Source of the DNA: Rhodocyclaceae bacterium
GTDB taxonomy: Bacteria > Pseudomonadota > Gammaproteobacteria > Burkholderiales > Rhodocyclaceae
Reading direction: 5' to 3'
Length of the DNA: 64,000 nucleotides
Assembly: GCA_006218025.1 (NCBI GenBank)
Contig: VBWA01000010.1
Location: 62,001 to 126,000 of the forward strand
Every line of letters starts with the position of its first letter. Within the stretch, counting starts at the first letter, position 1. This document shows positions 1 through 64,000 of the stretch, in pieces. The position numbers and the translations under genes are program-made. A model generated the notes under the pieces. That model had not been told where the DNA came from and did no database searches. It saw nothing but the letters and a program-made list of their open reading frames with translations.

Positions 1-44
1 CGCGTTTGGGAAGCACGCGCCTCATCGACAATCTGGAAGTTTAG
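1..44 (+). CDS. panC: Pantothenate synthetase, C-terminal end only
   Basis: Only the last 13 codons are in the window. In the frame ending with TAG at 42-44 they read RLGSTRLIDNLEV, which matches the conserved end of PanC (typically LG-TRLIDN-E). PanC joins pantoate and beta-alanine in the last step of pantothenate synthesis. The next gene, panD, makes the beta-alanine, so the gene order supports the call. The rest of the gene lies before base 1. Confidence 0.75.
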   Translation, partial: RLGSTRLIDNLEV

Positions 45-159
45 GTCACTGCGATGCGCTCATGCCGGCGGTGTGCCAGAAGCGAAACAGGCGGGAGCCT
101 TGCCCATTTTGGGGTGAACTCCCGGTTTATTGCCGCCTTTGCATGAGAAAGGTCTGACA

Positions 160-543
160 ATGCAACGCATGATGCTGAAATCCAAACTCCACCGCGTTAC
201 GGTGACGCACGCCGAACTGCACTACGAAGGTTCCTGTGCCATTGATGAAGCACTGCTCGAAGCGGCCGACATCAAGGAATACCAGCAGATCGACATCTAC
301 AACGTGAACAATGGCGAGCGTTTCACGACCTATGCCATTCGCGCCGAGCGCGGCACCGGCACGATTTCCGTTAACGGCGCTGCGGCACGCAAGGCCGCCA
401 CCGGGGATCTGTTGATCATCGCCACCTACGCCATGATGAACGAGATCGAACTGCAGAAGTTCGAGCCCGATCTGGTGTATGTCGATGCCAGAAACCGCAT
501 CAGCCACCACAGCCGGCAGATTCCGGCGCAAGCGGTAGCCTGA
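160..543 (+). CDS. panD: Aspartate 1-decarboxylase
   Basis: Cytosolic pyruvoyl enzyme that decarboxylates L-aspartate to beta-alanine for pantothenate and CoA synthesis. The 127-residue product has the family's usual length. It opens [20 protein letters not shown] and carries the Gly24-Ser25 self-cleavage site in YEGSCAID, from which Ser25 becomes the pyruvoyl group. I chose the ATG at 160 rather than the upstream TTG at 130 because known PanD proteins start here and GAGAAAGG precedes it. It follows panC, and a strong terminator follows at 568-595, so panC-panD probably ends a transcript. Confidence 0.96.
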
Positions 544-567
544 TCCCCCGTATCCGGCGATGCCCGA

Positions 568-595
568 GCCCACCCTTGCGGTGGGCTTTTCTTTT
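568..595 (+). terminator. Rho-independent terminator after panD
   Basis: A perfect 7-bp stem (GCCCACC, loop CTTGC, GGTGGGC) is followed by TTTTCTTTT. This is a textbook intrinsic terminator 25 bases after the panD stop. A family B repeat begins inside its T tract. Confidence 0.93.
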
Positions 596-626
596 ATGTC
601 CGCGGCGCCCTGCCGCGGACGGTATG
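593..626 (+). repeat. Family B double-hairpin repeat, copy 1
   Basis: TTTATG is followed by a perfect 9-bp stem GTCCGCGGC (598-606), a 5-base loop and GCCGCGGAC (612-620), then GGTAT. A GGCC-CAA-GGCC mini-stem follows. The same boundaries recur at 6468-6503 (minus), 30801-30846 and 32831-32878. This copy lies about 70 bases before the receiver gene at 694 and in its orientation. Confidence 0.8.
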
Positions 627-693
627 GCCCAAGGCCCCGGCGCAGTGTATTCTTTCGGGCAGAACAAGAAGAACCACAGGAAGGAGGGGATGC

Positions 694-1065
694 ATGGCCA
701 TGAAGATTCTGATCGCCGACGACGAGCCGAATATCGTCATTTCGCTCGAGTTCCTGCTCAAGCGCGAAGGTTACGAAGTGGTGGTCGCGCACAACGGTGC
801 CGAGGCGCTCGAGCGGGTCCGCGCCGAGCGGCCCGATCTGGCGATTCTCGACGTCATGATGCCGCTGCGAAACGGTTTTGAAGTCTGTCAGGATCTGCGT
901 CAGGATCCCGAATTCAAGAACTTGCGGATCATGATGCTGACCGCCAAGGGGCGCGATACCGAGGTTTCCAAGGGCCTCGCGCTCGGCGCCGACGTCTATA
1001 TGACAAAGCCGTTTTCGACCAGGGAGCTGCTGGCCAAGGTCAAGACCCTGATCGACAGGGCATGA
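694..1065 (+). CDS. Single-domain response regulator (receiver only)
   Basis: A 123-residue CheY-like receiver with no output domain. The acidic pocket is D9-D10, the predicted phospho-acceptor is D53 in LAILDVMMP, and the switch residues are T83 and K105 (MTKPF). GGAAGGAGG lies just before the ATG. It is followed 35 bases later by a membrane protein with degenerate kinase and exonuclease domains, then by a CBS/nucleotidyltransferase protein, so it is probably the phosphorylated input or output of that module. Since the fused kinase-like domain has no obvious phospho-histidine, its phosphodonor may lie elsewhere (inference). Confidence 0.9.
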   Translation: MAMKILIADDEPNIVISLEFLLKREGYEVVVAHNGAEALERVRAERPDLAILDVMMPLRNGFEVCQDLRQDPEFKNLRIMMLTAKGRDTEVSKGLALGADVYMTKPFSTRELLAKVKTLIDRA

Positions 1066-1100
1066 GCCGGCGGCTGAGCGCTGGTTGAGTCGATGCCGTC

Positions 1101-3260
1101 GTGAGCTCCCCGGCCAAGCTGATCGTTGCCGCTGTAGTCGCCTGCATCTACCTGCTGGTGGTCCTGCTGGCGGCGGGTGTCGTCCTCGGCTCGGGGCTTG
1201 AAGGCGAGGAGCAGGCGCTGTTTTCTGCCGTGCTCGAGCACCGTCTCGGTGCCGTGGTGATGATTGCTCTGGTCGCCTGCGTGTTCCTGTTTCTCATGCT
1301 GCGGGCGGCGCACGAGTTTCTGGTCCTGCTGCCGGCACGGGCGGCGGAAGAGGCGGGCGCGATGCTGGAAGAACCGGCGACCCGACTGACGCTGCGGGGC
1401 AGCGGCGAACTGCGGGCTCTCATCGTTGCGGTCAATCGCCTTGCCGAGCAGCGCCACGCGCGGGACGAGGATATCGAGGCGCGCATCCGCGCTGCCAACG
1501 CGGCGGCCGAGGCCGACCGCAACCGCTTCGCCGTGCTCATGTCGGAACTCGCGCAGGGCGTCATCGTCTGCAATCCGGACGGGCGCGTGCTGCTCTACAA
1601 TCGCCGCGCCCGCGCGCTGTTCGCGGGCTCCGCGGGCCAGGGCATGGCGGCACTTGGCCTGGGCCGTTCGATCTACGGCGTGTTCGACCGTCACCTGATC
1701 GCCTATGCCCTCGAGAACATCGATGTCCGGCGGCGCAATCACCGACACTTCGTCACGGCGACCGAGTCGGGGCGCCTGCTGCGCGTTCTCGTGGCGCCGA
1801 TACCGGAAGCGGGGGCAAAGGCCGTGGACGCTGCCGAGGCTGGTGCGGCGCACGGAATCTCGGGCTACATGACCATGATCGAGGACATGACCGAGACATT
1901 CGACAGCGAATCCACGCGCGACCAGATGTTGCAGGAACTCACCGAAAGCAGCCGGGGGCCGGTGGGAAATTTGCGGGCCGCCGCCGAGACGCTGCACGAC
2001 TATGCCGACATGAGCGTGGAGGATCACCAGCGCTTCCTCGGCGTCGTCCGCGATGAGGCTGAAGGTCTCGCTGACCGCATTGAAGCGGCGGCGCGCAAGT
2101 ATGCTGCCGTGCTCAAGGCGCGCTGGCCGCTGGAGGAAATGCTCGGCTCCGATCTGGTGACGGCCGCTCGTCAGCGCATCGCTGATCGCCATCCCGTACA
2201 GGTGAGCCTGGAGGACGTCGATCCCGAGGTATGGATCAAGGTCGATGGCTTCTCGCTGTTGCAGGCGATGACCTATCTCGCGGCGCGCCTGCACGATGAG
2301 TATCAGATCAGGGACCTGAAACTCCGTCTGACCCGGGATGGCGAGATGGCTCAGATCGACCTGATCTGGTCGGGCGTGTTCATGAGCACCGAGACGGTAA
2401 TGACCTGGGAACTCGACCCGATGACCGTGGCGGGAGAATCGTCGCCGCTGACAGTGCGCGATGTCGTCGAGCGCAACGGCGCCGAGGTATGGTTTCAGCG
2501 CGACCACGCGGCATACCGCGCCTTCTTCCGCTTCCTGCTGCCGGCCATCAGCGGGCAGGTGGAGGCTGCCTCCAGCGCAATCGCGGCGATGGTCGACAGC
2601 CGTCCCGAGTTCTACGACTTCGACCTGTTCAAGGCCGAAGAGACTGGCTTGGCGCTCGACGACCGGCTCCTCGCGCAACTGAGCTACACCGTCTTCGATA
2701 CCGAAACCACCGGTCTCGAACCCTCGGCAGGCGACGAGATCATCCAGATCGGCGCGGTGCGTATCGTCAATCGCCGCCTGCTCAGCCACGAAGCCTACGA
2801 ACAACTTATCGATCCGCTGCGCAGCCTGCCGGCGCAATCGGTCAAGATCCACGGCATCACGGCAGAGATGCTGGACGGCCGGCCACCGATCGCGCAGGTG
2901 CTGCCGGTGTTCCGCGCCTTCGTCGCAGATACCGTGCTGGTGGCGCACAACGCCGCCTTCGACATGCGCTTTCTCGAATTGAAGGAAGCCAGCACCGGCA
3001 TCCGCTTCGATCGTCCGGTGCTCGATACCTTCCTGTTGTCTGCCGTACTGTTTCCGAATCAGGAAACGCATCGCCTCGAGGCGATCGCCGAGCGGCTCGG
3101 GGTTTCAGTGCTCGGGCGCCATACAGCGGTCGGCGATGCCATCGTCACCGCCGAAGTCTTCCTCAAGATGTTGCCGCTGCTCGCCGACAAGGGCATCCGC
3201 ACGCTGGGCCAGGCCCGCGAGGCCAGCGAGAAGACCTACCATGCCCGCATCCGCTACTGA
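1101..3260 (+). CDS. Membrane sensor-like protein with C-terminal DEDDh 3'-5' exonuclease domain
   Basis: A 719-residue protein with a GTG start. Two membrane segments lie at about 7-29 and 50-68, then a linker helix, a PAS-like region (about 145-250) and a stretch resembling a histidine-kinase dimerisation and ATPase region (about 270-480). The expected His box is replaced by SSRGPVGNL and no clear N, G1 or G2 boxes are visible. The C-terminus (about 528-700) is a DnaQ-type exonuclease: Exo I FDTETTG with D533 and E535, Exo II LVAHNAAFDMRFL, and Exo III H674-x4-D679. Similar exonuclease plus DUF294 pairs occur near acetate or solute symporters in other proteobacteria, but there is no symporter here. 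The nucleic-acid substrate is unknown. The stop overlaps the next gene by 20 bases. Confidence 0.85.
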   Translation: MSSPAKLIVAAVVACIYLLVVLLAAGVVLGSGLEGEEQALFSAVLEHRLGAVVMIALVACVFLFLMLRAAHEFLVLLPARAAEEAGAMLEEPATRLTLRGSGELRALIVAVNRLAEQRHARDEDIEARIRAANAAAEADRNRFAVLMSELAQGVIVCNPDGRVLLYNRRARALFAGSAGQGMAALGLGRSIYGVFDRHLIAYALENIDVRRRNHRHFVTATESGRLLRVLVAPIPEAGAKAVDAAEAGAAHGISGYMTMIEDMTETFDSESTRDQMLQELTESSRGPVGNLRAAAETLHDYADMSVEDHQRFLGVVRDEAEGLADRIEAAARKYAAVLKARWPLEEMLGSDLVTAARQRIADRHPVQVSLEDVDPEVWIKVDGFSLLQAMTYLAARLHDEYQIRDLKLRLTRDGEMAQIDLIWSGVFMSTETVMTWELDPMTVAGESSPLTVRDVVERNGAEVWFQRDHAAYRAFFRFLLPAISGQVEAASSAIAAMVDSRPEFYDFDLFKAEETGLALDDRLLAQLSYTVFDTETTGLEPSAGDEIIQIGAVRIVNRRLLSHEAYEQLIDPLRSLPAQSVKIHGITAEMLDGRPPIAQVLPVFRAFVADTVLVAHNAAFDMRFLELKEASTGIRFDRPVLDTFLLSAVLFPNQETHRLEAIAERLGVSVLGRHTAVGDAIVTAEVFLKMLPLLADKGIRTLGQAREASEKTYHARIRY

Positions 3261-4704
3261 GGACGCCAGCTTCGACGCGGTGTCGGTGAATCTCAACAGC
3301 GCCCTGCGCAGCCTGCCGCTGGCGCCGCCGGTGGTGGTCGGTCCGGCAACCTCGGTGCGCGAAGCCCTGCAGGCCATCGACGCTTGCGGCGCCGAAGTTG
3401 CCGTCATCGTCGATGCGGCGAGTTCGGTGCCGCTCGGCATCGTGACCTTGCGCGATGCGCTGCGCGCCATCATCAATGAGGATTGCGATCTGGCAGGGCC
3501 GGTGGCCGGCATCATGACGGGCGGCTTGGCCAGCCTGGCGGCCGAAGCCACGGTGCATCAGGCGACCGTGCTGATGTTCCGCCGCGGCATGCGCCACCTG
3601 ATTCTGACCGGAGCCGACGGGCGCCTCTTCAACGTGATTTCCCAAGGCGATCTGTATGGCATGCAGGCGGCGGATTCGGCGAGCCTGGCCAACGCGATTC
3701 TGGCGACCAGGAGCGTCGCCGAGCTGGCGGCGCAGACGGCGGCCGTGCGCCGCTTCGCCGCGCGCCGCCTGGTCGAGGGCAGCGGAGCGCAGGCCTTGTG
3801 CGAATGGATTGCCGCGCTCAATGATCTGATCGCCCTGCAGGCGATCGACCTGGTGGAGGCCGGGTTCGAGCTCCCCTATGTGCCCTGGTGCTGGATCGTG
3901 TTCGGCTCCGAGGGGCGGCTGGAGCAGACGCTGGTCACCGATCAGGACAACGGCATCGTCTTCGCGGCGGCGTCGGCGGCGGAGGCGGCCGGCCTGCGGC
4001 AGCAATTCCTGCCCTTCGCCCAGGCCGTCAATGCGGCGCTCGACGCCTGCGGCTTTCGCCTGTGCCCCGGGGAAATCATGGCGGGCAACCCGACGTGGTG
4101 CCTTTCCCTCGACGAGTGGAAGCAGACCTTCCGCCGCTGGATCTCGGTGCCCGAGCCCAAGGCCCTGCTCAACGCCAGCATCTTTTTCGACTTCAGGCCG
4201 CTGTATGGCCGCGAAGAACTGGTGACCGAACTGCAGGGCTGGCTGCTGCAGCACATCCGGGGCAACACGGCCTTTGTGCGGGCGATGGCCGTCAATGCGC
4301 TGGAGCAGGAACCGCCGCTGGGCTGGTGGCGCGATTTCCGCTCCAATGACAATCGCAAGTATCCGCACACCCTCGATCTCAAGGGACAGGGGATACGACT
4401 GTTCGTCGATGCCGTGCGGATACTGGCCCTGGCTTACGGCGTGGAACACACCAACACCGTGGAGCGCCTGCGCGGCGTGCGCCCGGCGCTGGGCATGCCG
4501 GTCGAGGAGGCGGCAGCGATGGCGGCGGCCTTCTTTCAGATACAGCGGCTGCGCCTGCAGAATCAGGTATCGGGCGAATTTCCCGAGGCCGTCAACCGGC
4601 TGAATCCGGATCGCCTGCATAAACTCGACCGGCAAATCCTCAAGGAAGCCTTTCGTCAGGTGCGAACACTGCAGCAGCGGTTGCGGCTCGATTATCTGAA
4701 TTAA
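3241..4704 (+). CDS. CBS-domain / DUF294 putative nucleotidyltransferase
   Basis: A 487-residue cytosolic protein. The N-terminal ~130 residues form a CBS pair (VVVGPATSVREALQAI..., GIMTGGLASLAAEATV...), normally an adenine-nucleotide sensor. Next comes a GlnD-like nucleotidyltransferase core, G222-S-x-G-R-x-E with metal-binding D234 and D236 in TDQDNG, and then an all-helical substrate-binding region. The ATG at 3241 lies inside the end of the exonuclease gene, which indicates translational coupling. The family has no firmly established substrate. I infer that it nucleotidylates a partner or modulates the upstream sensor in response to adenylate level. Confidence 0.85.
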   Translation: MPASATEDASFDAVSVNLNSALRSLPLAPPVVVGPATSVREALQAIDACGAEVAVIVDAASSVPLGIVTLRDALRAIINEDCDLAGPVAGIMTGGLASLAAEATVHQATVLMFRRGMRHLILTGADGRLFNVISQGDLYGMQAADSASLANAILATRSVAELAAQTAAVRRFAARRLVEGSGAQALCEWIAALNDLIALQAIDLVEAGFELPYVPWCWIVFGSEGRLEQTLVTDQDNGIVFAAASAAEAAGLRQQFLPFAQAVNAALDACGFRLCPGEIMAGNPTWCLSLDEWKQTFRRWISVPEPKALLNASIFFDFRPLYGREELVTELQGWLLQHIRGNTAFVRAMAVNALEQEPPLGWWRDFRSNDNRKYPHTLDLKGQGIRLFVDAVRILALAYGVEHTNTVERLRGVRPALGMPVEEAAAMAAAFFQIQRLRLQNQVSGEFPEAVNRLNPDRLHKLDRQILKEAFRQVRTLQQRLRLDYLN

Positions 4705-4715
4705 TCGGCCGCAAA

Positions 4716-4739
4716 TCGCCGTGTCGCCAGCGCCGACTC
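4716..4739 (-). repeat. Family A 24-base repeat, copy 1 (intergenic)
   Basis: On the minus strand this reads GAGTCGGCGCTGGCG, then AC, then ACGGCGA, one of the closest matches to the family consensus. It lies in the 128-base gap between two convergent genes, so this copy cannot be explained by coding constraint. Confidence 0.8.
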
Positions 4740-4832
4740 TTGAGCTTAGGGAGCCAAGTTCGAGATTGGATTCGATACCGTTCTTTCGATCGCCAAAAGT
4801 CTTCGCGCGGCTACGATGATCGGCGTTGACGT

Positions 4833-6398
4833 TTATTGTCCAGGTCCCGGATAACCCGTGATCTCGCGTATCTCCCGATAGAGCGGTTGCAGGCGGCGGT
4901 ACATGCGGCAATAGACCTTGCGATAGAGCTGCTCGTAGATCCGCACGTGCTGCGCTTCGGGTGCAAACACCTGACCGACACGCGTCATCTCGCGCACGGC
5001 CGTGGCGAAGTCGGGATGCAGGCCGAGTCCGACGGCCGCGATTATCGCGGCGCCGAGTCCGCTGGTTTCATGGAGATGGGGACGCTCGGCCGGCAGACTG
5101 AATATGTTGGCGGTGATCTGCATCGCGGCGTCGCTTTGCGAGCCGCCACCGGAGACGCGCACGCGCTCGATGCGCGTTCCGCCGCGCCGTTCGATGCGCT
5201 CCCTGCCTTCGCGCAGGGCATAGGCGAGGCCTTCGAGAATGGCGCGATAGAGATGGGCGCGGGTATGGACTTCGCCGAAGCCGATCACGGCCCCCTTGGC
5301 TTCCGGACCGGGGACCTTGATGCCGGGGTTCCAGAACGGTTGCAGCATCAATCCCATCGAGCCGGGCGGCACCGCATCAACCAGTTCATCGAACAGACTC
5401 TCCGGCGCGACGCCGCGGCTGCGCGCCTCCTGTTCTTCGTGCAGGCCGAACTGTTCGCGGAACCAGTTCACCATCCAGAAGCCGCGGGTGATCTGGACTT
5501 CCGTGTTGTAGTGGCCGGGCACCGCGGCCTGGTAGGGCGGAATGAAGCGGATCGCCTCAAGATAGCGCGGCGTGGTGGTATTGATGGTGGCGGCGGTGCC
5601 GTAGGAAAGGCAGGCGATCTCGGGCGTCAGGCAACCGGCGCCGATCACTTCACAGGCCTTGTCGGCGGCACCGGCGATTACCGGCAGGTCCTGCGGAATG
5701 CCGGTGTCGTGCGCGGCCCCAGCACTGACCAGGCCGAGCGGCGTACCAGCCGGCACCAGTTCCGGCAGCATTTCGCGCTTGATCGGCAGGCACTGCCATT
5801 TCCAGTCCCAGGCGGACGCCCAGCGGCCGCGCTTGTAGTCGAATGGAATGTAGCCGACCTGGCTGGCGACGGAATCGACGAAGCGGCCCGTGAAGCGATA
5901 GTTCAGGTAGCCGGAGAGCAGCAGGTACTTGTCGGTGCGCGCCCAGATCGCGGGTTGGTGCTGCGCGATCCAGTTGGCCTCCGCCTCGCGCGCGAAGTAG
6001 GCGATGGTGTCGCGCATGCCGATGGCGCGCAGCGCCAGTTCCCACCACCAGGCCAGCTTGGGCCGGGTGTCGGCGCGCCGCTGATCGAGCCAGATGATGG
6101 CCGGACGCAGCGGCTGGCCGTGGAGGTCGAGATTGATCGTTGTCGCGCGCTGGGTAGTGATGACGACGCCGCGAATCGAACTTTTTGGGACCCGGGTGTT
6201 GGCCCAGAGGTGCTGGCAGGCCTGGCACAGCGCGACCCAGAATTCTTCCGGGTCGTTCTCCACCCAGCCCGGTTGCGGCGACTGGTAGCTGGTGATGTCG
6301 ACCTGCGCCTTGTCGACCAGATGGCCGTGCAGATCGAAGATCAGGGCGCGCACGCTCTGCGTGCCGTTGTCAATCGCGAGGAGGTAGTCGTTGCTCAT
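4833..6398 (-). CDS. FGGY-family carbohydrate kinase
   Basis: A 521-residue ATP-dependent sugar or polyol kinase. The actin-like N-terminal phosphate loop is LAIDNGTQSVRALIFD, the FGGY nucleotide-binding hallmark is RVRVSGGGSQSD near residue 420, and QRATTINLD plus WLDQRRAD fit the substrate domain. Its length matches xylulose, ribulose or glycerol kinase relatives. The exact substrate cannot be read from sequence, because no sugar transporter or isomerase is adjacent. It is the last gene of a minus-strand series after a FAH-family hydrolase. A 34-base near-perfect palindrome lies 20 bases before the ATG, so expression may be controlled there. Confidence 0.85.
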   Translation of the reverse strand: MSNDYLLAIDNGTQSVRALIFDLHGHLVDKAQVDITSYQSPQPGWVENDPEEFWVALCQACQHLWANTRVPKSSIRGVVITTQRATTINLDLHGQPLRPAIIWLDQRRADTRPKLAWWWELALRAIGMRDTIAYFAREAEANWIAQHQPAIWARTDKYLLLSGYLNYRFTGRFVDSVASQVGYIPFDYKRGRWASAWDWKWQCLPIKREMLPELVPAGTPLGLVSAGAAHDTGIPQDLPVIAGAADKACEVIGAGCLTPEIACLSYGTAATINTTTPRYLEAIRFIPPYQAAVPGHYNTEVQITRGFWMVNWFREQFGLHEEQEARSRGVAPESLFDELVDAVPPGSMGLMLQPFWNPGIKVPGPEAKGAVIGFGEVHTRAHLYRAILEGLAYALREGRERIERRGGTRIERVRVSGGGSQSDAAMQITANIFSLPAERPHLHETSGLGAAIIAAVGLGLHPDFATAVREMTRVGQVFAPEAQHVRIYEQLYRKVYCRMYRRLQPLYREIREITGYPGPGQ

Positions 6399-6417
6399 GG
6401 CCGCCCTCGATACTACC

Positions 6418-6451
6418 GAAACCTGCCGATTTACCGAAATCTGCAGGTTTC
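6418..6451 (-). promoter_or_regulatory. 34-base palindrome upstream of the FGGY kinase
   Basis: GAAACCTGC (6418-6426) pairs perfectly with GCAGGTTTC (6443-6451), and inside it GATTT (6428-6432) pairs with AAATC (6437-6441) around loop ACCG. Only one mismatch interrupts 15 stem positions. The sequence also contains the direct repeats ACCGAAACCTGC and ACCGAAATCTGC 18 bases apart. It could be a repressor operator or a 5'-UTR hairpin. Without a T tract on the minus-strand 3' side it does not look like an intrinsic terminator. Confidence 0.6.
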
Positions 6452-6467
6452 GCCGTTACCTGCCCGC

Positions 6468-6503
6468 GTCCCACTAGGGGATACCGTCCCTTCGGGACAT
6501 AAA
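6468..6503 (-). repeat. Family B double-hairpin repeat, copy 2
   Basis: On the minus strand: TTTAT, then GTCCC-GAA-GGGAC, GGT, then ATCCC-CTAGT-GGGAC. The inner stem is short (5 bp), but the boundaries and the second stem match the copy at 30801. It lies between FAH (stop at 6549) and the FGGY kinase (start at 6398), in their orientation. Confidence 0.75.
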
Positions 6504-6527
6504 GCGGAATCCCAGGTACGCAGAGCG

Positions 6528-6542
6528 CGCCAGCGCCGACTT
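6528..6542 (-). repeat. Family A repeat, core only
   Basis: The 15-base core AAGTCGGCGCTGGCG is perfect on the minus strand, but the following ACGGCGG half is absent. It lies immediately downstream of the FAH-gene stop, 25 bases from a family B element. Confidence 0.65.
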
Positions 6543-6548
6543 CTGGCC

Positions 6549-7388
6549 TTACTTGCTTGCGACTACGATCTGTTCCTGTTCGCCCAGGCCCTCGACGCCG
6601 AGCCTGACCCGGTCGCCGAGCTTCAGGTAGATGCCACGCCCCATGCCGACGCCTTGCGGCGTGCCGGTACAAATCACGTCGCCGGGCAGCAGGGTCATGA
6701 AACCCGACACGTAGCTGACGATTTCGGCGCAGGAAAAGATCATGTCGGAGGTGCACGAGTCCTGCATGCGTTCGCCATTGACATCGAGCCACAGGCGCAA
6801 CTGCTGTGGGTTGGCAACCTCGTCCCTGGTCACCAGCCACGGCCCGATGGGGCCGAAGCTGTCGCAGCCCTTGCCCTTGTCCCACTGGCCGCCGCGTTCG
6901 ATCTGGAAGGCACGCTCCGAGACGTCGTGGAACACGCAGTAGCCGGCGACGTGATCGAGCGCCTTTGCCTTGGTGACGTAGCGGGTCTCGCGGCCGATGA
7001 CGATGCCGAGTTCGGCTTCCCAGTCGAGCTTGGTGCTGCCGATGGGCATCAGGATCGGGTCGTTGGGGCCGGTAATGCAGGTGGTGGCCTTCATGAACAT
7101 CACCGGCTCGGCCGGGATCGGCATCTTCGCCTCGAGCGCATGTGCGCGGTAGTTGAGCCCGATGCCGACAATCTTGGAAATGCCGGTGAAGGGCACGCCG
7201 AGGCGCGGCTTGCCGCGCACTGCAGGCAGGGTGTCTGGGTTCAGTGCGCGCAGGCGCTTCTGCCCTGCCGCCGAGAGTTCGTTCCAGCCGATGTCGGCGA
7301 CATGGCCGGAAAGGTCACGCAGCGTGCCGGCAGCGTCGATCAGGCCGGGCTTTTCGCGGCCCTTCAGGCCGTAGCGAACCAGTTTCAT
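6549..7388 (-). CDS. Fumarylacetoacetate hydrolase family protein
   Basis: A 279-residue cytosolic FAH-fold enzyme (acylpyruvase, fumarylpyruvate hydrolase or ureidoglycolate lyase type). Features are LRYNLNYRAHALE-like LNYRAHALEAK, the metal-binding WEAELGIVIG, YCVFHDVSERAFQ, and the C-terminal DVICTGTPQGVGMG. These are the conserved divalent-metal and loop motifs of the family. The substrate is not determinable from sequence. It follows the MCE-protein gene by about 40 bases on the same strand, but a catabolic FAH has no known role in lipid transport, so the linkage may be incidental. A GGAAACG precedes the ATG. Confidence 0.9.
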   Translation of the reverse strand: MKLVRYGLKGREKPGLIDAAGTLRDLSGHVADIGWNELSAAGQKRLRALNPDTLPAVRGKPRLGVPFTGISKIVGIGLNYRAHALEAKMPIPAEPVMFMKATTCITGPNDPILMPIGSTKLDWEAELGIVIGRETRYVTKAKALDHVAGYCVFHDVSERAFQIERGGQWDKGKGCDSFGPIGPWLVTRDEVANPQQLRLWLDVNGERMQDSCTSDMIFSCAEIVSYVSGFMTLLPGDVICTGTPQGVGMGRGIYLKLGDRVRLGVEGLGEQEQIVVASK

Positions 7389-7427
7389 TTCGTTTCCTTG
7401 TTGACGGGGTGTTGCAGTGTGTCCTGG

Positions 7428-8444
7428 TCAGGGCGTGGTCTTCTGGCGCTTGCCGCGCCAGATGGCGTCCGGTTGCTGTTCCAGGGTTTCTGCCAGCAGG
7501 CGCAGGGCGTCGGCGGCGCGGGTGATTTCCTTGAGCGCGGCATTGACGTTGGCCACCGTCGGGGATTCCTGCTCGGTCAGCTTGCGCACTGCCGCGGCGG
7601 CCTTGGCCAGTTCCTCGCTGGCCTTGGTCATGTTGCCGACCATGGCCGAGTCGCTGCGGGTCAATTCGGCCACGCGATCGGCGGCCGTGTCGAGCTTCAT
7701 CAGCGCTGCCTGGGCTGCCAGAAGCGTCTTGTGCAGTTCAGCAAGGTTGCCTCGCACTTCTCCCATGATGGGGCCGCCCTGGGCATCGAAGCGGGCGGCC
7801 AGCGACTCGAGGTGCCGCAGCGTCGCGTCGAGACGTCGCGGCAGGTCCTGCGTCGCCGGCGCAGACATCAACTTGTTTACCGCGTCGCTGATGGCGGCCA
7901 CATCGGCGAGAAACTTGTCCATGGGGAAGCCTTCGAGCTTGGTCGTCAGCTCCTGCCCGGCGGTGCGTATGGTCGGAATTTCGCTGAGCTCGGGGTCGAG
8001 CGCGGCGAAGATCGCTGGTTTGTCGGAGTGAAAGTCGAGATCGACGTAAAGCTGACCGGTGAGCAGGCTCTGCATCCGCAGTCGCGCACGCAAGCCGCGC
8101 TCGACCAGCTGCCGCACCGTGGCGCGATCGCGCAGGTCGATGGGCTCGCCGCCGCGCGTGCGCACGACCTGGGGCTCCAGTTCGATCGTCACCGGCACCA
8201 GGAAGCGGCGGCTCTGCGGGTCGAGCCCGAGCTGGATCTGCTTGACGGTGCCGACCTTGACGCCAAGGAACATGACCGGCGCGCCGACCTGCAGGCCCTG
8301 CGCCGCCCCCTCGAAATACATGATGTGCTGCCGCCGCTCGCCGAACCAGCTGCCGCCGGCCAGCAGCAGCGTGGTGACGACCGCCAGCGCGAGCGCACCG
8401 AGGACGAAGGCGCCGATCAGCGTCGGGTTGGCTTTACGGCTCAT
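7428..8444 (-). CDS. mlaD: MCE/MlaD-family lipid-transport substrate-binding protein
   Basis: A 339-residue inner-membrane-anchored periplasmic protein. A single membrane segment (about 8-28, LIGAFVLGALALAVVTTLLLAG) is followed by an MCE domain (about 40-115, VGAPVMFLGVKVGTVKQI) and a long helical tail (about 200-335). MCE proteins form hexameric lipid-binding rings that work with MlaE permease and MlaF ATPase. It is longer than E. coli MlaD (about 180 residues) and closer to the PqiB/YebT-like or mycobacterial type with an extended tail. I chose the ATG at 8444 (MSRKANPT), which follows GGGGGAAGG, rather than an upstream in-frame ATG in repeat DNA. The lipoprotein partner often found next in such operons is absent. 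Confidence 0.88.
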   Translation of the reverse strand: MSRKANPTLIGAFVLGALALAVVTTLLLAGGSWFGERRQHIMYFEGAAQGLQVGAPVMFLGVKVGTVKQIQLGLDPQSRRFLVPVTIELEPQVVRTRGGEPIDLRDRATVRQLVERGLRARLRMQSLLTGQLYVDLDFHSDKPAIFAALDPELSEIPTIRTAGQELTTKLEGFPMDKFLADVAAISDAVNKLMSAPATQDLPRRLDATLRHLESLAARFDAQGGPIMGEVRGNLAELHKTLLAAQAALMKLDTAADRVAELTRSDSAMVGNMTKASEELAKAAAAVRKLTEQESPTVANVNAALKEITRAADALRLLAETLEQQPDAIWRGKRQKTTP

Positions 8445-8459
8445 GGACCTTCCCCCCAT

Positions 8460-8557
8460 CCCCCTTCCCAAGGAAGGGGGTGACAGGTGTTCGGCCCCGC
8501 GGCGCGCGGCCTCCGCGTCAATGGCTGGCCCCCGCTTGGGGCGGCCCGGCGCCGGGC
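8460..8557. repeat. REP-like palindromes between mlaF and mlaD
   Basis: The 115-base spacer inside this operon holds a 9-bp hairpin (CCCCCTTCC-CAA-GGAAGGGGG, 8460-8480) and a perfect 14-base palindrome GCCCGGCGCCGGGC (8544-8557). The C-rich sequence resembles extragenic palindromes common in betaproteobacteria. Its T-poor flank argues against a terminator. Confidence 0.55.
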
Positions 8558-8559
8558 GC

Positions 8560-9321
8560 TCATGTCGTTCCACCGCGGGTCAGAAAATGGCGCACTTTGG
8601 GGTGGCCGTTCTTCAGCGCGTCCTGCGGGTGCCCGGTGGCGATCATGGTGCGGCTTTCGGAGTCGAGATAGATTGAATTGTTGCCGATACTGAGGATGCT
8701 GGCCAGTTCGTGCGTGACGACGACGATGGTGGTGCCGAGGCTGTCGCGCAGTTCCATGATCAGTTCGTCGAGGCGGCGGGCCGTCAGCGGGTCGAGACCC
8801 GACGAGGGCTCGTCGATGACCAGGATGTCCGGATCGAGCGCCATCGCCCGCGCCAGCCCGGCGCGCTTCTTCATGCCGCCGCTGAGTTCGGAGGGGTAGA
8901 AGTCCTCGAAGCCGGCCAGCCCGACCAGCGCCAGCTTGAAGGCGACGATCTCGTTCACGCGGGCCGCCGGCAGGCCGGTGGATTCGGCGATAGGCAGCGC
9001 GACGTTCTCGGCCAGGGTCAGCGAACTCCACAGCGCACCGCCCTGGAACAGGATGCCGAGGCGGCGCTTGAGGCGTTGCTGGGTGTCCGGCTCGGCGTTC
9101 CAGAAGTCCTCGCCGCTGTAGATCACGGAGCCGGCCAGCGGACGTTGCAGGCCGACCAGGGCGCGCATCAGCGTCGTCTTGCCGCAGCCGTTGCCGCCCA
9201 TGACGACGAAGATGTCGCCCTGGTTGACCACGAAATCGAGGCCACGCTGCACCACGAAGTCGCCGTAGGCCATGCTCAGGTCACGAACCTCGATGTGCGG
9301 CGTCGCGGCCATGTCTTTCAT
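8560..9321 (-). CDS. mlaF: Mla-type ABC transporter ATP-binding protein
   Basis: A 253-residue cytoplasmic ATPase that drives lipid movement through MlaE. Walker A is GGNGCGKTT (42-50), the Q loop is LFQGGAL, the signature is LSGGM (146-150), Walker B is ILVIDEPSSGLD with D170 and E171, and the switch His is in VVTHELAS. The MlaF/Ttg2A-specific form FQGGALWSSLTLAENV is present. Its ATG (9319-9321) overlaps the MlaE stop in an ATGA, so the two are translationally coupled. M4 is a possible alternative start. Confidence 0.93.
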   Translation of the reverse strand: MKDMAATPHIEVRDLSMAYGDFVVQRGLDFVVNQGDIFVVMGGNGCGKTTLMRALVGLQRPLAGSVIYSGEDFWNAEPDTQQRLKRRLGILFQGGALWSSLTLAENVALPIAESTGLPAARVNEIVAFKLALVGLAGFEDFYPSELSGGMKKRAGLARAMALDPDILVIDEPSSGLDPLTARRLDELIMELRDSLGTTIVVVTHELASILSIGNNSIYLDSESRTMIATGHPQDALKNGHPKVRHFLTRGGTT

Positions 9322-10460
9322 ATACCCAGCTGGTAGAAGACGATGGTCATGATCGACGCCGCGATGGTGATCAGCAGCATGGCGGTGACCACGGCGGACG
9401 TTGCCGCATGCCCGACCGCCTCGGCGCTGCGTCCGCATTGCATGCCGCGCAGGCAGCCGGCGAAGGCCACTATCGCGCCATAGACCGTGCCCTTGGACAG
9501 GCCGACGGCGAACTGCTTGAAGTCCAGTGCGCGCAAGGTTTCCGTGTAGTACTCGAAGGCGCCGATGTCGAAGATGGTCAGCGACACCAGCATTCCCGCC
9601 AGCATGCCGATGAAGGCCGAGTAGAGCGTGAGCAGCGGCACCATCAGCATCAGCGCCAGGATGCGCGGCAGCACCAGGAAGTCGATGGCCGAGATGCCGA
9701 GCGTCTGGTAGGCGTCGATCTCCTCGTTGACCTGCATGGTGCCGAGCTGGGCGGCGAAGGCGGCGCCGGTGCGGCCGGAGATGATGACGCCGGTCATCAG
9801 CGCGCCGACCTCGCGCACCATGCCGATGGCCACCAGATCGGCGATGAAAATCTGCGCCCCGACCAGGCGCAGCTGGTCGGCGCCGAGATAGGCCAGGATC
9901 AGTCCGACGAGAAAGCTGATCACCGAGACGATGGGCAACGCGCGCGGCCCGACTTGCTCGATCTCGAGCCACAAGTCGCGGGCACGGAAGCGGGCGCGGC
10001 CGGAAACCAGTCGCAGCAGTGACAGCACGACTTCGCCGAGAAAGCCCAGCATCCTGGGTGCGCCGTGAAAGAACTCCAGGGTGGCGGCGCCGACATGGGC
10101 AAGCGGCCCTCGCGGCCCCCTGTCGCGCCCGGTCAGCGTTTGTTCCGGCACGGCGGCCGCCATGGCAAGCAGGCGTTGCGCCCCCGGCGGCAGTCCGCTG
10201 CTATCGACCGCGATGCCGCGACTCGCGCAGGACTTGCTGATTCCGGAGACGTAGGTCAGCAGGCCGGAATCCCAGTCGGCGAGTTCGCTCGCATCGAAAC
10301 GGACGCTGCGTACCGGTGCGTCCAGCCTGTCATTCAGGGTATCGGCAGAAGGCAGGCTCTGGTCGATGCGCCAGCGCCCGCCGAGAACGATGAGCAGTGT
10401 GTCTGCGTCGTCGGTGCCGGCGGCCCGCACATCGAGCTGCCACGCTGCTTTGTCGCGCAT
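9318..10460 (-). CDS. mlaE: MlaE-type ABC permease with N-terminal STAS-like domain
   Basis: A 380-residue inner-membrane protein. Residues 1-110 look like a STAS domain (LRFDASELADWDSGLLTYV), a role filled by separate MlaB in E. coli. Residues 130-380 are the permease, with VGLILAYLGADQL, VREVGALMTGVIISGRTGAAFAAQLGTM and the EEIDAY coupling motif. The fused form is common in MCE systems outside the E. coli type. The ATG at 10460 was chosen over upstream in-frame codons because translation from there gives a clean domain. It is first in the mlaE-mlaF-mlaD order and 17 bases from the end of the helicase gene. Confidence 0.9.
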   Translation of the reverse strand: MRDKAAWQLDVRAAGTDDADTLLIVLGGRWRIDQSLPSADTLNDRLDAPVRSVRFDASELADWDSGLLTYVSGISKSCASRGIAVDSSGLPPGAQRLLAMAAAVPEQTLTGRDRGPRGPLAHVGAATLEFFHGAPRMLGFLGEVVLSLLRLVSGRARFRARDLWLEIEQVGPRALPIVSVISFLVGLILAYLGADQLRLVGAQIFIADLVAIGMVREVGALMTGVIISGRTGAAFAAQLGTMQVNEEIDAYQTLGISAIDFLVLPRILALMLMVPLLTLYSAFIGMLAGMLVSLTIFDIGAFEYYTETLRALDFKQFAVGLSKGTVYGAIVAFAGCLRGMQCGRSAEAVGHAATSAVVTAMLLITIAASIMTIVFYQLGI

Positions 10461-10476
10461 GGCCGATCGCTTCTGG

Positions 10477-11994
<1,518 letters not shown>

Positions 11995-12191
11995 ATGAAC
12001 TCCTGAATCGGCCTGCCCCTCGCGGGGAACCGGTTCAGGCGGCGAAGCGCTTGAGGGAAATGCGGCGAAATGCCGAATCGGGCGCCAACCGGCAGGGCGC
12101 ACATGGCGCGTATTGTATTACAGGCGGCGATGCCCACGCTGGAGCGTGTCGCGGCGCGGGTTTGCCGCTGCTGTGGGGAGCTTCGCGGGTG

Positions 12192-13100
12192 TCAGGGTGC
12201 ATTTCCCAGCAGACCCAGCGTGGCATGGAACAAGGGATGACTTGCGTCGCCCAGCGCCTCGACGCTCGCCAGGTGATGGCGGCCGGGCAGCGGCAGGTCA
12301 CGGCGGAAGCAGTGCGGCCAAGCCTCGCGGATCAGACGGTTCTGGCGTTGAAACTCGGCGCTCTCAGCGCCGCCGACGGCGGTGATCAGGGGCGTGGAAA
12401 GTCGCGGCCGGTAGCTGACGGGGCTGACGATTTGCGCTGCCTCGCCATCGAGCTGAAGATCGTCTTGCAGAAAGGGCGCGCTCACCAGCGGCCGCAAGTC
12501 GTAGATTCCGGAAATGCAGACGGCGCCGCACAGCAAGTCTTGGGGCAGGTCGCGCGCCCAATGCGGCCAGTCGGCTGCCAGCATCATGGCGGCGAGCTGC
12601 GCGCCGGCGGAATGCCCCGCGACCACGATGCGTCGCGCATCGATGTCGAGTTGCGGCGAATTGCGGTACAGCCAGGCCATTGCGCGCAGCATCTGCCGCA
12701 CGATGTCCGCGACCGATGTGGCAGGAGCGAGACCGTAGTTCGGCATGGCCACGGCAACGCCTGCCTGCACGAAGGCCGGCGCGAGGAAGGAAAAGTCCTG
12801 CTTGTCGAGGGATCGCCAATAGCCGCCGTGGATGAATACCAGCAGCGGCGCGTTACGCCTCCCGGCCGGATAGAGGTCGAGGGATTCGGCGGGCGAAGGG
12901 CCGTAATGGTAGTCGGGCTCGCAGCGCAGGGCATTGCGGGCGGCGCTCGAGTTTGCGCGCCAGCGCGCAAAGATTTCCGGATGGTCCGGGATGGCGGCGC
13001 GGGCGTTGTATTGCCGGTCGAGGTGTTCGGGTGTTCCCCAGCCTTGCCCGGGGGCGGCCCGCGGGGCAGGGGGCGTCAGCGCTGCGGGAGATCGAGGCAT
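12192..13100 (-). CDS. Alpha/beta hydrolase, arylformamidase/esterase-like
   Basis: A 302-residue hydrolase. The oxyanion motif is HGGYW (VFIHGGYWRSLDKQDFS) and the nucleophile elbow is GHSAG, in the arrangement of bacterial and eukaryotic arylformamidases (N-formylkynurenine hydrolases) and related esterases. A late His is visible in GRHHLASVEALG. No other tryptophan-kynurenine genes are in the window, so esterase of unknown substrate is the safe call. It is 46 bases downstream of a MarR-family gene on the same strand, which may regulate it (inference). Confidence 0.8.
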   Translation of the reverse strand: MPRSPAALTPPAPRAAPGQGWGTPEHLDRQYNARAAIPDHPEIFARWRANSSAARNALRCEPDYHYGPSPAESLDLYPAGRRNAPLLVFIHGGYWRSLDKQDFSFLAPAFVQAGVAVAMPNYGLAPATSVADIVRQMLRAMAWLYRNSPQLDIDARRIVVAGHSAGAQLAAMMLAADWPHWARDLPQDLLCGAVCISGIYDLRPLVSAPFLQDDLQLDGEAAQIVSPVSYRPRLSTPLITAVGGAESAEFQRQNRLIREAWPHCFRRDLPLPGRHHLASVEALGDASHPLFHATLGLLGNAP

Positions 13101-13144
13101 TGCATCTGCGCTGCTGCAGCCAAGCGCCGCGATCCTGATTCAGC

Positions 13145-13645
13145 CTACTTTTTGCCGGTCACCCGGGAGGCGCTGGTTTTCAGCGCCGCGAGCAGTCCAT
13201 AGAGCTGGCCGCGCTGGCCTTCGTCCATTCCGCTGAACAGCTCGAGTATCCATTTTTCATGGGAATCGGCCATTTTCCGGAAGCTGCGACGGCCCTCCGG
13301 CGTCAGCTTCACCAGATAGGCGCGACGGTCCTTGGGGCTGTCTTCGCGGACGACGAGTCCCTCGCCGACCAGCTGATCGGTGATCCCGGTGACATTGCCG
13401 CCGGTGACCATCATGCGTTTCGACAGCTCGCCCATCTTGAGGCCTTGCGGCGAGCGTTCAAGCTGGGACATCAGATCGAAGCGCGGCAGCGTGATGTCGA
13501 ACTCGGCGCGCAAGCGCGAGCGGACATGGTTTTCGATCAGGTTGGTGCAGGCCAGCATGCGCAGCCAGAGCCGCAGGTCGGGCGCGTGCTCGGATGTGGC
13601 ACGCGTTTCGGTGTCGGACGCGGCAGGAACGGATTTTTTCGACAT
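13145..13645 (-). CDS. MarR-family transcriptional regulator
   Basis: A 166-residue winged-helix dimer. The core reads DITLPRFDLMSQLERSPQGLKMGELSKRMMVTGGNVTGITDQLVGEGLVVREDSPKDRRAYLVKLT in family terms: helix-turn-helix at about 70-95 and the wing with D-x-R-A at about 105-112. MarR proteins bind palindromic or repeated operators and are released by small phenolic ligands. AT-rich direct repeats lie 36-58 bases before its ATG (13681-13703). It precedes the hydrolase gene and probably controls it or itself. Confidence 0.92.
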   Translation of the reverse strand: MSKKSVPAASDTETRATSEHAPDLRLWLRMLACTNLIENHVRSRLRAEFDITLPRFDLMSQLERSPQGLKMGELSKRMMVTGGNVTGITDQLVGEGLVVREDSPKDRRAYLVKLTPEGRRSFRKMADSHEKWILELFSGMDEGQRGQLYGLLAALKTSASRVTGKK

Positions 13646-13680
13646 GTAGGAGGCGACGCTCTGGTTGGTGACGCAATATG

Positions 13681-13703
13681 AAAATATCGACGCCTAAAAT
13701 ATC
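13681..13703 (-). promoter_or_regulatory. AT-rich direct repeats upstream of marR
   Basis: AAAATATC occurs at 13681-13688 and again at 13696-13703, a 15-base period, in an otherwise GC-rich region. The position 36-58 bases before the marR ATG fits a promoter with an overlapping autoregulatory site. Binding by MarR itself is inference. Confidence 0.4.
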
Positions 13704-13761
13704 AAAAGCCGGCCAATTCCGCAACTGCGATGAATATGGCATTGAATGCCGGGGGTCGAGC

Positions 13762-14223
13762 TCAGGCGAAATCGGGGTTGAAGACCGCACGCAGCACGGT
13801 TCTCGTTTCATCGTTGCGGATGCGGTTGGAGAACCACCAGACGCCACCCTTCTTGATCGTCCAGTCGGATTCCTCACCGCCAAGCAGCAGCGCAGCGACG
13901 CGCCCCAGGGTCGGCTGGTGCCCGATGACAAGCACGGCTCCGGCCTGGTCGGGCCAGCCCGCAACTGTCAGCACATCGGTCGCCGAAGCGCCGAGGCCTA
14001 GCTTGGGTTCGATCTCGTAGGGCAGATCCAGCGCGTGCGCCGTTTGCTGGGTGCGTTCGGCGGGGCTGACCATGACCTTGCGCTTGCGCGGCAAGTGCTG
14101 GTGCAGCCAGCGCGCGACCTGTTTTGCCTGCTTTTCTCCGCGTGCGGTCAGGCGCCGCTTTTTGTCGGGCATGGTGCCATCGCCTTCTTCGGCTTCTGCG
14201 TGACGCCAGAGTATCAATTCCAT
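13762..14223 (-). CDS. sixA: Phosphohistidine phosphatase SixA
   Basis: A 153-residue histidine-phosphatase superfamily protein that removes phosphate from His residues of phosphotransfer proteins. The phosphate pocket is R7-H8 (LILWRHAEA) and the second catalytic His is in VIGHQPTLG. The length matches SixA. I chose the ATG at 14223 (MELILWRHAEAE), which has GGAGG nine bases before it, over an ATG nine codons upstream. It lies 54 bases downstream of a CYTH-CHAD polyphosphate-related gene on the same strand, a frequent pairing with phosphate metabolism in proteobacteria. Confidence 0.92.
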   Translation of the reverse strand: MELILWRHAEAEEGDGTMPDKKRRLTARGEKQAKQVARWLHQHLPRKRKVMVSPAERTQQTAHALDLPYEIEPKLGLGASATDVLTVAGWPDQAGAVLVIGHQPTLGRVAALLLGGEESDWTIKKGGVWWFSNRIRNDETRTVLRAVFNPDFA

Positions 14224-14277
14224 TTTTTGCCTCCATGGGGTCGCTGCCAAGCTTGAATCACGGCTGTTACGTGCCTG

Positions 14278-15789
14278 TTACCCGGCGGGTCGGCCAAGTT
14301 TGGGCAGGCGCAGCCGTGCCAGACGGGGCAGGTCGCCCGTTATGCCCACCAGCAGGCTCGCGTAATGGGGCCCATGCCAGCCGCCGATCAGGGTCACGGC
14401 CTCGCGCAGCCGCGGGTCGTCTCCGGCGCAGTCCATCAGCAGGGCACCGGCATTGGTCAGGTCATTGAGCTGGCCCAGGGTGTCCTGCACGGTTGTGAGC
14501 TGCTTCAGCACCGGGCGCGAAGAGCGCTCGTGAGTCAGGGGAGAAAAGAACTCCAGCGCATAGCGCAGGCGTTTTGCGCCGATGCGCAGGGCGTGCAGCG
14601 ATATGGGATCCTCAATATCGGCCGCGACGGCCAGCCGCCGCAGCTTCTTGCGCAGGCGTCGCAAGCGCTCGGCGGCGAAGCTCAGCAGCTCGATCATCGG
14701 CGCCCCGGTCGCCGGCATGGCGTGCAGCGATTCGAGCGCGGTCAGCAGCATGCGTCCATAGTCCGGTGCGGCAAGCAAGTTGACGGCCTCCTCGTGTGCC
14801 ATATAGCGGCGGTTGGTAATGTCGCTGGCCAGCGCCAGCAGCCGCGGTTCGTTGGGCAGGGCCGACAGTACCGGGTTGGCGATTTCGGTGAGCAGCACAT
14901 CGAGGTCGCGTGCGCGGCCGAGTTCCCTCGTCAGCGCCGACAGCGGCACGCGCAGGGAGTCGGAAAGATGTTCCGGCAGCGCGGGGGCGAACAGCCGCAA
15001 GGCGGCGCGTAGCCGGCGCGTGGCGACGCGCATCTGGTGGATGTATTCCGGGTCGTCGCTCGAGATTGCGCCGGCATGATTCTGCTGCAGGTGTTCCAGG
15101 CAGGACAGGGCGATGTGGCGGAAGGCGTCGAAGGGCGCCATCTCGGCGGACAGCGCCACGACTTCGGCCTTGAACGGCACCGGCGGCGCGCCGATGTGCA
15201 GGCGGTAGCCGCGCTCGGCCTTGGACAATACCGATGGCGTCAGGGCCACGCGCTCGGCGAGTTGTGTGGCGAGCTCAAAAATGGCATGCACCGGGGCGCC
15301 GGCGAGCTCCAGTTCCACTTCGGAGAGAGCTTCGCGGCGACCATTGGCGATGATCCAGCCCCGGTCGAGGGTCAGCATGACGGCGCCGCGTGCCGCAGGC
15401 ATTTTCCAGGTGATGCGGCGAAAGCGCGTTTCGCAGATGGGGATGATGCGAGCCAGCAGCTTCGGCCGCTGCAGCCAGTCGCGCACCGACTCTACGTCAA
15501 CGCCTGAGAAATCGAAGTGACCGGTGTAGGGCGTTTCCCACTCGGGCCGGCTGCTCAGGCCGGCGCTCGAGCTGCCCGCGAGCTTGACGGTTTGCAGCCA
15601 GTCGCGGCCCTTGCGGCGCAGACGCAGGGCGATGCCGCGGCGGCGCAGGGAAAGATCGGCCGTGTCGTAATAGATGTTGTCGAGATTCTCGACACGACGC
15701 ACGACCGCCTGTTTCAGCAGCGGGTGGCGCAGGAAACGTGACTGATGGCCTGCTGCGAGCGCGAGTTTGAGTTCGACTTCTTCAGCCAT
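14278..15789 (-). CDS. CYTH and CHAD domain inorganic triphosphatase-like protein
   Basis: A 503-residue protein. The CYTH domain at the N-terminus begins with the ExExK signature (E4-V-E6-L-K8) and hydrolyses triphosphate or binds phosphorylated substrates. The C-terminal CHAD domain (about 215-500) is rich in conserved His, Arg and Lys (YIHQMRVATRRLRAALRLF, LHALRIGAKRLRYALEFF) and binds polyphosphate. The layout equals E. coli YgiF. The preferred start is the ATG at 15789 (MAEEVELKL). An ATG at 15813 is also possible. It forms a pair with sixA. Confidence 0.92.
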   Translation of the reverse strand: MAEEVELKLALAAGHQSRFLRHPLLKQAVVRRVENLDNIYYDTADLSLRRRGIALRLRRKGRDWLQTVKLAGSSSAGLSSRPEWETPYTGHFDFSGVDVESVRDWLQRPKLLARIIPICETRFRRITWKMPAARGAVMLTLDRGWIIANGRREALSEVELELAGAPVHAIFELATQLAERVALTPSVLSKAERGYRLHIGAPPVPFKAEVVALSAEMAPFDAFRHIALSCLEHLQQNHAGAISSDDPEYIHQMRVATRRLRAALRLFAPALPEHLSDSLRVPLSALTRELGRARDLDVLLTEIANPVLSALPNEPRLLALASDITNRRYMAHEEAVNLLAAPDYGRMLLTALESLHAMPATGAPMIELLSFAAERLRRLRKKLRRLAVAADIEDPISLHALRIGAKRLRYALEFFSPLTHERSSRPVLKQLTTVQDTLGQLNDLTNAGALLMDCAGDDPRLREAVTLIGGWHGPHYASLLVGITGDLPRLARLRLPKLGRPAG

Positions 15790-15864
15790 GACCGTTTTCG
15801 CGATGGAAAGCATGCATTATCCATGATCCTCGTGCTCAGACCGTTGGATCGATGCGGCGCCGCG

Positions 15865-17100
15865 CTATTCGTAGCGCAGCGCTTCGATCGGCAGCAGGCG
15901 TGAGGCTTTCCTTGCCGGGTAGTAGCCGAAAAAAATCCCGATCGCACCGGCAAAGCCTGCAGCAAGCACGATCGAACTGCCGGAGAGTTCGGTGCGCCAG
16001 TTGGCGAGTTCGGCGATCGCCATGGCGCCGCCGACACCGAGCAGGATGCCGATGGCGCCGCCGATCAGCGACAGCGTGACGGCCTCGACCAGGAACTGGG
16101 TCAGGATGTCCCGGGCGCGGGCGCCGACGGCCATGCGCAGCCCGATCTCGCGCGTGCGCTCGGTCACCGAGACCAGCATGATGTTCATGATGCCGATGCC
16201 GCCCACCAGCAGCGAGACCGAGGCGACGGCGGCCAGCAGCAGCGACATCACCTTCGACGAGGCTTCCTGCGCCTGGAGAATCTCGGACAGGTTGCGCACA
16301 TAGAAGTCGTCGTCCTGGCCGGTCTGCAGGCGGTGGCGCTGACGCAGCAATTCGCGCATGCGGGCCTCGGCGGCGGCCATGTCGGCGCCGTCCTTGACCT
16401 TGACCATGATCGAGCCCACGTTGCGGCCGGCGGCGAAACGGCTGGAGCCGAGCACGCGCTTCCTGGCCGTGCTGATCGGCATCAGGACGATGTCGTCCTG
16501 GTCCTGGCCCATCATGTTCTGGCCCTTGCGGTCGAGCACGCCGATGATCGTCAGCGGCACCTTGTTGATGCGCACCACCTGGTCCACCGGGTTTGTCTCG
16601 CCGAACAGGTTCAGCGCCACGGTCTGGCCGATCAGGGCGACCTTGCCGGCGCCATTGATTTCCGCCTGTTCGAAGCCGCGGCCTTCGATTACCGGCCAGT
16701 CGCGCACCAGGAGATATTCCGGCGAGGTGCCGTAGAAGACCGTGGACCAGTTGGTGTTGCCCAGCACCACCTGTCCGCTGCCGCGCAGCGACGGTGCGGC
16801 GGCCTGGATTTCGTCGATCTCGCGGTTCAGCGCGTAGGCGTCGTCCTCGGTGATGGTCGGCTGCGAACCGCTGCCGCCGCGGGCGCCGCCCGAGGTCATC
16901 GAGCCGGAGAGCACCATGATGATATTGGAGCCGAGGCTGCGGATCTGGTCTTCGACGCGTGCCTGGGCGCCGTTGCCGACCGCGATCATGACAATCACCG
17001 CGGCGACGCCGATGATGATGCCGAGCATGGTCAGCGCCGAGCGCAGCTTGTTGATACGCAGGGCGAGCAGGGCAATGCGGAGAGTGGCGGCGAAGTTCAT
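15865..17100 (-). CDS. macB: MacB-type ABC permease
   Basis: A 411-residue FtsX-like inner-membrane permease: one N-terminal membrane segment (about 15-40), a large periplasmic domain (about 45-285) and three C-terminal membrane segments, ending with GYYPARKASRLLPIEALRYE, typical of this family. In E. coli the permease and ATPase are one MacB chain; here they are split. It is coupled to the ATPase gene by a 4-base overlap and preceded by the adaptor gene macA. The complex extrudes macrolide-like compounds, peptides or lipoprotein-type cargo through an outer-membrane channel that is not encoded in this window. Confidence 0.9.
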   Translation of the reverse strand: MNFAATLRIALLALRINKLRSALTMLGIIIGVAAVIVMIAVGNGAQARVEDQIRSLGSNIIMVLSGSMTSGGARGGSGSQPTITEDDAYALNREIDEIQAAAPSLRGSGQVVLGNTNWSTVFYGTSPEYLLVRDWPVIEGRGFEQAEINGAGKVALIGQTVALNLFGETNPVDQVVRINKVPLTIIGVLDRKGQNMMGQDQDDIVLMPISTARKRVLGSSRFAAGRNVGSIMVKVKDGADMAAAEARMRELLRQRHRLQTGQDDDFYVRNLSEILQAQEASSKVMSLLLAAVASVSLLVGGIGIMNIMLVSVTERTREIGLRMAVGARARDILTQFLVEAVTLSLIGGAIGILLGVGGAMAIAELANWRTELSGSSIVLAAGFAGAIGIFFGYYPARKASRLLPIEALRYE

Positions 17101-17810
17101 AACGCCGCCGCCGCATCTTTGGCCTCATTCGCCCGGTCCTCGACCACCTTGCCGTCGCGGAAGGAAATGATGCGGCCGGCGAAATTCGCGATGTCGTGTT
17201 CGTGGGTCACCAGCACGATGGTGATGCCTTCGCGATTGAGCTGCTGCAACAGCGCCATGATTTCGACGCTGGTGCGCGAATCCAGTGCGCCGGTCGGTTC
17301 GTCGGCCAGCACCAGTTGCGGATCGTTCACCAGGGCGCGTGCGATGGCGACGCGCTGCTGCTGGCCGCCCGAGAGTTGCGCCGGGTGATGGTCGATGCGA
17401 TCCGCCAGCCCGATCTGGCTCAGGCGCCGCTCTGCCCGCGGATAGCGCTCGGATGCCGGCACATTGCCATACAGCAGCGGCAGCGCGACATTGTCCAGCG
17501 CCGAGGTGCGCGCCAGCAGGTTGAAATGCTGGAACACGAATCCGAGCTTGCGATTGCGCACGGCCGCCAGTTCGTCGCCCGAGAGTGCGGAGACTTCCTG
17601 GCCGCCGAACCAGTAGCTGCCGGCGCTCGGATGATCGAGGCAGCCGAGCAGGTTCATGAAGGTGGATTTGCCGGAGCCCGACGGCCCCATGACGGCGACA
17701 AATTCGCCCGCCGCGATGTCGAGGGTGACGCCGCGCAGGGCTGGTACCACGTTGCTGCCCATGACGTAATCCTTGGTCAGTCCCTCGACCCGGATCAGCG
17801 GCTCGCTCAC
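17097..17810 (-). CDS. MacB/LolD-type ABC ATPase
   Basis: A 237-residue ATPase for the adjacent FtsX-type permease. Walker A is MGPSGSGKST, the signature is LSGGQQQRVAIARAL, Walker B is LVLADEPTGALD and the switch His is in VTHEHD. The conserved insert FVFQHFNLL matches the MacB/LolD/FtsE class. It starts 12 bases after the macA stop and overlaps the permease start by 4 bases, so all three are one operon (macA, ATPase, permease). Confidence 0.93.
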   Translation of the reverse strand: MSEPLIRVEGLTKDYVMGSNVVPALRGVTLDIAAGEFVAVMGPSGSGKSTFMNLLGCLDHPSAGSYWFGGQEVSALSGDELAAVRNRKLGFVFQHFNLLARTSALDNVALPLLYGNVPASERYPRAERRLSQIGLADRIDHHPAQLSGGQQQRVAIARALVNDPQLVLADEPTGALDSRTSVEIMALLQQLNREGITIVLVTHEHDIANFAGRIISFRDGKVVEDRANEAKDAAAAL

Positions 17811-17822
17811 GGCTGGAGGCTC

Positions 17823-19373
17823 CTAGAACAGCCGCGGGCCGGGCATGGCTGTCTTTGCCGTCGCCGTGGTTTGCCCGACGATGACTTCCTGGCCTTCCTT
17901 GACGTCGCCGGAAACAATCTCGGTCATGCTGCCGTCGGTCAGGCCGAGGCGCACATCGACGCCCTTGGGCTTGCCGTCCGCGCCGAGGATCCAGATACGT
18001 CCACTGCCGCCGCCGCCACCGGCGCGTGCGGCTTGGGACTCGCTGGCCAGTTCGTCGTAGCGCTTCTGCTGCTCGGGATTGAGAACGGCCGTGACCTTTT
18101 CCCGGATCTCGGCTCGATTGCGTTCCTGGGCCTTGGCTTTTTCCGCCTCGGGCAGGTCGCGGGCCGCACGGTACTTATCGCGCATGGCGGCGAAGATGGC
18201 GTCCACCTTGCCTTGCTGATCGGCATCGAGTTTAAGTTCGGCGACCAGGCGCTCGCGCAGCTGAGCCAGACCGCCTCCTCCCCCGGCGGCGGCACCAGCG
18301 GTACCTGATGCCGCAGAAGTCGGCGCTGGCGACACGGCGGTCGCGGCCTTTTTTTCGTCGGCCGTGCCTGTCGGACGGAAGCGCAGCGCCGCATTGGGCG
18401 CCTTCAGCACCTTGTCTTTCTGTGCGGTAACGATACGCACGTTGGCCGTCATGCCCGGCAGCAAGGTGAGATCGGGGTTCGCCGCCGAGATCACCACGAT
18501 GTAGGTCACGACGTTCGACACCACGGTGGCGGCCTTGCGCACCTGCCGTACCTCGCCCTCGAAGTGGCGGCCGGCGAAGGCGTCGACCGTGAAGGTGGCT
18601 TTCTGCCCGACACGGACGCGACCCACGTCGGCCTCGTCGATCGAGGTTTCCACCTGCATGTCGGTCAGGTTCTTGGCGATGACGAACAGTTCCGGCGCCT
18701 GCAGGCTGGCAGCCACCGTCTGCCCTGGTTCGATGCTGCGCTTGACCACGATGCCGTCCACCGGCGCCCGGATGGTGGTGCGTTCCAGGTCGACGCGGGC
18801 CGCTGCCAACTGGGCCTCGCGCTGGCGGACGACAGCTTCGCCGTTCCTTACCTGAGCCTCCGCTGAAGCGAGCGACGCGCGGGCTACGTCCAGGTTGTTC
18901 TGTGCGGTGTCGCGCTCGGCCGGGGAGATGAAGTTCTTTTCAACCAGCGTCTTCTTGCGCTCGTAGTCGCGCTGGGCATTGGCCAAGCTGGAGCGGGCGC
19001 GAGCCACTTCCGCCTGCTGCACGCCCTGACCGGCGCGCGCGGCGTCGACGTCCGCTTCGGCCTGCCGCACGCGATGCTGATAGGTTTCCGGGTCCAGTTG
19101 CGCGATCAGCTGGCCGGATTTCACCGGCGAGTTGAAGTCGACCAGGATTTCCTTTATCTGGCCCGAGACCTGCGAGCCGACCTGCACCGAAACCACCGGG
19201 TTCAATGTGCCGGTGGCTGAGACGGCCGCAGTGAGGGGGCCGCTTTCCAGCTTGGCGAACTTGAGTTTGGGGGCGTCGCCTGCCGTACCGTAATAGCGCC
19301 ATGCCGCGTAACCGGCGGCAGCGAGAATGATCAGGACGAGGGCGACAAGCCCGAAGCGCGAGGAGGTTTTCAT
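17823..19373 (-). CDS. macA: MacA-like periplasmic adaptor with inserted Spy/LTXXQ-like segment
   Basis: A 516-residue membrane-fusion protein (MacA is usually about 370-390). It has an N-terminal anchor (about 7-27), a lipoyl half (QVSGQIKEILVDFNSPVKSGQLIAQLD), a long coiled coil (about 95-185), the second lipoyl half (TTIRAPVDGIVVKRSIEPGQTV) and a beta-barrel domain. Between the barrel and the C-terminal strands lies an extra block of about 100 residues (about 344-445): a low-complexity Ala/Gly linker beginning with a family A repeat, then a charged helical pair (LDADQQGKVDAIFAAMRD, LNPEQQKRYDELASE) with the L-x-x-x-Q-Q pattern of Spy/CpxP-type LTXXQ proteins. I infer a periplasmic chaperone-like or stress-sensing insert. 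Confidence 0.88.
   Translation of the reverse strand: MKTSSRFGLVALVLIILAAAGYAAWRYYGTAGDAPKLKFAKLESGPLTAAVSATGTLNPVVSVQVGSQVSGQIKEILVDFNSPVKSGQLIAQLDPETYQHRVRQAEADVDAARAGQGVQQAEVARARSSLANAQRDYERKKTLVEKNFISPAERDTAQNNLDVARASLASAEAQVRNGEAVVRQREAQLAAARVDLERTTIRAPVDGIVVKRSIEPGQTVAASLQAPELFVIAKNLTDMQVETSIDEADVGRVRVGQKATFTVDAFAGRHFEGEVRQVRKAATVVSNVVTYIVVISAANPDLTLLPGMTANVRIVTAQKDKVLKAPNAALRFRPTGTADEKKAATAVSPAPTSAASGTAGAAAGGGGGLAQLRERLVAELKLDADQQGKVDAIFAAMRDKYRAARDLPEAEKAKAQERNRAEIREKVTAVLNPEQQKRYDELASESQAARAGGGGGSGRIWILGADGKPKGVDVRLGLTDGSMTEIVSGDVKEGQEVIVGQTTATAKTAMPGPRLF
18317..18340 (+). repeat. Family A 24-base repeat, copy in macA
   Basis: AAGTCGGCGCTGGCG, AC, ACGGCGG: a perfect consensus match, antisense to macA. 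It encodes A-V-S-P-A-P-T at the start of the low-complexity linker that joins the Spy-like insert to the adaptor. Confidence 0.85.
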
Positions 19374-19419
19374 GGAAGCAATTCTAGACGATCCCCTCCA
19401 TCGGGCTTGTAACGGGGTG

Positions 19420-19476
19420 TTACGCGATACCGGGATTGCCCTTCATGCCGATCAGCTGGGGCAGATCGACCTTGTG
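19420..19476 (-). pseudogene. Decayed 3' tail of a second soxB
   Basis: On the minus strand, in the frame ending with TAA at 19420-19422, the codons read HKVDLPQLIGMKGNPGIA. This closely matches the C-terminus of the intact SoxB at 23391 (RKLNVPKLVGMQGNPGFAGV), at roughly three quarters nucleotide identity by eye. No SoxB-like sequence is visible upstream of it and there is no start, so only about 19 codons remain. It lies between macA and an unrelated secreted-protein gene. It marks the left border of a block whose right border is the real soxB 3' end. Confidence 0.7.
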
Positions 19477-19539
19477 TATGCGCGCGATGGGGTTTCGCGT
19501 CCCCCTGTTGTGGCACGCCGGCAGGCCGGTACGCTAAAG

Positions 19540-20265
19540 CTATTCCGCGATGCTGAAGCGGACTTCCCTGGCCAATGATCCGTGATTGAAGTCTCCCCAC
19601 TCCGGGTCCCCATTGATGTCCCGCGCATGAACTCGCCAGGTGTAGCTACCGCCTCGCTTGAATAGATCGAGGGGAATCTTGAGGAAATTGTCCTTGATGA
19701 TCTTGGAGGTGAGCAGATAGCGCTCGCTTTCCCACTCGTCGCGCACATAGACCTGATAGAAACTCGCGCCGGGAACAGGATCCCAGCGCAACTCACCGGG
19801 CATCGGTACGCCTTCGGCCTGGTCGGGTGGCTGGTGGCCGCCGGCGAATGGCAGGACTCTCTGCACGACATGGTCCTGTGCATCGAAGGTCTTGCCGTTC
19901 TTCATCGTGATGCGGGCGCGATACCAGCCGTCGGGATTCTTTTCGGGCACCGGATAGTGGGTCATGAGAACGCGCTTTTCGGTCTTGTCCGCCTCCTCGC
20001 CGGGGCGATACCGACCCAGGTCAAGCGATCCTAGCCCGGTACCGTCCGGGGCGGTCAGGTCGATGCGGGCGATATCCTTGAACTTCGTGGTGGAAAAGAG
20101 CGCCATGAGAAACACGGGTTGGTCGGGCCAGTTGCAGACGTGGATGTCGAAAAAGCCGACCTCGGTGTGGTGCGGATCGGCGGCAGGCGCCGCGAATGAT
20201 AGTGACATGACGCAGGCGGCGAGGCCCGCAGGAAACATCCGGTGCATGGAAAAGCATCGTTTCAT
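19540..20265 (-). CDS. Secreted protein of unknown function, fibronectin-like C-terminus
   Basis: A 241-residue product not recognised by name. An N-terminal signal peptide (hydrophobic core AGLAACVMSLSFAA, likely cleavage after APA) is followed by an all-beta region with CNWPDQPVFLMALFSTTKFKDIARIDL, and a C-terminal segment (about 155-235) with the strand pattern and W-P-V / SYTWRVHARD motif of a fibronectin-III-like fold. There is one Cys outside the signal. Its ATG region overlaps the end of the cyclic-nucleotide-binding gene by 4 bases, so it is co-expressed with that gene and the Npt-like transporter. A periplasmic or surface role in the same process is inferred. Confidence 0.75.
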   Translation of the reverse strand: MKRCFSMHRMFPAGLAACVMSLSFAAPAADPHHTEVGFFDIHVCNWPDQPVFLMALFSTTKFKDIARIDLTAPDGTGLGSLDLGRYRPGEEADKTEKRVLMTHYPVPEKNPDGWYRARITMKNGKTFDAQDHVVQRVLPFAGGHQPPDQAEGVPMPGELRWDPVPGASFYQVYVRDEWESERYLLTSKIIKDNFLKIPLDLFKRGGSYTWRVHARDINGDPEWGDFNHGSLAREVRFSIAE

Positions 20266-20711
20266 GGTTTCTCCTTTTGGGCGTGCAATGCATCATTCGC
20301 GTAGCGCAGGCGCAGGCTCATGCCTTGCAGCAGGCCGAGCGCGATGTGAGGGTATGAAAGCAGCAGGTCATGGAGCTTTTCGCGATTGAGCGAGAGCAGT
20401 TCGGCGTCCTCGATCACGAGGGCAGAGGCCGAGCGCGGCTGGCTGTCGAACAGGCCCATCTCGCCGAAGGCTTCGCCCTGGCCAAGGGTGCTTGCGACAT
20501 GCTTGCCATCGGAATCGAGCGTGATTGCGACGCGGCCTGACTGCACGATATACATGCGGTCAGCGACATCGCCCCGGGAAAATATTTCCTCGCCGCTTAC
20601 ATACGCTTCATCGCGCAATTCCTCTGCGACCACGCGCAGGTCCTCGAGTGGCACGGACGCGAATATGCGGCTGTGTTTCAACATCAGCAGGCGATCGAAA
20701 AATTTGTTCAT
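20262..20711 (-). CDS. Stand-alone cyclic-nucleotide-binding domain protein
   Basis: A 149-residue protein that is almost entirely one cNMP-binding domain with no DNA-binding part. The beta-roll reads GEEIFSRGDVADRMYIVQSGRVAI, and the phosphate-binding cassette FGEMGLFDSQPRSASA holds the expected Glu and Arg. I chose the ATG at 20711 (MNKFFDRLLML) because it forms an ATGA overlap with the stop of the transporter gene. In Npt1/Npt2-type transporters from other bacteria a cNMP domain is fused to the transporter. Here it is a separate, coupled gene, so it probably acts as a regulatory subunit (inference). Confidence 0.85.
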   Translation of the reverse strand: MNKFFDRLLMLKHSRIFASVPLEDLRVVAEELRDEAYVSGEEIFSRGDVADRMYIVQSGRVAITLDSDGKHVASTLGQGEAFGEMGLFDSQPRSASALVIEDAELLSLNREKLHDLLLSYPHIALGLLQGMSLRLRYANDALHAQKEKP

Positions 20712-23323
20712 TGGTGGCTCCACTGGTGGGCACATGTCGCCAGCCATGCGTCCTTGCCGCCACGCAAATCGGCAATTGCCGAGGCCAGGTCAATGATCGA
20801 GGATTGCGCCGGGTGTTTGCGGTTGGAAAAGAACAGCATCACCAGAATATCGCGGGTGCGGGTATCCGGTACCAGTTCGATCAGTTCCTTGCAGCGCTCA
20901 GTCAGTCGCAGATCGGTGCTGCCCATGGCAGCCCGCAGGGTACCTGCGAGAGCTTGCAGCGGACCATGCCCGAATGCAGAAAAACCAACGCGGCTCAGCT
21001 CGAGGACGCGCTCGCTGAGCGCCATTTGCAACAGGTGGGCGGCTTGGCCGGCGCTGCGCTCCAACCGTTGTGCCAACAACGAATAGTCAGTTGCCAGCTT
21101 CGCGTAACGGGCTGCCAATTCGCACATCGAGCCGTGGTCGAGCACAGTGGCCAGTATGCCAACCGCGCGTTTCTGGCCGCGTGAGGTCAGCGAACCATCG
21201 CGTAGTGCGCCTTGCAGGTCTTCGCCGAGCCCGTTGGAGGCATTCGTCTGCAATGCCGCCGTCACGCCAGCGCCGACTTTCGGATGTGGCGTATCGAGCA
21301 GTGGCAGCAGCAATGCTTGCCGCTCGGCTGCCGGCATTCGGACAATGACCGCGAGCAAGGCGTCCTGCCCCGCGGCGTCGGGTGTATGCGCCAGCAGCTC
21401 GCGCAGATGAGGCGCCAATGCTGACGGGAGTGGCGCTTCCTGTGCGGCCAGGGCATGGAGTACTGGCAGAGCGGCTTGGCCGTCCGGGGCTGCGGCCAGC
21501 CCGTCAAGCAGCAGAGGAAGCAGCTTGACGGTCGGGGCCAGGGTAAAGGTGCTCAGGGCGGCGCGGCGAAGCCGGGGGTCATTTCCCATCACGTATTTAC
21601 TCAGCATTGCCAGGGCTGTGGTGTCAGCCCCGTTTTCCAGCGCTGCCGCCCAATGGCAGACCAGCAGGCGCGGATGGACGTGTCGTTCGGCCGGGTCGAT
21701 GCGATCCCATGGCAATGGCCATTGCTTGCGCAGAGCGATGGTCAGAGCGGTAGCCTGGGCGTGTACGTCACCGGCAAACAGGGCGTCATAGAGGATGTCG
21801 CGTTGTTCGGCTTGAAGGTGCGGTGCCAGCGCATGCGCCAAGCGGTCGCGCAGCGGTATGGGCGCTGTGGCCAGGTGATCGACTATGGGTTTTAGGGCAG
21901 CATCGGGAAAGTGGGCCAGCAGGATGCGGGCAGCATTCTCGGCTTTCCCGAAGTCATTGCCCTGGAGGTGGCCACAGAGTTCGGCAATCAGCCGCTGGCT
22001 GTCGCGTTTGTTCCAGCCGGTGAATTGCTCCGGAGCAACGAAATGCCGCTCACGCAGGGTGCTGATCAGGGCATCCGCATAGGCACGATTGGCGAGCCAG
22101 GCAGACCGCAGACTGAGCAGGGCGGCGGCGAGCCCGATCAGGGTAATCGCGGTTTGCGATGCGTGACAGAAGTACAGGATCAGACCCGATGCGATCATTG
22201 CCGCCGGTGTCATGACCACCAGTGCCAGAGCGCGGACGCGGCCCTGCATGGTGTCGGGCAGGGCCTGCAGCATCAGGGCGCGGACCGGATTGCGCACGGC
22301 GGCAAGGAGTACATAGCGGTTGTAGGCAGCCGCCGTTGCCGCCGCAAGCGCCCAGGGAGAAAAAAATGCCATCAAGGTGGCAAGAAGGGTCAGCGGGAAC
22401 ACGAGATTGATGCTGCGCAAGCCGAATCGCCGGATCAAGGCCGGCACCAGTCCCATCTGCAGCAGAAATGTACTCGCACCGCTGACGAGGATGATCAGGC
22501 CGTAGAGAGTCGCCAGACTTTCGGCGTCGTGCAAGGTTTCGGCGAAGGTGCGCTTGAACAGATACGCCGAAATGAATACCGCGATGACGCTGTACATGAC
22601 CGATAGCGAGACATGGCGCAGCAATGGGGAGCGTTTCAGGAATTCCCGTCCTTGCCGCAATTGGCGCAGCGTCTGTGGCAGGTGACGCCTGCGTGGCGCG
22701 CCTGGAAGCCGGTTGATGTCGTGTCGGTGCCGGAAGAGTATCAGCGCCAGTGCCAGTCCAATGAACAGCGGCCAGAGCAATGCAGTGGTCTCTGCGCCGA
22801 GACGCGGAGCGAGCAGGATCAGTGTGATGCCGCCCAGCATGTCGCCCACCGGACCACCGGCGAAAGCGATTGGTGCCAGACGCTTGGCCTGTTCGCCGAA
22901 GAAAGTGGCGCCAACGTAAAGCGTGGCGTGCAAGGCGAGGGTTTCGGACGCGCTCACGTAGAGCAGATACAGCGCACCCCAGACGACGTCCGGTGCCCCA
23001 AGAATTCCAGCCAGCCACAGGACCATCACCGCACCGACGACCACGCCGAGAATAGCAGCCATCACGCGCTCGGGCGGATAGCGGTCAGCCACTGTGGCGT
23101 AGGCAAGACTCAAACTGCTGAGCGTAAGTCCCTGTATCAGGAAGATGACGGGGAGATAGTCGATGCCGTAGCGCTTCAAGAAAAGCGTGTTTGAGACGCC
23201 GCGGGCAATTGCCATGCCAAAGCCGATCAGCAGCAGCAGCAGGAAAAAATAGGGCAGGTGAATGCCGCCGATCCTCGCGGCACCCGGGGCTGACAGCATA
23301 TGAAGAAAGCGGGAATGTGCCAT
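20708..23323 (-). CDS. Npt1/Npt2-like (ATP:ADP antiporter-type) membrane transporter with HEAT-like tail
   Basis: An 871-residue protein. The first ~440 residues hold about 12 membrane segments beginning IHLPYFFLLLLLIGFGMAIARGVSNTLFLKRYGIDYLP, the opening typical of bacterial proteins distantly related to plastid and chlamydial nucleotide translocases. The remaining ~430 residues are soluble alpha-helical repeats of HEAT type (for example ADTTALAMLSKYVMGNDP, PLLLDGLAAAPDGQAAL). The start ATG at 23323 gives a short N-terminus; one at 23299 is possible. A family A repeat lies in the helical part. Substrate unknown; transport of nucleotides is not proved by sequence. It is coupled to the cNMP-binding gene. 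Confidence 0.7.
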   Translation of the reverse strand: MAHSRFLHMLSAPGAARIGGIHLPYFFLLLLLIGFGMAIARGVSNTLFLKRYGIDYLPVIFLIQGLTLSSLSLAYATVADRYPPERVMAAILGVVVGAVMVLWLAGILGAPDVVWGALYLLYVSASETLALHATLYVGATFFGEQAKRLAPIAFAGGPVGDMLGGITLILLAPRLGAETTALLWPLFIGLALALILFRHRHDINRLPGAPRRRHLPQTLRQLRQGREFLKRSPLLRHVSLSVMYSVIAVFISAYLFKRTFAETLHDAESLATLYGLIILVSGASTFLLQMGLVPALIRRFGLRSINLVFPLTLLATLMAFFSPWALAAATAAAYNRYVLLAAVRNPVRALMLQALPDTMQGRVRALALVVMTPAAMIASGLILYFCHASQTAITLIGLAAALLSLRSAWLANRAYADALISTLRERHFVAPEQFTGWNKRDSQRLIAELCGHLQGNDFGKAENAARILLAHFPDAALKPIVDHLATAPIPLRDRLAHALAPHLQAEQRDILYDALFAGDVHAQATALTIALRKQWPLPWDRIDPAERHVHPRLLVCHWAAALENGADTTALAMLSKYVMGNDPRLRRAALSTFTLAPTVKLLPLLLDGLAAAPDGQAALPVLHALAAQEAPLPSALAPHLRELLAHTPDAAGQDALLAVIVRMPAAERQALLLPLLDTPHPKVGAGVTAALQTNASNGLGEDLQGALRDGSLTSRGQKRAVGILATVLDHGSMCELAARYAKLATDYSLLAQRLERSAGQAAHLLQMALSERVLELSRVGFSAFGHGPLQALAGTLRAAMGSTDLRLTERCKELIELVPDTRTRDILVMLFFSNRKHPAQSSIIDLASAIADLRGGKDAWLATCAHQWSHQ
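21256..21279 (-). repeat. Family A 24-base repeat, copy in the Npt-like gene
   Basis: AAGTCGGCGCTGGCG, TG, ACGGCGG on the minus strand: a perfect consensus match. It is sense to the gene and encodes K-V-G-A-G-V-T-A between two HEAT-like helices. Confidence 0.85.
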
Positions 23324-23390
23324 TCGGTGCCAAGGCAAAAAATTCAATTGCTTCGAAATCGATAGACCCGGATCGATGTCTCGTCGCAGC

Positions 23391-25115
23391 TCACACTCCG
23401 GCGAATCCGGGGTTGCCCTGCATGCCAACCAGCTTGGGGACATTCAGTTTGCGCGGAGTGATGGTCTTCTTGTCGCGCAGATAGCGTGCAACGACGTCCC
23501 AGACCGGCTCACCTGTCGTCCCTTCGCTGACTGCTGCCCAGCCGGCGACCCTGTACTTCTTGCTGGCTTCGAGCGGCTTACCCTTGAGGCGCAGATCGGA
23601 AATGCGATTGCCCATTTTTGCGTGCGGCGTGCAGGTGTATTGCAGGCCGCCAACCCGCACCATGTCGCCGCCTTGCTGATAGTAAGGGTCGGGATTGAAA
23701 AGATTGTCCGAGATGTCCTCAAGAATGCCCTTGAGCGTCTCGCCGGAAATCTCGTTGAGCGTTGACGCCGGATAGGTGATCGCGGTCTGGTCCATCAGGT
23801 GTTCGAAGGTGATGGCCTGGCCTGGCAGGATCGTGGTGCCCCAGCGGAAGCCCGGTGAGAGTCCGATTTCGGCATCCCGCACTTCCATGATGGCGTCGAG
23901 AATCAGCTGGTCCCAGCTGCCATTGAAGTTGCCGCGCCGGTAGAGCAGGCCTTCCGAGACAGCAAGCTTCTCGTTCAATTTGTCCAGGTGCGGTGCCCGT
24001 ACCTTGTCGATGTAGGCGGCCATTTCGACGTCGGCCGGCAGCAGGTTGGAGAAGACCGGAAGCAGCTTGTAGCGGAAATCCTGAACCTTCCCTCCGCGCA
24101 CGTCGAAGTCGAGCACGGCGAGGAACTTGCCGTTGGATCCGGCGTTGGTGACCAGGGTCTGGCCTCCGGCGTTCTTCACGGTGATCGGTCGCGGCACGCC
24201 GTCATGGGTGTGGCCGCCGAGGATCGCGTCTATGCCGGTGACGCGGGTGGCCATCTTGAGGTCGACATCCATGCCGTTGTGCGAGAGCACGACGACGACC
24301 TTCGCACCCTTGGCGCGCACCTCGTCGACCATCTTCTGCATGTTTTCGTCCTGGACGCCGAAAGTCCAGTCGGGCATCATCCAGCGCGGGTTGGCGATAG
24401 GCGTGTAGGGAAAGGCCTGGCCGATCACCGCGACCTGCACGCCGTTCATTTCGCGCATCGCGTAGGGCGCGAAGACGGGATCTCCGAAGTCGGTGGTCTT
24501 GACGTTCTGGGCGAGAAACTCGATCTTGCCCTTCAAATCCTTTTCGACGATTTCCTGGACGCGCTTGTCGCCCAGGGTGTACTCCCAGTGCGACGACATC
24601 ATGTCCACGCCGAGCAGCTTGCAGGCATCGACCATGTCCTGCCCCTTGCTCCACAAGGCGGTGGCGGAGCCCTGCCAGGTATCGCCGCCGTCGAGCAGCA
24701 AGGCGCCGGGGCGCCCCCCGCGCATGCGTTTGACCAACGTTGCCAGATGCGCAAAGCCGCCGACCTTGCCGTAGGTCCTGGCTGCCTGGGCGAAATCAAG
24801 GTAGGTAAAGGCATGCGCTTCGCGCGTACCGGGCTTGATATTGAAGGCCTTGAGCAGGTGCTCGCCGACCAGATGAGGCGCTTTGCCGAAAGCTCCGGCT
24901 ATGCCGAGATTGACGTTCGGCTCGCGGAACCAGATCGGCAGCAGTTGCGCGTGGCAGTCGGTGAAGTGCATGAAATGCACGTTGCCGAACTTCGGCACAT
25001 CGTAAAGCGCGTCTGCGTTTCCGGCAGCCAGCAGCGGGCGGGCGTCGAGCGCAGCGCCGGCCACCGAGGCGGCGGCCAGCATTTGCAGGAATTCGCGGCG
25101 GTTCATCGAGGACAT
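23391..25115 (-). CDS. soxB: Thiosulfohydrolase SoxB
   Basis: A 574-residue periplasmic dimanganese enzyme that hydrolyses sulfate from the SoxY-bound sulfur carrier. The N-terminus (MNRREFLQMLAAASVAGAAL) is a Tat-type signal with RR. Metal and active-site motifs are FTDCHAQLLP, LLDGGDTWQGS, SHWEYTLGD, VLSHNGMDVD and GGHTHDG, all expected for SoxB. The length is normal. It is last in soxYZAXB and 87 bases downstream of soxX. The 3' end has a decayed paralogous copy at 19420-19476. Confidence 0.97.
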   Translation of the reverse strand: MSSMNRREFLQMLAAASVAGAALDARPLLAAGNADALYDVPKFGNVHFMHFTDCHAQLLPIWFREPNVNLGIAGAFGKAPHLVGEHLLKAFNIKPGTREAHAFTYLDFAQAARTYGKVGGFAHLATLVKRMRGGRPGALLLDGGDTWQGSATALWSKGQDMVDACKLLGVDMMSSHWEYTLGDKRVQEIVEKDLKGKIEFLAQNVKTTDFGDPVFAPYAMREMNGVQVAVIGQAFPYTPIANPRWMMPDWTFGVQDENMQKMVDEVRAKGAKVVVVLSHNGMDVDLKMATRVTGIDAILGGHTHDGVPRPITVKNAGGQTLVTNAGSNGKFLAVLDFDVRGGKVQDFRYKLLPVFSNLLPADVEMAAYIDKVRAPHLDKLNEKLAVSEGLLYRRGNFNGSWDQLILDAIMEVRDAEIGLSPGFRWGTTILPGQAITFEHLMDQTAITYPASTLNEISGETLKGILEDISDNLFNPDPYYQQGGDMVRVGGLQYTCTPHAKMGNRISDLRLKGKPLEASKKYRVAGWAAVSEGTTGEPVWDVVARYLRDKKTITPRKLNVPKLVGMQGNPGFAGV

Positions 25116-25202
25116 CGGTCAATCTCCGGAAGCAAGGGCGGGACAAAGAAAAAGGCCTAACCGAAATTCATCGGCCAGGCCCGGGTGCGGCGTGGCGCCG
25201 TG

Positions 25203-25826
25203 CTATTTATTGACGGGAGACTCAGGGTCGAGCAACAGCGCTACCAGATCCTTGATCTGATGTTCCTTGAGGGCGCCGATATGGCCGAAGCGCGGCATCT
25301 CGGAACAGAGGTTGTAGGACTTGGCGTTGTAGATCTTGCTGTAGACGTATTTCTGGATGTCCACGGTGTTCCCGCGCAGCTTGCCAAAATGGAACAGGGT
25401 GGGGCCGACCGTGCCGAAGGAGGTTTCCTTGGGAGCGATCTGGTGGCAGTTGTAGCAGTTGCCGCCGACCGGCAGGCCGGGCTCGTCGGACCAGGTGAAG
25501 CCACGGCCGGACTGGGCGATCTTCTCGCCGGACTTCCAGTCGCCCATTAGCTTGCCGTCGGTGGGATACTTCACGCCGGCCATCTGATCCGTCTCCAACT
25601 GCTTGGCGATGGTTTCGGGCGGCTTGTTGCCGGTGCGATTGCAGATGGCCTGCAGGCCGTCTTCGGAAATGCGGTCGGCCGTGGCCTGGCCCTTGGTGAC
25701 GAAATCCTGCTTCATCGTGGCGATGGCCCTGGCGCGGTGGTCGCCGTCGGCGTGGGCGGCAGGCATCGCAGCGACCAGGGTGACCATGGCGGCCGCGAGA
25801 AACGAGAGGCGTGCGGTAGTTTTCAT
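25203..25826 (-). CDS. soxX: Sulfur oxidation c-type cytochrome SoxX
   Basis: A 207-residue periplasmic monohaem cytochrome that forms the SoxAX heterodimer, which oxidatively joins thiosulfate to SoxY. It has a signal peptide ending AAHA, one haem site GGNCYNCH, and a distal Met in the EMPRFG motif. I chose the ATG at 25826 (MKTTARLS). An ATG 19 codons upstream would precede the signal peptide. It is longer than the shortest SoxX forms because of an extra N-terminal helical region (about 25-95). It sits 13 bases after soxA. Confidence 0.93.
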   Translation of the reverse strand: MKTTARLSFLAAAMVTLVAAMPAAHADGDHRARAIATMKQDFVTKGQATADRISEDGLQAICNRTGNKPPETIAKQLETDQMAGVKYPTDGKLMGDWKSGEKIAQSGRGFTWSDEPGLPVGGNCYNCHQIAPKETSFGTVGPTLFHFGKLRGNTVDIQKYVYSKIYNAKSYNLCSEMPRFGHIGALKEHQIKDLVALLLDPESPVNK

Positions 25827-25839
25827 GTTGTCTCCCTGA

Positions 25840-26709
25840 TTAGCGCTTGATGCCCAGACCTTTGTACATCTGGCCGTTGGCATTGGCCGTCATGTAGGTC
25901 AGCAGGGCGGTGATGGTGTCGGAGGCGTATTTCGGCTGTGGGAAACGCTGCTGGCGGAAGCAGTCGCCCATGCGCCACTGCGGGGTGAGCATCACGCCGC
26001 CGGTCATGCGGTAGCCGGGCCAGCCCAGCACGGCAGTGAGCGATCCCTTGGCCGTGGTGATGTTCGGCAGGTTCTGCATGCGGATACGCTTGCCGTCCGC
26101 GCCGTGGCAGGTGTTGCAGGAAAAGTCGTAGGGACCGGCGCGGTAAGCCACGATCTCCTTGCCGATCTCATAGACATCCTTGACATGCGGGTCCTTGAGA
26201 GGGATGGCGATTTTCATGTCCTTCGACTGTCCGGCGACGTAGGTGACCAGCGAAGTCTGCTCCGGCGTGTACTCACCGCTGGCGAAGGGCTTCTTGGCCA
26301 GATCGTCGAACTTGAAGCCCTGCTTTTCGACCATGCACCAGACGATGCGGCGCTCGGCATCCATGACCTTGCCGGCATCGGCGAAGTAGCGCGGCATCTG
26401 CACATAGGCGCCCTTGACGACGCCGATGCCGAGGCCAAGATCGCAGCTCTCGGCGAGCGAAACATTCTTCGGGCCGCGCTTGGTCTTCCAGAATTCCTCG
26501 CCCTTGACTTCGAACAGTTCGGCCGGGTTGCCCTCCTGTTCCATTTGGGTGCGGAATTTTTCGAACTCGAGCGTCGCGGCATCTTTCTGTTCGGCCGGGG
26601 CTGCGGCAGGCGGCTTGGCGCCTTTCTTGGCGGTCGCTGGTTTATTCTGGGCGCTTGCCGGCTGCATGACGAGGGCCAGCATTGCGACAAATGCGATGCG
26701 ATATTTCAT
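25840..26709 (-). CDS. soxA: Sulfur oxidation c-type cytochrome SoxA (single-haem form)
   Basis: A 289-residue periplasmic SoxA with signal peptide ending PASA. One haem site is visible, CNTCH, plus the active-site cysteine in MGDCFRQQRFPQP. The place of the first haem in dihaem SoxA is instead SCDLGLGIGV, and a second free Cys lies in WCMVEKQG. These two probably form a disulfide as in monohaem SoxA proteins. An Ala/Pro/Lys linker (about 22-45) follows the signal. It is encoded between soxZ and soxX. Confidence 0.95.
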   Translation of the reverse strand: MKYRIAFVAMLALVMQPASAQNKPATAKKGAKPPAAAPAEQKDAATLEFEKFRTQMEQEGNPAELFEVKGEEFWKTKRGPKNVSLAESCDLGLGIGVVKGAYVQMPRYFADAGKVMDAERRIVWCMVEKQGFKFDDLAKKPFASGEYTPEQTSLVTYVAGQSKDMKIAIPLKDPHVKDVYEIGKEIVAYRAGPYDFSCNTCHGADGKRIRMQNLPNITTAKGSLTAVLGWPGYRMTGGVMLTPQWRMGDCFRQQRFPQPKYASDTITALLTYMTANANGQMYKGLGIKR

Positions 26710-26775
26710 GATTTCTCCTCCAGGGTGCTTGCCGCCGGTCTTGGTTGCCGGTTTGTGCGGGAATGACGGATAGAG

Positions 26776-27087
26776 TCAGGCAACGGCGACTTCGTCAGTT
26801 CTCTTGTCTCCCTTGTTGTCGACCCAGCTGACGACAACCTTGTCGCCAGCCTTGGCGCCCTTGACCTTGAAGCCAAAGACCGGGTTGCGCGACACGGAGG
26901 TACCGACCTGTCCATCGACCACTTTCTTGCCGCCGACCTCGACCGTCATCGACTGGATGAAATGCGGAGGGATGGTTTTGCCAGCGGCGTCCTTGCGCTG
27001 GCCGGTTTCCATCGCGTGGCCCATCAGGACGCGAATCTCTGCGACATCGCCTTTCAATTGGGCGCGAATCTTCATCGGATCTGCCAT
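26776..27087 (-). CDS. soxZ: Thiosulfate oxidation carrier subunit SoxZ
   Basis: A 103-residue protein without signal peptide, as expected, because SoxZ is exported bound to SoxY. The sequence KIRAQLKGDVAEIRVLMGHAMETGQRKDAAGKTIPPHFI is the SoxZ hallmark, and a second beta-sandwich half follows. It stabilises SoxY and presents its swinging arm to the Sox enzymes. It lies 30 bases after soxY and 66 bases before soxA. Confidence 0.97.
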   Translation of the reverse strand: MADPMKIRAQLKGDVAEIRVLMGHAMETGQRKDAAGKTIPPHFIQSMTVEVGGKKVVDGQVGTSVSRNPVFGFKVKGAKAGDKVVVSWVDNKGDKRTDEVAVA

Positions 27088-27117
27088 GGTGTGTTCCTCT
27101 TTGTCTCGTGGGTTGTA

Positions 27118-27594
27118 TCAGCCGCCGCAGCCGCCGACGGTGACTTTGACTTCCTTTTGCGCCGTATAGAACTTGCCGTCGGCTTTGGCGACTGCCTTGA
27201 CCAAGGATGTCTGGCCCATCTTGAGGCGTGCCGAAACCTCGGGCAGGGCGCCGTTGGCAAAATCGAAGGAAGCGGAAAGGGGAGACGGATTCTTCTCGAC
27301 CAGAATCGAAATCGAGGTGGTGTTGGGAATATTGCTGATGACGTCCACCGGTACCACGGCTCCATTCTCGGCGATGTCCGGAACCTTGAGGATCAGGTCC
27401 TTGCTGTCGGCCGGCGCTCCGGCGCCAATGCCCTTGAGCGCGCCGGCCGTGTCGTGAGCTTCGAAGGCGGCCTTGTTCCATTCTGCCGCATAGGCCGCAG
27501 TGGGTTTGAGTACGCCGGCCGCGATCAGCGCAGAAAGCATGCCTACGCTTCCCGCACCTCGAAGTACAGTTCTCCGTGTGACGTTTATTTCCAT
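27118..27594 (-). CDS. soxY: Thiosulfate oxidation carrier SoxY
   Basis: A 158-residue periplasmic carrier that holds sulfur intermediates on its C-terminal cysteine. A Tat-type signal (TRRTVLRGAGSVG) is at the N-terminus, and the last residues are VGGCGG, the GGCGG arm with the carrier Cys. It is the first gene of the operon. GGAGGGGA lies about 10 bases before the ATG at 27594. No soxCD, soxR or soxSVW genes are beside it. Confidence 0.97.
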   Translation of the reverse strand: MEINVTRRTVLRGAGSVGMLSALIAAGVLKPTAAYAAEWNKAAFEAHDTAGALKGIGAGAPADSKDLILKVPDIAENGAVVPVDVISNIPNTTSISILVEKNPSPLSASFDFANGALPEVSARLKMGQTSLVKAVAKADGKFYTAQKEVKVTVGGCGG

Positions 27595-27776
27595 TGCTTT
27601 GCTCCCCTCCGTATCGTTGAATGTCTGACTGAATCCTTGGCGAACCTATCACGTTAGCTATAAGAATTAAAGCGCCATAGGCGTAACGAATGGGCAAGTT
27701 TTGCACACTAATCGCGCGCCGTAAATGGAAAAAAATCTATTTAGGCAATCGATGAAACAATGGAATAAAGCGACTT

Positions 27777-27816
27777 GGGCAATCGTCTGAGTTCTGCTGC
27801 AATGCAGCAGTTGCCC
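27777..27816. repeat. Nested inverted repeat
   Basis: GGGCAA (27777-27782) pairs with TTGCCC (27811-27816), and inside it CTGCTGC (27794-27800) pairs with GCAGCAG (27804-27810) around AAT. The outer arms are separated by an unpaired 11-base bulge. It could be a decayed terminator of the former kup copy. Confidence 0.5.
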
Positions 27817-27828
27817 GTCGCTGTCAGA

Positions 27829-27890
27829 GGCTCGACCTCGGTGGCGAATTCAACGACACGATGGGTCGGCAGCTTGAAGAAATCGGTTGT
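27829..27890 (-). pseudogene. Decayed 3' tail of a second kup
   Basis: The minus strand encodes TDFFKLPTHRVVEFATEVE, matching the C-terminus of the intact Kup at 34103 (TEFFKLPTNRVVELGTQVE). DNA identity is about 78% over 65 bases by eye. Similarity stops abruptly on both sides, and no start or further kup sequence is visible. It is the same strand as kup, 6.3 kb away. Confidence 0.75.
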
Positions 27891-27974
27891 GGTGATACGG
27901 AAGTCGACGGACCTGATTCAAGGCGGGTTAGCATTCCAGTCTCCCGCTGCGGCAAACCGGACGGCGCCTCGTTC

Positions 27975-28715
27975 ATGAAGATTGCGGTTTTGTCGGACAT
28001 CCACAGCAATCTCGAAGCCTTGCAGGCCTGTCTGGGCCATGCCGAGCGGGAGGGTGCCGCCATGCATGTCTTTCTCGGCGACCTGGTGGGCTACGGCGCC
28101 GATCCCGCCGCCTGCCTCGGCCTGCTGGCCGACTATGCAGCCAAAGGCGCGCTGCTGGTCAGGGGCAACCACGACGAGGCGGCGCTGGGCGGTTTGTGCG
28201 AGAACATGAATTTCGTCGCCCGCGAGGCGACCTACTGGACACGCAAGCAGCTGAGTTCGGGCGCGCGCGACTTTCTCGCTTCGCTGCCATTCGCCGCCCG
28301 TCGCGGCGATTTATTCTTCCTTCATGCCAGCGCCGATGCGCCCGAAAAATGGGATTACATCAGCAGCGCCTTGCAGGCCGGACGCTGCATGGATGCCGCG
28401 CAGGCGTCAGTGACATTTGCCGGACATGTGCACCATCAGTCACTTTTCTTTTCGGCCGGCAGCAGCGTACGTGCATTTCAGCCGGTGCCAGGTGTGGCTA
28501 TCCCCTTGGGCGGGCGCAGGCGCTGGCTGGCAATCGCCGGGTCGGTCGGCCAGCCGCGCGACGGCAACAACGCGGCGGCGTATGTGCTTTACGATGAAGA
28601 AAGGCGCCTGTTGACTTTCTTTCGCGTGCCCTACGACCACATGACGGCGGCGCGCAAGATCATCGAGGCTGGCCTGCCCGAGCGGCTGGCGTGGCGCCTG
28701 CAAAGAGGGGAATGA
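27975..28715 (+). CDS. Calcineurin-like metallophosphoesterase
   Basis: A 246-residue phosphoesterase. Metal and catalytic motifs are D8-I-H10 (LSDIHSN), GDLVGYG, RGNHDE and AGHVHHQ, the pattern of YfcE or ApaH-like protein phosphatases. I chose the ATG at 27975 (MKIAVLSDIHSN). An in-frame upstream extension would run through the kup remnant and is not conserved. The stop TGA is directly followed by the ATG of a kinase-UspA gene, so it could counteract that kinase as its phosphatase (inference). Confidence 0.9.
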   Translation: MKIAVLSDIHSNLEALQACLGHAEREGAAMHVFLGDLVGYGADPAACLGLLADYAAKGALLVRGNHDEAALGGLCENMNFVAREATYWTRKQLSSGARDFLASLPFAARRGDLFFLHASADAPEKWDYISSALQAGRCMDAAQASVTFAGHVHHQSLFFSAGSSVRAFQPVPGVAIPLGGRRRWLAIAGSVGQPRDGNNAAAYVLYDEERRLLTFFRVPYDHMTAARKIIEAGLPERLAWRLQRGE

Positions 28716-30131
28716 ATGGAAAGCGCCGAGCATCTCAAGCCGGACACGGAGATTGCCGGTTACCGCGTGCAGGAGAAACTGCGCGAGGGAGGCATGGCCG
28801 TGCTCTACCGCGTCGCGCCGCCAACCGGTGCGGAACCCTGCCTGCTGAAGGTGCCGCAGTTGGGATTCGGCAGCCATCCCGCCTGTTATGCGGGCTTCGA
28901 TGTCGAGCAAATGATACTCGGAAGGATTGCCGGACCCCACGTGCCGCGGCTGTTCGCCAGTGGCGAGTGCGATTTCGGCCCGTATCTGGTCATGGAACAC
29001 CTTGTCGGCACATCGCTGGCCGAATTCGCTGCCAGGGCGCCGCTGCCGGTTGAGGAGGTGACTCGCCTCGGCGCGGCGCTGGCGTCGGCGGTTCATGACC
29101 TGCATCGCCAGCAAGTGGTGCACCACGACCTCAAGCCATCGCATGTGATATTGCGGGAAGGAGGACAGGCCGCGATCATCGACTTCGGGCTGGCCATTCA
29201 CGCTCATTTGCCCGATCTCGTCGAAGCGGAATCCGACCGGCCGCTGGGCACGCCCGCGTATATCTCGCCGGAGCAGATTGCCGGCGTGCGCGGCGATCCG
29301 CGCAGCGATGTCTTCGCGCTCGGGGTGATCCTCTACCTTCTGACGACGGGCCGGCTGCCCTTCGGCGAACCGACCGGCATGGGCGGCCTGCGTCGTCGCC
29401 TCTATTTCGACCCGCTGCCACCGCGCCGCATCATCCACGATCTGCCGGAGTGGCTGCAGGAAATCATCCTGCATTGCCTTGAAGTGCGCACGGAAGACCG
29501 CTACGCCACGGCGGCACTGCTGGCCCATGATCTGAGGCATCCGGAGCAGGTCGCGTTGACCGAGCGCGGTCGACGCACAGGGCCTTCGGGACTGGTGGCA
29601 GTCATGAAACGCTGGCTGGCAACGCTGACCGCTTCGCCGCCCGCGCGCAAGGCGCCGACGGCGCACCTTGCTCTGGCGCCGCACGTTCTTGTCGCAGTGG
29701 ACACCGTCTACCGCGGTGAGGCACTGTTCCATGCGATGCGCGAGGCTGTGCGACGGACCATCGCCGACGAACTGCATTGGCGCGTGAGTTGCGTCAGCGT
29801 GGTGGAGCCGTCTGTACTCACCGAACAGGAAGAAGGCGCCGAGATCATGCGTGGGCTGCACATGCAGCGCTTGGTGGAACTTCACCACTGGGCGCAGCCC
29901 CTCGGCCTACCGCAGGAGAGACTGCGCTTTCACGTGCTCGAAGGCAGCGACGTGTCGACTCGCCTGATTGAATACGCCCGTGCCAGCCACGTCGACCACA
30001 TCATCATCGGCGCGCGCGGCAGTTCGGGCCTGCGGCGACTTCTCGGTAGCGTGTCCTCGCGAGTGGCGGCCGAGGCGCCGTGCACCGTGACAGTGGTCCG
30101 CTCTTTGGATACCACCGGTATGGATGCATAA
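28716..30131 (+). CDS. Hanks-type Ser/Thr kinase fused to a UspA domain
   Basis: A 471-residue cytosolic fusion. The kinase (about 15-270) has a Gly-rich loop LREGGMAVLYR, the ATP-anchoring Lys K45, a catalytic loop H136-H137-D138-L-K-P-S-H143, DFG at D156 and TPAYISPEQI. The usual HRD Arg and the loop Asn (HRDLKPxN) are replaced by His, so activity may be atypical. The UspA domain (about 320-465) ends GARGSSGLRRLLGSVSSRVAAEAPCTVTVV, with the ATP-binding G-x2-G-x9-G-S pattern. No membrane segment or PASTA region. It is directly coupled to the upstream phosphoesterase. Confidence 0.88.
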   Translation: MESAEHLKPDTEIAGYRVQEKLREGGMAVLYRVAPPTGAEPCLLKVPQLGFGSHPACYAGFDVEQMILGRIAGPHVPRLFASGECDFGPYLVMEHLVGTSLAEFAARAPLPVEEVTRLGAALASAVHDLHRQQVVHHDLKPSHVILREGGQAAIIDFGLAIHAHLPDLVEAESDRPLGTPAYISPEQIAGVRGDPRSDVFALGVILYLLTTGRLPFGEPTGMGGLRRRLYFDPLPPRRIIHDLPEWLQEIILHCLEVRTEDRYATAALLAHDLRHPEQVALTERGRRTGPSGLVAVMKRWLATLTASPPARKAPTAHLALAPHVLVAVDTVYRGEALFHAMREAVRRTIADELHWRVSCVSVVEPSVLTEQEEGAEIMRGLHMQRLVELHHWAQPLGLPQERLRFHVLEGSDVSTRLIEYARASHVDHIIIGARGSSGLRRLLGSVSSRVAAEAPCTVTVVRSLDTTGMDA

Positions 30132-30137
30132 TCTTTT

Positions 30138-30169
30138 AATCCATAAATCAAAACATTTGATTGAGGATT
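30138..30169. repeat. AT-rich palindrome between kinase and rhodanese genes
   Basis: AATCAAA (30146-30152), loop ACA, TTTGATT (30156-30162), with outer arms AATCC and GGATT. It has no T tract, so it could be a factor-independent mRNA end or an operator before the rhodanese gene. Confidence 0.45.
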
Positions 30170-30290
30170 CATCGTTCCGTAGTTTGATTACGCCTGACGC
30201 CAAACGACAACAAATAGTCAGGAGCGTTAGCAAATGCTTTCACTTTGCCGCGGCGTTCGCCGCAGATTGCATACACGGAGGAGGAGAATC

Positions 30291-30746
30291 ATGCATATCA
30301 TCAAGCAGGCATTCATCACGGTCGTCAGCTCCCTTTGTCTTGTTGCCAGCGGCAGCGCGCTCGCCCAGGAAACACCGACCACGGCACCTGCCGGAGTCAA
30401 GCTGGTCGAGGCCAAGGCGGTGCAGGACCTGCAAGCCAAGGGCGCGGTGCTGATCGACACGCGCAAGGCCAGCGAGTTTTCCGATGCCACCATCAAGGGC
30501 GCCATCTCGGTGCCCTATGATCCGGAGAAGAGCGCGAAGGATGCGAACTTCGATGCGGCGCAGGACAAGTACGACATGGGCAAGATCGCCGACAAGAACA
30601 AGGACTACGTCGTGTTTTGCAATTCCGGCACCTGCTGGAAGTCCTATAAGGCAGCCGTCATGATGGCGAAGGCTGGCTACAAGAACGTGCACTGGTACCG
30701 CAACGGAGTTCCAGACTGGAAGGCCCGCAAGCTGCCGATGGAATAA
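30291..30746 (+). CDS. Periplasmic rhodanese-domain protein
   Basis: A 151-residue single-domain rhodanese with a signal peptide (hydrophobic core FITVVSSLCLVASGSALA, cleavage near ALA-QE). The active loop FCNSGTCWKS carries the catalytic Cys. Rhodaneses move sulfane sulfur between thiosulfate or persulfide and acceptors, so export to the periplasm fits the neighbouring Sox system. The ATG at 30291 has GGAGGAGG before it; an upstream in-frame ATG at 30234 gives no sensible N-terminus. A strong hairpin follows the stop. Confidence 0.9.
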   Translation: MHIIKQAFITVVSSLCLVASGSALAQETPTTAPAGVKLVEAKAVQDLQAKGAVLIDTRKASEFSDATIKGAISVPYDPEKSAKDANFDAAQDKYDMGKIADKNKDYVVFCNSGTCWKSYKAAVMMAKAGYKNVHWYRNGVPDWKARKLPME

Positions 30747-30770
30747 ATCTCCGTGATGTTCCGTCCATAG

Positions 30771-30799
30771 ACACCAGAGGCGTCCCGCGCCTCTGGTGT
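30771..30799 (+). terminator. Strong hairpin after the rhodanese gene
   Basis: ACACCAGAGGCG, loop TCCCG, CGCCTCTGGTGT: a perfect 12-bp stem 25 bases after the stop. Only GTTTAT follows, so termination is probable but the T tract is weak. A family B repeat begins immediately after. Confidence 0.7.
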
Positions 30800-30800
30800 G

Positions 30801-30846
30801 TTTATGTCCGCGGCGCCCTGCGGCGGACGGTATCCCCTGGTGGGAT
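30801..30846 (+). repeat. Family B double-hairpin repeat, copy 3
   Basis: TTTAT, then stem GTCCGCGGC...GCGGCGGAC (one mismatch), GGT, then ATCCC-CTGGT-GGGAT as a second perfect stem. It ends 34 bases before the UPF0324 permease ATG and has its orientation. Confidence 0.8.
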
Positions 30847-30879
30847 TGGTTCTCAACGAGCGGCAGAGGAGGAACAGTA

Positions 30880-32634
30880 ATGGTCTATACAAAAAAATCG
30901 CCCGCGCTATTCATCATCGGTCTGGTGATGCTGCTGTGGGGCTGGCTCAACGCGAGCGGCAACATTGATGGCGTGCAGCAGTATTTTCAACAGAGCGCTT
31001 ACTCCGACCACATGAAGGTCAAGGAGAAGTTCGACGCCGAATTCCGCGTCGCCAGCGAGATGGCGGCGGCGCAAAGCAAGCCGGTGCCGGAGATGAAGAT
31101 GCCGAAGTCGAAGTTCGACGAGGCCAAGGCCTTCCAGAGCAAGATGTGCTACATCTTCGGCGGCGTCGCCACCCTGCTCGGCCTGTTGATCATGGTGTGG
31201 ACGCCGAAGGAGGGCAATCTCGACTATTACCTGTCGATTTTTCCCGGCATGGCCTATATCCTGCTCATCGCCTTCCTCGTGCGCTGGGGCCTGGATCCGA
31301 TGTTCGCAAACTGGGGCAAGGCGGCACAACCGACGCTGGGCTGGAACTTCGCCAGCATTTTCAACCTGAACTACGTGGTGCTGGGGATCGTCATCGGCAT
31401 CGTCATTGTCAACGTCTTCAAGATCCCGGCCTGGGCGGCGAACGGCGTGCGCACGGCGCGCTTCTTCCTCAAGACCGGAGTGATCCTGCTCGGCGCGCTC
31501 TACAGCGCGACCGAACTGGCGCAGCTCGGCGCCATATCGGTGCTGATGATCGGCGTCTTCGTGCTCGGCTCGATCGGCGTCGTGCTGTACATGGGGCGGC
31601 GCATGAACACCGGCAACTCGATGACGGCGGTGCTTGCCTCGGGCGTGGGGGTCTGCGGCGTCTCGGCGGCGGTGGCGGCTGCGCCGGTGGTCAATGCCAA
31701 GGCGGCGGAAATCGCCTACACCATCGGCACCATCCTGGTCTGGGGCGTGGGCTGCATGTTCCTCTTCCCGACCGTCGGCCACCTGCTCGGCATGGGCCCG
31801 GTGCAGTTCGGCGCCTGGGCCGGCACCGGCATCCTCAACTCGGCGCAGGTCGCCGGCGCGGCGCTGGCCTTCGATCCGCACGGCATCGAGACGCTGAAAG
31901 TCGCCGAAATATTCAACATCACCCGCGTATTGTTCCTGCCCATCGTCGTGCTCTGGCTCGCCACCTGGTATGTCAAGCACGAGGTCGGCGCCGAGAAGGT
32001 GGATCTCGGCAAGGTGCTGTTCGCCAAGTTCCCGGTGTTCGTGCTCGGCTTCATCCTGATGTTCGCGCTCTCGACCATGGGCGCCTTCACGCCGTCCGGC
32101 CACTACCAGGGCAAGTATTTCAGCAGCGAGCAAATCAAGGAAGACAAACTGCTCAAGGGCAAGGAGACCAAAGCCATCGAAGGAGAGCTGGCGCGTCTAA
32201 AGGAGCCCGCTGGCGCCAAGCAACTGCAGGATCATTTCACCGAGAAGGCGATCAACATCGGACAGCGCCACGCCATGCCGGAGGACGCCTACAAGGGTCT
32301 GGCTGACCTGATCGCCAACAAGAAGATGTCCACCCGCGAGCAGGAAACGCTGCTCAAGGCCGTCGGCAAGATGAAGGGCCTGGATGCTGTCGCCGCGAAC
32401 GCCATCGACAAGGCAGGCAAGGCGGCCTATCACAGCTCGAAGACCATCGGCGCCTTCCGCGACTGGCTGGCCTGGCTGTTCTCGTTTGGTCTCATCGGCC
32501 TCGGCATGCAGATCACCATGGCTGCACTGAAACAGGCCGGCGGCACGCCACTGATCATCGGCGGTGTGGTCGGCACAGCCAAGGCAGTCGGCTCGCTGAT
32601 CGTGGTACTGCTGTTCGTCAAAGAATTCATTTAA
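30880..32634 (+). CDS. UPF0324 / putative sulfate exporter family permease, expanded form
   Basis: A 584-residue inner-membrane protein of the YeiH family (usually about 340-350 residues). The conserved core is ARFFLKTGVILLGALYSATELAQLG, MTAVLASGVGVCGVSAAVAAAPVV and ITRVLFLPIVVLWLATWY. Two extra soluble segments explain the size: one near 30-95 after the first membrane helix, and one at about 430-540 (Lys/Glu-rich, SSEQIKEDKLLKGKETK). The family is annotated as sulfate exporter by context, without firm proof. GGAGG precedes the ATG. A 42-residue membrane peptide follows 11 bases after the stop. Confidence 0.82.
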   Translation: MVYTKKSPALFIIGLVMLLWGWLNASGNIDGVQQYFQQSAYSDHMKVKEKFDAEFRVASEMAAAQSKPVPEMKMPKSKFDEAKAFQSKMCYIFGGVATLLGLLIMVWTPKEGNLDYYLSIFPGMAYILLIAFLVRWGLDPMFANWGKAAQPTLGWNFASIFNLNYVVLGIVIGIVIVNVFKIPAWAANGVRTARFFLKTGVILLGALYSATELAQLGAISVLMIGVFVLGSIGVVLYMGRRMNTGNSMTAVLASGVGVCGVSAAVAAAPVVNAKAAEIAYTIGTILVWGVGCMFLFPTVGHLLGMGPVQFGAWAGTGILNSAQVAGAALAFDPHGIETLKVAEIFNITRVLFLPIVVLWLATWYVKHEVGAEKVDLGKVLFAKFPVFVLGFILMFALSTMGAFTPSGHYQGKYFSSEQIKEDKLLKGKETKAIEGELARLKEPAGAKQLQDHFTEKAINIGQRHAMPEDAYKGLADLIANKKMSTREQETLLKAVGKMKGLDAVAANAIDKAGKAAYHSSKTIGAFRDWLAWLFSFGLIGLGMQITMAALKQAGGTPLIIGGVVGTAKAVGSLIVVLLFVKEFI

Positions 32635-32645
32635 GGAGAGTGATC

Positions 32646-32774
32646 ATGTCGGAACAAAAATTCGAGCGCGGCACCAGCCTGTCGATCTTCGTCAGCGACC
32701 GCCGGGAAGACATCGGCTCCCTCGTCTTCGCGCTACTGATCGCGATCGGCATCGTCCTGGTCGTCGGCAAGTAA
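32646..32774 (+). CDS. 42-residue single-pass membrane peptide
   Basis: The sequence begins MSEQKFERGTSLSIFVSDRR and ends with a hydrophobic helix (SLVFALLIAIGIVLVV) and GK. GGAGAGTGATC lies just before the ATG, and it is 11 bases after the permease gene, so it should be co-translated. The cytosolic N-terminus plus single C-terminal helix fits a small accessory subunit of the UPF0324 permease. I do not recognise a named family. A terminator follows 28 bases after the stop. Confidence 0.75.
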   Translation: MSEQKFERGTSLSIFVSDRREDIGSLVFALLIAIGIVLVVGK

Positions 32775-32801
32775 GTCACTTGCTCCTGTAACACTGGTCC
32801 C

Positions 32802-32834
32802 GTCCCGCCCAGCGGGGCGGGGCTTTTCATTTTA
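32802..32834 (+). terminator. Rho-independent terminator after the membrane peptide
   Basis: GTCCCGCCC pairs with GGGGCGGGGC (one bulged G, loop AGC) and is followed by TTTTCATTTT. It ends the permease-peptide transcript and overlaps the start of a family B repeat. Confidence 0.85.
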
Positions 32835-32878
32835 TGTCCCCGGCCTCCGGCCGCGGACGGTATCCACGGATCCGGATA
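32831..32878 (+). repeat. Family B double-hairpin repeat, copy 4
   Basis: TTTAT, stem GTCCCCGGC...GCCGCGGAC (one mismatch), GGTATCC, and a second stem TATCC...GGATA. The last base of the second stem is the A of the uspA start codon, so the repeat forms that gene's whole translation-initiation region. Confidence 0.75.
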
Positions 32879-33342
32879 TGAAGACACCACTCAAACTGCT
32901 GCTCTGCCACCACGGCACGGCTGGTGCCAGGCGCGCCGAAGAACTCGCCCATGAGATTGCCGTGTCGGGCACCACCACTCTTGTTCATTGCCTCGTCGTG
33001 CCCGAGTTCTGGGCCGGCATGCAGGGCGACGACTGGCTCAACAACGCATCGACACGCGACGCTTTCGGCGACTATGTCGAAAACATGCTGGAGAACGACG
33101 CGAAGCGAGAACTGGCCGCGGTCGCGTCACGCTGCCACGAGCGCGGGCTGGCCTACGAATCCGTGATGCGCTTCGGCAATCCGGCTGAGACGGTACTCGC
33201 CATCGCCGGCGAAATCGGTGCCGATCTCGTCGTCATCGGTTCGCCGCGAATGAAGGGCGAGGAGGGCCTGAACTCGCGCATGGAACTCGAAAAACTGGTG
33301 CGCGGCCTCAAGTGTCCGCTGTTGATCGCACCGCATCCGTGA
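32878..33342 (+). CDS. Universal stress protein UspA-family
   Basis: A 154-residue single UspA domain: KLLLCHHGTAGARRAEELA at the start and the nucleotide-binding end GADLVVIGSPRMKGEEGLNSRMELEKLVRGLKCPLLI. The G-x2-G-x9-G-S motif is imperfect, so ATP binding is uncertain. There is no clear Shine-Dalgarno sequence, because a family B repeat runs up to the ATG. It overlaps the SRPBCC gene by 4 bases. Confidence 0.87.
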   Translation: MKTPLKLLLCHHGTAGARRAEELAHEIAVSGTTTLVHCLVVPEFWAGMQGDDWLNNASTRDAFGDYVENMLENDAKRELAAVASRCHERGLAYESVMRFGNPAETVLAIAGEIGADLVVIGSPRMKGEEGLNSRMELEKLVRGLKCPLLIAPHP

Positions 33343-33968
33343 GAGAGGAGCCGGCAGGAAGGGCCGGCACGGACAGCACGCGGGAGGATTGCGCCCGCGC
33401 CGAGACTCAGGTTCCGATCGATGCCGACGCGATGTTCGAGTTCGTCTCGGACATCGAGCGACTGCTGCGCCTCAATCCTCATCTCGACATCGAGGCCTGG
33501 CAGCGCATTCCCGACGGCATGCGGCTCGTCGCGCAGAACGAGACGACCGGACGGCGCATCGAGACGGGGGTCCGCATCGAAACGACGCCGGCAACCCGCA
33601 ACATCGTCCTTAGCTACTCTGACGGCCTCAAGCGCGCCACCACGCTGGCCGTTGAAGGCGGCAATGGCCAGGGCTGCCGCCTCGTCGTTACCGAGCACTA
33701 TCCGTTCATCGAGGATACGCAGGACCCACGCGTCGCAGAAGTGGATCGCAGCCTGATTCCCTGGGTCAACGCCATCCGCCGCCATCTGCTCGATCGCAAA
33801 CGCTGGGGCTGGCTGCCCGGTTGGCGCGGGTGGCACGAGGGATTTATGGCCGGCATGGCGCCGCGGCAACGGCGCATCGTTCGCATGATCATCTGGATCA
33901 GCGTGCTCGAATTCGTCGTATTCCTTTTCGTTGCCGCAATATTTTGGCTGGAACGGCGGGGCGACTGA
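33339..33968 (+). CDS. SRPBCC-like protein with C-terminal membrane helix
   Basis: About 209 residues. The middle (about 20-145) resembles a START/SRPBCC ligand-binding fold (IDADAMFEFVSDIERLLRLNPHLD, VTEHYPFIEDTQDP). A basic stretch and a C-terminal helix (MIIWISVLEFVVFLFVAAIFWL) anchor it to the membrane. I chose the GTG at 33339 because it forms a GTGA overlap with the uspA stop. GTG at 33312 would overlap more. Ligand unknown. It is co-expressed with uspA. Confidence 0.75.
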   Translation: MREEPAGRAGTDSTREDCARAETQVPIDADAMFEFVSDIERLLRLNPHLDIEAWQRIPDGMRLVAQNETTGRRIETGVRIETTPATRNIVLSYSDGLKRATTLAVEGGNGQGCRLVVTEHYPFIEDTQDPRVAEVDRSLIPWVNAIRRHLLDRKRWGWLPGWRGWHEGFMAGMAPRQRRIVRMIIWISVLEFVVFLFVAAIFWLERRGD

Positions 33969-34102
33969 TTTTAGCTGCGGCCGCGACGCGTAGCGTCGAT
34001 TAGGCCGACGTTAGCCTCCACTGAATCTTCGTGTTCTACGGCCTCAAGCCGAGCGGCTTGCGCCCTGCGCACCTGAAAAGACCAGTCACGAACCGGGCTG
34101 AA

Positions 34103-35998
34103 TCAAAGCTCGACCTGGGTGCCCAGTTCAACCACGCGGTTGGTCGGGAGCTTGAAGAACTCGGTCGCCGTGCCCGCGTTGCGGAACATCCACATGAAGA
34201 GTATCTGCCGCCACAGGTTCATGGCCGGCACGCGGTTGGGGACGATGGTTTCGCGGCCAAGGAAGAAGGAAGTTTCCATCATCTCGATTGGCGCCATGCC
34301 ATGCTTGTCACATAGCTGCAGCGCCTGCGGAATGTTGGGGTCGTCCTTGAATCCGTAATTCAGGATGACGCGGTAGAAGCCCTCTCTGAGTTGTTCGACA
34401 AACATGCGCTCGCCCTCGTCGACGTGCGGGATGTCCTGCATGTTGACGTTGAGCAGGATGACGCGCTCATGCAGGACCTTGTTGTGCAGCATGTTATGCA
34501 ACATGGCCCGCGGCACACCGTCGGGGCGCTGGGTCATGAAGATGCCGGTGCCCGCGACGCGATGCGGGCCGCCGTACTCCAGGCTGGAGAGGAAGGCGTC
34601 GAGCGGGATGGAATCCTGCTGAAGCTTCTCGTAGAGCAGGGCGCGCCCCTTTTTCCAGGTCGCAAACAGGGTAAATATGCCGAGGCCGACCGCCAACGGG
34701 AACCAGCCGCCATCCAGCACCTTGATCAGATTGGCGGAGAAGAAGGCGAAGTCGACCACGATGAACAGCGCCAGGAAAAGGCCCGCCTGCAGCCAGTTCC
34801 AGTTCCACAGTGCGCGCACGACGACAAAGGCGAGCAGGGTGTCGATCATCATGGTCAGGGTGACCGCGATGCCGTAGGCGGAGGCCAGATTCGACGACGA
34901 CTTGAAGCCGAGTACCAGTATGATCACGGCCAGCAGCAACAGCCAGTTGATGTTGGGTACGTAAATCTGGCCCTTTTCGCGCTCCGACGTGAACTTGACC
35001 TGGATCCGTGGACAGTAGCCCAACTGCATGGCCTGGCTGGTGAGCGAGAACGCGCCCGAGATCACTGCCTGCGATGCGATGACAGTGGCGGCCGTCGCCA
35101 GGGCGACCATGGGATAGAGCAACTCTTCGGGAACCAGCATGAAGAACGGATTCTTCACCGCGGCCGGGTGATCGAGGAGCAAGGCGCCCTGTCCGAGATA
35201 GTTCAGGTAAAGACAGGGAAACACATACCCCAGCCAGGCCCACTTGATCGGCCGCCGGCCGAAATGACCCATGTCGGCATACAGTGCCTCGCCTCCGGTG
35301 ATCGCCAGCACCACCGCGCCCAGCGCGAGATAGGCGTGAGAGCGGTTCTCCAGAAAGAAGTGCACTGCATACCAGGGGTTGACCGCGGCAATTACCGCAG
35401 GGTGCTTGAGAATGTTCCAGAGTCCCAGTGCGCCAAGGGTACCGAACCAGAACAGCATGACGGGCCCGAACAGCGCACCGACACTGGCCGTGCCTCGCGG
35501 CTGAAAGAAGAACAGGCCGCAGAGGACAGCAATGGTGATGGGTACGATGTAGGGCTTGAACATCGGCGTGGCGACTTCCAGCCCTTCTACCGCGGACAGC
35601 ACCGACATGGCGGGCGTGATCACGGCGTCACCGTAGAACAGTCCTGCGCCGAATATGCCGAGTATCGACATCAGCGACAGCAAACCCGGTCCCGCGCCGC
35701 GGGTGCGCAATGCCAGCGAAGTCAGCGCCATGATGCCGCCTTCGCCACGGTTGTCGGCGCGGGTGATGAACATCACATATTTGAGCGTAACCGTGATGGT
35801 CAGTGCCCAGAAAATCAGCGAGAGGATTCCCAGCAGATTGTCTGCGGTTACCGCCACGGCGTGCGGGCCGTTGAAGACTTCCTTCATGGTGTAGAGCGGG
35901 CTAGTGCCGATATCGCCGTACACCACGCCCATCGCGGCAACGGAGATCGCTGCGAGGCGGGGTTTCGACGTCTCGTGGGTAATGCTGCTCTGCACCAT
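34103..35998 (-). CDS. kup: Low-affinity potassium transport protein Kup
   Basis: A 631-residue K+/H+ symporter of the inner membrane. The signature GDIGTSPLYTMKEVF is near the N-terminus, followed by about 12 membrane segments (to about residue 445) and a cytosolic C-terminal domain ending TEFFKLPTNRVVELGTQVEL. I chose the ATG at 35998 (MVQSSITHE) because translations from upstream ATGs are not conserved. Transcribed alone, towards the SRPBCC gene. A degraded copy of its 3' end is at 27829-27890. Confidence 0.96.
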   Translation of the reverse strand: MVQSSITHETSKPRLAAISVAAMGVVYGDIGTSPLYTMKEVFNGPHAVAVTADNLLGILSLIFWALTITVTLKYVMFITRADNRGEGGIMALTSLALRTRGAGPGLLSLMSILGIFGAGLFYGDAVITPAMSVLSAVEGLEVATPMFKPYIVPITIAVLCGLFFFQPRGTASVGALFGPVMLFWFGTLGALGLWNILKHPAVIAAVNPWYAVHFFLENRSHAYLALGAVVLAITGGEALYADMGHFGRRPIKWAWLGYVFPCLYLNYLGQGALLLDHPAAVKNPFFMLVPEELLYPMVALATAATVIASQAVISGAFSLTSQAMQLGYCPRIQVKFTSEREKGQIYVPNINWLLLLAVIILVLGFKSSSNLASAYGIAVTLTMMIDTLLAFVVVRALWNWNWLQAGLFLALFIVVDFAFFSANLIKVLDGGWFPLAVGLGIFTLFATWKKGRALLYEKLQQDSIPLDAFLSSLEYGGPHRVAGTGIFMTQRPDGVPRAMLHNMLHNKVLHERVILLNVNMQDIPHVDEGERMFVEQLREGFYRVILNYGFKDDPNIPQALQLCDKHGMAPIEMMETSFFLGRETIVPNRVPAMNLWRQILFMWMFRNAGTATEFFKLPTNRVVELGTQVEL

Positions 35999-36160
35999 GG
36001 AATAATTATAGGCGCATTGACAGCGGCGATGTTTCATCGCCAGGCAATGGTGCCGCCGCTCTTGCTCCGCCTGTCAGCACAACCAGTCGAGCGCCGGCGG
36101 CGGCAACGAATTGCCTCGGGTGCAGTTGGCTCCGAGGGGGTGAAATCATGGAGACAGTGA

Positions 36161-36189
36161 TTGTGGGACGGTCGAGTTTGTCGGATAAT
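36161..36189 (+). promoter_or_regulatory. Probable sigma-70 promoter of tRNA-Leu
   Basis: TTGTGG (36161-36166), 17-base spacer, GATAAT (36184-36189). Transcription would begin near 36196, 36 bases before the tRNA, a normal distance for a tRNA precursor. Confidence 0.6.
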
Positions 36190-36231
36190 GCGCGCCTCGC
36201 GCAGAAGGGTTTCCTCGCTGCGGCATCCCAG

Positions 36232-36316
36232 GCCGGGGTGACGGAATCGGTAGACGTAGCGGTCTCAAACACCGCCGCCGCAAGGCATGGGGATTCGACT
36301 TCCCCCCCCGGCACCA
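36232..36316 (+). tRNA. tRNA-Leu(CAA)
   Basis: An 85-base gene with CCA encoded. The acceptor GCCGGGG pairs with CCCCGGC; the D arm is ACG...CGT; the anticodon stem GCGGT/ACCGC encloses loop CTCAAAC with anticodon CAA (reads UUG); a long variable arm, typical of leucine, follows; the T arm is GGGGA-TTCGACT-TCCCC. Single gene between kup and a Crp/Fnr gene. Confidence 0.95.
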
Positions 36317-36336
36317 AAACATTTTTCGGGCAATCC

Positions 36337-36363
36337 GGGCACTATGGGCACTATGGGCATTCG
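36337..36363 (+). repeat. 9-base tandem repeat downstream of tRNA-Leu
   Basis: GGGCACTAT occurs twice in a row (36337-36354), followed by a partial unit GGGCATTCG. No gene contains it. A replication-slippage tract with no evident role. Confidence 0.6.
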
Positions 36364-36506
36364 GGGGCTGCAGGCGAAATGGCGCCATTCCGGATTACAC
36401 TTGGCTCCCGTGCTCGTCGGGCCCGCGGCCGCTGCGTTTGGTGCCGATGTGGCCGGTGCCGGGCTTCACCGGGTGCATTTTCAGTTTTCACGGAGGATAT
36501 GTTTTG

Positions 36507-37205
36507 ATGTCGCCGAATCCTGGAGTTTCGTTGACCATCCTGCAGGCGCTGCCGATCTTCGAGATGCTCGACGACGAATGCCTCAGGCCGCTGACTCGTG
36601 TGGCCATGCTGCGCCATATTCCACGAAATACCGTTGTGCTGCATGCCGGCGACCGCACCGACAACATCTACTTCGTCCTTTCGGGCGCGTTGAAGGTGCA
36701 GATCAGCGACGAGGAAGGGCGCGAGGTGATCCTTTCGATGCTCGGGCCAGGCGAACTGTTTGGCGAAATGGGGGTGCTCGACGACCATCCACGCTCGGCA
36801 ACCGTACTGGCGGTCGAACCGAGCGACGTGGTGGTGATCGGCAAGGCGGACTTCAAGCAGTGCCTGGTCGAGAATCCTGACGTTTCCCTCTTCATCATGC
36901 GCAATCTGACCAAGCGCTTGCGCCTGGCCGATCGCAACATCGAGAGCCTTGCGCTGCTGGACGTATACGGACGGGTCGCGCGCCTGCTGCTCGAGGCCGC
37001 GGAGACCGTGGACGGCAAAAAGGTGGTGACGCACAAACTCAGCAAACAGGACATCGCGAAGATGATCGGCGCCTCGCGTGAGATGGTCAGCCGCGTGATG
37101 CGCGATCTGCTGGCCCAGGGACTGATCCAGGAGCGGGACGGCCAGTTGATCCTGATCGATCTGGCGGTGTTCAAGCGGCATGGTGACGTTGCCGCGACGA
37201 ATTGA
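36507..37205 (+). CDS. Crp/Fnr-family transcriptional regulator
   Basis: A 232-residue regulator. The N-terminal cNMP-like beta-roll includes NTVVLHAGDRTDNIYFVLSGALKV and the cassette FGEMGVLDDHPRSATV. The C-terminal helix-turn-helix is LSKQDIAKMIGASREMVSRVMRDL, with the SREMVSR recognition helix of Crp. There is no N-terminal Cys cluster, so it is not an oxygen-sensing FNR. I chose the ATG at 36507 because GGAGGAT lies about 12 bases before it. Target genes are unknown. A GC hairpin follows. Confidence 0.93.
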   Translation: MSPNPGVSLTILQALPIFEMLDDECLRPLTRVAMLRHIPRNTVVLHAGDRTDNIYFVLSGALKVQISDEEGREVILSMLGPGELFGEMGVLDDHPRSATVLAVEPSDVVVIGKADFKQCLVENPDVSLFIMRNLTKRLRLADRNIESLALLDVYGRVARLLLEAAETVDGKKVVTHKLSKQDIAKMIGASREMVSRVMRDLLAQGLIQERDGQLILIDLAVFKRHGDVAATN

Positions 37206-37271
37206 GCTTCGATACGCCGGCTTCCGGATCCGCTGAGGCTGGCGGACCGAACTGATCACTCTGCTATTCGC

Positions 37272-37296
37272 GCCGGCCGCCGGGAAGGCGGCCGGC
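37272..37296. repeat. GC-rich perfect hairpin before queA
   Basis: GCCGGCCGCC, loop GGGAA, GGCGGCCGGC: a perfect 10-bp stem 66 bases after the crp-like stop and 53 bases before queA. No T tract, so it could stop transcription only with help from Rho or act as a 5'-UTR structure of queA. Confidence 0.6.
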
Positions 37297-37348
37297 CGCT
37301 GCGTGACCTGCGGCAATAGATCCGTTGACCACCCTCCCTGTCCTGCCG

Positions 37349-39486
<2,138 letters not shown>

Positions 39487-39522
39487 TTCGCCGCTTAATT
39501 CCGACACTCTTGGAGACTCACA

Positions 39523-39864
39523 GTGCTGATTTCAAATGCTTATGCGCAGGCGGCCGGTGCCGCTGCCGATTCGACGGGTGGCCTGATGGGCATGTTGCCT
39601 ATCCTGCTGATGTTTGTCGTGCTCTGGTTCGTCATGATCCGGCCGCAGATGAAGAAGGCCAAGGAGCAACAGAAGATGGTCAGCGAACTGGCCAAGGGCG
39701 ATGAGGTGATCACCCAGGGCGGAATCGCCGGGCGCATTGCCAAGGTGGGCGAAAACTACCTGAGCCTCGAAGTGGCGGACGCCAAGGACGGTCCGGTAGT
39801 GATTACCGTGCAGAAGAGCGCCGTGGGTGCACTGTTGCCCAAGGGCACGCTGAAAAACCTGTAA
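39523..39864 (+). CDS. yajC: Preprotein translocase accessory subunit YajC
   Basis: A 113-residue protein with GTG start and GGAG about 8 bases before it. A single membrane segment (about 22-42, MLPILLMFVVLWFVMIRPQMKK) and a basic cytosolic domain (GDEVITQGGIAGRIAKV) match YajC, which binds SecDF and the SecYEG translocon. Short Ala-rich N-terminus. Normal gene order tgt-yajC-secD-secF. Confidence 0.96.
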   Translation: MLISNAYAQAAGAAADSTGGLMGMLPILLMFVVLWFVMIRPQMKKAKEQQKMVSELAKGDEVITQGGIAGRIAKVGENYLSLEVADAKDGPVVITVQKSAVGALLPKGTLKNL

Positions 39865-39909
39865 TTTTCTGAAGGCCGGCTGCGGCAACGCGGGGCCGGC
39901 CACCAAGCC

Positions 39910-41787
39910 ATGAATCGCTACCCCCTCTGGAAGAACGCCACGGTGTTGATCGCCCTGGTGCTCGGACTACTCTACGCCCTGCCCAACTTTTTTGGCGAAG
40001 CGCCGGCCGTGCAGGTGGCCAGCGTCAAGTCCACGCACAAGGTTGACGCCAGGCTCATGGCCCAGGTGGCAGACGTGCTCAATGCGGCAGCCGTCGTCCC
40101 GCAAGGCATCGTGCTCGATCTGAACAGCGTGCGCGTGCGGCTGGCCGATACCGACACCCAGCTCAAGGCGAAGGACGTCATCGAGAAGGCGCTGAATCCT
40201 GTTGCGGCGGACGCGACTTACAGCGTTGCGCTGAACCTGGTGTCGAATTCGCCCAATTGGCTGACCTCGATCCATGCCCTTCCGATGTATCTCGGCCTCG
40301 ATCTGCGCGGTGGCGTGCATTTCCTGCTGCAGGTGGACATGAAGGGCGCGCTGACCAAGCGCCTCGATTCGATCAGCGCAGATTTGCGCAGCCTGATGCG
40401 CGACAAGAACATCCGTCATGGCGGCATCAGCCGTGAAGGACAGAGCGTGGCGATCCGTTTCCGCGAGGCAGACACGCGCGACAAGGCGCGCGCTGCCCTG
40501 GCGGATACCCAGCCTGATCTGCTGCTGGTCGATGCGCAGGATGGTGCGGATCTCAAGCTGGTGGCAACGCTCAAGCCCGAGGCGCAGAAGCGCATCCAGG
40601 AATACGCGGTCAAGCAGAACATCACTACCCTGCACAACCGCATCAACGAACTCGGTGTCGCCGAGCCGGTGATTCAGCAGCAGGGCGCCGATCGCATCGT
40701 GGTGCAGCTGCCGGGGGTGCAGGACACGGCCAAGGCCAAGGACATCCTCGGCCGCACGGCAACGCTGGAAGTGCGCATGGTCGATGATGAGGCCAGTGCC
40801 AATCCGAGCGTCATGGAGCAGGCGGCGCGCGGCCAGCCGCCACCTGGCACTGAATACTACGTCGAGCGCGGCGGCCGCGGGCTACTGGTCAAGAAGCAGG
40901 TGGTGCTGACCGGCGAGCGCCTGACCGATGCCCAGCCCGGCTTCGACAACCAGACCCATGAGGCGGCAGTGCATTTGTCCCTCGATTCGGCCGGCGCACG
41001 CATCTTCAAGGATGTGACGCGAGAGAGCGTGGGCAAGCGCATGGCCATTCTGCTGATCGAAAAGGGCAAGGGCGAGGTGGTTACCGCCCCGGTCATCCGC
41101 ACCGAAATCGGTGGCGGTCGCGTGCAGATTTCGGGTCGCATGAGCACCATGGAAGCCAACGACGTGGCGCTGCTGCTGCGCGCCGGGTCGCTTGCGGCGC
41201 CAATGGAGATCATCGAGGAGCGCACCATCGGCCCCAGCCTCGGTGCCGACAACATCAAGAAGGGCTTCAATTCGACCTTGGGCGGCTTTGCCGCCATCGC
41301 CGTCTTCATGATGGCCTACTATCTGCTGTTCGGCGCGGTCTCGGTGTTGGCGCTGTCGGCCAACATGCTGTTGCTGGTGGCGCTGCTGTCGCTGCTGCAG
41401 GCTACTCTGACCCTGCCGGGTATCGCCGCCATTGCCCTTGCGCTGGGCATGGCCATCGACTCGAACGTGCTGATCAACGAACGCGTGCGCGAGGAACTGC
41501 GCAATGGCAGCACACCGCAGGCCGCCATCACGGCGGGCTACGAGCGCGCCTGGGCGACGATTCTCGATTCCAACGTCACCACGCTGATCGTCGGCGTCGC
41601 GCTGCTGATCTTCGGTTCCGGCCCGGTGCGCGGCTTCGCCGTGGTGCATTGCCTCGGCATTCTGACCTCGCTCTTCAGCTCGGTGATCATTTCGCGCGCG
41701 GTGGTCAATTTGATCTACGGCCGCCGCCGCAAGCTCGACAGTCTCAGCATCGGCCAGATATGGAAACCCGGCCTCAGCACCAAATAA
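39910..41787 (+). CDS. secD: Protein translocase subunit SecD
   Basis: A 625-residue inner-membrane RND-like protein that uses proton motive force to pull proteins through SecYEG. It opens with one membrane helix, then the large periplasmic P1 domain (about 30-445, GLDLRGGVHFLLQVD) and five C-terminal membrane segments (GIAAIALALGMAIDSNVLINERVREEL, with the conserved Asp). It matches E. coli in length (615). Ten bases lie between it and secF. Confidence 0.97.
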   Translation: MNRYPLWKNATVLIALVLGLLYALPNFFGEAPAVQVASVKSTHKVDARLMAQVADVLNAAAVVPQGIVLDLNSVRVRLADTDTQLKAKDVIEKALNPVAADATYSVALNLVSNSPNWLTSIHALPMYLGLDLRGGVHFLLQVDMKGALTKRLDSISADLRSLMRDKNIRHGGISREGQSVAIRFREADTRDKARAALADTQPDLLLVDAQDGADLKLVATLKPEAQKRIQEYAVKQNITTLHNRINELGVAEPVIQQQGADRIVVQLPGVQDTAKAKDILGRTATLEVRMVDDEASANPSVMEQAARGQPPPGTEYYVERGGRGLLVKKQVVLTGERLTDAQPGFDNQTHEAAVHLSLDSAGARIFKDVTRESVGKRMAILLIEKGKGEVVTAPVIRTEIGGGRVQISGRMSTMEANDVALLLRAGSLAAPMEIIEERTIGPSLGADNIKKGFNSTLGGFAAIAVFMMAYYLLFGAVSVLALSANMLLLVALLSLLQATLTLPGIAAIALALGMAIDSNVLINERVREELRNGSTPQAAITAGYERAWATILDSNVTTLIVGVALLIFGSGPVRGFAVVHCLGILTSLFSSVIISRAVVNLIYGRRRKLDSLSIGQIWKPGLSTK

Positions 41788-41797
41788 GGGTATAGCG

Positions 41798-42751
41798 ATG
41801 GAATTCTTCCGCATCAGAAAAGATATCCCGTTCATGCGCCATGCACTGGTGTTCAACGTCATATCGTTGGTCACCTTCCTGCTGGCGGTGTTCTTCCTGG
41901 TCAACAAGGGGTTGCACTTCTCGATCGAGTTCACCGGCGGCACCCTGCTCGAAGTGAGTTATGCGCAGGCGCCCGATCTCGACAAGTTGCGCAAGCAAAT
42001 GGAGGCCGACGGTTTTACCGATACCCAGGTGCAGAATTTCGGGTCGTCGCGAGACGTGTTGATCCGCGTCCCGTTGTCGAAGGATGCGGAAACGTCCAAG
42101 GTCGGCGAGCGCGTCATGGCTTCGCTGACAAGAGTCGGCGCTGGCGATACGGCGGCGGCAGCCGGGGCGCCAACGCTCAAGCGCGTCGAATTCGTCGGCC
42201 CGCAAGTCGGCAAGGAGCTTGCATCGGATGGGGCACTGGCGCTGCTGCTGGTGGTGTGCGGCATCGTGCTGTACTTGGCGATGCGTTTCGAATGGCGCTT
42301 CGCGGTGTCGGCCATCATCGCCAACATGCACGACGTGGTGATCATTCTCGGCTGCTTCGCGCTGTTCCAGTGGGAGTTTTCCCTGCCGGTGCTGGCGGCC
42401 GTATTGGCCGTGCTGGGCTATTCGGTCAATGAGTCGGTGGTGGTGTTCGACCGGGTGCGCGAAACCTTCAAGAAGAAGCGCGGCATGACGACGCCGCAGG
42501 TACTCGATCACGCCATTACCAGCACGATCTCGCGCACCATCATCACCCACGGCTGTACGCAGATGATGGTCACGTCGATGCTGATCTTCGGCGGCCCCGC
42601 GCTGCATTACTTTGCGCTGGCGCTGACCATCGGCATCCTGTTCGGCATCTATTCGTCGGTTCTCGTGGCCAGTCCGCTGGTGATGTGGATGGGCGTTTCC
42701 CGCGAACAGTTCATCCAGGTCAAGGTCGAGAAACAGGAAGCCGTCGTCTGA
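41798..42751 (+). CDS. secF: Protein translocase subunit SecF
   Basis: A 317-residue partner of SecD. Motifs are FSIEFTGGTLLEVSY, VEFVGPQVGKELA and VVFDRVRETFKKKRG, with six membrane helices. Residues 112-121 (RVGAGDTAAA) come from a family A repeat and appear to lengthen a variable periplasmic loop relative to other SecF proteins, as far as I can recall them. Confidence 0.96.
   Translation: MEFFRIRKDIPFMRHALVFNVISLVTFLLAVFFLVNKGLHFSIEFTGGTLLEVSYAQAPDLDKLRKQMEADGFTDTQVQNFGSSRDVLIRVPLSKDAETSKVGERVMASLTRVGAGDTAAAAGAPTLKRVEFVGPQVGKELASDGALALLLVVCGIVLYLAMRFEWRFAVSAIIANMHDVVIILGCFALFQWEFSLPVLAAVLAVLGYSVNESVVVFDRVRETFKKKRGMTTPQVLDHAITSTISRTIITHGCTQMMVTSMLIFGGPALHYFALALTIGILFGIYSSVLVASPLVMWMGVSREQFIQVKVEKQEAVV
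42132..42155 (+). repeat. Family A 24-base repeat, copy in secF
   Basis: GAGTCGGCGCTGGCG, AT, ACGGCGG: one difference from consensus. It is sense and encodes V-G-A-G-D-T-A-A in the periplasmic loop. Confidence 0.85.
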
Positions 42752-42788
42752 CGGCGACGGCGTTCGCCGCCGATACTTCGCCGGGAGG

Positions 42789-43118
42789 CTAGTCCGGCCC
42801 GACGGCGAAGATGTGCTTGACCCTGAGCGTAGCGTGCTGCCCGGCGACCATCTCCAGCAAGCGGTCGATGTTGGGGTGCTTGCCGGGGTTCTGCCGCGCG
42901 TCCTCGGTGTGCTCGGCATAGAGTTCCAGCCCCTTCCTCGCGGCCTCGAGGGTGATAGCGCCGTAGATTTGTCCGAGATGGTTGTAGATCGACAGCGAGC
43001 CGACTTGTCCCGGCTTGTGTTCTATCGTGGCGGCAACGGCGCCATCGCTGTCGAGCAACTGGATTGCCGCGAGGTGCGAGATGCGCGGGAGCTGTTTGAG
43101 GTTCTCGGCGAAAGCCAT
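42789..43118 (-). CDS. DUF2322 family protein
   Basis: A 109-residue soluble protein of unknown function beginning MAFAENLKQLPRISHLAAIQLLD. DUF2322 proteins lie next to purB in many betaproteobacteria. It starts one base after the purB stop, so it is co-translated with adenylosuccinate lyase. No catalytic motif is visible; one cannot assign a function from sequence alone. Confidence 0.75.
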   Translation of the reverse strand: MAFAENLKQLPRISHLAAIQLLDSDGAVAATIEHKPGQVGSLSIYNHLGQIYGAITLEAARKGLELYAEHTEDARQNPGKHPNIDRLLEMVAGQHATLRVKHIFAVGPD

Positions 43119-43119
43119 C

Positions 43120-44574
<1,455 letters not shown>

Positions 44575-44645
44575 TCACTGGTCAGTGGCCTCCGCGAGGC
44601 GCCATGGTATAGTTTCGCAGCCCCGAAAAAATGTGATTTGACCAA

Positions 44646-45254
44646 ATGAAACTGATCGCTTCTCTCACCAGTCCCTATGTCCGCAAGATTCGCATCGTGC
44701 TGGCGGAAAAGAAGATCGATTACGACCTGGTTCTGGATTCACCCTGGGTCGAGGGGAATCAGGTGGCGAAGTTCAATCCGCTGGGCAAGGTTCCCGTGCT
44801 GATACTGGACGATGAAAGCACCCTCTATGATTCCCGGGTAATTGCCGAGTATCTGGATACCGTGGCGCCGAACAATCGCCTGATTCCCGCTTCCGGGCGG
44901 GAGCGCATCAGCGTCAAGCGCTGGGAGGCACTGGCGGATGGCGCCCTCGATGCCTCGGTGGCGGCGTTTCTCGAATCGCTGCGTTCAGTTGGAGAACGCA
45001 GTCCTTCGTCGATTGAAAGGCAGCGCGCCAAAATTACGCAGGCTCTGAAGGCCATGTCAGAAGAACTGGGAGAGCAGCCCTGGTGTCACGGCAACAGCCT
45101 GTCGCTGGCGGATATCGCCGTCGGCTGCACGCTGGGTTATGTGTCCTTCCGGCTTCCCGACATCCGTTGGAGCGAGCAATACGCCAATCTCGCGCAGCTT
45201 TACGAGAAGCTCATGCAGCGCTCCTCGTTTGCCGACACGGTGCCGCAGGCTTAG
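44646..45254 (+). CDS. Glutathione S-transferase family protein (YibF-like)
   Basis: A 202-residue protein. The thioredoxin-fold N-terminus is MKLIASLTSPYVRKIRIVLAEKKIDYDLV, with cis-Pro and the Glu-Ser of the glutathione site in LYDSRVIAEYLD; an all-helical C-terminal domain contains LSLADIAVGCTLGY. It resembles YibF and similar small cytosolic GSTs with weak or unknown conjugating activity. Single gene divergent from purB; substrate unknown. Confidence 0.9.
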   Translation: MKLIASLTSPYVRKIRIVLAEKKIDYDLVLDSPWVEGNQVAKFNPLGKVPVLILDDESTLYDSRVIAEYLDTVAPNNRLIPASGRERISVKRWEALADGALDASVAAFLESLRSVGERSPSSIERQRAKITQALKAMSEELGEQPWCHGNSLSLADIAVGCTLGYVSFRLPDIRWSEQYANLAQLYEKLMQRSSFADTVPQA

Positions 45255-45298
45255 TCAGGGATCAGGCCGCAGTACCCGGCGCTGCTGAAAACTTGGTT

Positions 45299-45682
45299 CT
45301 ACTTCTCGTTTTTGGACTCGACCGCCGCGCCTTCAAGGCGTGCAATCAAGCGCGGCAGCAGGTTCTTTTCGGCCTGTTCGGTGAGCTCTCCCATCAGTTG
45401 GTCGGCCAGTCCGTCCGTGACCCTGAGTACCGCGTGTGGCAATTCCTGATCCAGCCAGCGTGAAAGTTCCTCGCGCAGCGCGTCGAGATGCAGTTGCATG
45501 TGCGGTGGCGCGGTCGCAAGCGCCGCTTCGTGTTCGGTGACGATGTCGGTGAGAACGGGCAAATCCTCCTCGGGTGCAGCGGCTTCAGGTGTCGGCTCGG
45601 ACGAAGCTGCAACAAATACCCGGGTGCGTCGAATCAGCGCGTCGGCTTTGCGCAGGAGATCCGATGTATCGTCGTCTGCCAT
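45299..45682 (-). CDS. Conserved hypothetical protein downstream of holC
   Basis: A 127-residue acidic protein, not recognised by name. Features are a helical N-terminus (DLLRKADALIRRTRVFV), a Pro/Ala/Glu linker, the motif DLPVLTDIV and a helical C-terminus (LADQLMGELTEQAEKNLLPRLIARLEG). No signal or membrane segment. It begins 3 bases after the holC stop, in pepA-holC order, and may be of the DUF2486 type found there in relatives (uncertain). Confidence 0.7.
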   Translation of the reverse strand: MADDDTSDLLRKADALIRRTRVFVAASSEPTPEAAAPEEDLPVLTDIVTEHEAALATAPPHMQLHLDALREELSRWLDQELPHAVLRVTDGLADQLMGELTEQAEKNLLPRLIARLEGAAVESKNEK

Positions 45683-45685
45683 CTC

Positions 45686-46111
45686 TCAGATTCCTGCTGA
45701 AATATCGCGAGCGTCCATCGGGTAGCCTCGTTCGCGATAGAAGCGGAAGCGCTCACGCCCGGGCAGCCGGTCGTCGTCTTCGACGCTGACGATTTCGATC
45801 AGTTGCTGAAATCGGCTGAAGCCGGGCGGGATCTCGTCCGACAGATTCAACAGGCAGCCGTCGTGCGGCGGATTGTCTAGTTCGGACACAATGAGGATCG
45901 AAGTTTCCGCAGCCAGCTTGTCCTCGCCCCGGCAGTGGGGCGTGAAGCCGGTGGCCGGGTATGTCCAGAGCAAACGGTCGAGCTGTTCGCTGCGCTCGCC
46001 GGCCGGCACATAGACCAGCACCCGGGTGCCTGCGCTGCTGGCGTTCCCGAGCCATGCAGCGATGGCGCGGAGTCGATCCCGCGCGCCGTGGAGAAAGGTG
46101 ATTTGCGTCAT
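45686..46111 (-). CDS. holC: DNA polymerase III subunit chi
   Basis: A 141-residue subunit that links the clamp loader to single-stranded DNA-binding protein. The sequence [51 protein letters not shown] and [11 protein letters not shown] matches chi, with the YRERGYPM-like C-terminus. Its ATG overlaps the pepA stop by 4 bases, and pepA-holC pairing is conserved in proteobacteria. Confidence 0.93.
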
Positions 46112-47631
46112 CCCCGCTTGCGCTTACCAGTGGGCTTCGGGGCGCGACTCGCGCGATCCATCAGGAAATGGGTGAGCAAGGGCACCGGGCGGCCGGTGGC
46201 GCCCTTCTCCTTGCCGGAACGCCATGCGGTGCCGGCGATGTCAAGATGCGCCCAGCGGTACTTGTCGGCGAAGCGGGAGAGGAAACATGCGGCCGTGATT
46301 GTGCCGGCCGGGCGGCCGCCGATGTTTGCCATGTCGGCAAAGTTGCTTTTCAGCTGTTCCTGGTAGTCATCCCACAGCGGCAGTTGCCAGGCACGGTCAT
46401 AGGAGTCGTGGCCGGCGTCAGTCAATTCCTTTGCCAGCCCTTCATTATTGGCGAGCAGGCCGGTGGCTACATGCCCGAGTGCGATCACGCAGGCGCCCGT
46501 CAGGGTGGCGATGTCAACCACGCACTCCGGTTCGAATCGCTCGACATAAGTCAGTGCGTCGCAAAGTATCAGTCGCCCCTCGGCATCCGTGTTGAGGACC
46601 TCGACGGTCTGGCCCGACATCGAAGTGATTACGTCACCCGGCTTGGTTGCCGCGCCTCCCGGCATGTTTTCCGTGGTCGGAATGACGCCGACGACGTTGA
46701 GCGGCAGTTTCATCAAGGCCGCCGCCTTGAGGGTGCCCAATACGCTCGCGGCACCGCACATGTCGTATTTCATTTCATCCATTTCCGCTCCCGGCTTGAG
46801 CGAAATCCCGCCGGAATCGAAAGTGATGCCCTTGCCGATCAGCACCACCGGTTTTGCTCCGCTGGCGCCGCCGGCATGCCGCAGGACGATGAATTTCGGG
46901 GGCTCGTGCGACCCCCGCGCGACGGAGAGCAAGGTGTTCATGCCGAGCTTTTCCATGTCGGCGCGGTCGAGAATGTCGACGCCAAGGCCGTGTGACTTTG
47001 CGAGTTGCTTTGCCTGGTCGGCGAGGTAGGTCGGCGTGCAGATATTGCCCGGCAGATTGCCAAGGTCCTTTGCCAGTGCCATTCCTGCGGCAATCGCCAG
47101 TCCTTCAGCCAGAGCTGCTTCACCGGCAGCAAGCTCGTTGCGACGGGTGACGCAGAATGTCAGTTTCCGCAGCGGGCGACGGACTTCGTCCTTCTTCGAC
47201 TTGAGGCGATCAAAGCGATAAAGCGTTTCCTGCACTACGAGCGCGGCCTGCCTGACCTTCCAGGCGACATCGCGCCTTTTTACCGGTAGTTCCGTCAGAT
47301 AGACCGTGCCGTCGAAGCCACCGGTTTCATTGAGTTGTCGAACCGCTGTCGCCAACGCCGCGCGGTATTCCTTTTCCCGGAATTCCCTTTCCTTGCCGAG
47401 CCCTACGAGCAGGATGCGGTCCGCTTCGACCCCGGAAACGCCATGGAGCAACAGGCTGGTGCCGGCCTTGCCCTCCATGTCGCCGCGACGCAGAATATCG
47501 CTGAGAAACTGGTCGGCGGCGTTGTCGATGACCTCCGCAGCCGCGGACAGTTTTCTCGGTTCGAAGATGCCGACCACGACACAGGCGCTGCGCTGCTTTT
47601 CCGGGCTTCCGCTTTTTATGCTAAATTCCAA
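46108..47631 (-). CDS. pepA: Leucyl aminopeptidase PepA
   Basis: A 507-residue M17 dizinc aminopeptidase. Metal and catalytic motifs are [33 protein letters not shown] (read as two segments [12 protein letters not shown] and [10 protein letters not shown]) and NTDAEGRL. PepA also acts as a DNA-binding architectural protein in enteric bacteria. Length is standard. It is divergent from lptF, the usual arrangement, with a 121-base shared promoter region. Confidence 0.97.
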
Positions 47632-47752
47632 AATATGCTCCTCGGGGGCTACGGGAATTCGGGGAAATTGTTCTATTTCGAGCGATTTCCGCTGCTAGTG
47701 CGATTATTCCCCAAGTTTTCACCAAAAGTCAAAGCAGACACCCTCCTACACC

Positions 47753-48835
47753 ATGATTTTTCAGCGCGCCGCAATTCGGGAGTTCACCCACACGGCGGCG
47801 GGGGTTTTTGTCGCGCTCTTCGCGATTCTGATGACCACTCAGTTGATTCGTTTGCTGGGCGACGCGGCGGGCGGGAAACTCGCGTCCGAGGCGGTAATTG
47901 CTCTCCTGGGCTTTCGCGCCATCAGCTACCTCCCGGTGCTGCTTTCCTTGACTCTTTTTGTTGCGGTCCTGATGACCCTGTCGCGCTGGTATCGCGATTC
48001 CGAAATGGTTGTCTGGTTGGCATCAGGCATTCCTTTGACAGCTTGGGTCAAGCCGGTGTTGAAGTTTGTCGGGCCGCCCGTGGTGGTCATCGCGGTGCTC
48101 TCCTTGCTGCTGGCCCCCTGGGCGACACAGAAGAGCGAGGCTTACCGCCAGAGTATGGATCAGCGCGACGACGTGGCCCGCGTCTCGCCAGGCACATTCA
48201 ATGAGTCGAGCGGGGCTGACCGCGTATTCTTCGTCGAGAGCGTCGCGGGTGAGGATGGCAAGGTGAAGAACGTTTTCATCAGCTCCATTCAGCAGGGCCG
48301 GCTGGGCGTGATGGCGACAGCGCAAGGTCATACGGAGACTGTGCCCAATGGCGATCGCTTTCTCGTTCTCGATCAGGGGCGACGTTACGAAGGCACGGCG
48401 GGAACGGCGGAGTATCGTGTGATGGAGTTTGATCGTTACGCCTTGCGTATCGAAACCAAGGAAGCTCGCGGGTTTGAGGATTCGCCTCGGACCAAGCCGC
48501 TGTGGGAGCTTTTGCGAGATCGACAGCCGGCAAATCTGGCTGAACTCCTGTGGCGTCTCGGGTTGCCCCTTGCTGCGCTGAATCTGGCCGTGCTGGCAAT
48601 TCCCCTGGCGTTCGTCAATCCGCGTGCGGGGCGTACCAACAACCTTGTTTTTGCTCTGCTTACCTACATGATTTACAGCAATTTGCTCAGTATCAGTCAG
48701 GCATGGGTGGCGCAAGGGAAATTGCGTTTCGAGATCGGCGTCTGGGCAGTACACGTCGGCATGTTCGTGCTGCTTATCGTTCTTTTCTATCGACGACAGA
48801 ATCCCCTGGCGTGGGGGAAACTGCGGTGGCGCTGA
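47753..48835 (+). CDS. lptF: LPS export permease LptF
   Basis: A 360-residue inner-membrane component of LptB2FG, which pulls lipopolysaccharide from the inner membrane to the LptC bridge. Six membrane segments flank a periplasmic beta-jellyroll (about 115-255). The opening IFQRAAIREFTHTAAGVFVALFAILMTTQLIRLLG is typical. Its end overlaps the lptG start by about 10 bases. Confidence 0.95.
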   Translation: MIFQRAAIREFTHTAAGVFVALFAILMTTQLIRLLGDAAGGKLASEAVIALLGFRAISYLPVLLSLTLFVAVLMTLSRWYRDSEMVVWLASGIPLTAWVKPVLKFVGPPVVVIAVLSLLLAPWATQKSEAYRQSMDQRDDVARVSPGTFNESSGADRVFFVESVAGEDGKVKNVFISSIQQGRLGVMATAQGHTETVPNGDRFLVLDQGRRYEGTAGTAEYRVMEFDRYALRIETKEARGFEDSPRTKPLWELLRDRQPANLAELLWRLGLPLAALNLAVLAIPLAFVNPRAGRTNNLVFALLTYMIYSNLLSISQAWVAQGKLRFEIGVWAVHVGMFVLLIVLFYRRQNPLAWGKLRWR

Positions 48836-49905
48836 AACTCTACGAGCGCCATCTGGCGCGCGAGATCTATGCGTCTACGGGTCTGGTGCTGCTGGCCTTC
48901 CTGATGCTTTTTGCTTTCTTCGACCTGATCCATCAGCTTGAAAGCATAGGCAAGGGCGGCTATCAGCTTCAGCATGCACTTGGCTACGTGGCACTGACCT
49001 TGCCCGGACGGTTGTATGAGTTATTCCCGATCGGCGTGCTGATCGGTACCCTTTATGCGCTGACGTTGCTCGCTCGTCACTCCGAGATCACGGTTTTGCG
49101 CGCGGCCGGACTCTCGACGAGAGATCTGTTGTTCACCCTGGCCAAGATCGGTATGGTGTTTGCAGTTTCGACGCTGTTGGTAGGCGAACTGATTGCACCG
49201 CCGGCTGAGAGGGCAGCCCAGCAACTCAGACTGAAGGCCATGGGCGCACTCGTTGCGCAGGAGTTTCGTTCCGGCCTTTGGGTGAGAGACGAGCATTCGT
49301 TCGTGAATGTTCGCGAGGTGCTTCCTGATGCTTCCCTTCAGAGCGTACGCGTCTTTGAGTTCGACGAGCGGTTCCAATTGCTGTCGATCAGTCAAGCCGA
49401 ACGCGGCCGCTACCTCAGCGCCGGCACCTGGTCGCTGGAAGGCGTGGTCCGCACTGTATTTTCGGATGATATGGCACATGTGGAGCGATATGGCCAACTC
49501 AATTGGAAATCAGCGCTCAATCCGGATCTGCTGGCAGTGCTTCTGGTGGTGCCGGAGCGCATGTCACTAGTGAATCTTTACCTCTTTATTCGCCACTTGA
49601 GCGGAAACCAGCAGAAGACCGATCGCTACGATATCGCGATGTGGAAGAAGCTTATCTATCCGTTGGCAACCCTGGTGATGATGGCGCTGGCACTGCCGTT
49701 TGCCTACATGCAGGATCGGATGGGAGCGGTCAGCATTCGGGTATTTGCCGGCATCATGCTCGGCATCGGCTTCCACATGCTGAACGGACTGTTTTCCAGT
49801 CTCGGCGTGATCAACAGCTGGCCACCCTTCTTTTCTGCAATAACCCCCAGCGTGCTGTTCTTGATGACTGCTGCGGGGATGCTCTGGTGGGTCGAACGGC
49901 GCTAG
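48826..49905 (+). CDS. lptG: LPS export permease LptG
   Basis: A 359-residue partner of LptF with the same topology. It starts LKLYERHLAREIYASTGLVLLAFLMLFAFFD, the normal LptG opening. I chose the GTG at 48826, which overlaps lptF and has GGGGG before it. A GTG at 48811 would add five residues. No ATG is near. Motif RAAGLSTRDLLF lies in the cytosolic coupling region. Confidence 0.95.
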   Translation: MALKLYERHLAREIYASTGLVLLAFLMLFAFFDLIHQLESIGKGGYQLQHALGYVALTLPGRLYELFPIGVLIGTLYALTLLARHSEITVLRAAGLSTRDLLFTLAKIGMVFAVSTLLVGELIAPPAERAAQQLRLKAMGALVAQEFRSGLWVRDEHSFVNVREVLPDASLQSVRVFEFDERFQLLSISQAERGRYLSAGTWSLEGVVRTVFSDDMAHVERYGQLNWKSALNPDLLAVLLVVPERMSLVNLYLFIRHLSGNQQKTDRYDIAMWKKLIYPLATLVMMALALPFAYMQDRMGAVSIRVFAGIMLGIGFHMLNGLFSSLGVINSWPPFFSAITPSVLFLMTAAGMLWWVERR

Positions 49906-49924
49906 TCAGCGTAGATCGACGGCT

Positions 49925-50365
49925 CTAGTCGCGCTTGAACACGATCCGGGTACCTGCCAGCCGATCATGAAGGAATTGGTGGTCGCGATCGAATAGTGCC
50001 CAGAGCACTCCCACACCGAAATAGACGATGCTCGGCCAAGCCAGGACATAACGCAGCACCAAACGAGCCAAGGGCGGTTGCTCGCCGCCCGGCGTCGACA
50101 GCTGAATCTTCCAGGTCTGCATCGCCAAGGTTTGCCCGCCGTGATGCCAGTACCAGATGAAGTAAGCACTGAGCACCACGAAAACGTGGGTGATCAATAC
50201 CCATCCCGGAAAAATGATGCCGAATGCCATCCCTATGGCAAGGTGCGGCAACATGAAAGTCACCGAAAGCACGCCAATCAACAACAGGCCTTCGTAGGCC
50301 ATGCTGGCTATACGGCGACGCAAGCCAGGCAGTTGACCGCTGGACGTGGCCACGGGGGCGGACAT
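49925..50365 (-). CDS. RDD family membrane protein
   Basis: A 146-residue protein with RDD-domain features: LRRRIASMAYEGLLLIGVL in the first membrane helix, GGQTLAMQTWKIQL and FDRDHQFLHDRLAGTRIV. Three or four membrane segments. RDD proteins are linked to ion or osmotic transport in some bacteria but mostly uncharacterised. It is the last gene of sigma-DUF3619-DUF3106-RDD. Confidence 0.9.
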   Translation of the reverse strand: MSAPVATSSGQLPGLRRRIASMAYEGLLLIGVLSVTFMLPHLAIGMAFGIIFPGWVLITHVFVVLSAYFIWYWHHGGQTLAMQTWKIQLSTPGGEQPPLARLVLRYVLAWPSIVYFGVGVLWALFDRDHQFLHDRLAGTRIVFKRD

Positions 50366-50374
50366 GGTTGCGGA

Positions 50375-50911
50375 CTAGCGTGTTGCGGCTTGGCCGACTG
50401 GGAGGGGCGACGGTGGAGCGCTTGGTGCGGGCGGCGGTTGGGCAGCTACGGGCTGTTGCTTTGAGGGGGCTGGGCGCGGCGTTCGTTTCTGGGTCGCCTC
50501 AGCCTTGAGGCGGGCTTTTTCGCTTTCGGGCAGGTCCTTGTACTCCTGCCACTTCTGTTTCACCGCCTGTTTCTGTTCGGGGGGGACTTTTTGCAGCGAT
50601 TTATACTTGTCTCTGGCCCGTTTGCGCTCATCCGGCGTAAGTTTGGCCCATTCAGTCATCCGACGCTGCAAGCGAGCTTGCTCTTCCGCGTTCAAGGATG
50701 GGTAGCGTTGGGCGATTCCAAGCCATTTTTTTCGCTGAAAGCCACTCATCTTGTCCCACTGGGTAGCCAGTGGAGCAAGGGCGCGCTTCTGCTCAGCATT
50801 CAGTTCAGTCCAGGATGGCTGCGGGAGCGGAGGAAGAACGACTGCGTGGCCAAATGGAGAGGCCAGCCAGAGCGCTACTGCGAGGATGAGTCCGAAGCGT
50901 GCTCGAGCCAT
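50375..50911 (-). CDS. DUF3106 domain secreted protein
   Basis: A 178-residue product. A signal peptide (FGLILAVALWLASPFGHA) is followed by tandem helical repeats rich in W and R (SWTELNAEQKRALAPLATQWDKM, EWAKLTPDERKRARDKYKSL, KWQEYKDLPESEKARL), the DUF3106 pattern, and a Pro/Ala C-terminus. Function unknown; likely periplasmic. It overlaps the DUF3619 gene by 37 bases, so they are coupled. Confidence 0.88.
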   Translation of the reverse strand: MARARFGLILAVALWLASPFGHAVVLPPLPQPSWTELNAEQKRALAPLATQWDKMSGFQRKKWLGIAQRYPSLNAEEQARLQRRMTEWAKLTPDERKRARDKYKSLQKVPPEQKQAVKQKWQEYKDLPESEKARLKAEATQKRTPRPAPSKQQPVAAQPPPAPSAPPSPLPVGQAATR

Positions 50912-51261
50912 GCGTGGAAGCCTCGATCAAGATAGGCGGAAGGGGGAAGTTCATCGACAAGGAGGGCGCTGTCGATTTCCTCGTATTCCTGAACCTGTTC
51001 AAAGGCGTTCCAGTAATAAGCACCCGTCGCGCCGACAGTCAGGGCCATGACGGCAAGCAGGCTACGGGCGTTGGACAAAAACGCAAACTCCACGTCACCC
51101 CCGATTCCGGCCAAGCGCAAACCCCGTACCGGCACTCGCTGGCTATTCAAGGCGGCTTGGCGAGCCTGATGCAGGCGACCGGCGACACCCAGATCAAGGA
51201 CATCTAAACCTTGATTGAGAATCTGCCTTGCCCTGTAGCCGAATTCGTTTTCGCCGTTCAT
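50875..51261 (-). CDS. DUF3619 family protein
   Basis: A 128-residue protein with a cytosolic N-terminus (YRARQILNQGLDVLDLGVAGRL), one membrane segment (about 65-84, SLLAVMALTVGATGAYYW) and an acidic C-terminus. DUF3619 genes sit directly after an extracytoplasmic-type sigma factor in betaproteobacteria. The topology resembles an anti-sigma factor, but that role is inferred. It overlaps the sigma gene by 4 bases. Confidence 0.85.
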   Translation of the reverse strand: MNGENEFGYRARQILNQGLDVLDLGVAGRLHQARQAALNSQRVPVRGLRLAGIGGDVEFAFLSNARSLLAVMALTVGATGAYYWNAFEQVQEYEEIDSALLVDELPPSAYLDRGFHAWLEHASDSSSQ

Positions 51262-51821
51262 AGCTCTATGCCTTTCGCCTTAAGTGCTGCAGCCAGAGTG
51301 TGCGTAGCGCGCGAACAGTGCGTCTTCACGCTGCCTTCCGAACAACCCATCGCCGCCGCGGTTTCGGCAATATCCATTTCCTCCCAATAACGCATCAGGA
51401 AGGCTTCGCGTTGACGTGGCGGTAGCTTCTCGATCTCTTTTTCAATGACAGCAAGGAGTTGCGATCGCTCCAACTGCCGATGCGGCGTCATCAGCCCATC
51501 TGACTCGTTTTCCGCCGCAAAAGTTTCAAGTGGATCAGCGTCTTCATCATCGCCGGGAGAAAGGGACGACAGCAATGTTGTCCAGAGGGACCTGACCTTG
51601 GATCGGCGGTAGCAGTCCCGAATGGCGTTTTGCAGGATTCTCTGAAACAGCATTGGCCATTCGGTGACGGGACGATCACCATATTTCTCCGCGAGACGCA
51701 TCATCGCATCCTGAACGATGTCCAGGGCTGTTTCCTCGTTTCGAATGGCGAACATGGCCTGTTTGAAGGCTCGTCGCTCTACGCCGGCAAGAAAATCGGA
51801 AAGTTCGATTCGGGAACTCAG
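51258..51821 (-). CDS. RNA polymerase sigma factor, ECF type (probable CTG start)
   Basis: About 187 residues. Region 2 includes AFKQAMFAIRNEETALDIVQDAMMRLAEKYGDRP, and region 4 is LPPRQREAFLMRYWEEMDIAETAAAMGCSEGSVKTHCSRATHTL. The first ATG in frame (51755) falls inside conserved region 2. The preceding codons (SSRIELSDFLAGVERRAFKQA) are also conserved-looking, but no ATG, GTG or TTG occurs upstream before a stop. The best start is CTG at 51819-51821, with GGCAGGAG about 8 bases before. Targets unknown; it heads the DUF3619-DUF3106-RDD operon. Confidence 0.85.
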   Translation of the reverse strand: MSSRIELSDFLAGVERRAFKQAMFAIRNEETALDIVQDAMMRLAEKYGDRPVTEWPMLFQRILQNAIRDCYRRSKVRSLWTTLLSSLSPGDDEDADPLETFAAENESDGLMTPHRQLERSQLLAVIEKEIEKLPPRQREAFLMRYWEEMDIAETAAAMGCSEGSVKTHCSRATHTLAAALKAKGIEL

Positions 51822-51944
51822 AGGATGGCTCCTGCCAGCTTTCAGCAGTTTTTCAGTACGAAGGACAGACTATAAATCTTGACCATTCGCGGACGAGTCA
51901 GTAAGGTTATACGTTTCACTCGAAAAGTGTAACAGGTGTAATCA
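51822..51944. promoter_or_regulatory. Divergent promoter region between the sigma factor and ilvB
   Basis: No gene here. On the plus strand TTGACC (51879-51884) is a good -35, but no strong -10 lies 17 bases on. On the minus strand TATAGT (51869-51874) is a good -10 for the sigma gene. Assignments are tentative. Confidence 0.35.
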
Positions 51945-53654
51945 ATGCAGCTAACCGGCGCGGAAATTGTAATCAGGTGCTTGCAGGAGGAAAAGGTCGA
52001 GTACGTATTCGGCTATCCCGGCGGCTCAGTCCTCTTTATTTATGATGAACTCTTCAAACAGGACAAGTTCAAGCATGTTCTGGTTCGCCATGAGCAGGCT
52101 GCTGTTCATGCGGCCGATGCCTACTCGCGATCTTCGAACAAGATAGGCGTCTGCCTGGTTACCTCAGGGCCAGGCGTGACCAATGCGGTGACGGGGATCG
52201 CGACGGCACACATGGACTCCGTTCCGATGGTCATCATCAGCGGGCAGGTGCCCACGGCCTACATAGGGCAGGACGCTTTTCAGGAATGCGACACGGTGGG
52301 CATTACCCGGCCCTGCGTCAAGCACAATTTCCTGGTCAAGGATGTCAGGGATCTGGCTATAACCCTGAAGAAGGCCTTCTACATCGCCAAGACCGGCCGC
52401 CCCGGTCCCGTGCTGGTCGACATCCCGAAGGACATCACCAACCAGAAGTGCGAGTTCGAATACCCCAAGACGATCACCATGCGTTCCTATAACCCGGTGG
52501 TCAAGGGGCATAGCGGGCAGATCAAGAAGGCAGTCCAGATGCTGCTGGAAGCCAAGCGCCCGATGATCTATGCGGGCGGTGGGGTGATTCTGTCCGATGC
52601 CGCAGAAAAGCTGGCCAAACTCGCGCGCAGCCTCGGGTATCCGGTGACCAACACCCTGATGGGCTTGGGCGGCTATCCGGCCACCGACAAGCAGTCCCTC
52701 GGCATGCTGGGCATGCATGGCACCTACGAAGCCAATATGGCCATGCAGAATTGTGATGTCCTGATTGCCGTCGGCGCACGGTTCGACGACCGCGTGATCG
52801 GCAACCCGGCGAATTTTGCCGAGATATCGCGCAAGATTATTCACATCGACATAGATCCATCCTCGATTTCCAAGCGCGTAAAAGTCGATGTGCCGATTGT
52901 CGGCAACCTGCCGGATGTGCTTGACGAATTGCAGAAGCTTCTCGAATCCTCCGCGGGCGTGCCTGATCCGAAAGCATTGGCCGCATGGTGGAAGCAGATC
53001 GACGAATGGCGCGGCAAGAAGTCGCTCAAGTACAAGCAGGGCAAGGAAATCATCATGCCCCAGTATGTCGTGGAGAAGCTCTACGAGGTCACAGGCGGCG
53101 AGGCCTTCATCACTTCTGACGTAGGCCAGCACCAGATGTGGGCTGCCCAGTACTACAAGTTCGATAAGCCCCGGCGCTGGATCAACTCGGGCGGACTGGG
53201 CACAATGGGTGTGGGCTTGCCCTATGCGATGGGCGTGCGCTTCGCAAATCCGAAGGCGACGGTGGCCTGCATCACCGGCGAGGGATCGATTCAGATGAAC
53301 ATTCAGGAGCTGTCGACGGCGAAACAGTTCCGTCTGCCGATCAAGATCATCAACCTGAACAATCGCTACCTCGGCATGGTGCGTCAATGGCAGCAGATGT
53401 TCCATGGCAATCGCTACTCTGAATCCTATGTCGATGCCTTGCCGGATTTCGTCAAGCTCGCAGAAGCCTATGGGCATGTCGGCATGAAGATCGAGCGCCC
53501 TGCCGATGTCGAGCCGGCCCTGCGCGAGGCCTTCACCAAACACAAGAACGACCTTGTCTTCATGGATTTCCTCACCGACCAGACGGCTAATGTCTACCCG
53601 ATGGTGGCAGCCGGCAAGGGGCTGTCGGAAATGATTCTGGCCGAGGAACTGTAA
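51945..53654 (+). CDS. ilvB: Acetolactate synthase, large catalytic subunit
   Basis: A 569-residue thiamine-diphosphate enzyme that makes acetolactate or acetohydroxybutyrate for valine, leucine and isoleucine synthesis. The N-terminal catalytic Glu is in VRHEQAAVHAADAYSR, and the ThDP site is GEGSIQMNIQEL...NLNNRYLGMVRQWQ. GEG in place of GDG is usual in betaproteobacterial forms. FAD-binding region near 270-360. ilvH begins 2 bases after its stop. Confidence 0.97.
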   Translation: MQLTGAEIVIRCLQEEKVEYVFGYPGGSVLFIYDELFKQDKFKHVLVRHEQAAVHAADAYSRSSNKIGVCLVTSGPGVTNAVTGIATAHMDSVPMVIISGQVPTAYIGQDAFQECDTVGITRPCVKHNFLVKDVRDLAITLKKAFYIAKTGRPGPVLVDIPKDITNQKCEFEYPKTITMRSYNPVVKGHSGQIKKAVQMLLEAKRPMIYAGGGVILSDAAEKLAKLARSLGYPVTNTLMGLGGYPATDKQSLGMLGMHGTYEANMAMQNCDVLIAVGARFDDRVIGNPANFAEISRKIIHIDIDPSSISKRVKVDVPIVGNLPDVLDELQKLLESSAGVPDPKALAAWWKQIDEWRGKKSLKYKQGKEIIMPQYVVEKLYEVTGGEAFITSDVGQHQMWAAQYYKFDKPRRWINSGGLGTMGVGLPYAMGVRFANPKATVACITGEGSIQMNIQELSTAKQFRLPIKIINLNNRYLGMVRQWQQMFHGNRYSESYVDALPDFVKLAEAYGHVGMKIERPADVEPALREAFTKHKNDLVFMDFLTDQTANVYPMVAAGKGLSEMILAEEL

Positions 53655-53656
53655 GC

Positions 53657-54148
53657 ATGCGACACATCATTTCCATTCTTATCGAAAACGAGGCCGGTGC
53701 GCTGTCCCGTGTCTCCGGTCTTTTCTCCGCCCGTGCCTTCAACATCGAGTCGCTGACGGTAGCGCCGACGGAAGATGCTTCCCTTTCCCGCATGACCATC
53801 GTCAGCACAGGTTCGGACGATGTCATCGAGCAGATCACCAAGCAGCTCAACAAGCTGATAGATGTCGTCAAGGTGGTGGATCTGTCCGAAGCCGCGCATA
53901 TCGAGCGCGAGCTGATGCTGGTCAAGGTGCGCGCCGCCGGCAAGGATCGTGAGGAGATGAAGCGCATCGCCGATATATTTCGCGGTCGCATCATCGATGT
54001 CACCGATTCGACCTACGTCATCGAACTGACAGGCAACGGCTCCAAGCTGGATGCCTTTCTTGAAGCCATTGATCGCGCGCTGATTCTTGAAACCGTTCGC
54101 ACCGGTGTGTCCGGCATCGGACGCGGCGATCGAATTCTCAAAGTCTGA
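53657..54148 (+). CDS. ilvH: Acetolactate synthase, small regulatory subunit
   Basis: A 163-residue ACT-domain subunit that activates IlvB and gives valine feedback inhibition. The ACT domain is RHIISILIENEAGALSRVSGLFSARAFNIESLTV, followed by the C-terminal domain (DVTDSTYVIELTGNGSKLDAF). Standard length. It precedes ilvC by 22 bases. Confidence 0.97.
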   Translation: MRHIISILIENEAGALSRVSGLFSARAFNIESLTVAPTEDASLSRMTIVSTGSDDVIEQITKQLNKLIDVVKVVDLSEAAHIERELMLVKVRAAGKDREEMKRIADIFRGRIIDVTDSTYVIELTGNGSKLDAFLEAIDRALILETVRTGVSGIGRGDRILKV

Positions 54149-54155
54149 ACTCTGA

Positions 54156-55187
<1,032 letters not shown>

Positions 55188-55203
55188 TCCCGGAACGGGA
55201 GTT

Positions 55204-55234
55204 GGGCAGGGCGTGGCGGTGCCATGCCCTGCCC
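55204..55234 (+). terminator. Probable terminator of ilvBHC
   Basis: GGGCAGGGCGTGGC pairs with GCCATGCCCTGCCC around loop GGT (14 bp with one G-T pair). The T tract is weak (CTTTCTT, 20 bases later), so efficiency is uncertain. Confidence 0.6.
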
Positions 55235-55362
55235 GGCACCCCGCCTTTCTTCAAGCGTATGGGCGTGTGATGGACTCGACAGCCAGGGTGGGCGGCCAGG
55301 ACTTTGCCGCGTAGCTTGCTTGAGCCGTTAGAATAGGTTCTGCTTCTTACTGCCACTTCACC

Positions 55363-56130
55363 ATGCCGGCAATCCCACCTCGCAAGGCGCTGATGAATCC
55401 CGAGCTGCGTCGGCGCGGAATCTACGTACTGCCCAACCTCCTGACCACCGCGGGGCTGTTCGCTGGTTTTTACGCCATCGTTCAGGCCATGACGGGACGT
55501 TTCGAGCATGCGGCAGTGGCTATTTTCATCGCCATGGTGTTCGACGGACTCGACGGCCGCGTGGCGCGCATGACGCGAACACAGAGCGCGTTCGGTGCAG
55601 AGTACGACTCATTGTCCGACATGGTGTCGTTTGGCGCCGCTCCCGCATTGATTGTCTTCGAGTGGGCGATGAAGGGCATGGGCAAGTGGGGCTGGATTGC
55701 CGCATTTGTCTATTGCGCTGGGGCTGCACTGCGTTTGGCCCGCTTCAATACCAATATCGGTGTCGTGGATAAGCGCTATTTCCAGGGCTTGCCCAGTCCG
55801 GCTGCGGCCGCGCTGGTGGCGGGTTTTATCTGGATCATCAACGACCTGAACATTGCGGGAGAAGACGTGCGCTGGTATGCCTTCGCCCTGACGCTTTTTG
55901 CAGGCATCACCATGGTCAGCACTCTGCGCTATTGGAGTGGCAAGGACATCAATCTGCGTCGCAGCGTCCCGTTCATGGTGCTGCCCGTCATCGTCCTCGG
56001 TTATGTGCTGGTATCGTCCTATCCGCCCGGGGTGCTGTTCGCGCTGTTTCTCGCCTATGCCCTGTCGGGCTATGTGATGGCAGCCTGGAGTTGGCGCGGC
56101 CGGCGGAAATCTGTTGCGCGGCCGGAATAA
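55363..56130 (+). CDS. pssA: CDP-diacylglycerol-serine O-phosphatidyltransferase
   Basis: A 255-residue integral membrane enzyme that makes phosphatidylserine, the precursor of phosphatidylethanolamine. The CDP-alcohol phosphotransferase motif is complete: DGLDGRVARMTRTQSAFGAE then YDSLSD. About eight membrane segments. The start is the ATG at 55363, or the ATG at 55393 (MNPELRRRG), since neither has a strong Shine-Dalgarno. It commonly lies between ilvC and leuA in betaproteobacteria. Confidence 0.95.
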   Translation: MPAIPPRKALMNPELRRRGIYVLPNLLTTAGLFAGFYAIVQAMTGRFEHAAVAIFIAMVFDGLDGRVARMTRTQSAFGAEYDSLSDMVSFGAAPALIVFEWAMKGMGKWGWIAAFVYCAGAALRLARFNTNIGVVDKRYFQGLPSPAAAALVAGFIWIINDLNIAGEDVRWYAFALTLFAGITMVSTLRYWSGKDINLRRSVPFMVLPVIVLGYVLVSSYPPGVLFALFLAYALSGYVMAAWSWRGRRKSVARPE

Positions 56131-56149
56131 AATCTTTATAGTCATCACC

Positions 56150-56260
56150 ATGGCTACGGTATTCACCTTTGCTGCATTATTTCTTGCCCTCTCAGGCGCG
56201 CTGATCGCGCGTCTGCCGCTGCGCGCGAAGCTGCTTCCGCTGCTGCGCCGCGCGCGCTAA
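56150..56260 (+). CDS. Leu-rich 36-residue peptide upstream of leuA, candidate leader
   Basis: A 36-codon reading frame beginning ATGGCTACG; the peptide is 10/36 leucine (MATVFTFAALFLALSGALI, then RLPLRAKLLPLLRRAR). It uses rare-looking codons TTA (56177) and CTT/CTC early on. There is no obvious Shine-Dalgarno. A terminator-like hairpin follows at 56290-56334 before leuA. The layout is that of a translational attenuator, or it may simply be a small membrane peptide. Confidence 0.5.
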   Translation: MATVFTFAALFLALSGALIARLPLRAKLLPLLRRAR

Positions 56261-56289
56261 ATACACCCCCCCCCACAATCCGGTTGTTC

Positions 56290-56334
56290 ATAGTGCCCGC
56301 CCTGCGAGGTGCGGCATAAGCTATTGTTGTTTTT
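56290..56334 (+). promoter_or_regulatory. Candidate attenuator hairpin of leuA
   Basis: ATAG + TGCC(C)GCCCT pairs with AGG(T)GCGGCA + CTAT (loop GCG, with two single-base bulges and a TAAG internal loop) and is directly followed by TGTTGTTTTT. It lies 30 bases after the leader stop and 16 bases before the leuA ATG. Confidence 0.45.
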
Positions 56335-56349
56335 CCCCAGGAGACAATC

Positions 56350-57871
56350 ATGTCCAAGGAACATTTGATCATTTTCGATACAACCTTGCGCGACGGCGAA
56401 CAGAGTCCCGGCGCCTCCATGACCAAGGAAGAAAAGCTGCGGATTGCCCGTCAGCTTGAACGGATGCGCGTGGATGTAATCGAGGCGGGTTTCCCGGCTG
56501 CATCCAACGGCGATTTTGAGGCGGTCAGGGCCGTCGCCGAAGCCATCAAGGACTCGACGGTGGCGGGCCTGTGCCGCGCATTCGACAAGGACATCTCGCG
56601 GGCGCTCGAGGCGGTCAAGCCGGCGAAATCCGGACGCATCCACACTTTCATCGCGACCAGCCCGATCCACATGGAAAAGAAGCTGCGCATGTCGCCCGAT
56701 GATGTGCTGATTGCCGCGCAGCATGCCGTTCGTTTTGCGCGCAACGGAATCGACGATGTCGAATTTTCCTGCGAGGATGCGGGAAGGTCGGATCTTGATT
56801 TCCTGTGCCGCATCATCGAAGCAGTGATCAAGGAAGGTGCTTCCACCATCAATATTCCCGACACCGTGGGTTACAACGTGCCGGACCAGTATGCGGAGCG
56901 AATCCGCCAATTGCGCGAACGGATTCCCAACTCCGACAAGGTGATCTGGTCTGTGCATTGCCACAACGACCTTGGCTTGGCCGTGGCCAACAGCCTTGCC
57001 GCCGTGATGGCAGGCGCGCGCCAAGTGGAATGCACCATCAACGGTCTTGGCGAGCGCGCCGGCAATGCCGCGCTGGAGGAAATCGTCATGGCGGTGCACA
57101 CGAGGCAGGATGTGTTTCCCTGCATCACCCGGATCGATACCACGCAGATCGTCGCTGCATCCAAGATGGTGTCCAGCATCACCGGATTCCCGGTGCAGCC
57201 GAACAAGGCGATCGTCGGCGCCAATGCGTTTTCTCATGAGTCGGGCATCCATCAGGACGGCGTGCTGAAACACCGTGAAACCTACGAGATCATGCGGGCT
57301 GAAGACGTCGGCTGGAACGCCAACAAACTGGTGCTTGGCAAGCATTCCGGGCGCACGGCGTTCAAGGCCCGCTTGAAGGAACTCGGCATCGAGGTGGAAA
57401 GCGAACAGGTACTGAATACAGCTTTCACGCACTTCAAGGAGCTTGCCGACAAGAAGCACGAGATTTTTGACGAGGACCTGCATGCACTGATGAGCGACGA
57501 GATGGTTCTGACTGATGACGAGCACTACAAACTCGTGTCTTCGATGTTCCACTCGGAAACCGGCGAGGCGCCGCAGGCTCGCCTCACGCTCTCTGCAGGA
57601 GGCGCGGAACGGCAGGCGGCATCAAGCGGCAGCGGCCCCGTCGATGCCACATTCAAGGCGATCGAAAGCGTTGCTGCGAGCGGTTCCGAACTGTTGCTCT
57701 ACTCGGTGAATGCCATTACCACGGGCACAGATGCGCAGGGCGAGGTAACTGTGCGACTGTCGAAAGGCGGCCGGATCGTGAATGGTCAGGGTGCGGACAC
57801 GGATATCGTGGTCGCTTCGGCGAAGGCTTACATTAATGCCCTCAACAAGCTTTGCTCCGGGCAGGAAAAGC

Positions 57872-57888
<17 letters not shown>
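56350..57888 (+). CDS. leuA: 2-isopropylmalate synthase
   Basis: A 512-residue enzyme that condenses acetyl-CoA with 2-oxoisovalerate in the first committed step of leucine synthesis. The N-terminal TIM barrel has [13 protein letters not shown] and the metal site [12 protein letters not shown], then [13 protein letters not shown]; the C-terminal regulatory domain (about 390-510) binds leucine. AGGAGA precedes the ATG. Its 3' end overlaps the convergent DUF2069 gene by 17 bases. Confidence 0.97.
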
Positions 57889-58863
<975 letters not shown>

Positions 58864-58867
58864 TTAT

Positions 58868-59689
58868 ATGTGGCTCCTGGCACCCTTTCGGCTGGTCGTG
58901 CGCACGGCGCGCCGGTTTCATGGCGAGCACTGCGCGCAGACCGCAGCGGCGCTTTCGTTCGCGACCTTGATTGGTCTGGTGCCCATGATTGCAGCGGCGT
59001 TCGCCTTGTTATCGCTGCTGCCGGTTGGTGCCGGCCTTGGTTCCGCGCTGGAGAAATTCCTCCTTGCGAACCTGCTGCCTGACAAGGCGGGCGTCATCAT
59101 CGCAAAATACATTGGACAGTTCGCATCGCGCGCCGGACGGGTGACCTTTGTCGGGATAGCGGTGCTGGGAGCGACCGCATTGATGCAAATGCTGACCATA
59201 GAGCGGGCTTTCAACCATATCTGGCGAGTCAAGGCTGGCCGGCCGCTGTTGCGACGCCTGGCCATTCATGTCCTTGCGCTGCTGCTCGGACCGCTGGTAT
59301 TCGGTGCCAGCATCGCCGCAATCTCGTTCATCGCCGGTGTATCGCTTGGCCTCCTCAATGAACCGTATTGGGTGACAAATCTCGTGGTCAGGGTATTGTT
59401 GCCGTTTGCGTTCATGACTACCTTGTTCGGTCTGCTGTATTGGGGCGTACCCAACAAGCCCGTAAAAGTTTGGGATGCGTGCTTTGGCGGAGCGATGGCG
59501 GCACTGGGCTTTGTCGGTCTGCAGAAACTATTTGCGCTCTATATTGCGGCCGGATTTACGGTCAACTCGGTTGTCTATGGCACCTTTTCCGCAATCCCGG
59601 TATTCCTGATCTGGCTCTACGCCTCGTGGAGCGTGATTCTGATCGGCGCACTGCTGGTCGCCGAGTTGCCGCAATCCGTCCGAGCCTAA
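58868..59689 (+). CDS. YihY/UPF0761 family inner-membrane protein
   Basis: A 273-residue protein with about six membrane segments. It opens MWLLAPFRLVVRTARRFHGEHCAQTAAALSFATLIGLVPM, the family hallmark (T-A-A-A-L-S-x-x-T-L-x-x-x-x-P). YihY-type proteins were once called RNase BN; that assignment has been dropped and the role is unknown. An in-frame TTG at 58859 is less likely as start. It converges on the PilZ-like gene with a 4-base overlap. Confidence 0.88.
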   Translation: MWLLAPFRLVVRTARRFHGEHCAQTAAALSFATLIGLVPMIAAAFALLSLLPVGAGLGSALEKFLLANLLPDKAGVIIAKYIGQFASRAGRVTFVGIAVLGATALMQMLTIERAFNHIWRVKAGRPLLRRLAIHVLALLLGPLVFGASIAAISFIAGVSLGLLNEPYWVTNLVVRVLLPFAFMTTLFGLLYWGVPNKPVKVWDACFGGAMAALGFVGLQKLFALYIAAGFTVNSVVYGTFSAIPVFLIWLYASWSVILIGALLVAELPQSVRA

Positions 59690-61197
59690 TCGGCGGTGGG
59701 ATTGCGAATGAACTCAAAGACTTCGATGCTGGAGGTTTCGATGAGACTCCGGTGCGGCATGCATTCGACGATCCGCAAGCGGGCGTCGTTCTCCTGGAGC
59801 AAAGTGAATGGACGCGCGTTGTAATCGCCCCGCGCGGCCAGAATCGCTTCACCGCGGTTGAGGCTCGGCAGGGCCGGCAGCAGCAGCGCAGGTATCGGCG
59901 GCTCCGGATTTCGCGTGGTCAAGGCTTGTATTCGTATTGGCTTTGCCGATGGTGCCAGGACCTCCAGTCCCAACTCGACATGGCTGCTGCTCTTGCTGCG
60001 AGCCCAGCGCACGAGGCAGATCTGCCAGGCGGCACCCGCACCCGTGCGCAAACCTACGGCACAACCCGGCACGATGCCGGTGACCTCGCCGACGACATGC
60101 ACGATGGCATAACCTGCGGGGCCTTCGTTGAGCAACGTCCAGTCACTGTATGTCAGCTCGCATTCGCGGGAATGTGGTTCCACCTGAGAATCGCTGCCCA
60201 GAGCTGTCCACAATGTACTCAGTTGCGTACAGACCTCCACCGGCAGGGCTTGCGGGCGGCGATTGTAACTGCGTCGTCGCGGCGCAGTCCAGCATTGACG
60301 AGCCCGTTCCAGCGCGTTGCGGTAGTCAGCGCCGGCTGCCTGAAGTGGCAGGCCGAGTGACAATGGCGGCACACCATCGCCTAGTTGGTCGAGATGCCGC
60401 GCAGCCAGCTCGGCAAGTTCGCCAAAACGGAAGTAAAGGCAGGGTCCGCCGTCAGGTTTGACGCGCTCGAGGGATATCGGTGGCTGGTCAATATTGGCGT
60501 TGAGCCACAGCCAGTCGCCGCCCGTCTCGGGACAGATCATGTCGATGCGGGTGGCCGCAGCGTTGCTCTCGAGATAGTCCGCAAGAAAGGCAATTTCGCG
60601 AGGCGCGAGCCCCTCGGGTTGTGCTGCCGTGAGCGCCAACATGGCCTTGAAGCGGGCATCGATGGCGCTCATTTCGGCGGGCAGGGTCGCTGTCGGGTCG
60701 ACGGACTCGCGAGCAGAATGATAGAGCGCTTGCGCGTTGCGCCAGAAGCCCATTGGCGTGGGGGTCGCGGTCAGCAGGGTGGCGACGAGTTGCCGCGACA
60801 GGTTGAAAATTCCCTGCAAACAGATTTGCGCGCCACTGCGGCGAATGCCGGCAAGATTTCTGGGATTGACGTCGCCGGCGATTCTCAGCCACGCTTCACC
60901 CAATTCTGCTCGCAGACCGATCAAGCCCTGGGCGACCGTGCCAAGGTGGATCGGCAATGGCAGCTTGACGTCGAGTAACAGCGGGATGAGCGCCTCATCA
61001 ATTCGTTCGGCGCGCTGTTGGAGCAACTCGTCGATCTTGATGCGGCTTCGCAGGGGAAGTTCCAGGAGCCCAAGCGCAGCGATGTGATTTCGCAAGGGCA
61101 CCAGATCGAGCAGCGGATCGCCCTGCTGGGGCTCGGCGAGCCAGTCCAATGCCTGCTGTAGCTGGATCGGCGGCGAAGGAATCTTCTTGCGGCGCAT
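59686..61197 (-). CDS. Protein with C-terminal PilZ-like region, function unknown
   Basis: A 503-residue cytosolic protein. The first ~290 residues are helical with no recognised motif. The C-terminus holds RRRSYNRR at about 307-314, like the RxxxR c-di-GMP motif of PilZ domains, then NEGPAGYAI at about 357-365 in the place of D/NxSxxG, with GLRTGAG nearby. A c-di-GMP role is possible; the motif is imperfect. It is divergent from pyrF. Confidence 0.7.
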   Translation of the reverse strand: MRRKKIPSPPIQLQQALDWLAEPQQGDPLLDLVPLRNHIAALGLLELPLRSRIKIDELLQQRAERIDEALIPLLLDVKLPLPIHLGTVAQGLIGLRAELGEAWLRIAGDVNPRNLAGIRRSGAQICLQGIFNLSRQLVATLLTATPTPMGFWRNAQALYHSARESVDPTATLPAEMSAIDARFKAMLALTAAQPEGLAPREIAFLADYLESNAAATRIDMICPETGGDWLWLNANIDQPPISLERVKPDGGPCLYFRFGELAELAARHLDQLGDGVPPLSLGLPLQAAGADYRNALERARQCWTAPRRRSYNRRPQALPVEVCTQLSTLWTALGSDSQVEPHSRECELTYSDWTLLNEGPAGYAIVHVVGEVTGIVPGCAVGLRTGAGAAWQICLVRWARSKSSSHVELGLEVLAPSAKPIRIQALTTRNPEPPIPALLLPALPSLNRGEAILAARGDYNARPFTLLQENDARLRIVECMPHRSLIETSSIEVFEFIRNPTAD

Positions 61198-61280
61198 GGC
61201 GAGCTGAATGGCCTAAGGTGAAACACGATTCTAGTAGAATCCGGACGCGTTTTCTTCTGCCACCCTGCGAGGTATCCGAA

Positions 61281-62015
61281 ATGACCAGCCTGTTGTCTGC
61301 CAAGCCGATCGAACCGATGGATCGATTGATCGTCGCACTCGATGTCCCGGACGCCGAGGCCGCGCGCGATCTGGTGACCGAGCTGGGCGATGCGGTGGTC
61401 TTTTACAAGATCGGGCTGGAACTCTTCATGACCGGTGGCTATTTCGAACTGCTGCATTGGCTCGTCAGTCAGGGCAAGAAGGTCTTTGTCGATCTGAAGT
61501 TCTTCGATGTACCCGAAACCGTGCGTTCCGCGGTACGGGCATTGGCGGGCAGCGGAGCCACGTTTGCCACCATTCATGGCAATCAGGCGATCATGGAAGC
61601 GGCGGTGATAGACAAGGGCGATCTCAAGATTCTGGCGGTCACCGTGCTGACCAGCCTCGATCGCGGCGATCTGGACGACCTCGGTTTCGCCTGCGATGTG
61701 GACAAGCTCGTGCTGTCCCGCGCGCGCCGGGCGCTGGCCGCAGGGGTGGATGGCATCGTTTCGTCCGGCCTCGAGGCGCCGATGATCCGGCGCGAATTGG
61801 GCAACAAACTGATGGTGGTCACCCCTGGCATCCGACCGGTCGAGAACAAGCCGGTCGATGACCAGAAGCGTACCGTCGATGTCGCCCAGGCTTTCAGAAA
61901 CGGTGCCGACTATATTGTGGTCGGCCGGCCGATCCGCCAGGCGGTGAATCCGCGCCAGGCGGCGCTCGCCATCCAGCAGACCATCCGCGAGGTGTTCGCT
62001 CTGCCGGGAAGGTGA
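61281..62015 (+). CDS. pyrF: Orotidine 5'-phosphate decarboxylase
   Basis: A 244-residue TIM-barrel enzyme that makes UMP. The catalytic motif is D71-x-K73-x-x-D76 in [12 protein letters not shown], and the phosphate-binding end is [13 protein letters not shown] chose the ATG at 61281. GCGAGGTATCC lies before it. It stands alone, 113 bases before rpsP. Confidence 0.96.
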
Positions 62016-62068
62016 AGGAGCCTGCCGGCTTTGAGAGCTCAAGGCGATCAATAGCCGAATGCTATGCC

Positions 62069-62097
62069 TTGTTTTATCCGGCTTTTTGCAATAAAAT
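62069..62097 (+). promoter_or_regulatory. Sigma-70 promoter of the rpsP operon
   Basis: TTGTTT (62069-62074), exact 17-base spacer, TAAAAT (62092-62097). Transcription would begin near 62104, 25 bases before the rpsP ATG. Confidence 0.75.
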
Positions 62098-62128
62098 CGC
62101 CGGCTTTCCCGCTTTTCAAGAGAACACC

Positions 62129-62383
62129 ATGGTTGTTATTCGTCTCGCCCGTAGCGGCGCCAAGAAGCGCCCTTTCTTCAATATGGTGGTCGCCGATTCG
62201 CGCAACCGCCGCGATGGCCGCTTCATTGAGCGCATCGGCTATTACAATCCTGTCGCCGCCGCGAACGAAAACGGGCTGGTGATCAATACCGAACGTCTGG
62301 CCTTCTGGCAGGGGCATGGCGCGCAGTTGTCGCCTACTGCCGCACGTCTGGTCAAGCAGGCAGCGGCGACAAAGGCCGCCTAA
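62129..62383 (+). CDS. rpsP: 30S ribosomal protein S16
   Basis: An 84-residue ribosomal protein with the normal opening [41 protein letters not shown]. It is needed for 30S assembly. First gene of rpsP-rimM-trmD-rplS. rimM follows after 5 bases. Confidence 0.97.
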
Positions 62384-62388
62384 GCCGC

Positions 62389-62895
62389 ATGATTGTTTTG
62401 GGGCGCATCGTCGCCCCGTTTGGAGTGCAAGGCTGGCTGCGGGTTCATCCCTTCGGTGATGACCCCGAGGCGTGGCGGAAGATGGCGCAGTGGTGGCTTT
62501 CTGCGGATGTCGATGCTCCGGCCGAAAGCTGGAAGGTGCATGGTCTCGAAGCCGTGAAACTGCACGGCGATGGTGTCGTGGCGAAGCTTGCCGGCATTGA
62601 CGATCGGGACGCATCCGAAGCGCTGGGCAGCGTTTTTTTTGGCGCGCCGCGCGAGGCTCTGCCGCCACCGGTGCAGGATGAGTACTACTGGGTCGATCTG
62701 ATCGGCCTGGCGGTAGTGAATATGCAGGGCCAGCCCCTGGGCCGGGTCAAGTCTCTGATCGAGACGGGCGCGAATGAGGTGCTGGTGGTAGTGGACGGCG
62801 AGCGCGAGAGATTGCTGCCCTTCGTTGAACATGTAGTGAAGGCGGTGGACATTCCGGGCGGAATAATTCACGCCGACTGGGATAGCGACTGGTGA
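62389..62895 (+). CDS. rimM: 16S rRNA processing protein RimM
   Basis: A 168-residue assembly factor for the 30S head that binds S19. The beta-barrel opening is [21 protein letters not shown] and the PRC-barrel half is [40 protein letters not shown] overlap with trmD. Standard length. Confidence 0.96.
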
Positions 62896-63659
62896 GCTTG
62901 CGCTTCGATGTCATCACGCTGTTCCCCGAGATGTTTGCAGCGCTCACGGCATCGGGAATTACCCGGCGCGCGCTGGATCGGGGACTGTGGCAGATCGAAT
63001 GCTGGAACCCTCGCCAGTGGACGCAGGATGTGCATCGAACGGTGGATGACCGGCCTTACGGCGGCGGCCCCGGGATGGTAATGATGGCCTCGCCGCTGGA
63101 ACAGGCGATAGTTGCAGCAAAAGCGGCAGCAAAGGCGGCGGCAAAAGTCGGCGCTGGTGGTACGGCAAAAGTGATTTATCTTTCACCACAAGGCGCGCGG
63201 ATTGACCAGCGGCGTGTGGTGGAACTGGCGGAAAGCGACGGGGCGATTTTGCTCTGCGGCCGCTACGAAGGAATTGATGAGCGGCTGATTGAACGCTGCG
63301 TGGATGAAGAGCTGTCGCTGGGCGATTTTGTTCTTTCCGGCGGCGAACTGGCGGCGATGGCCTTGATGGATGCATGCATCAGGCAACTGCCAGGTGCGTT
63401 GAACGATGAGGCTTCGGCAGTTGAGGATTCGTTTGCCGCAGGCTTGCTGGACTGTCCGCACTACACGCGGCCGGAGGTGTATGAAGGATCTGCGGTGCCG
63501 GATGTGCTGTTGTCCGGCAACCACGAAAGAATCCGGCGCTGGCGCCTTAAACAGGCGCTGGGAAGGACTTGGCAAAGGCGTCCTGATCTTCTTGAGGTCA
63601 GGGAGTTGAACCGGGAAGAAGCCGATCTGCTGGCGGAGTTCCAGCGGGAAGGCAAGTAG
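62892..63659 (+). CDS. trmD: tRNA (guanine-N1)-methyltransferase
   Basis: A 255-residue SPOUT enzyme that makes m1G37. GTG start in a GTGA overlap with rimM. The knot motifs are [26 protein letters not shown] and [13 protein letters not shown], and [16 protein letters not shown] follows. Between IVAAKAAAK and [10 protein letters not shown] it has a longer Ala/Lys/Gly loop than E. coli TrmD, partly encoded by a family A repeat (63145-63168). Confidence 0.96.
63145..63168 (+). repeat. Family A 24-base repeat, copy in trmD
   Basis: AAGTCGGCGCTGGTG, GT, ACGGCAA: three differences from consensus. It is sense and encodes V-G-A-G-G-T-A in the extended trmD loop, close in length to the apparent insertion relative to E. 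coli TrmD. Confidence 0.75.
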
Positions 63660-63742
63660 GCGCGTATCAGGGCGACAAAGTCCTGCTCTGCGCGAGAGGT
63701 TGGCGGGTGTTATCCGCAGCCATAACTTGATGGAGTAAAGCA

Positions 63743-64000
63743 ATGAACCTGATCCAGCAACTCGACAACGAAGAAATCGCCCGTCTGGGCAAGACCATTC
63801 CGGCGTTTGCGCCCGGCGACACCGTGATCGTCAATGTAAATGTGGTCGAAGGCGATCGCAAGCGCGTTCAGGCTTTCGAAGGCGTGGTCATTTCCAAGCG
63901 CAATCGCGGCCTCAATTCGAACTTCATCGTGCGCAAGATTTCGTCCGGCGAGGGCGTCGAGCGCACCTTCCAGACTTACTCGCCGCTGATTGCGAGCATC
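63743..64000 (+). CDS. rplS: 50S ribosomal protein L19, N-terminal part
   Basis: The first 86 codons are in the window; the gene runs past the end. The sequence [20 protein letters not shown] and [30 protein letters not shown] is L19, at the 30S-50S interface. GGAG lies before the ATG. Fourth gene of the rpsP operon. Confidence 0.96.

Follow-up and report, generated by a model that had tools for sequence, protein, structure and literature searches.

A genus-limited 25-base word, repeated on both strands in Rhodocyclaceae genomes, as a putative DNA uptake signal

Results

Copies of the word at the locus

The window, by which we mean the whole stretch of 64,000 nucleotides that was analysed, includes queA, tgt, secF and trmD, whose products score above the curated cut-offs of their profiles, and a MacA/RND adaptor gene for which TIGR01730 is over its cut-off. 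Two other gene names of the first-pass annotation belong to products that score lower: the RhlE-like helicase (best model E 1.7e-161, 538 bits, under its cut-off of 743) and a 911-aa ORF whose MFS and TLC-transporter matches both fall below cut-off. In these genes and in one intergenic gap lie 8 copies, at up to three mismatches, of a dispersed word that 100 dinucleotide shuffles of the window produced 0 times (Table 1). The word is non-palindromic, occurs on both strands and has the consensus RARAGTCGGCGCTGGCG-RB-ACGGCG-R; its profile covers 25 bases with sharp edges, and the flanks are unconserved (random). The first-pass annotation had listed seven full copies and one core-only copy, with six inside genes and two between them. 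All of its coordinates and strands were right; the consensus as then written was matched exactly by three of the seven only (11910, 18317 and 21256), the other four having one mismatch (38148, 42132), two (4716) or three (63145), and an eighth copy, the one in tgt, had been omitted.

Table 1. Copies of the word and the adjoining hairpin element, by position in the 64,000-nt window
Feature	Position	Strand	Location
Copy, 2 mismatches	4716..4739	-	Intergenic; a DUF294/CBS protein gene and an FGGY sugar-kinase gene converge on the gap
Hairpin element	~6470-6527		Adjoins the core-only copy
Core-only copy	6528..6542	-	Lies between the boundaries (6398 and 6549) of ORFs that have NCBIfam matches
Exact copy	11910..11933	+	N-terminal end of RhlE-like helicase gene (gene minus; peptide AVPPAPT)
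Exact copy	18317..18340	+	C-terminal part of MacA/RND adaptor gene (minus), past the family match
Exact copy	21256..21279	-	911-aa MFS/TLC-transporter-like ORF
Copy, 1 mismatch	38148..38171	+	Close to the end of queA (peptide VGAGETAL)
Copy, 3 mismatches	38435..38458	-	In tgt
Copy, 1 mismatch	42132..42155	+	In the secF variable loop; site compared throughout the genus
Copy, 3 mismatches	63145..63168	+	In trmD

Abundance, reading frames and orientation

The exact 22-base core occurs 289 times in the source genome (G000), 151 times forward and 138 times reverse, so that the strands are nearly balanced, while the reversed pattern used as control occurs 0 times. At up to three mismatches, 72 copies were found in the 399 kb sampled of this genome (reversed control 0), a density of about 1 per 5.5 kb. 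Codon-preserving shuffles, which like the orthologue queries described below relied on a first-pass gene caller that missed genes such as trmD, gave an expectation of 4.4 copies at up to three mismatches in 463 kb of G000, where 48 were observed, and of 3.6 copies in 480 kb of a second genome (G002), where 56 were observed. The earlier judgement that the repeat is far beyond chance is borne out by the window and by both genomes. Counts at the level set by codon usage and GC content, or copies confined to conserved protein motifs, had been named beforehand as outcomes that would speak against it, and neither was seen, copies being present also between genes and in several frames.

The intergenic, frame and polarity counts are based on a second gene caller of our own. 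Intergenic copies made up 29 of 80 in G000 and 28 of 87 in G002, as compared with the 9-10% expected. Two frames dominate the genic copies of both genomes (54/60 on the same strand as the gene, 34/50 on the opposite strand), giving the recurring peptides VGAGxTA or AVxPAPT, and other frames occur too; the two main reading frames are harmless ones. This dominance of two frames is what would be expected if the word were the product of a recurring peptide or of codon bias, an origin that is virtually excluded. The shuffles that preserve codons remove the word, 57 of the 167 copies are intergenic, other frames occur, the host proteins are unrelated, and a G-to-A change in one species (G010, described below) changes the encoded peptide whichever of the two favoured frames is used. 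We rejected a protein motif or codon bias as the source on the codon shuffles and the intergenic copies.

With the sign of the GC skew in each 20-kb stretch taken to define the strands, 39 copies of the G002 sample were leading and 48 lagging. There is no replication polarity of the kind that KOPS or AIMS have, with a skew to one strand per replichore, and this contradicts the earlier suggestion of a replication or orientation signal. Of five stretches, only the longest contiguous one had evenly spaced copies (CV 0.70 v 0.98, P 0.0035). A copy-free gap of 28.7 kb holds a NeuB/LegB/LegC surface-sugar locus; for its contig the gap is no more than mildly unusual, equal clumping having been seen in about 4% of random draws. 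Motif-free bins have lower GC. The G000 and G002 samples contained a single tight inverted pair, which counts against an uptake function.

Distribution and dialects

All 30 congeners of the source organism carry the motif, with 1-302 copies each, and 30 other genomes of the order have 0-1 copies; among the genomes searched, the abundant word is limited to one genus. In G016 it is all but lost and only relics are left. The most frequent words of this genome were considered as a possible dialect and rejected, as they are multihaem-cytochrome-like repeats (from a reading of the motif) and intergenic TCTGCGCC repeats; a AAAAGTGAAACG word of G025 was likewise set aside, being clustered and not dispersed. 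Among the matches listed, viral contigs bearing the word had 0.047 copies per kb beyond the copy by which they were selected (120 loci), and genome contigs had a higher density by the same measure (0.116 per kb, 111 loci). The viral contigs bearing it were indistinguishable from host flanks among the matches listed.

Dialects of the word exist, and in some species it changes in step across the genome. An AGTTGG dialect was found in G027 and also in small samples of G001 and G015: T occupies position 5 in 26 of 27 copies of G027 (200 kb sampled), 3/3 in G015 and 3/4 in G001, the latter two supplying few copies, as against 1/110 copies in G000 and 0/91 in G002. Where a G027 site has an orthologous copy in other genomes (five sites), it has switched in every case by comparison with the species of other dialect, and the trmD orthologue of G027 bears AGTTGG. 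A partly switched form, AGT(A/C)GACG, characterises G010, where 8 of the 9 close copies in 80 kb have A at position 7; this genome is mixed, having 114 exact standard cores genome-wide besides the variant, a finding that counts against uptake. Low density of the standard form is partly a dialect shift and not loss. Decay was rejected as the cause of the low counts in G001, G015 and G027, the dialect having been found in G027 and the few copies of the other two agreeing with it.

Origin of the copies at orthologous sites

A relative was scored as having the motif if a copy with up to five mismatches lay anywhere in the aligned stretch. Among the 66 orthologue pairs in which the relative lacked it, 34 had no gap at all at the site; in the other 32 the relative was never short of eight residues in the columns examined (largest 6), and gaps totalled 5 or fewer in 22 of these. 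These pairs are not independent, for a few sites, above all secF, supply many of them and one site may count twice, from G000 and from G002. At the queA site the motif is present also in G002, G007, G017, G028 and L124, G016 has it at 4 mismatches and G025 has a hairpin insert, while the tgt copy is present in G002 and absent from 6 of the 7 relatives compared, none of them gapped. Judging from these alignments, the copies were mostly born by substitution, not insertion.

Some copies contain an in-frame hairpin form at places where sister species carry the short word. The insertion points of forms 2-5 within the word are fixed, as seen in secF, queA, rhlE and other loci; G000 contains 12 form-2 and 2 form-3 exact matches, compared with 289 cores, and form 4 is spread over the order, also outside the word. 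Motif-specific hairpin inserts are not predicted by an uptake signal. A Y1 transposase was seen as one fragment at a contig end.

The in-frame hairpin forms and the transposase fragment would suit a mobile mini-repeat of the REP, Correia or RPE type inserted at each place, which the first-pass annotation had proposed as one candidate. We regard this as very improbable, and for the short motif largely refuted: the flanks are unconserved, orthologues that lack the motif are ungapped in about half of the pairs, insertions facing an empty site in relatives were not seen, and dialects switch at fixed sites. The entry of forms 2-5 at fixed points could alternatively mean that the word is abundant mainly as a docking or target site for the hairpin family. 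The minor forms are rare and form 4 is widespread in the order outside the word as well, so that we give this account very little credence.

A pilin-like gene and the competence machinery

How densely the standard form occurs in a genome goes, with exceptions, with the allele of a type-IV-pilin-like gene next to rpe. This gene, one of 16 pilin-like proteins in G000, was picked in a comparison of four genomes and then tested on held-out genomes, where a 250-bit allele cut, chosen after the scores were seen, separated densities with p=0.0013 (13 v 9 genomes). The link was found again with within-clade permutation and the discovery genomes left out (0.00045), with only the loci that rpe adjoins (11 v 7, p=0.0014) and with G001, G015 and G027 counted once (p=0.0096); since low counts are partly due to dialect, all these tests concern the standard form only. 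Density and pilin bit score show a modest rank correlation (rho 0.45, p 0.035), and secF identity, used as control, is unlinked to density (rho -0.20, p 0.34). Exceptions are G022 (54% allele, 40/Mb) and G024 (35/Mb), and G023 (57/Mb), G020 (56/Mb) and G009 (32/Mb, 99% complete) have the motif and no pilin match. The examined flank contains rpe at 22 of 26 pilin-like loci (not in G006, G021, G022 and G029) and galE at 11; the pilin tree excludes the alleles of G021, G022 and G028 and the first hit of G029. N_methyl is the sole domain found in the protein, and its net charge of -3 to -9 (23 ORFs) counts against its likeness to a receptor.

Competence machinery is represented in the genus by ComEC (30/31 genomes) and by N_methyl pilin-like proteins (31/31), profiles that also match most control genomes of other phyla. 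G016 keeps ComEC and is nearly without the motif, which counts against uptake. Searches of the open-licence PMC literature found no report that the genus is competent.

Discussion

We consider it probable that the motif acts as a signal for DNA uptake that tags self-DNA. Of the three roles proposed at first pass, an uptake-type signal is the best supported because the abundant word is limited to one genus among the genomes searched, lies on both strands without polarity, is born by substitution, has dialects and is linked to a pilin-like allele. Over-representation on both strands, excess in non-coding DNA, use of tolerated frames, non-polarity and lineage limits with dialects are the marks by which such signals are recognised, and each was found. 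Uptake, receptor binding and drive are steps that we infer. Within the type IV pilus/competence machinery, a receptor at the cell surface would prefer DNA bearing the word, and the imported DNA would recombine at homologous places. Mutations that improve the match would then spread, since word-bearing DNA would be preferred and recombined, and the word would build up wherever the protein sequence tolerates it. A change of receptor would change the preferred word, and the genome would either drift towards another dialect or lose the word by decay.

The word could instead be the binding site of an intracellular protein that organises or maintains DNA, each site being kept by selection. The long, sharp profile resembles a protein site, spacing is fairly even on one contig, and an altered protein could likewise alter the word. 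We think this unlikely, as the word is non-palindromic and shows no replication polarity, is nearly lost in G016 and is linked to a pilin-like allele, and as a dialect switch would need separate selection at dozens of unlinked sites.

Uptake signals have been described from two bacterial families in the passages concerned of PMC7811141 and PMC1939737. In the open-licence PMC literature we found no uptake sequence described in Rhodocyclales, and no match for a Sulfuritalea repeat or natural competence or for the literal 14-base core. Going beyond an uptake signal as such, we tentatively suggest, as a possibility that we hold with some doubt, a third and independently evolved bacterial system beyond those of Neisseriaceae and Pasteurellaceae. 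Its 25-base word would exist in at least three dialects, its receptor would be the pilin-like protein encoded between galE and rpe, and replacement of the allele would rewrite the word genome-wide or let it decay. If true, environmental Sulfuritalea-type bacteria would provide a third case, unrelated to the others, and tagging of self-DNA would prove to evolve repeatedly. Natural replicates exist within the genus, in the form of sister species that have different dialects or almost none, together with a candidate gene whose allele tracks the word. This would make it testable which receptor reads the word and whether biased uptake alone accumulates words.

Comparison with known systems

RPE- and REP-type mini-elements are tolerated in frame inside genes, and the present motif resembles them as a small dispersed repeat in frame within genes with hairpin forms at some sites; unlike them, its main form has no flank homology and mostly arises without change of length. 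With KOPS and AIMS it shares repetition of a word genome-wide, although KOPS are far shorter and the motif shows no polarity between strands defined by GC skew. The DNA uptake sequence (DUS) of Neisseriaceae, with the receptor ComP, is 10-12 bases long, and the uptake signal sequence (USS) of Pasteurellaceae has AT tracts. Our motif is like the DUS an abundant, non-palindromic, lineage-specific word found on both strands, within genes as well as between them, and with dialects; it differs in its unrelated sequence and in its length of about 25 bases in two blocks, compared with 10-12. According to passages of PMC7371117, the Neisseria DUS occurs once per 400-1100 bp and is scarce in genomic islands, so that our motif is about 5- to 14-fold sparser even with three mismatches allowed, which counts against an uptake signal. 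Passages of PMC3630211 state that the distribution of dialects in Neisseriaceae agrees with the ComP tree and that ComP bears an electropositive stripe, whereas the candidate pilin-like protein here is acidic and has the N_methyl domain only. For the USS of Haemophilus influenzae, passages of PMC1939737 give 65% of copies within ORFs, an excess in non-coding DNA and no orientation bias, and for Pasteurellaceae the minor pilin ComN/PpdA is proposed as receptor in part of PMC12616744. Our motif is like the USS in its intragenic copies, non-coding excess and absence of orientation bias, and unlike it in being unrelated in sequence, GC-rich and without AT tracts; it differs from both the DUS and the USS in belonging to a different group of bacteria.

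Occurrence and form of the word

The first-pass annotation had listed copies of a dispersed repeat of about 25 bases (the word) in the window; all of its positions held, but only three copies equal the consensus it had written exactly, and a copy in tgt had been overlooked (see table). At up to three mismatches the 64 kb contain eight copies, against none in 100 dinucleotide shuffles. The genome to which the window belongs, G000 (4.44 Mb, 141 contigs), holds 289 occurrences (151 forward, 138 reverse) of the exact 22-base core (the fixed part of the word), AGTCGGCGCTGGCGNNACGGCG, and no match to the core pattern read backwards. A 399 kb sample of G000 holds 72 copies with ≤3 mismatches over the 22 fixed bases, about one per 5.5 kb, and no match to the reversed control at the same mismatch level. 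Two profiles, one of 85 G000 copies and one of 84 copies in its congener G002, agree on the consensus RARAGTCGGCGCTGGCG followed by a purine, a non-A base, ACGGCG and a purine, and on both sides the information is close to background by two bases outwards. A transposed or duplicated element as the source of the word would be expected to leave homologous flanks, which are absent from these profiles.

Origin of the copies and hairpin inserts

Genic copies were compared with their orthologues by tblastn. Among 166 pairs, which are not independent, the aligned stretch includes a copy in 100; 34 have no copy and are ungapped nearby, and 32 have no copy and a gap nearby. At tgt and at the gene at L214:2552 (a compared stretch) the word-less relatives show different residues at unchanged length. 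The gaps total five residues or fewer in 22 of the 32 gapped pairs, many of them in a secF loop and the MacA linker, and within the columns examined an eight-residue deficit in the relative was found in none of the 32, the largest being six. Substitution is therefore the usual origin of the short word.

At some orthologous sites small hairpin elements break the short word at fixed points, in frame where genic. Form 2 (TTATGCGNAGCGGTATCCC...GGGA; 12 exact matches in G000) and some copies of form 3 (TTCCC-NNN-GGGACGCAGAG; two) have G-N-A loops, which give unusually stable DNA hairpins. Form 4 (GCCCCGAAGGAAGTCCCCTTGGGG; four), to which form 5 is related, is also found outside the word; among 150 genomes of the order 7 carry it, one of them G000. 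The sequence GCCCCGAAGGAAGTCCCCTTGGGGGA, a widespread mini-hairpin element, is carried by 7 of 150 genomes of this order, once in tandem and in several copies near contig ends (stretches L239-L243). A second family of repeats in the window has the form TTTATGTCC-hairpin-GGACGGTAT, and a related element adjoins the core-only copy of the word at 6528. In the congener G016, TCTGCGCCTCTG words form close inverted pairs, a separate repeat.

Locations of repeat features (plain numbers, window positions; L, compared stretches; C28, a contig of G000)
Feature	Location	Strand	Remarks
Overlooked word copy	38435-38458	minus	in tgt
Interrupted word	secF site of L191, L194, L207, L208		others have short word
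Interrupted word	queA site in L221		others have short word
Interrupted word	L155:10114 (versus L117)		others have short word
Interrupted words	L153:14232, 15833, 16325		others have short word
Inverted word pair	L181:11776-11827		between convergent genes
Second repeat family	587-625, 30795-30833, 32825-32863		
Related element	about 6470-6527		
GCCCCGAAGGAAGTCCCCTTGGGGGA in tandem	L239:1501-1554		
TCTGCGCCTCTG pairs (G016)	L249:1072-2212, L257:506-607		
Longest word-free gap, G000 sample	C28:14803-43466		28.7 kb

Placement in genes, strand and spacing

With gene positions from our own second-pass gene caller, the intergenic share of copies is 29 of 80 over 463 kb in G000, where 9.0% of the DNA is intergenic (binomial p 2e-11), and 28 of 87 over 480 kb in G002, where the DNA figure is 9.8% (p 8e-9). 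In the two genomes together, same-strand genic copies favour the frame K-V-G-A-G-x-T-A (54 of 60) and opposite-strand copies A-V-x-P-A-P-T (34 of 50), and other frames are also seen for both. Thirty synonymous-codon shuffles of genes from a first-pass caller gave 4.4 and 3.6 expected copies, compared with 48 and 56 observed, for G000 and G002 respectively. In G002, a single contig of 3,802,648 bp, 39 copies lie on the leading strand and 48 on the other, as judged by the sign of GC skew per 20-kb stretch. On C7, a contig of G000, copies are spaced more evenly than at random (CV 0.70 vs 0.98, P 0.0035), and evenness was absent on four other stretches examined. The sole tight inverted pair within the G000 and G002 samples, two copies 4 bases apart in L181, makes a perfect 23-base stem and is terminator-like.

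Taxonomic distribution and dialects

The exact core is present in all 30 congeners searched (1 to 302 copies each), at 0 or 1 copy in six genomes from elsewhere in the family, and in none of 24 genomes from other families of the order. A named collection has at least 111 stretches with the word; among those listed, 89 are named Sulfuritalea, Sulfurisoma, Rhodocyclaceae or Rhodocyclales, and the remaining 22 carry names such as Burkholderiaceae, Casimicrobiaceae, Propionivibrio, Rugosibacter and Thiobacillus, or class or phylum only. At least 120 stretches with the exact core come from contigs of the IMG/VR viral collection (L284-L403), for which prophage, host flank and phage origin are all possible. 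G032 (L268-L272) and G035 (L279-L283), genomes within the family but outside the genus, have over-represented words of their own, TTCGCTGGGTTCGCTG and GCGTTGGCGTTGGCG, apparently local tandem repeats.

In G027, a congener in which standard copies are few, the top dispersed word by de novo counts over 200 kb is AGTTGGCGCTGGCG. Position 5 is T in 26 of 27 copies of G027, 3 of 3 of G015 and 3 of 4 of G001; the standard-form genomes G000 and G002 have T there in 1 of 110 and 0 of 91 copies respectively. Isolated T-forms are found elsewhere too, for example at one G011 site. An 80-kb sample of G010 shows the form GAGT(A/C)GACGC(C/T)GGCG, with A at position 7 in 8 of 9 close copies, and this genome is in a mixed state, since 114 exact standard cores coexist with the variant genome-wide. 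Five of 26 G027 copies have an orthologous copy in the data compared, and all five differ from species of the other dialect; 17 of the 20 pairs at these sites differ, the other three being with G001 or G015. Because unlinked sites changed in concert, the dialects indicate a putative single reader of the word. In either favoured frame the C-to-T change is silent, and the G-to-A change of G010 alters the peptide.

Regions lacking the word and a genome nearly without it

The longest word-free gap in the G000 sample spans a locus for surface sugars, in which NeuB-, LegB- and LegC-type enzymes score above their cut-offs, and nucleotidyltransferase-like proteins and a PseF-like one score below theirs. 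Surface-sugar loci are frequently exchanged from strain to strain. C28 is only mildly clumped, random spacing equalling it in about 4% of draws. In both G000 and G002, 5-kb bins without the motif are lower in GC. G016 (99% complete, ComEC present) holds a single exact copy besides a few relics; as the word is found in both main secF clades, this near-absence looks like loss.

A pilin-like gene associated with word density

The N_methyl pilin-like proteins of G000 (16), G002 (10), G016 (16) and G025 (11) were read. One of them, acidic and with no Pfam domain besides N_methyl, is 82% identical between the motif-rich G000 and G002 and 36-40% between G000 and the motif-poor G016 and G025; its gene adjoins rpe in 22 of 26 loci found, with galE at the opposite side in 11. 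It was sought in all 31 genomes, and the association test excludes the four discovery genomes. In this test of one gene, picked among 16 candidates and with a 250-bit cut fixed after the scores were seen, standard-word density was 26-53 per Mb in 13 genomes with a G000-like allele and 5.7-40 in nine with divergent ones (Mann-Whitney p 0.0013; 0.008 with five match-less genomes included). Phylogenetic dependence is handled in part in these statistics. Permutation within clades (21 genomes with a secF clade and a pilin match) gave 0.00045, and rpe-adjoining loci only (11 v 7) gave p 0.0014, or 0.0096 with G001/G015/G027 as one. Density correlates with pilin bit score (rank rho 0.45, p 0.035) and shows no link with secF identity, the control (rho -0.20, p 0.34).

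Sister genomes agree (per Mb): G000 65 v G028 27, G002 80 v G010 28, G012/G004 49/44 v G009 (no match) 32, and G014 53 v G003 (no match, 82% complete) 21. The eight placeable divergent alleles cluster together, contrary to the secF-region tree, and the G010 allele clusters with those of G027/G001/G015. Exceptions are G022 (54% allele, 40 per Mb), G024 (35 per Mb) and, with no pilin match, G023 (86% complete), G020 (70%) and G009 (99%). The pilin-like gene beside rpe is a lead to a possible partner of the word, not an identification.

Comparison with known uptake words

We consider the word quite probably an uptake signal, and infer uptake, binding and drive; our confidence was reduced slightly because G010 is mixed and the island statistics are weak. 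In the proposed mechanism, receptor-biased uptake together with recombination drives both the build-up and the rewriting of the word. Known uptake words are evenly spaced according to excerpts of PMC1939737, which is matched here on one of five stretches, and are scarce in genomic islands according to part of PMC7371117, which is here only suggested. Inverted pairs make up about 10% in Neisseria and Haemophilus and a lower share here. Like the uptake words of these genera, which in the same excerpts of PMC1939737 have genic and non-coding copies with a non-coding excess and are non-palindromic and unoriented, the word here is genic and intergenic with a non-coding excess, non-palindromic and without orientation bias. 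Like the DUS of Neisseria, whose dialect distribution is concordant with the ComP tree in the portion of PMC3630211 consulted, it has dialects.
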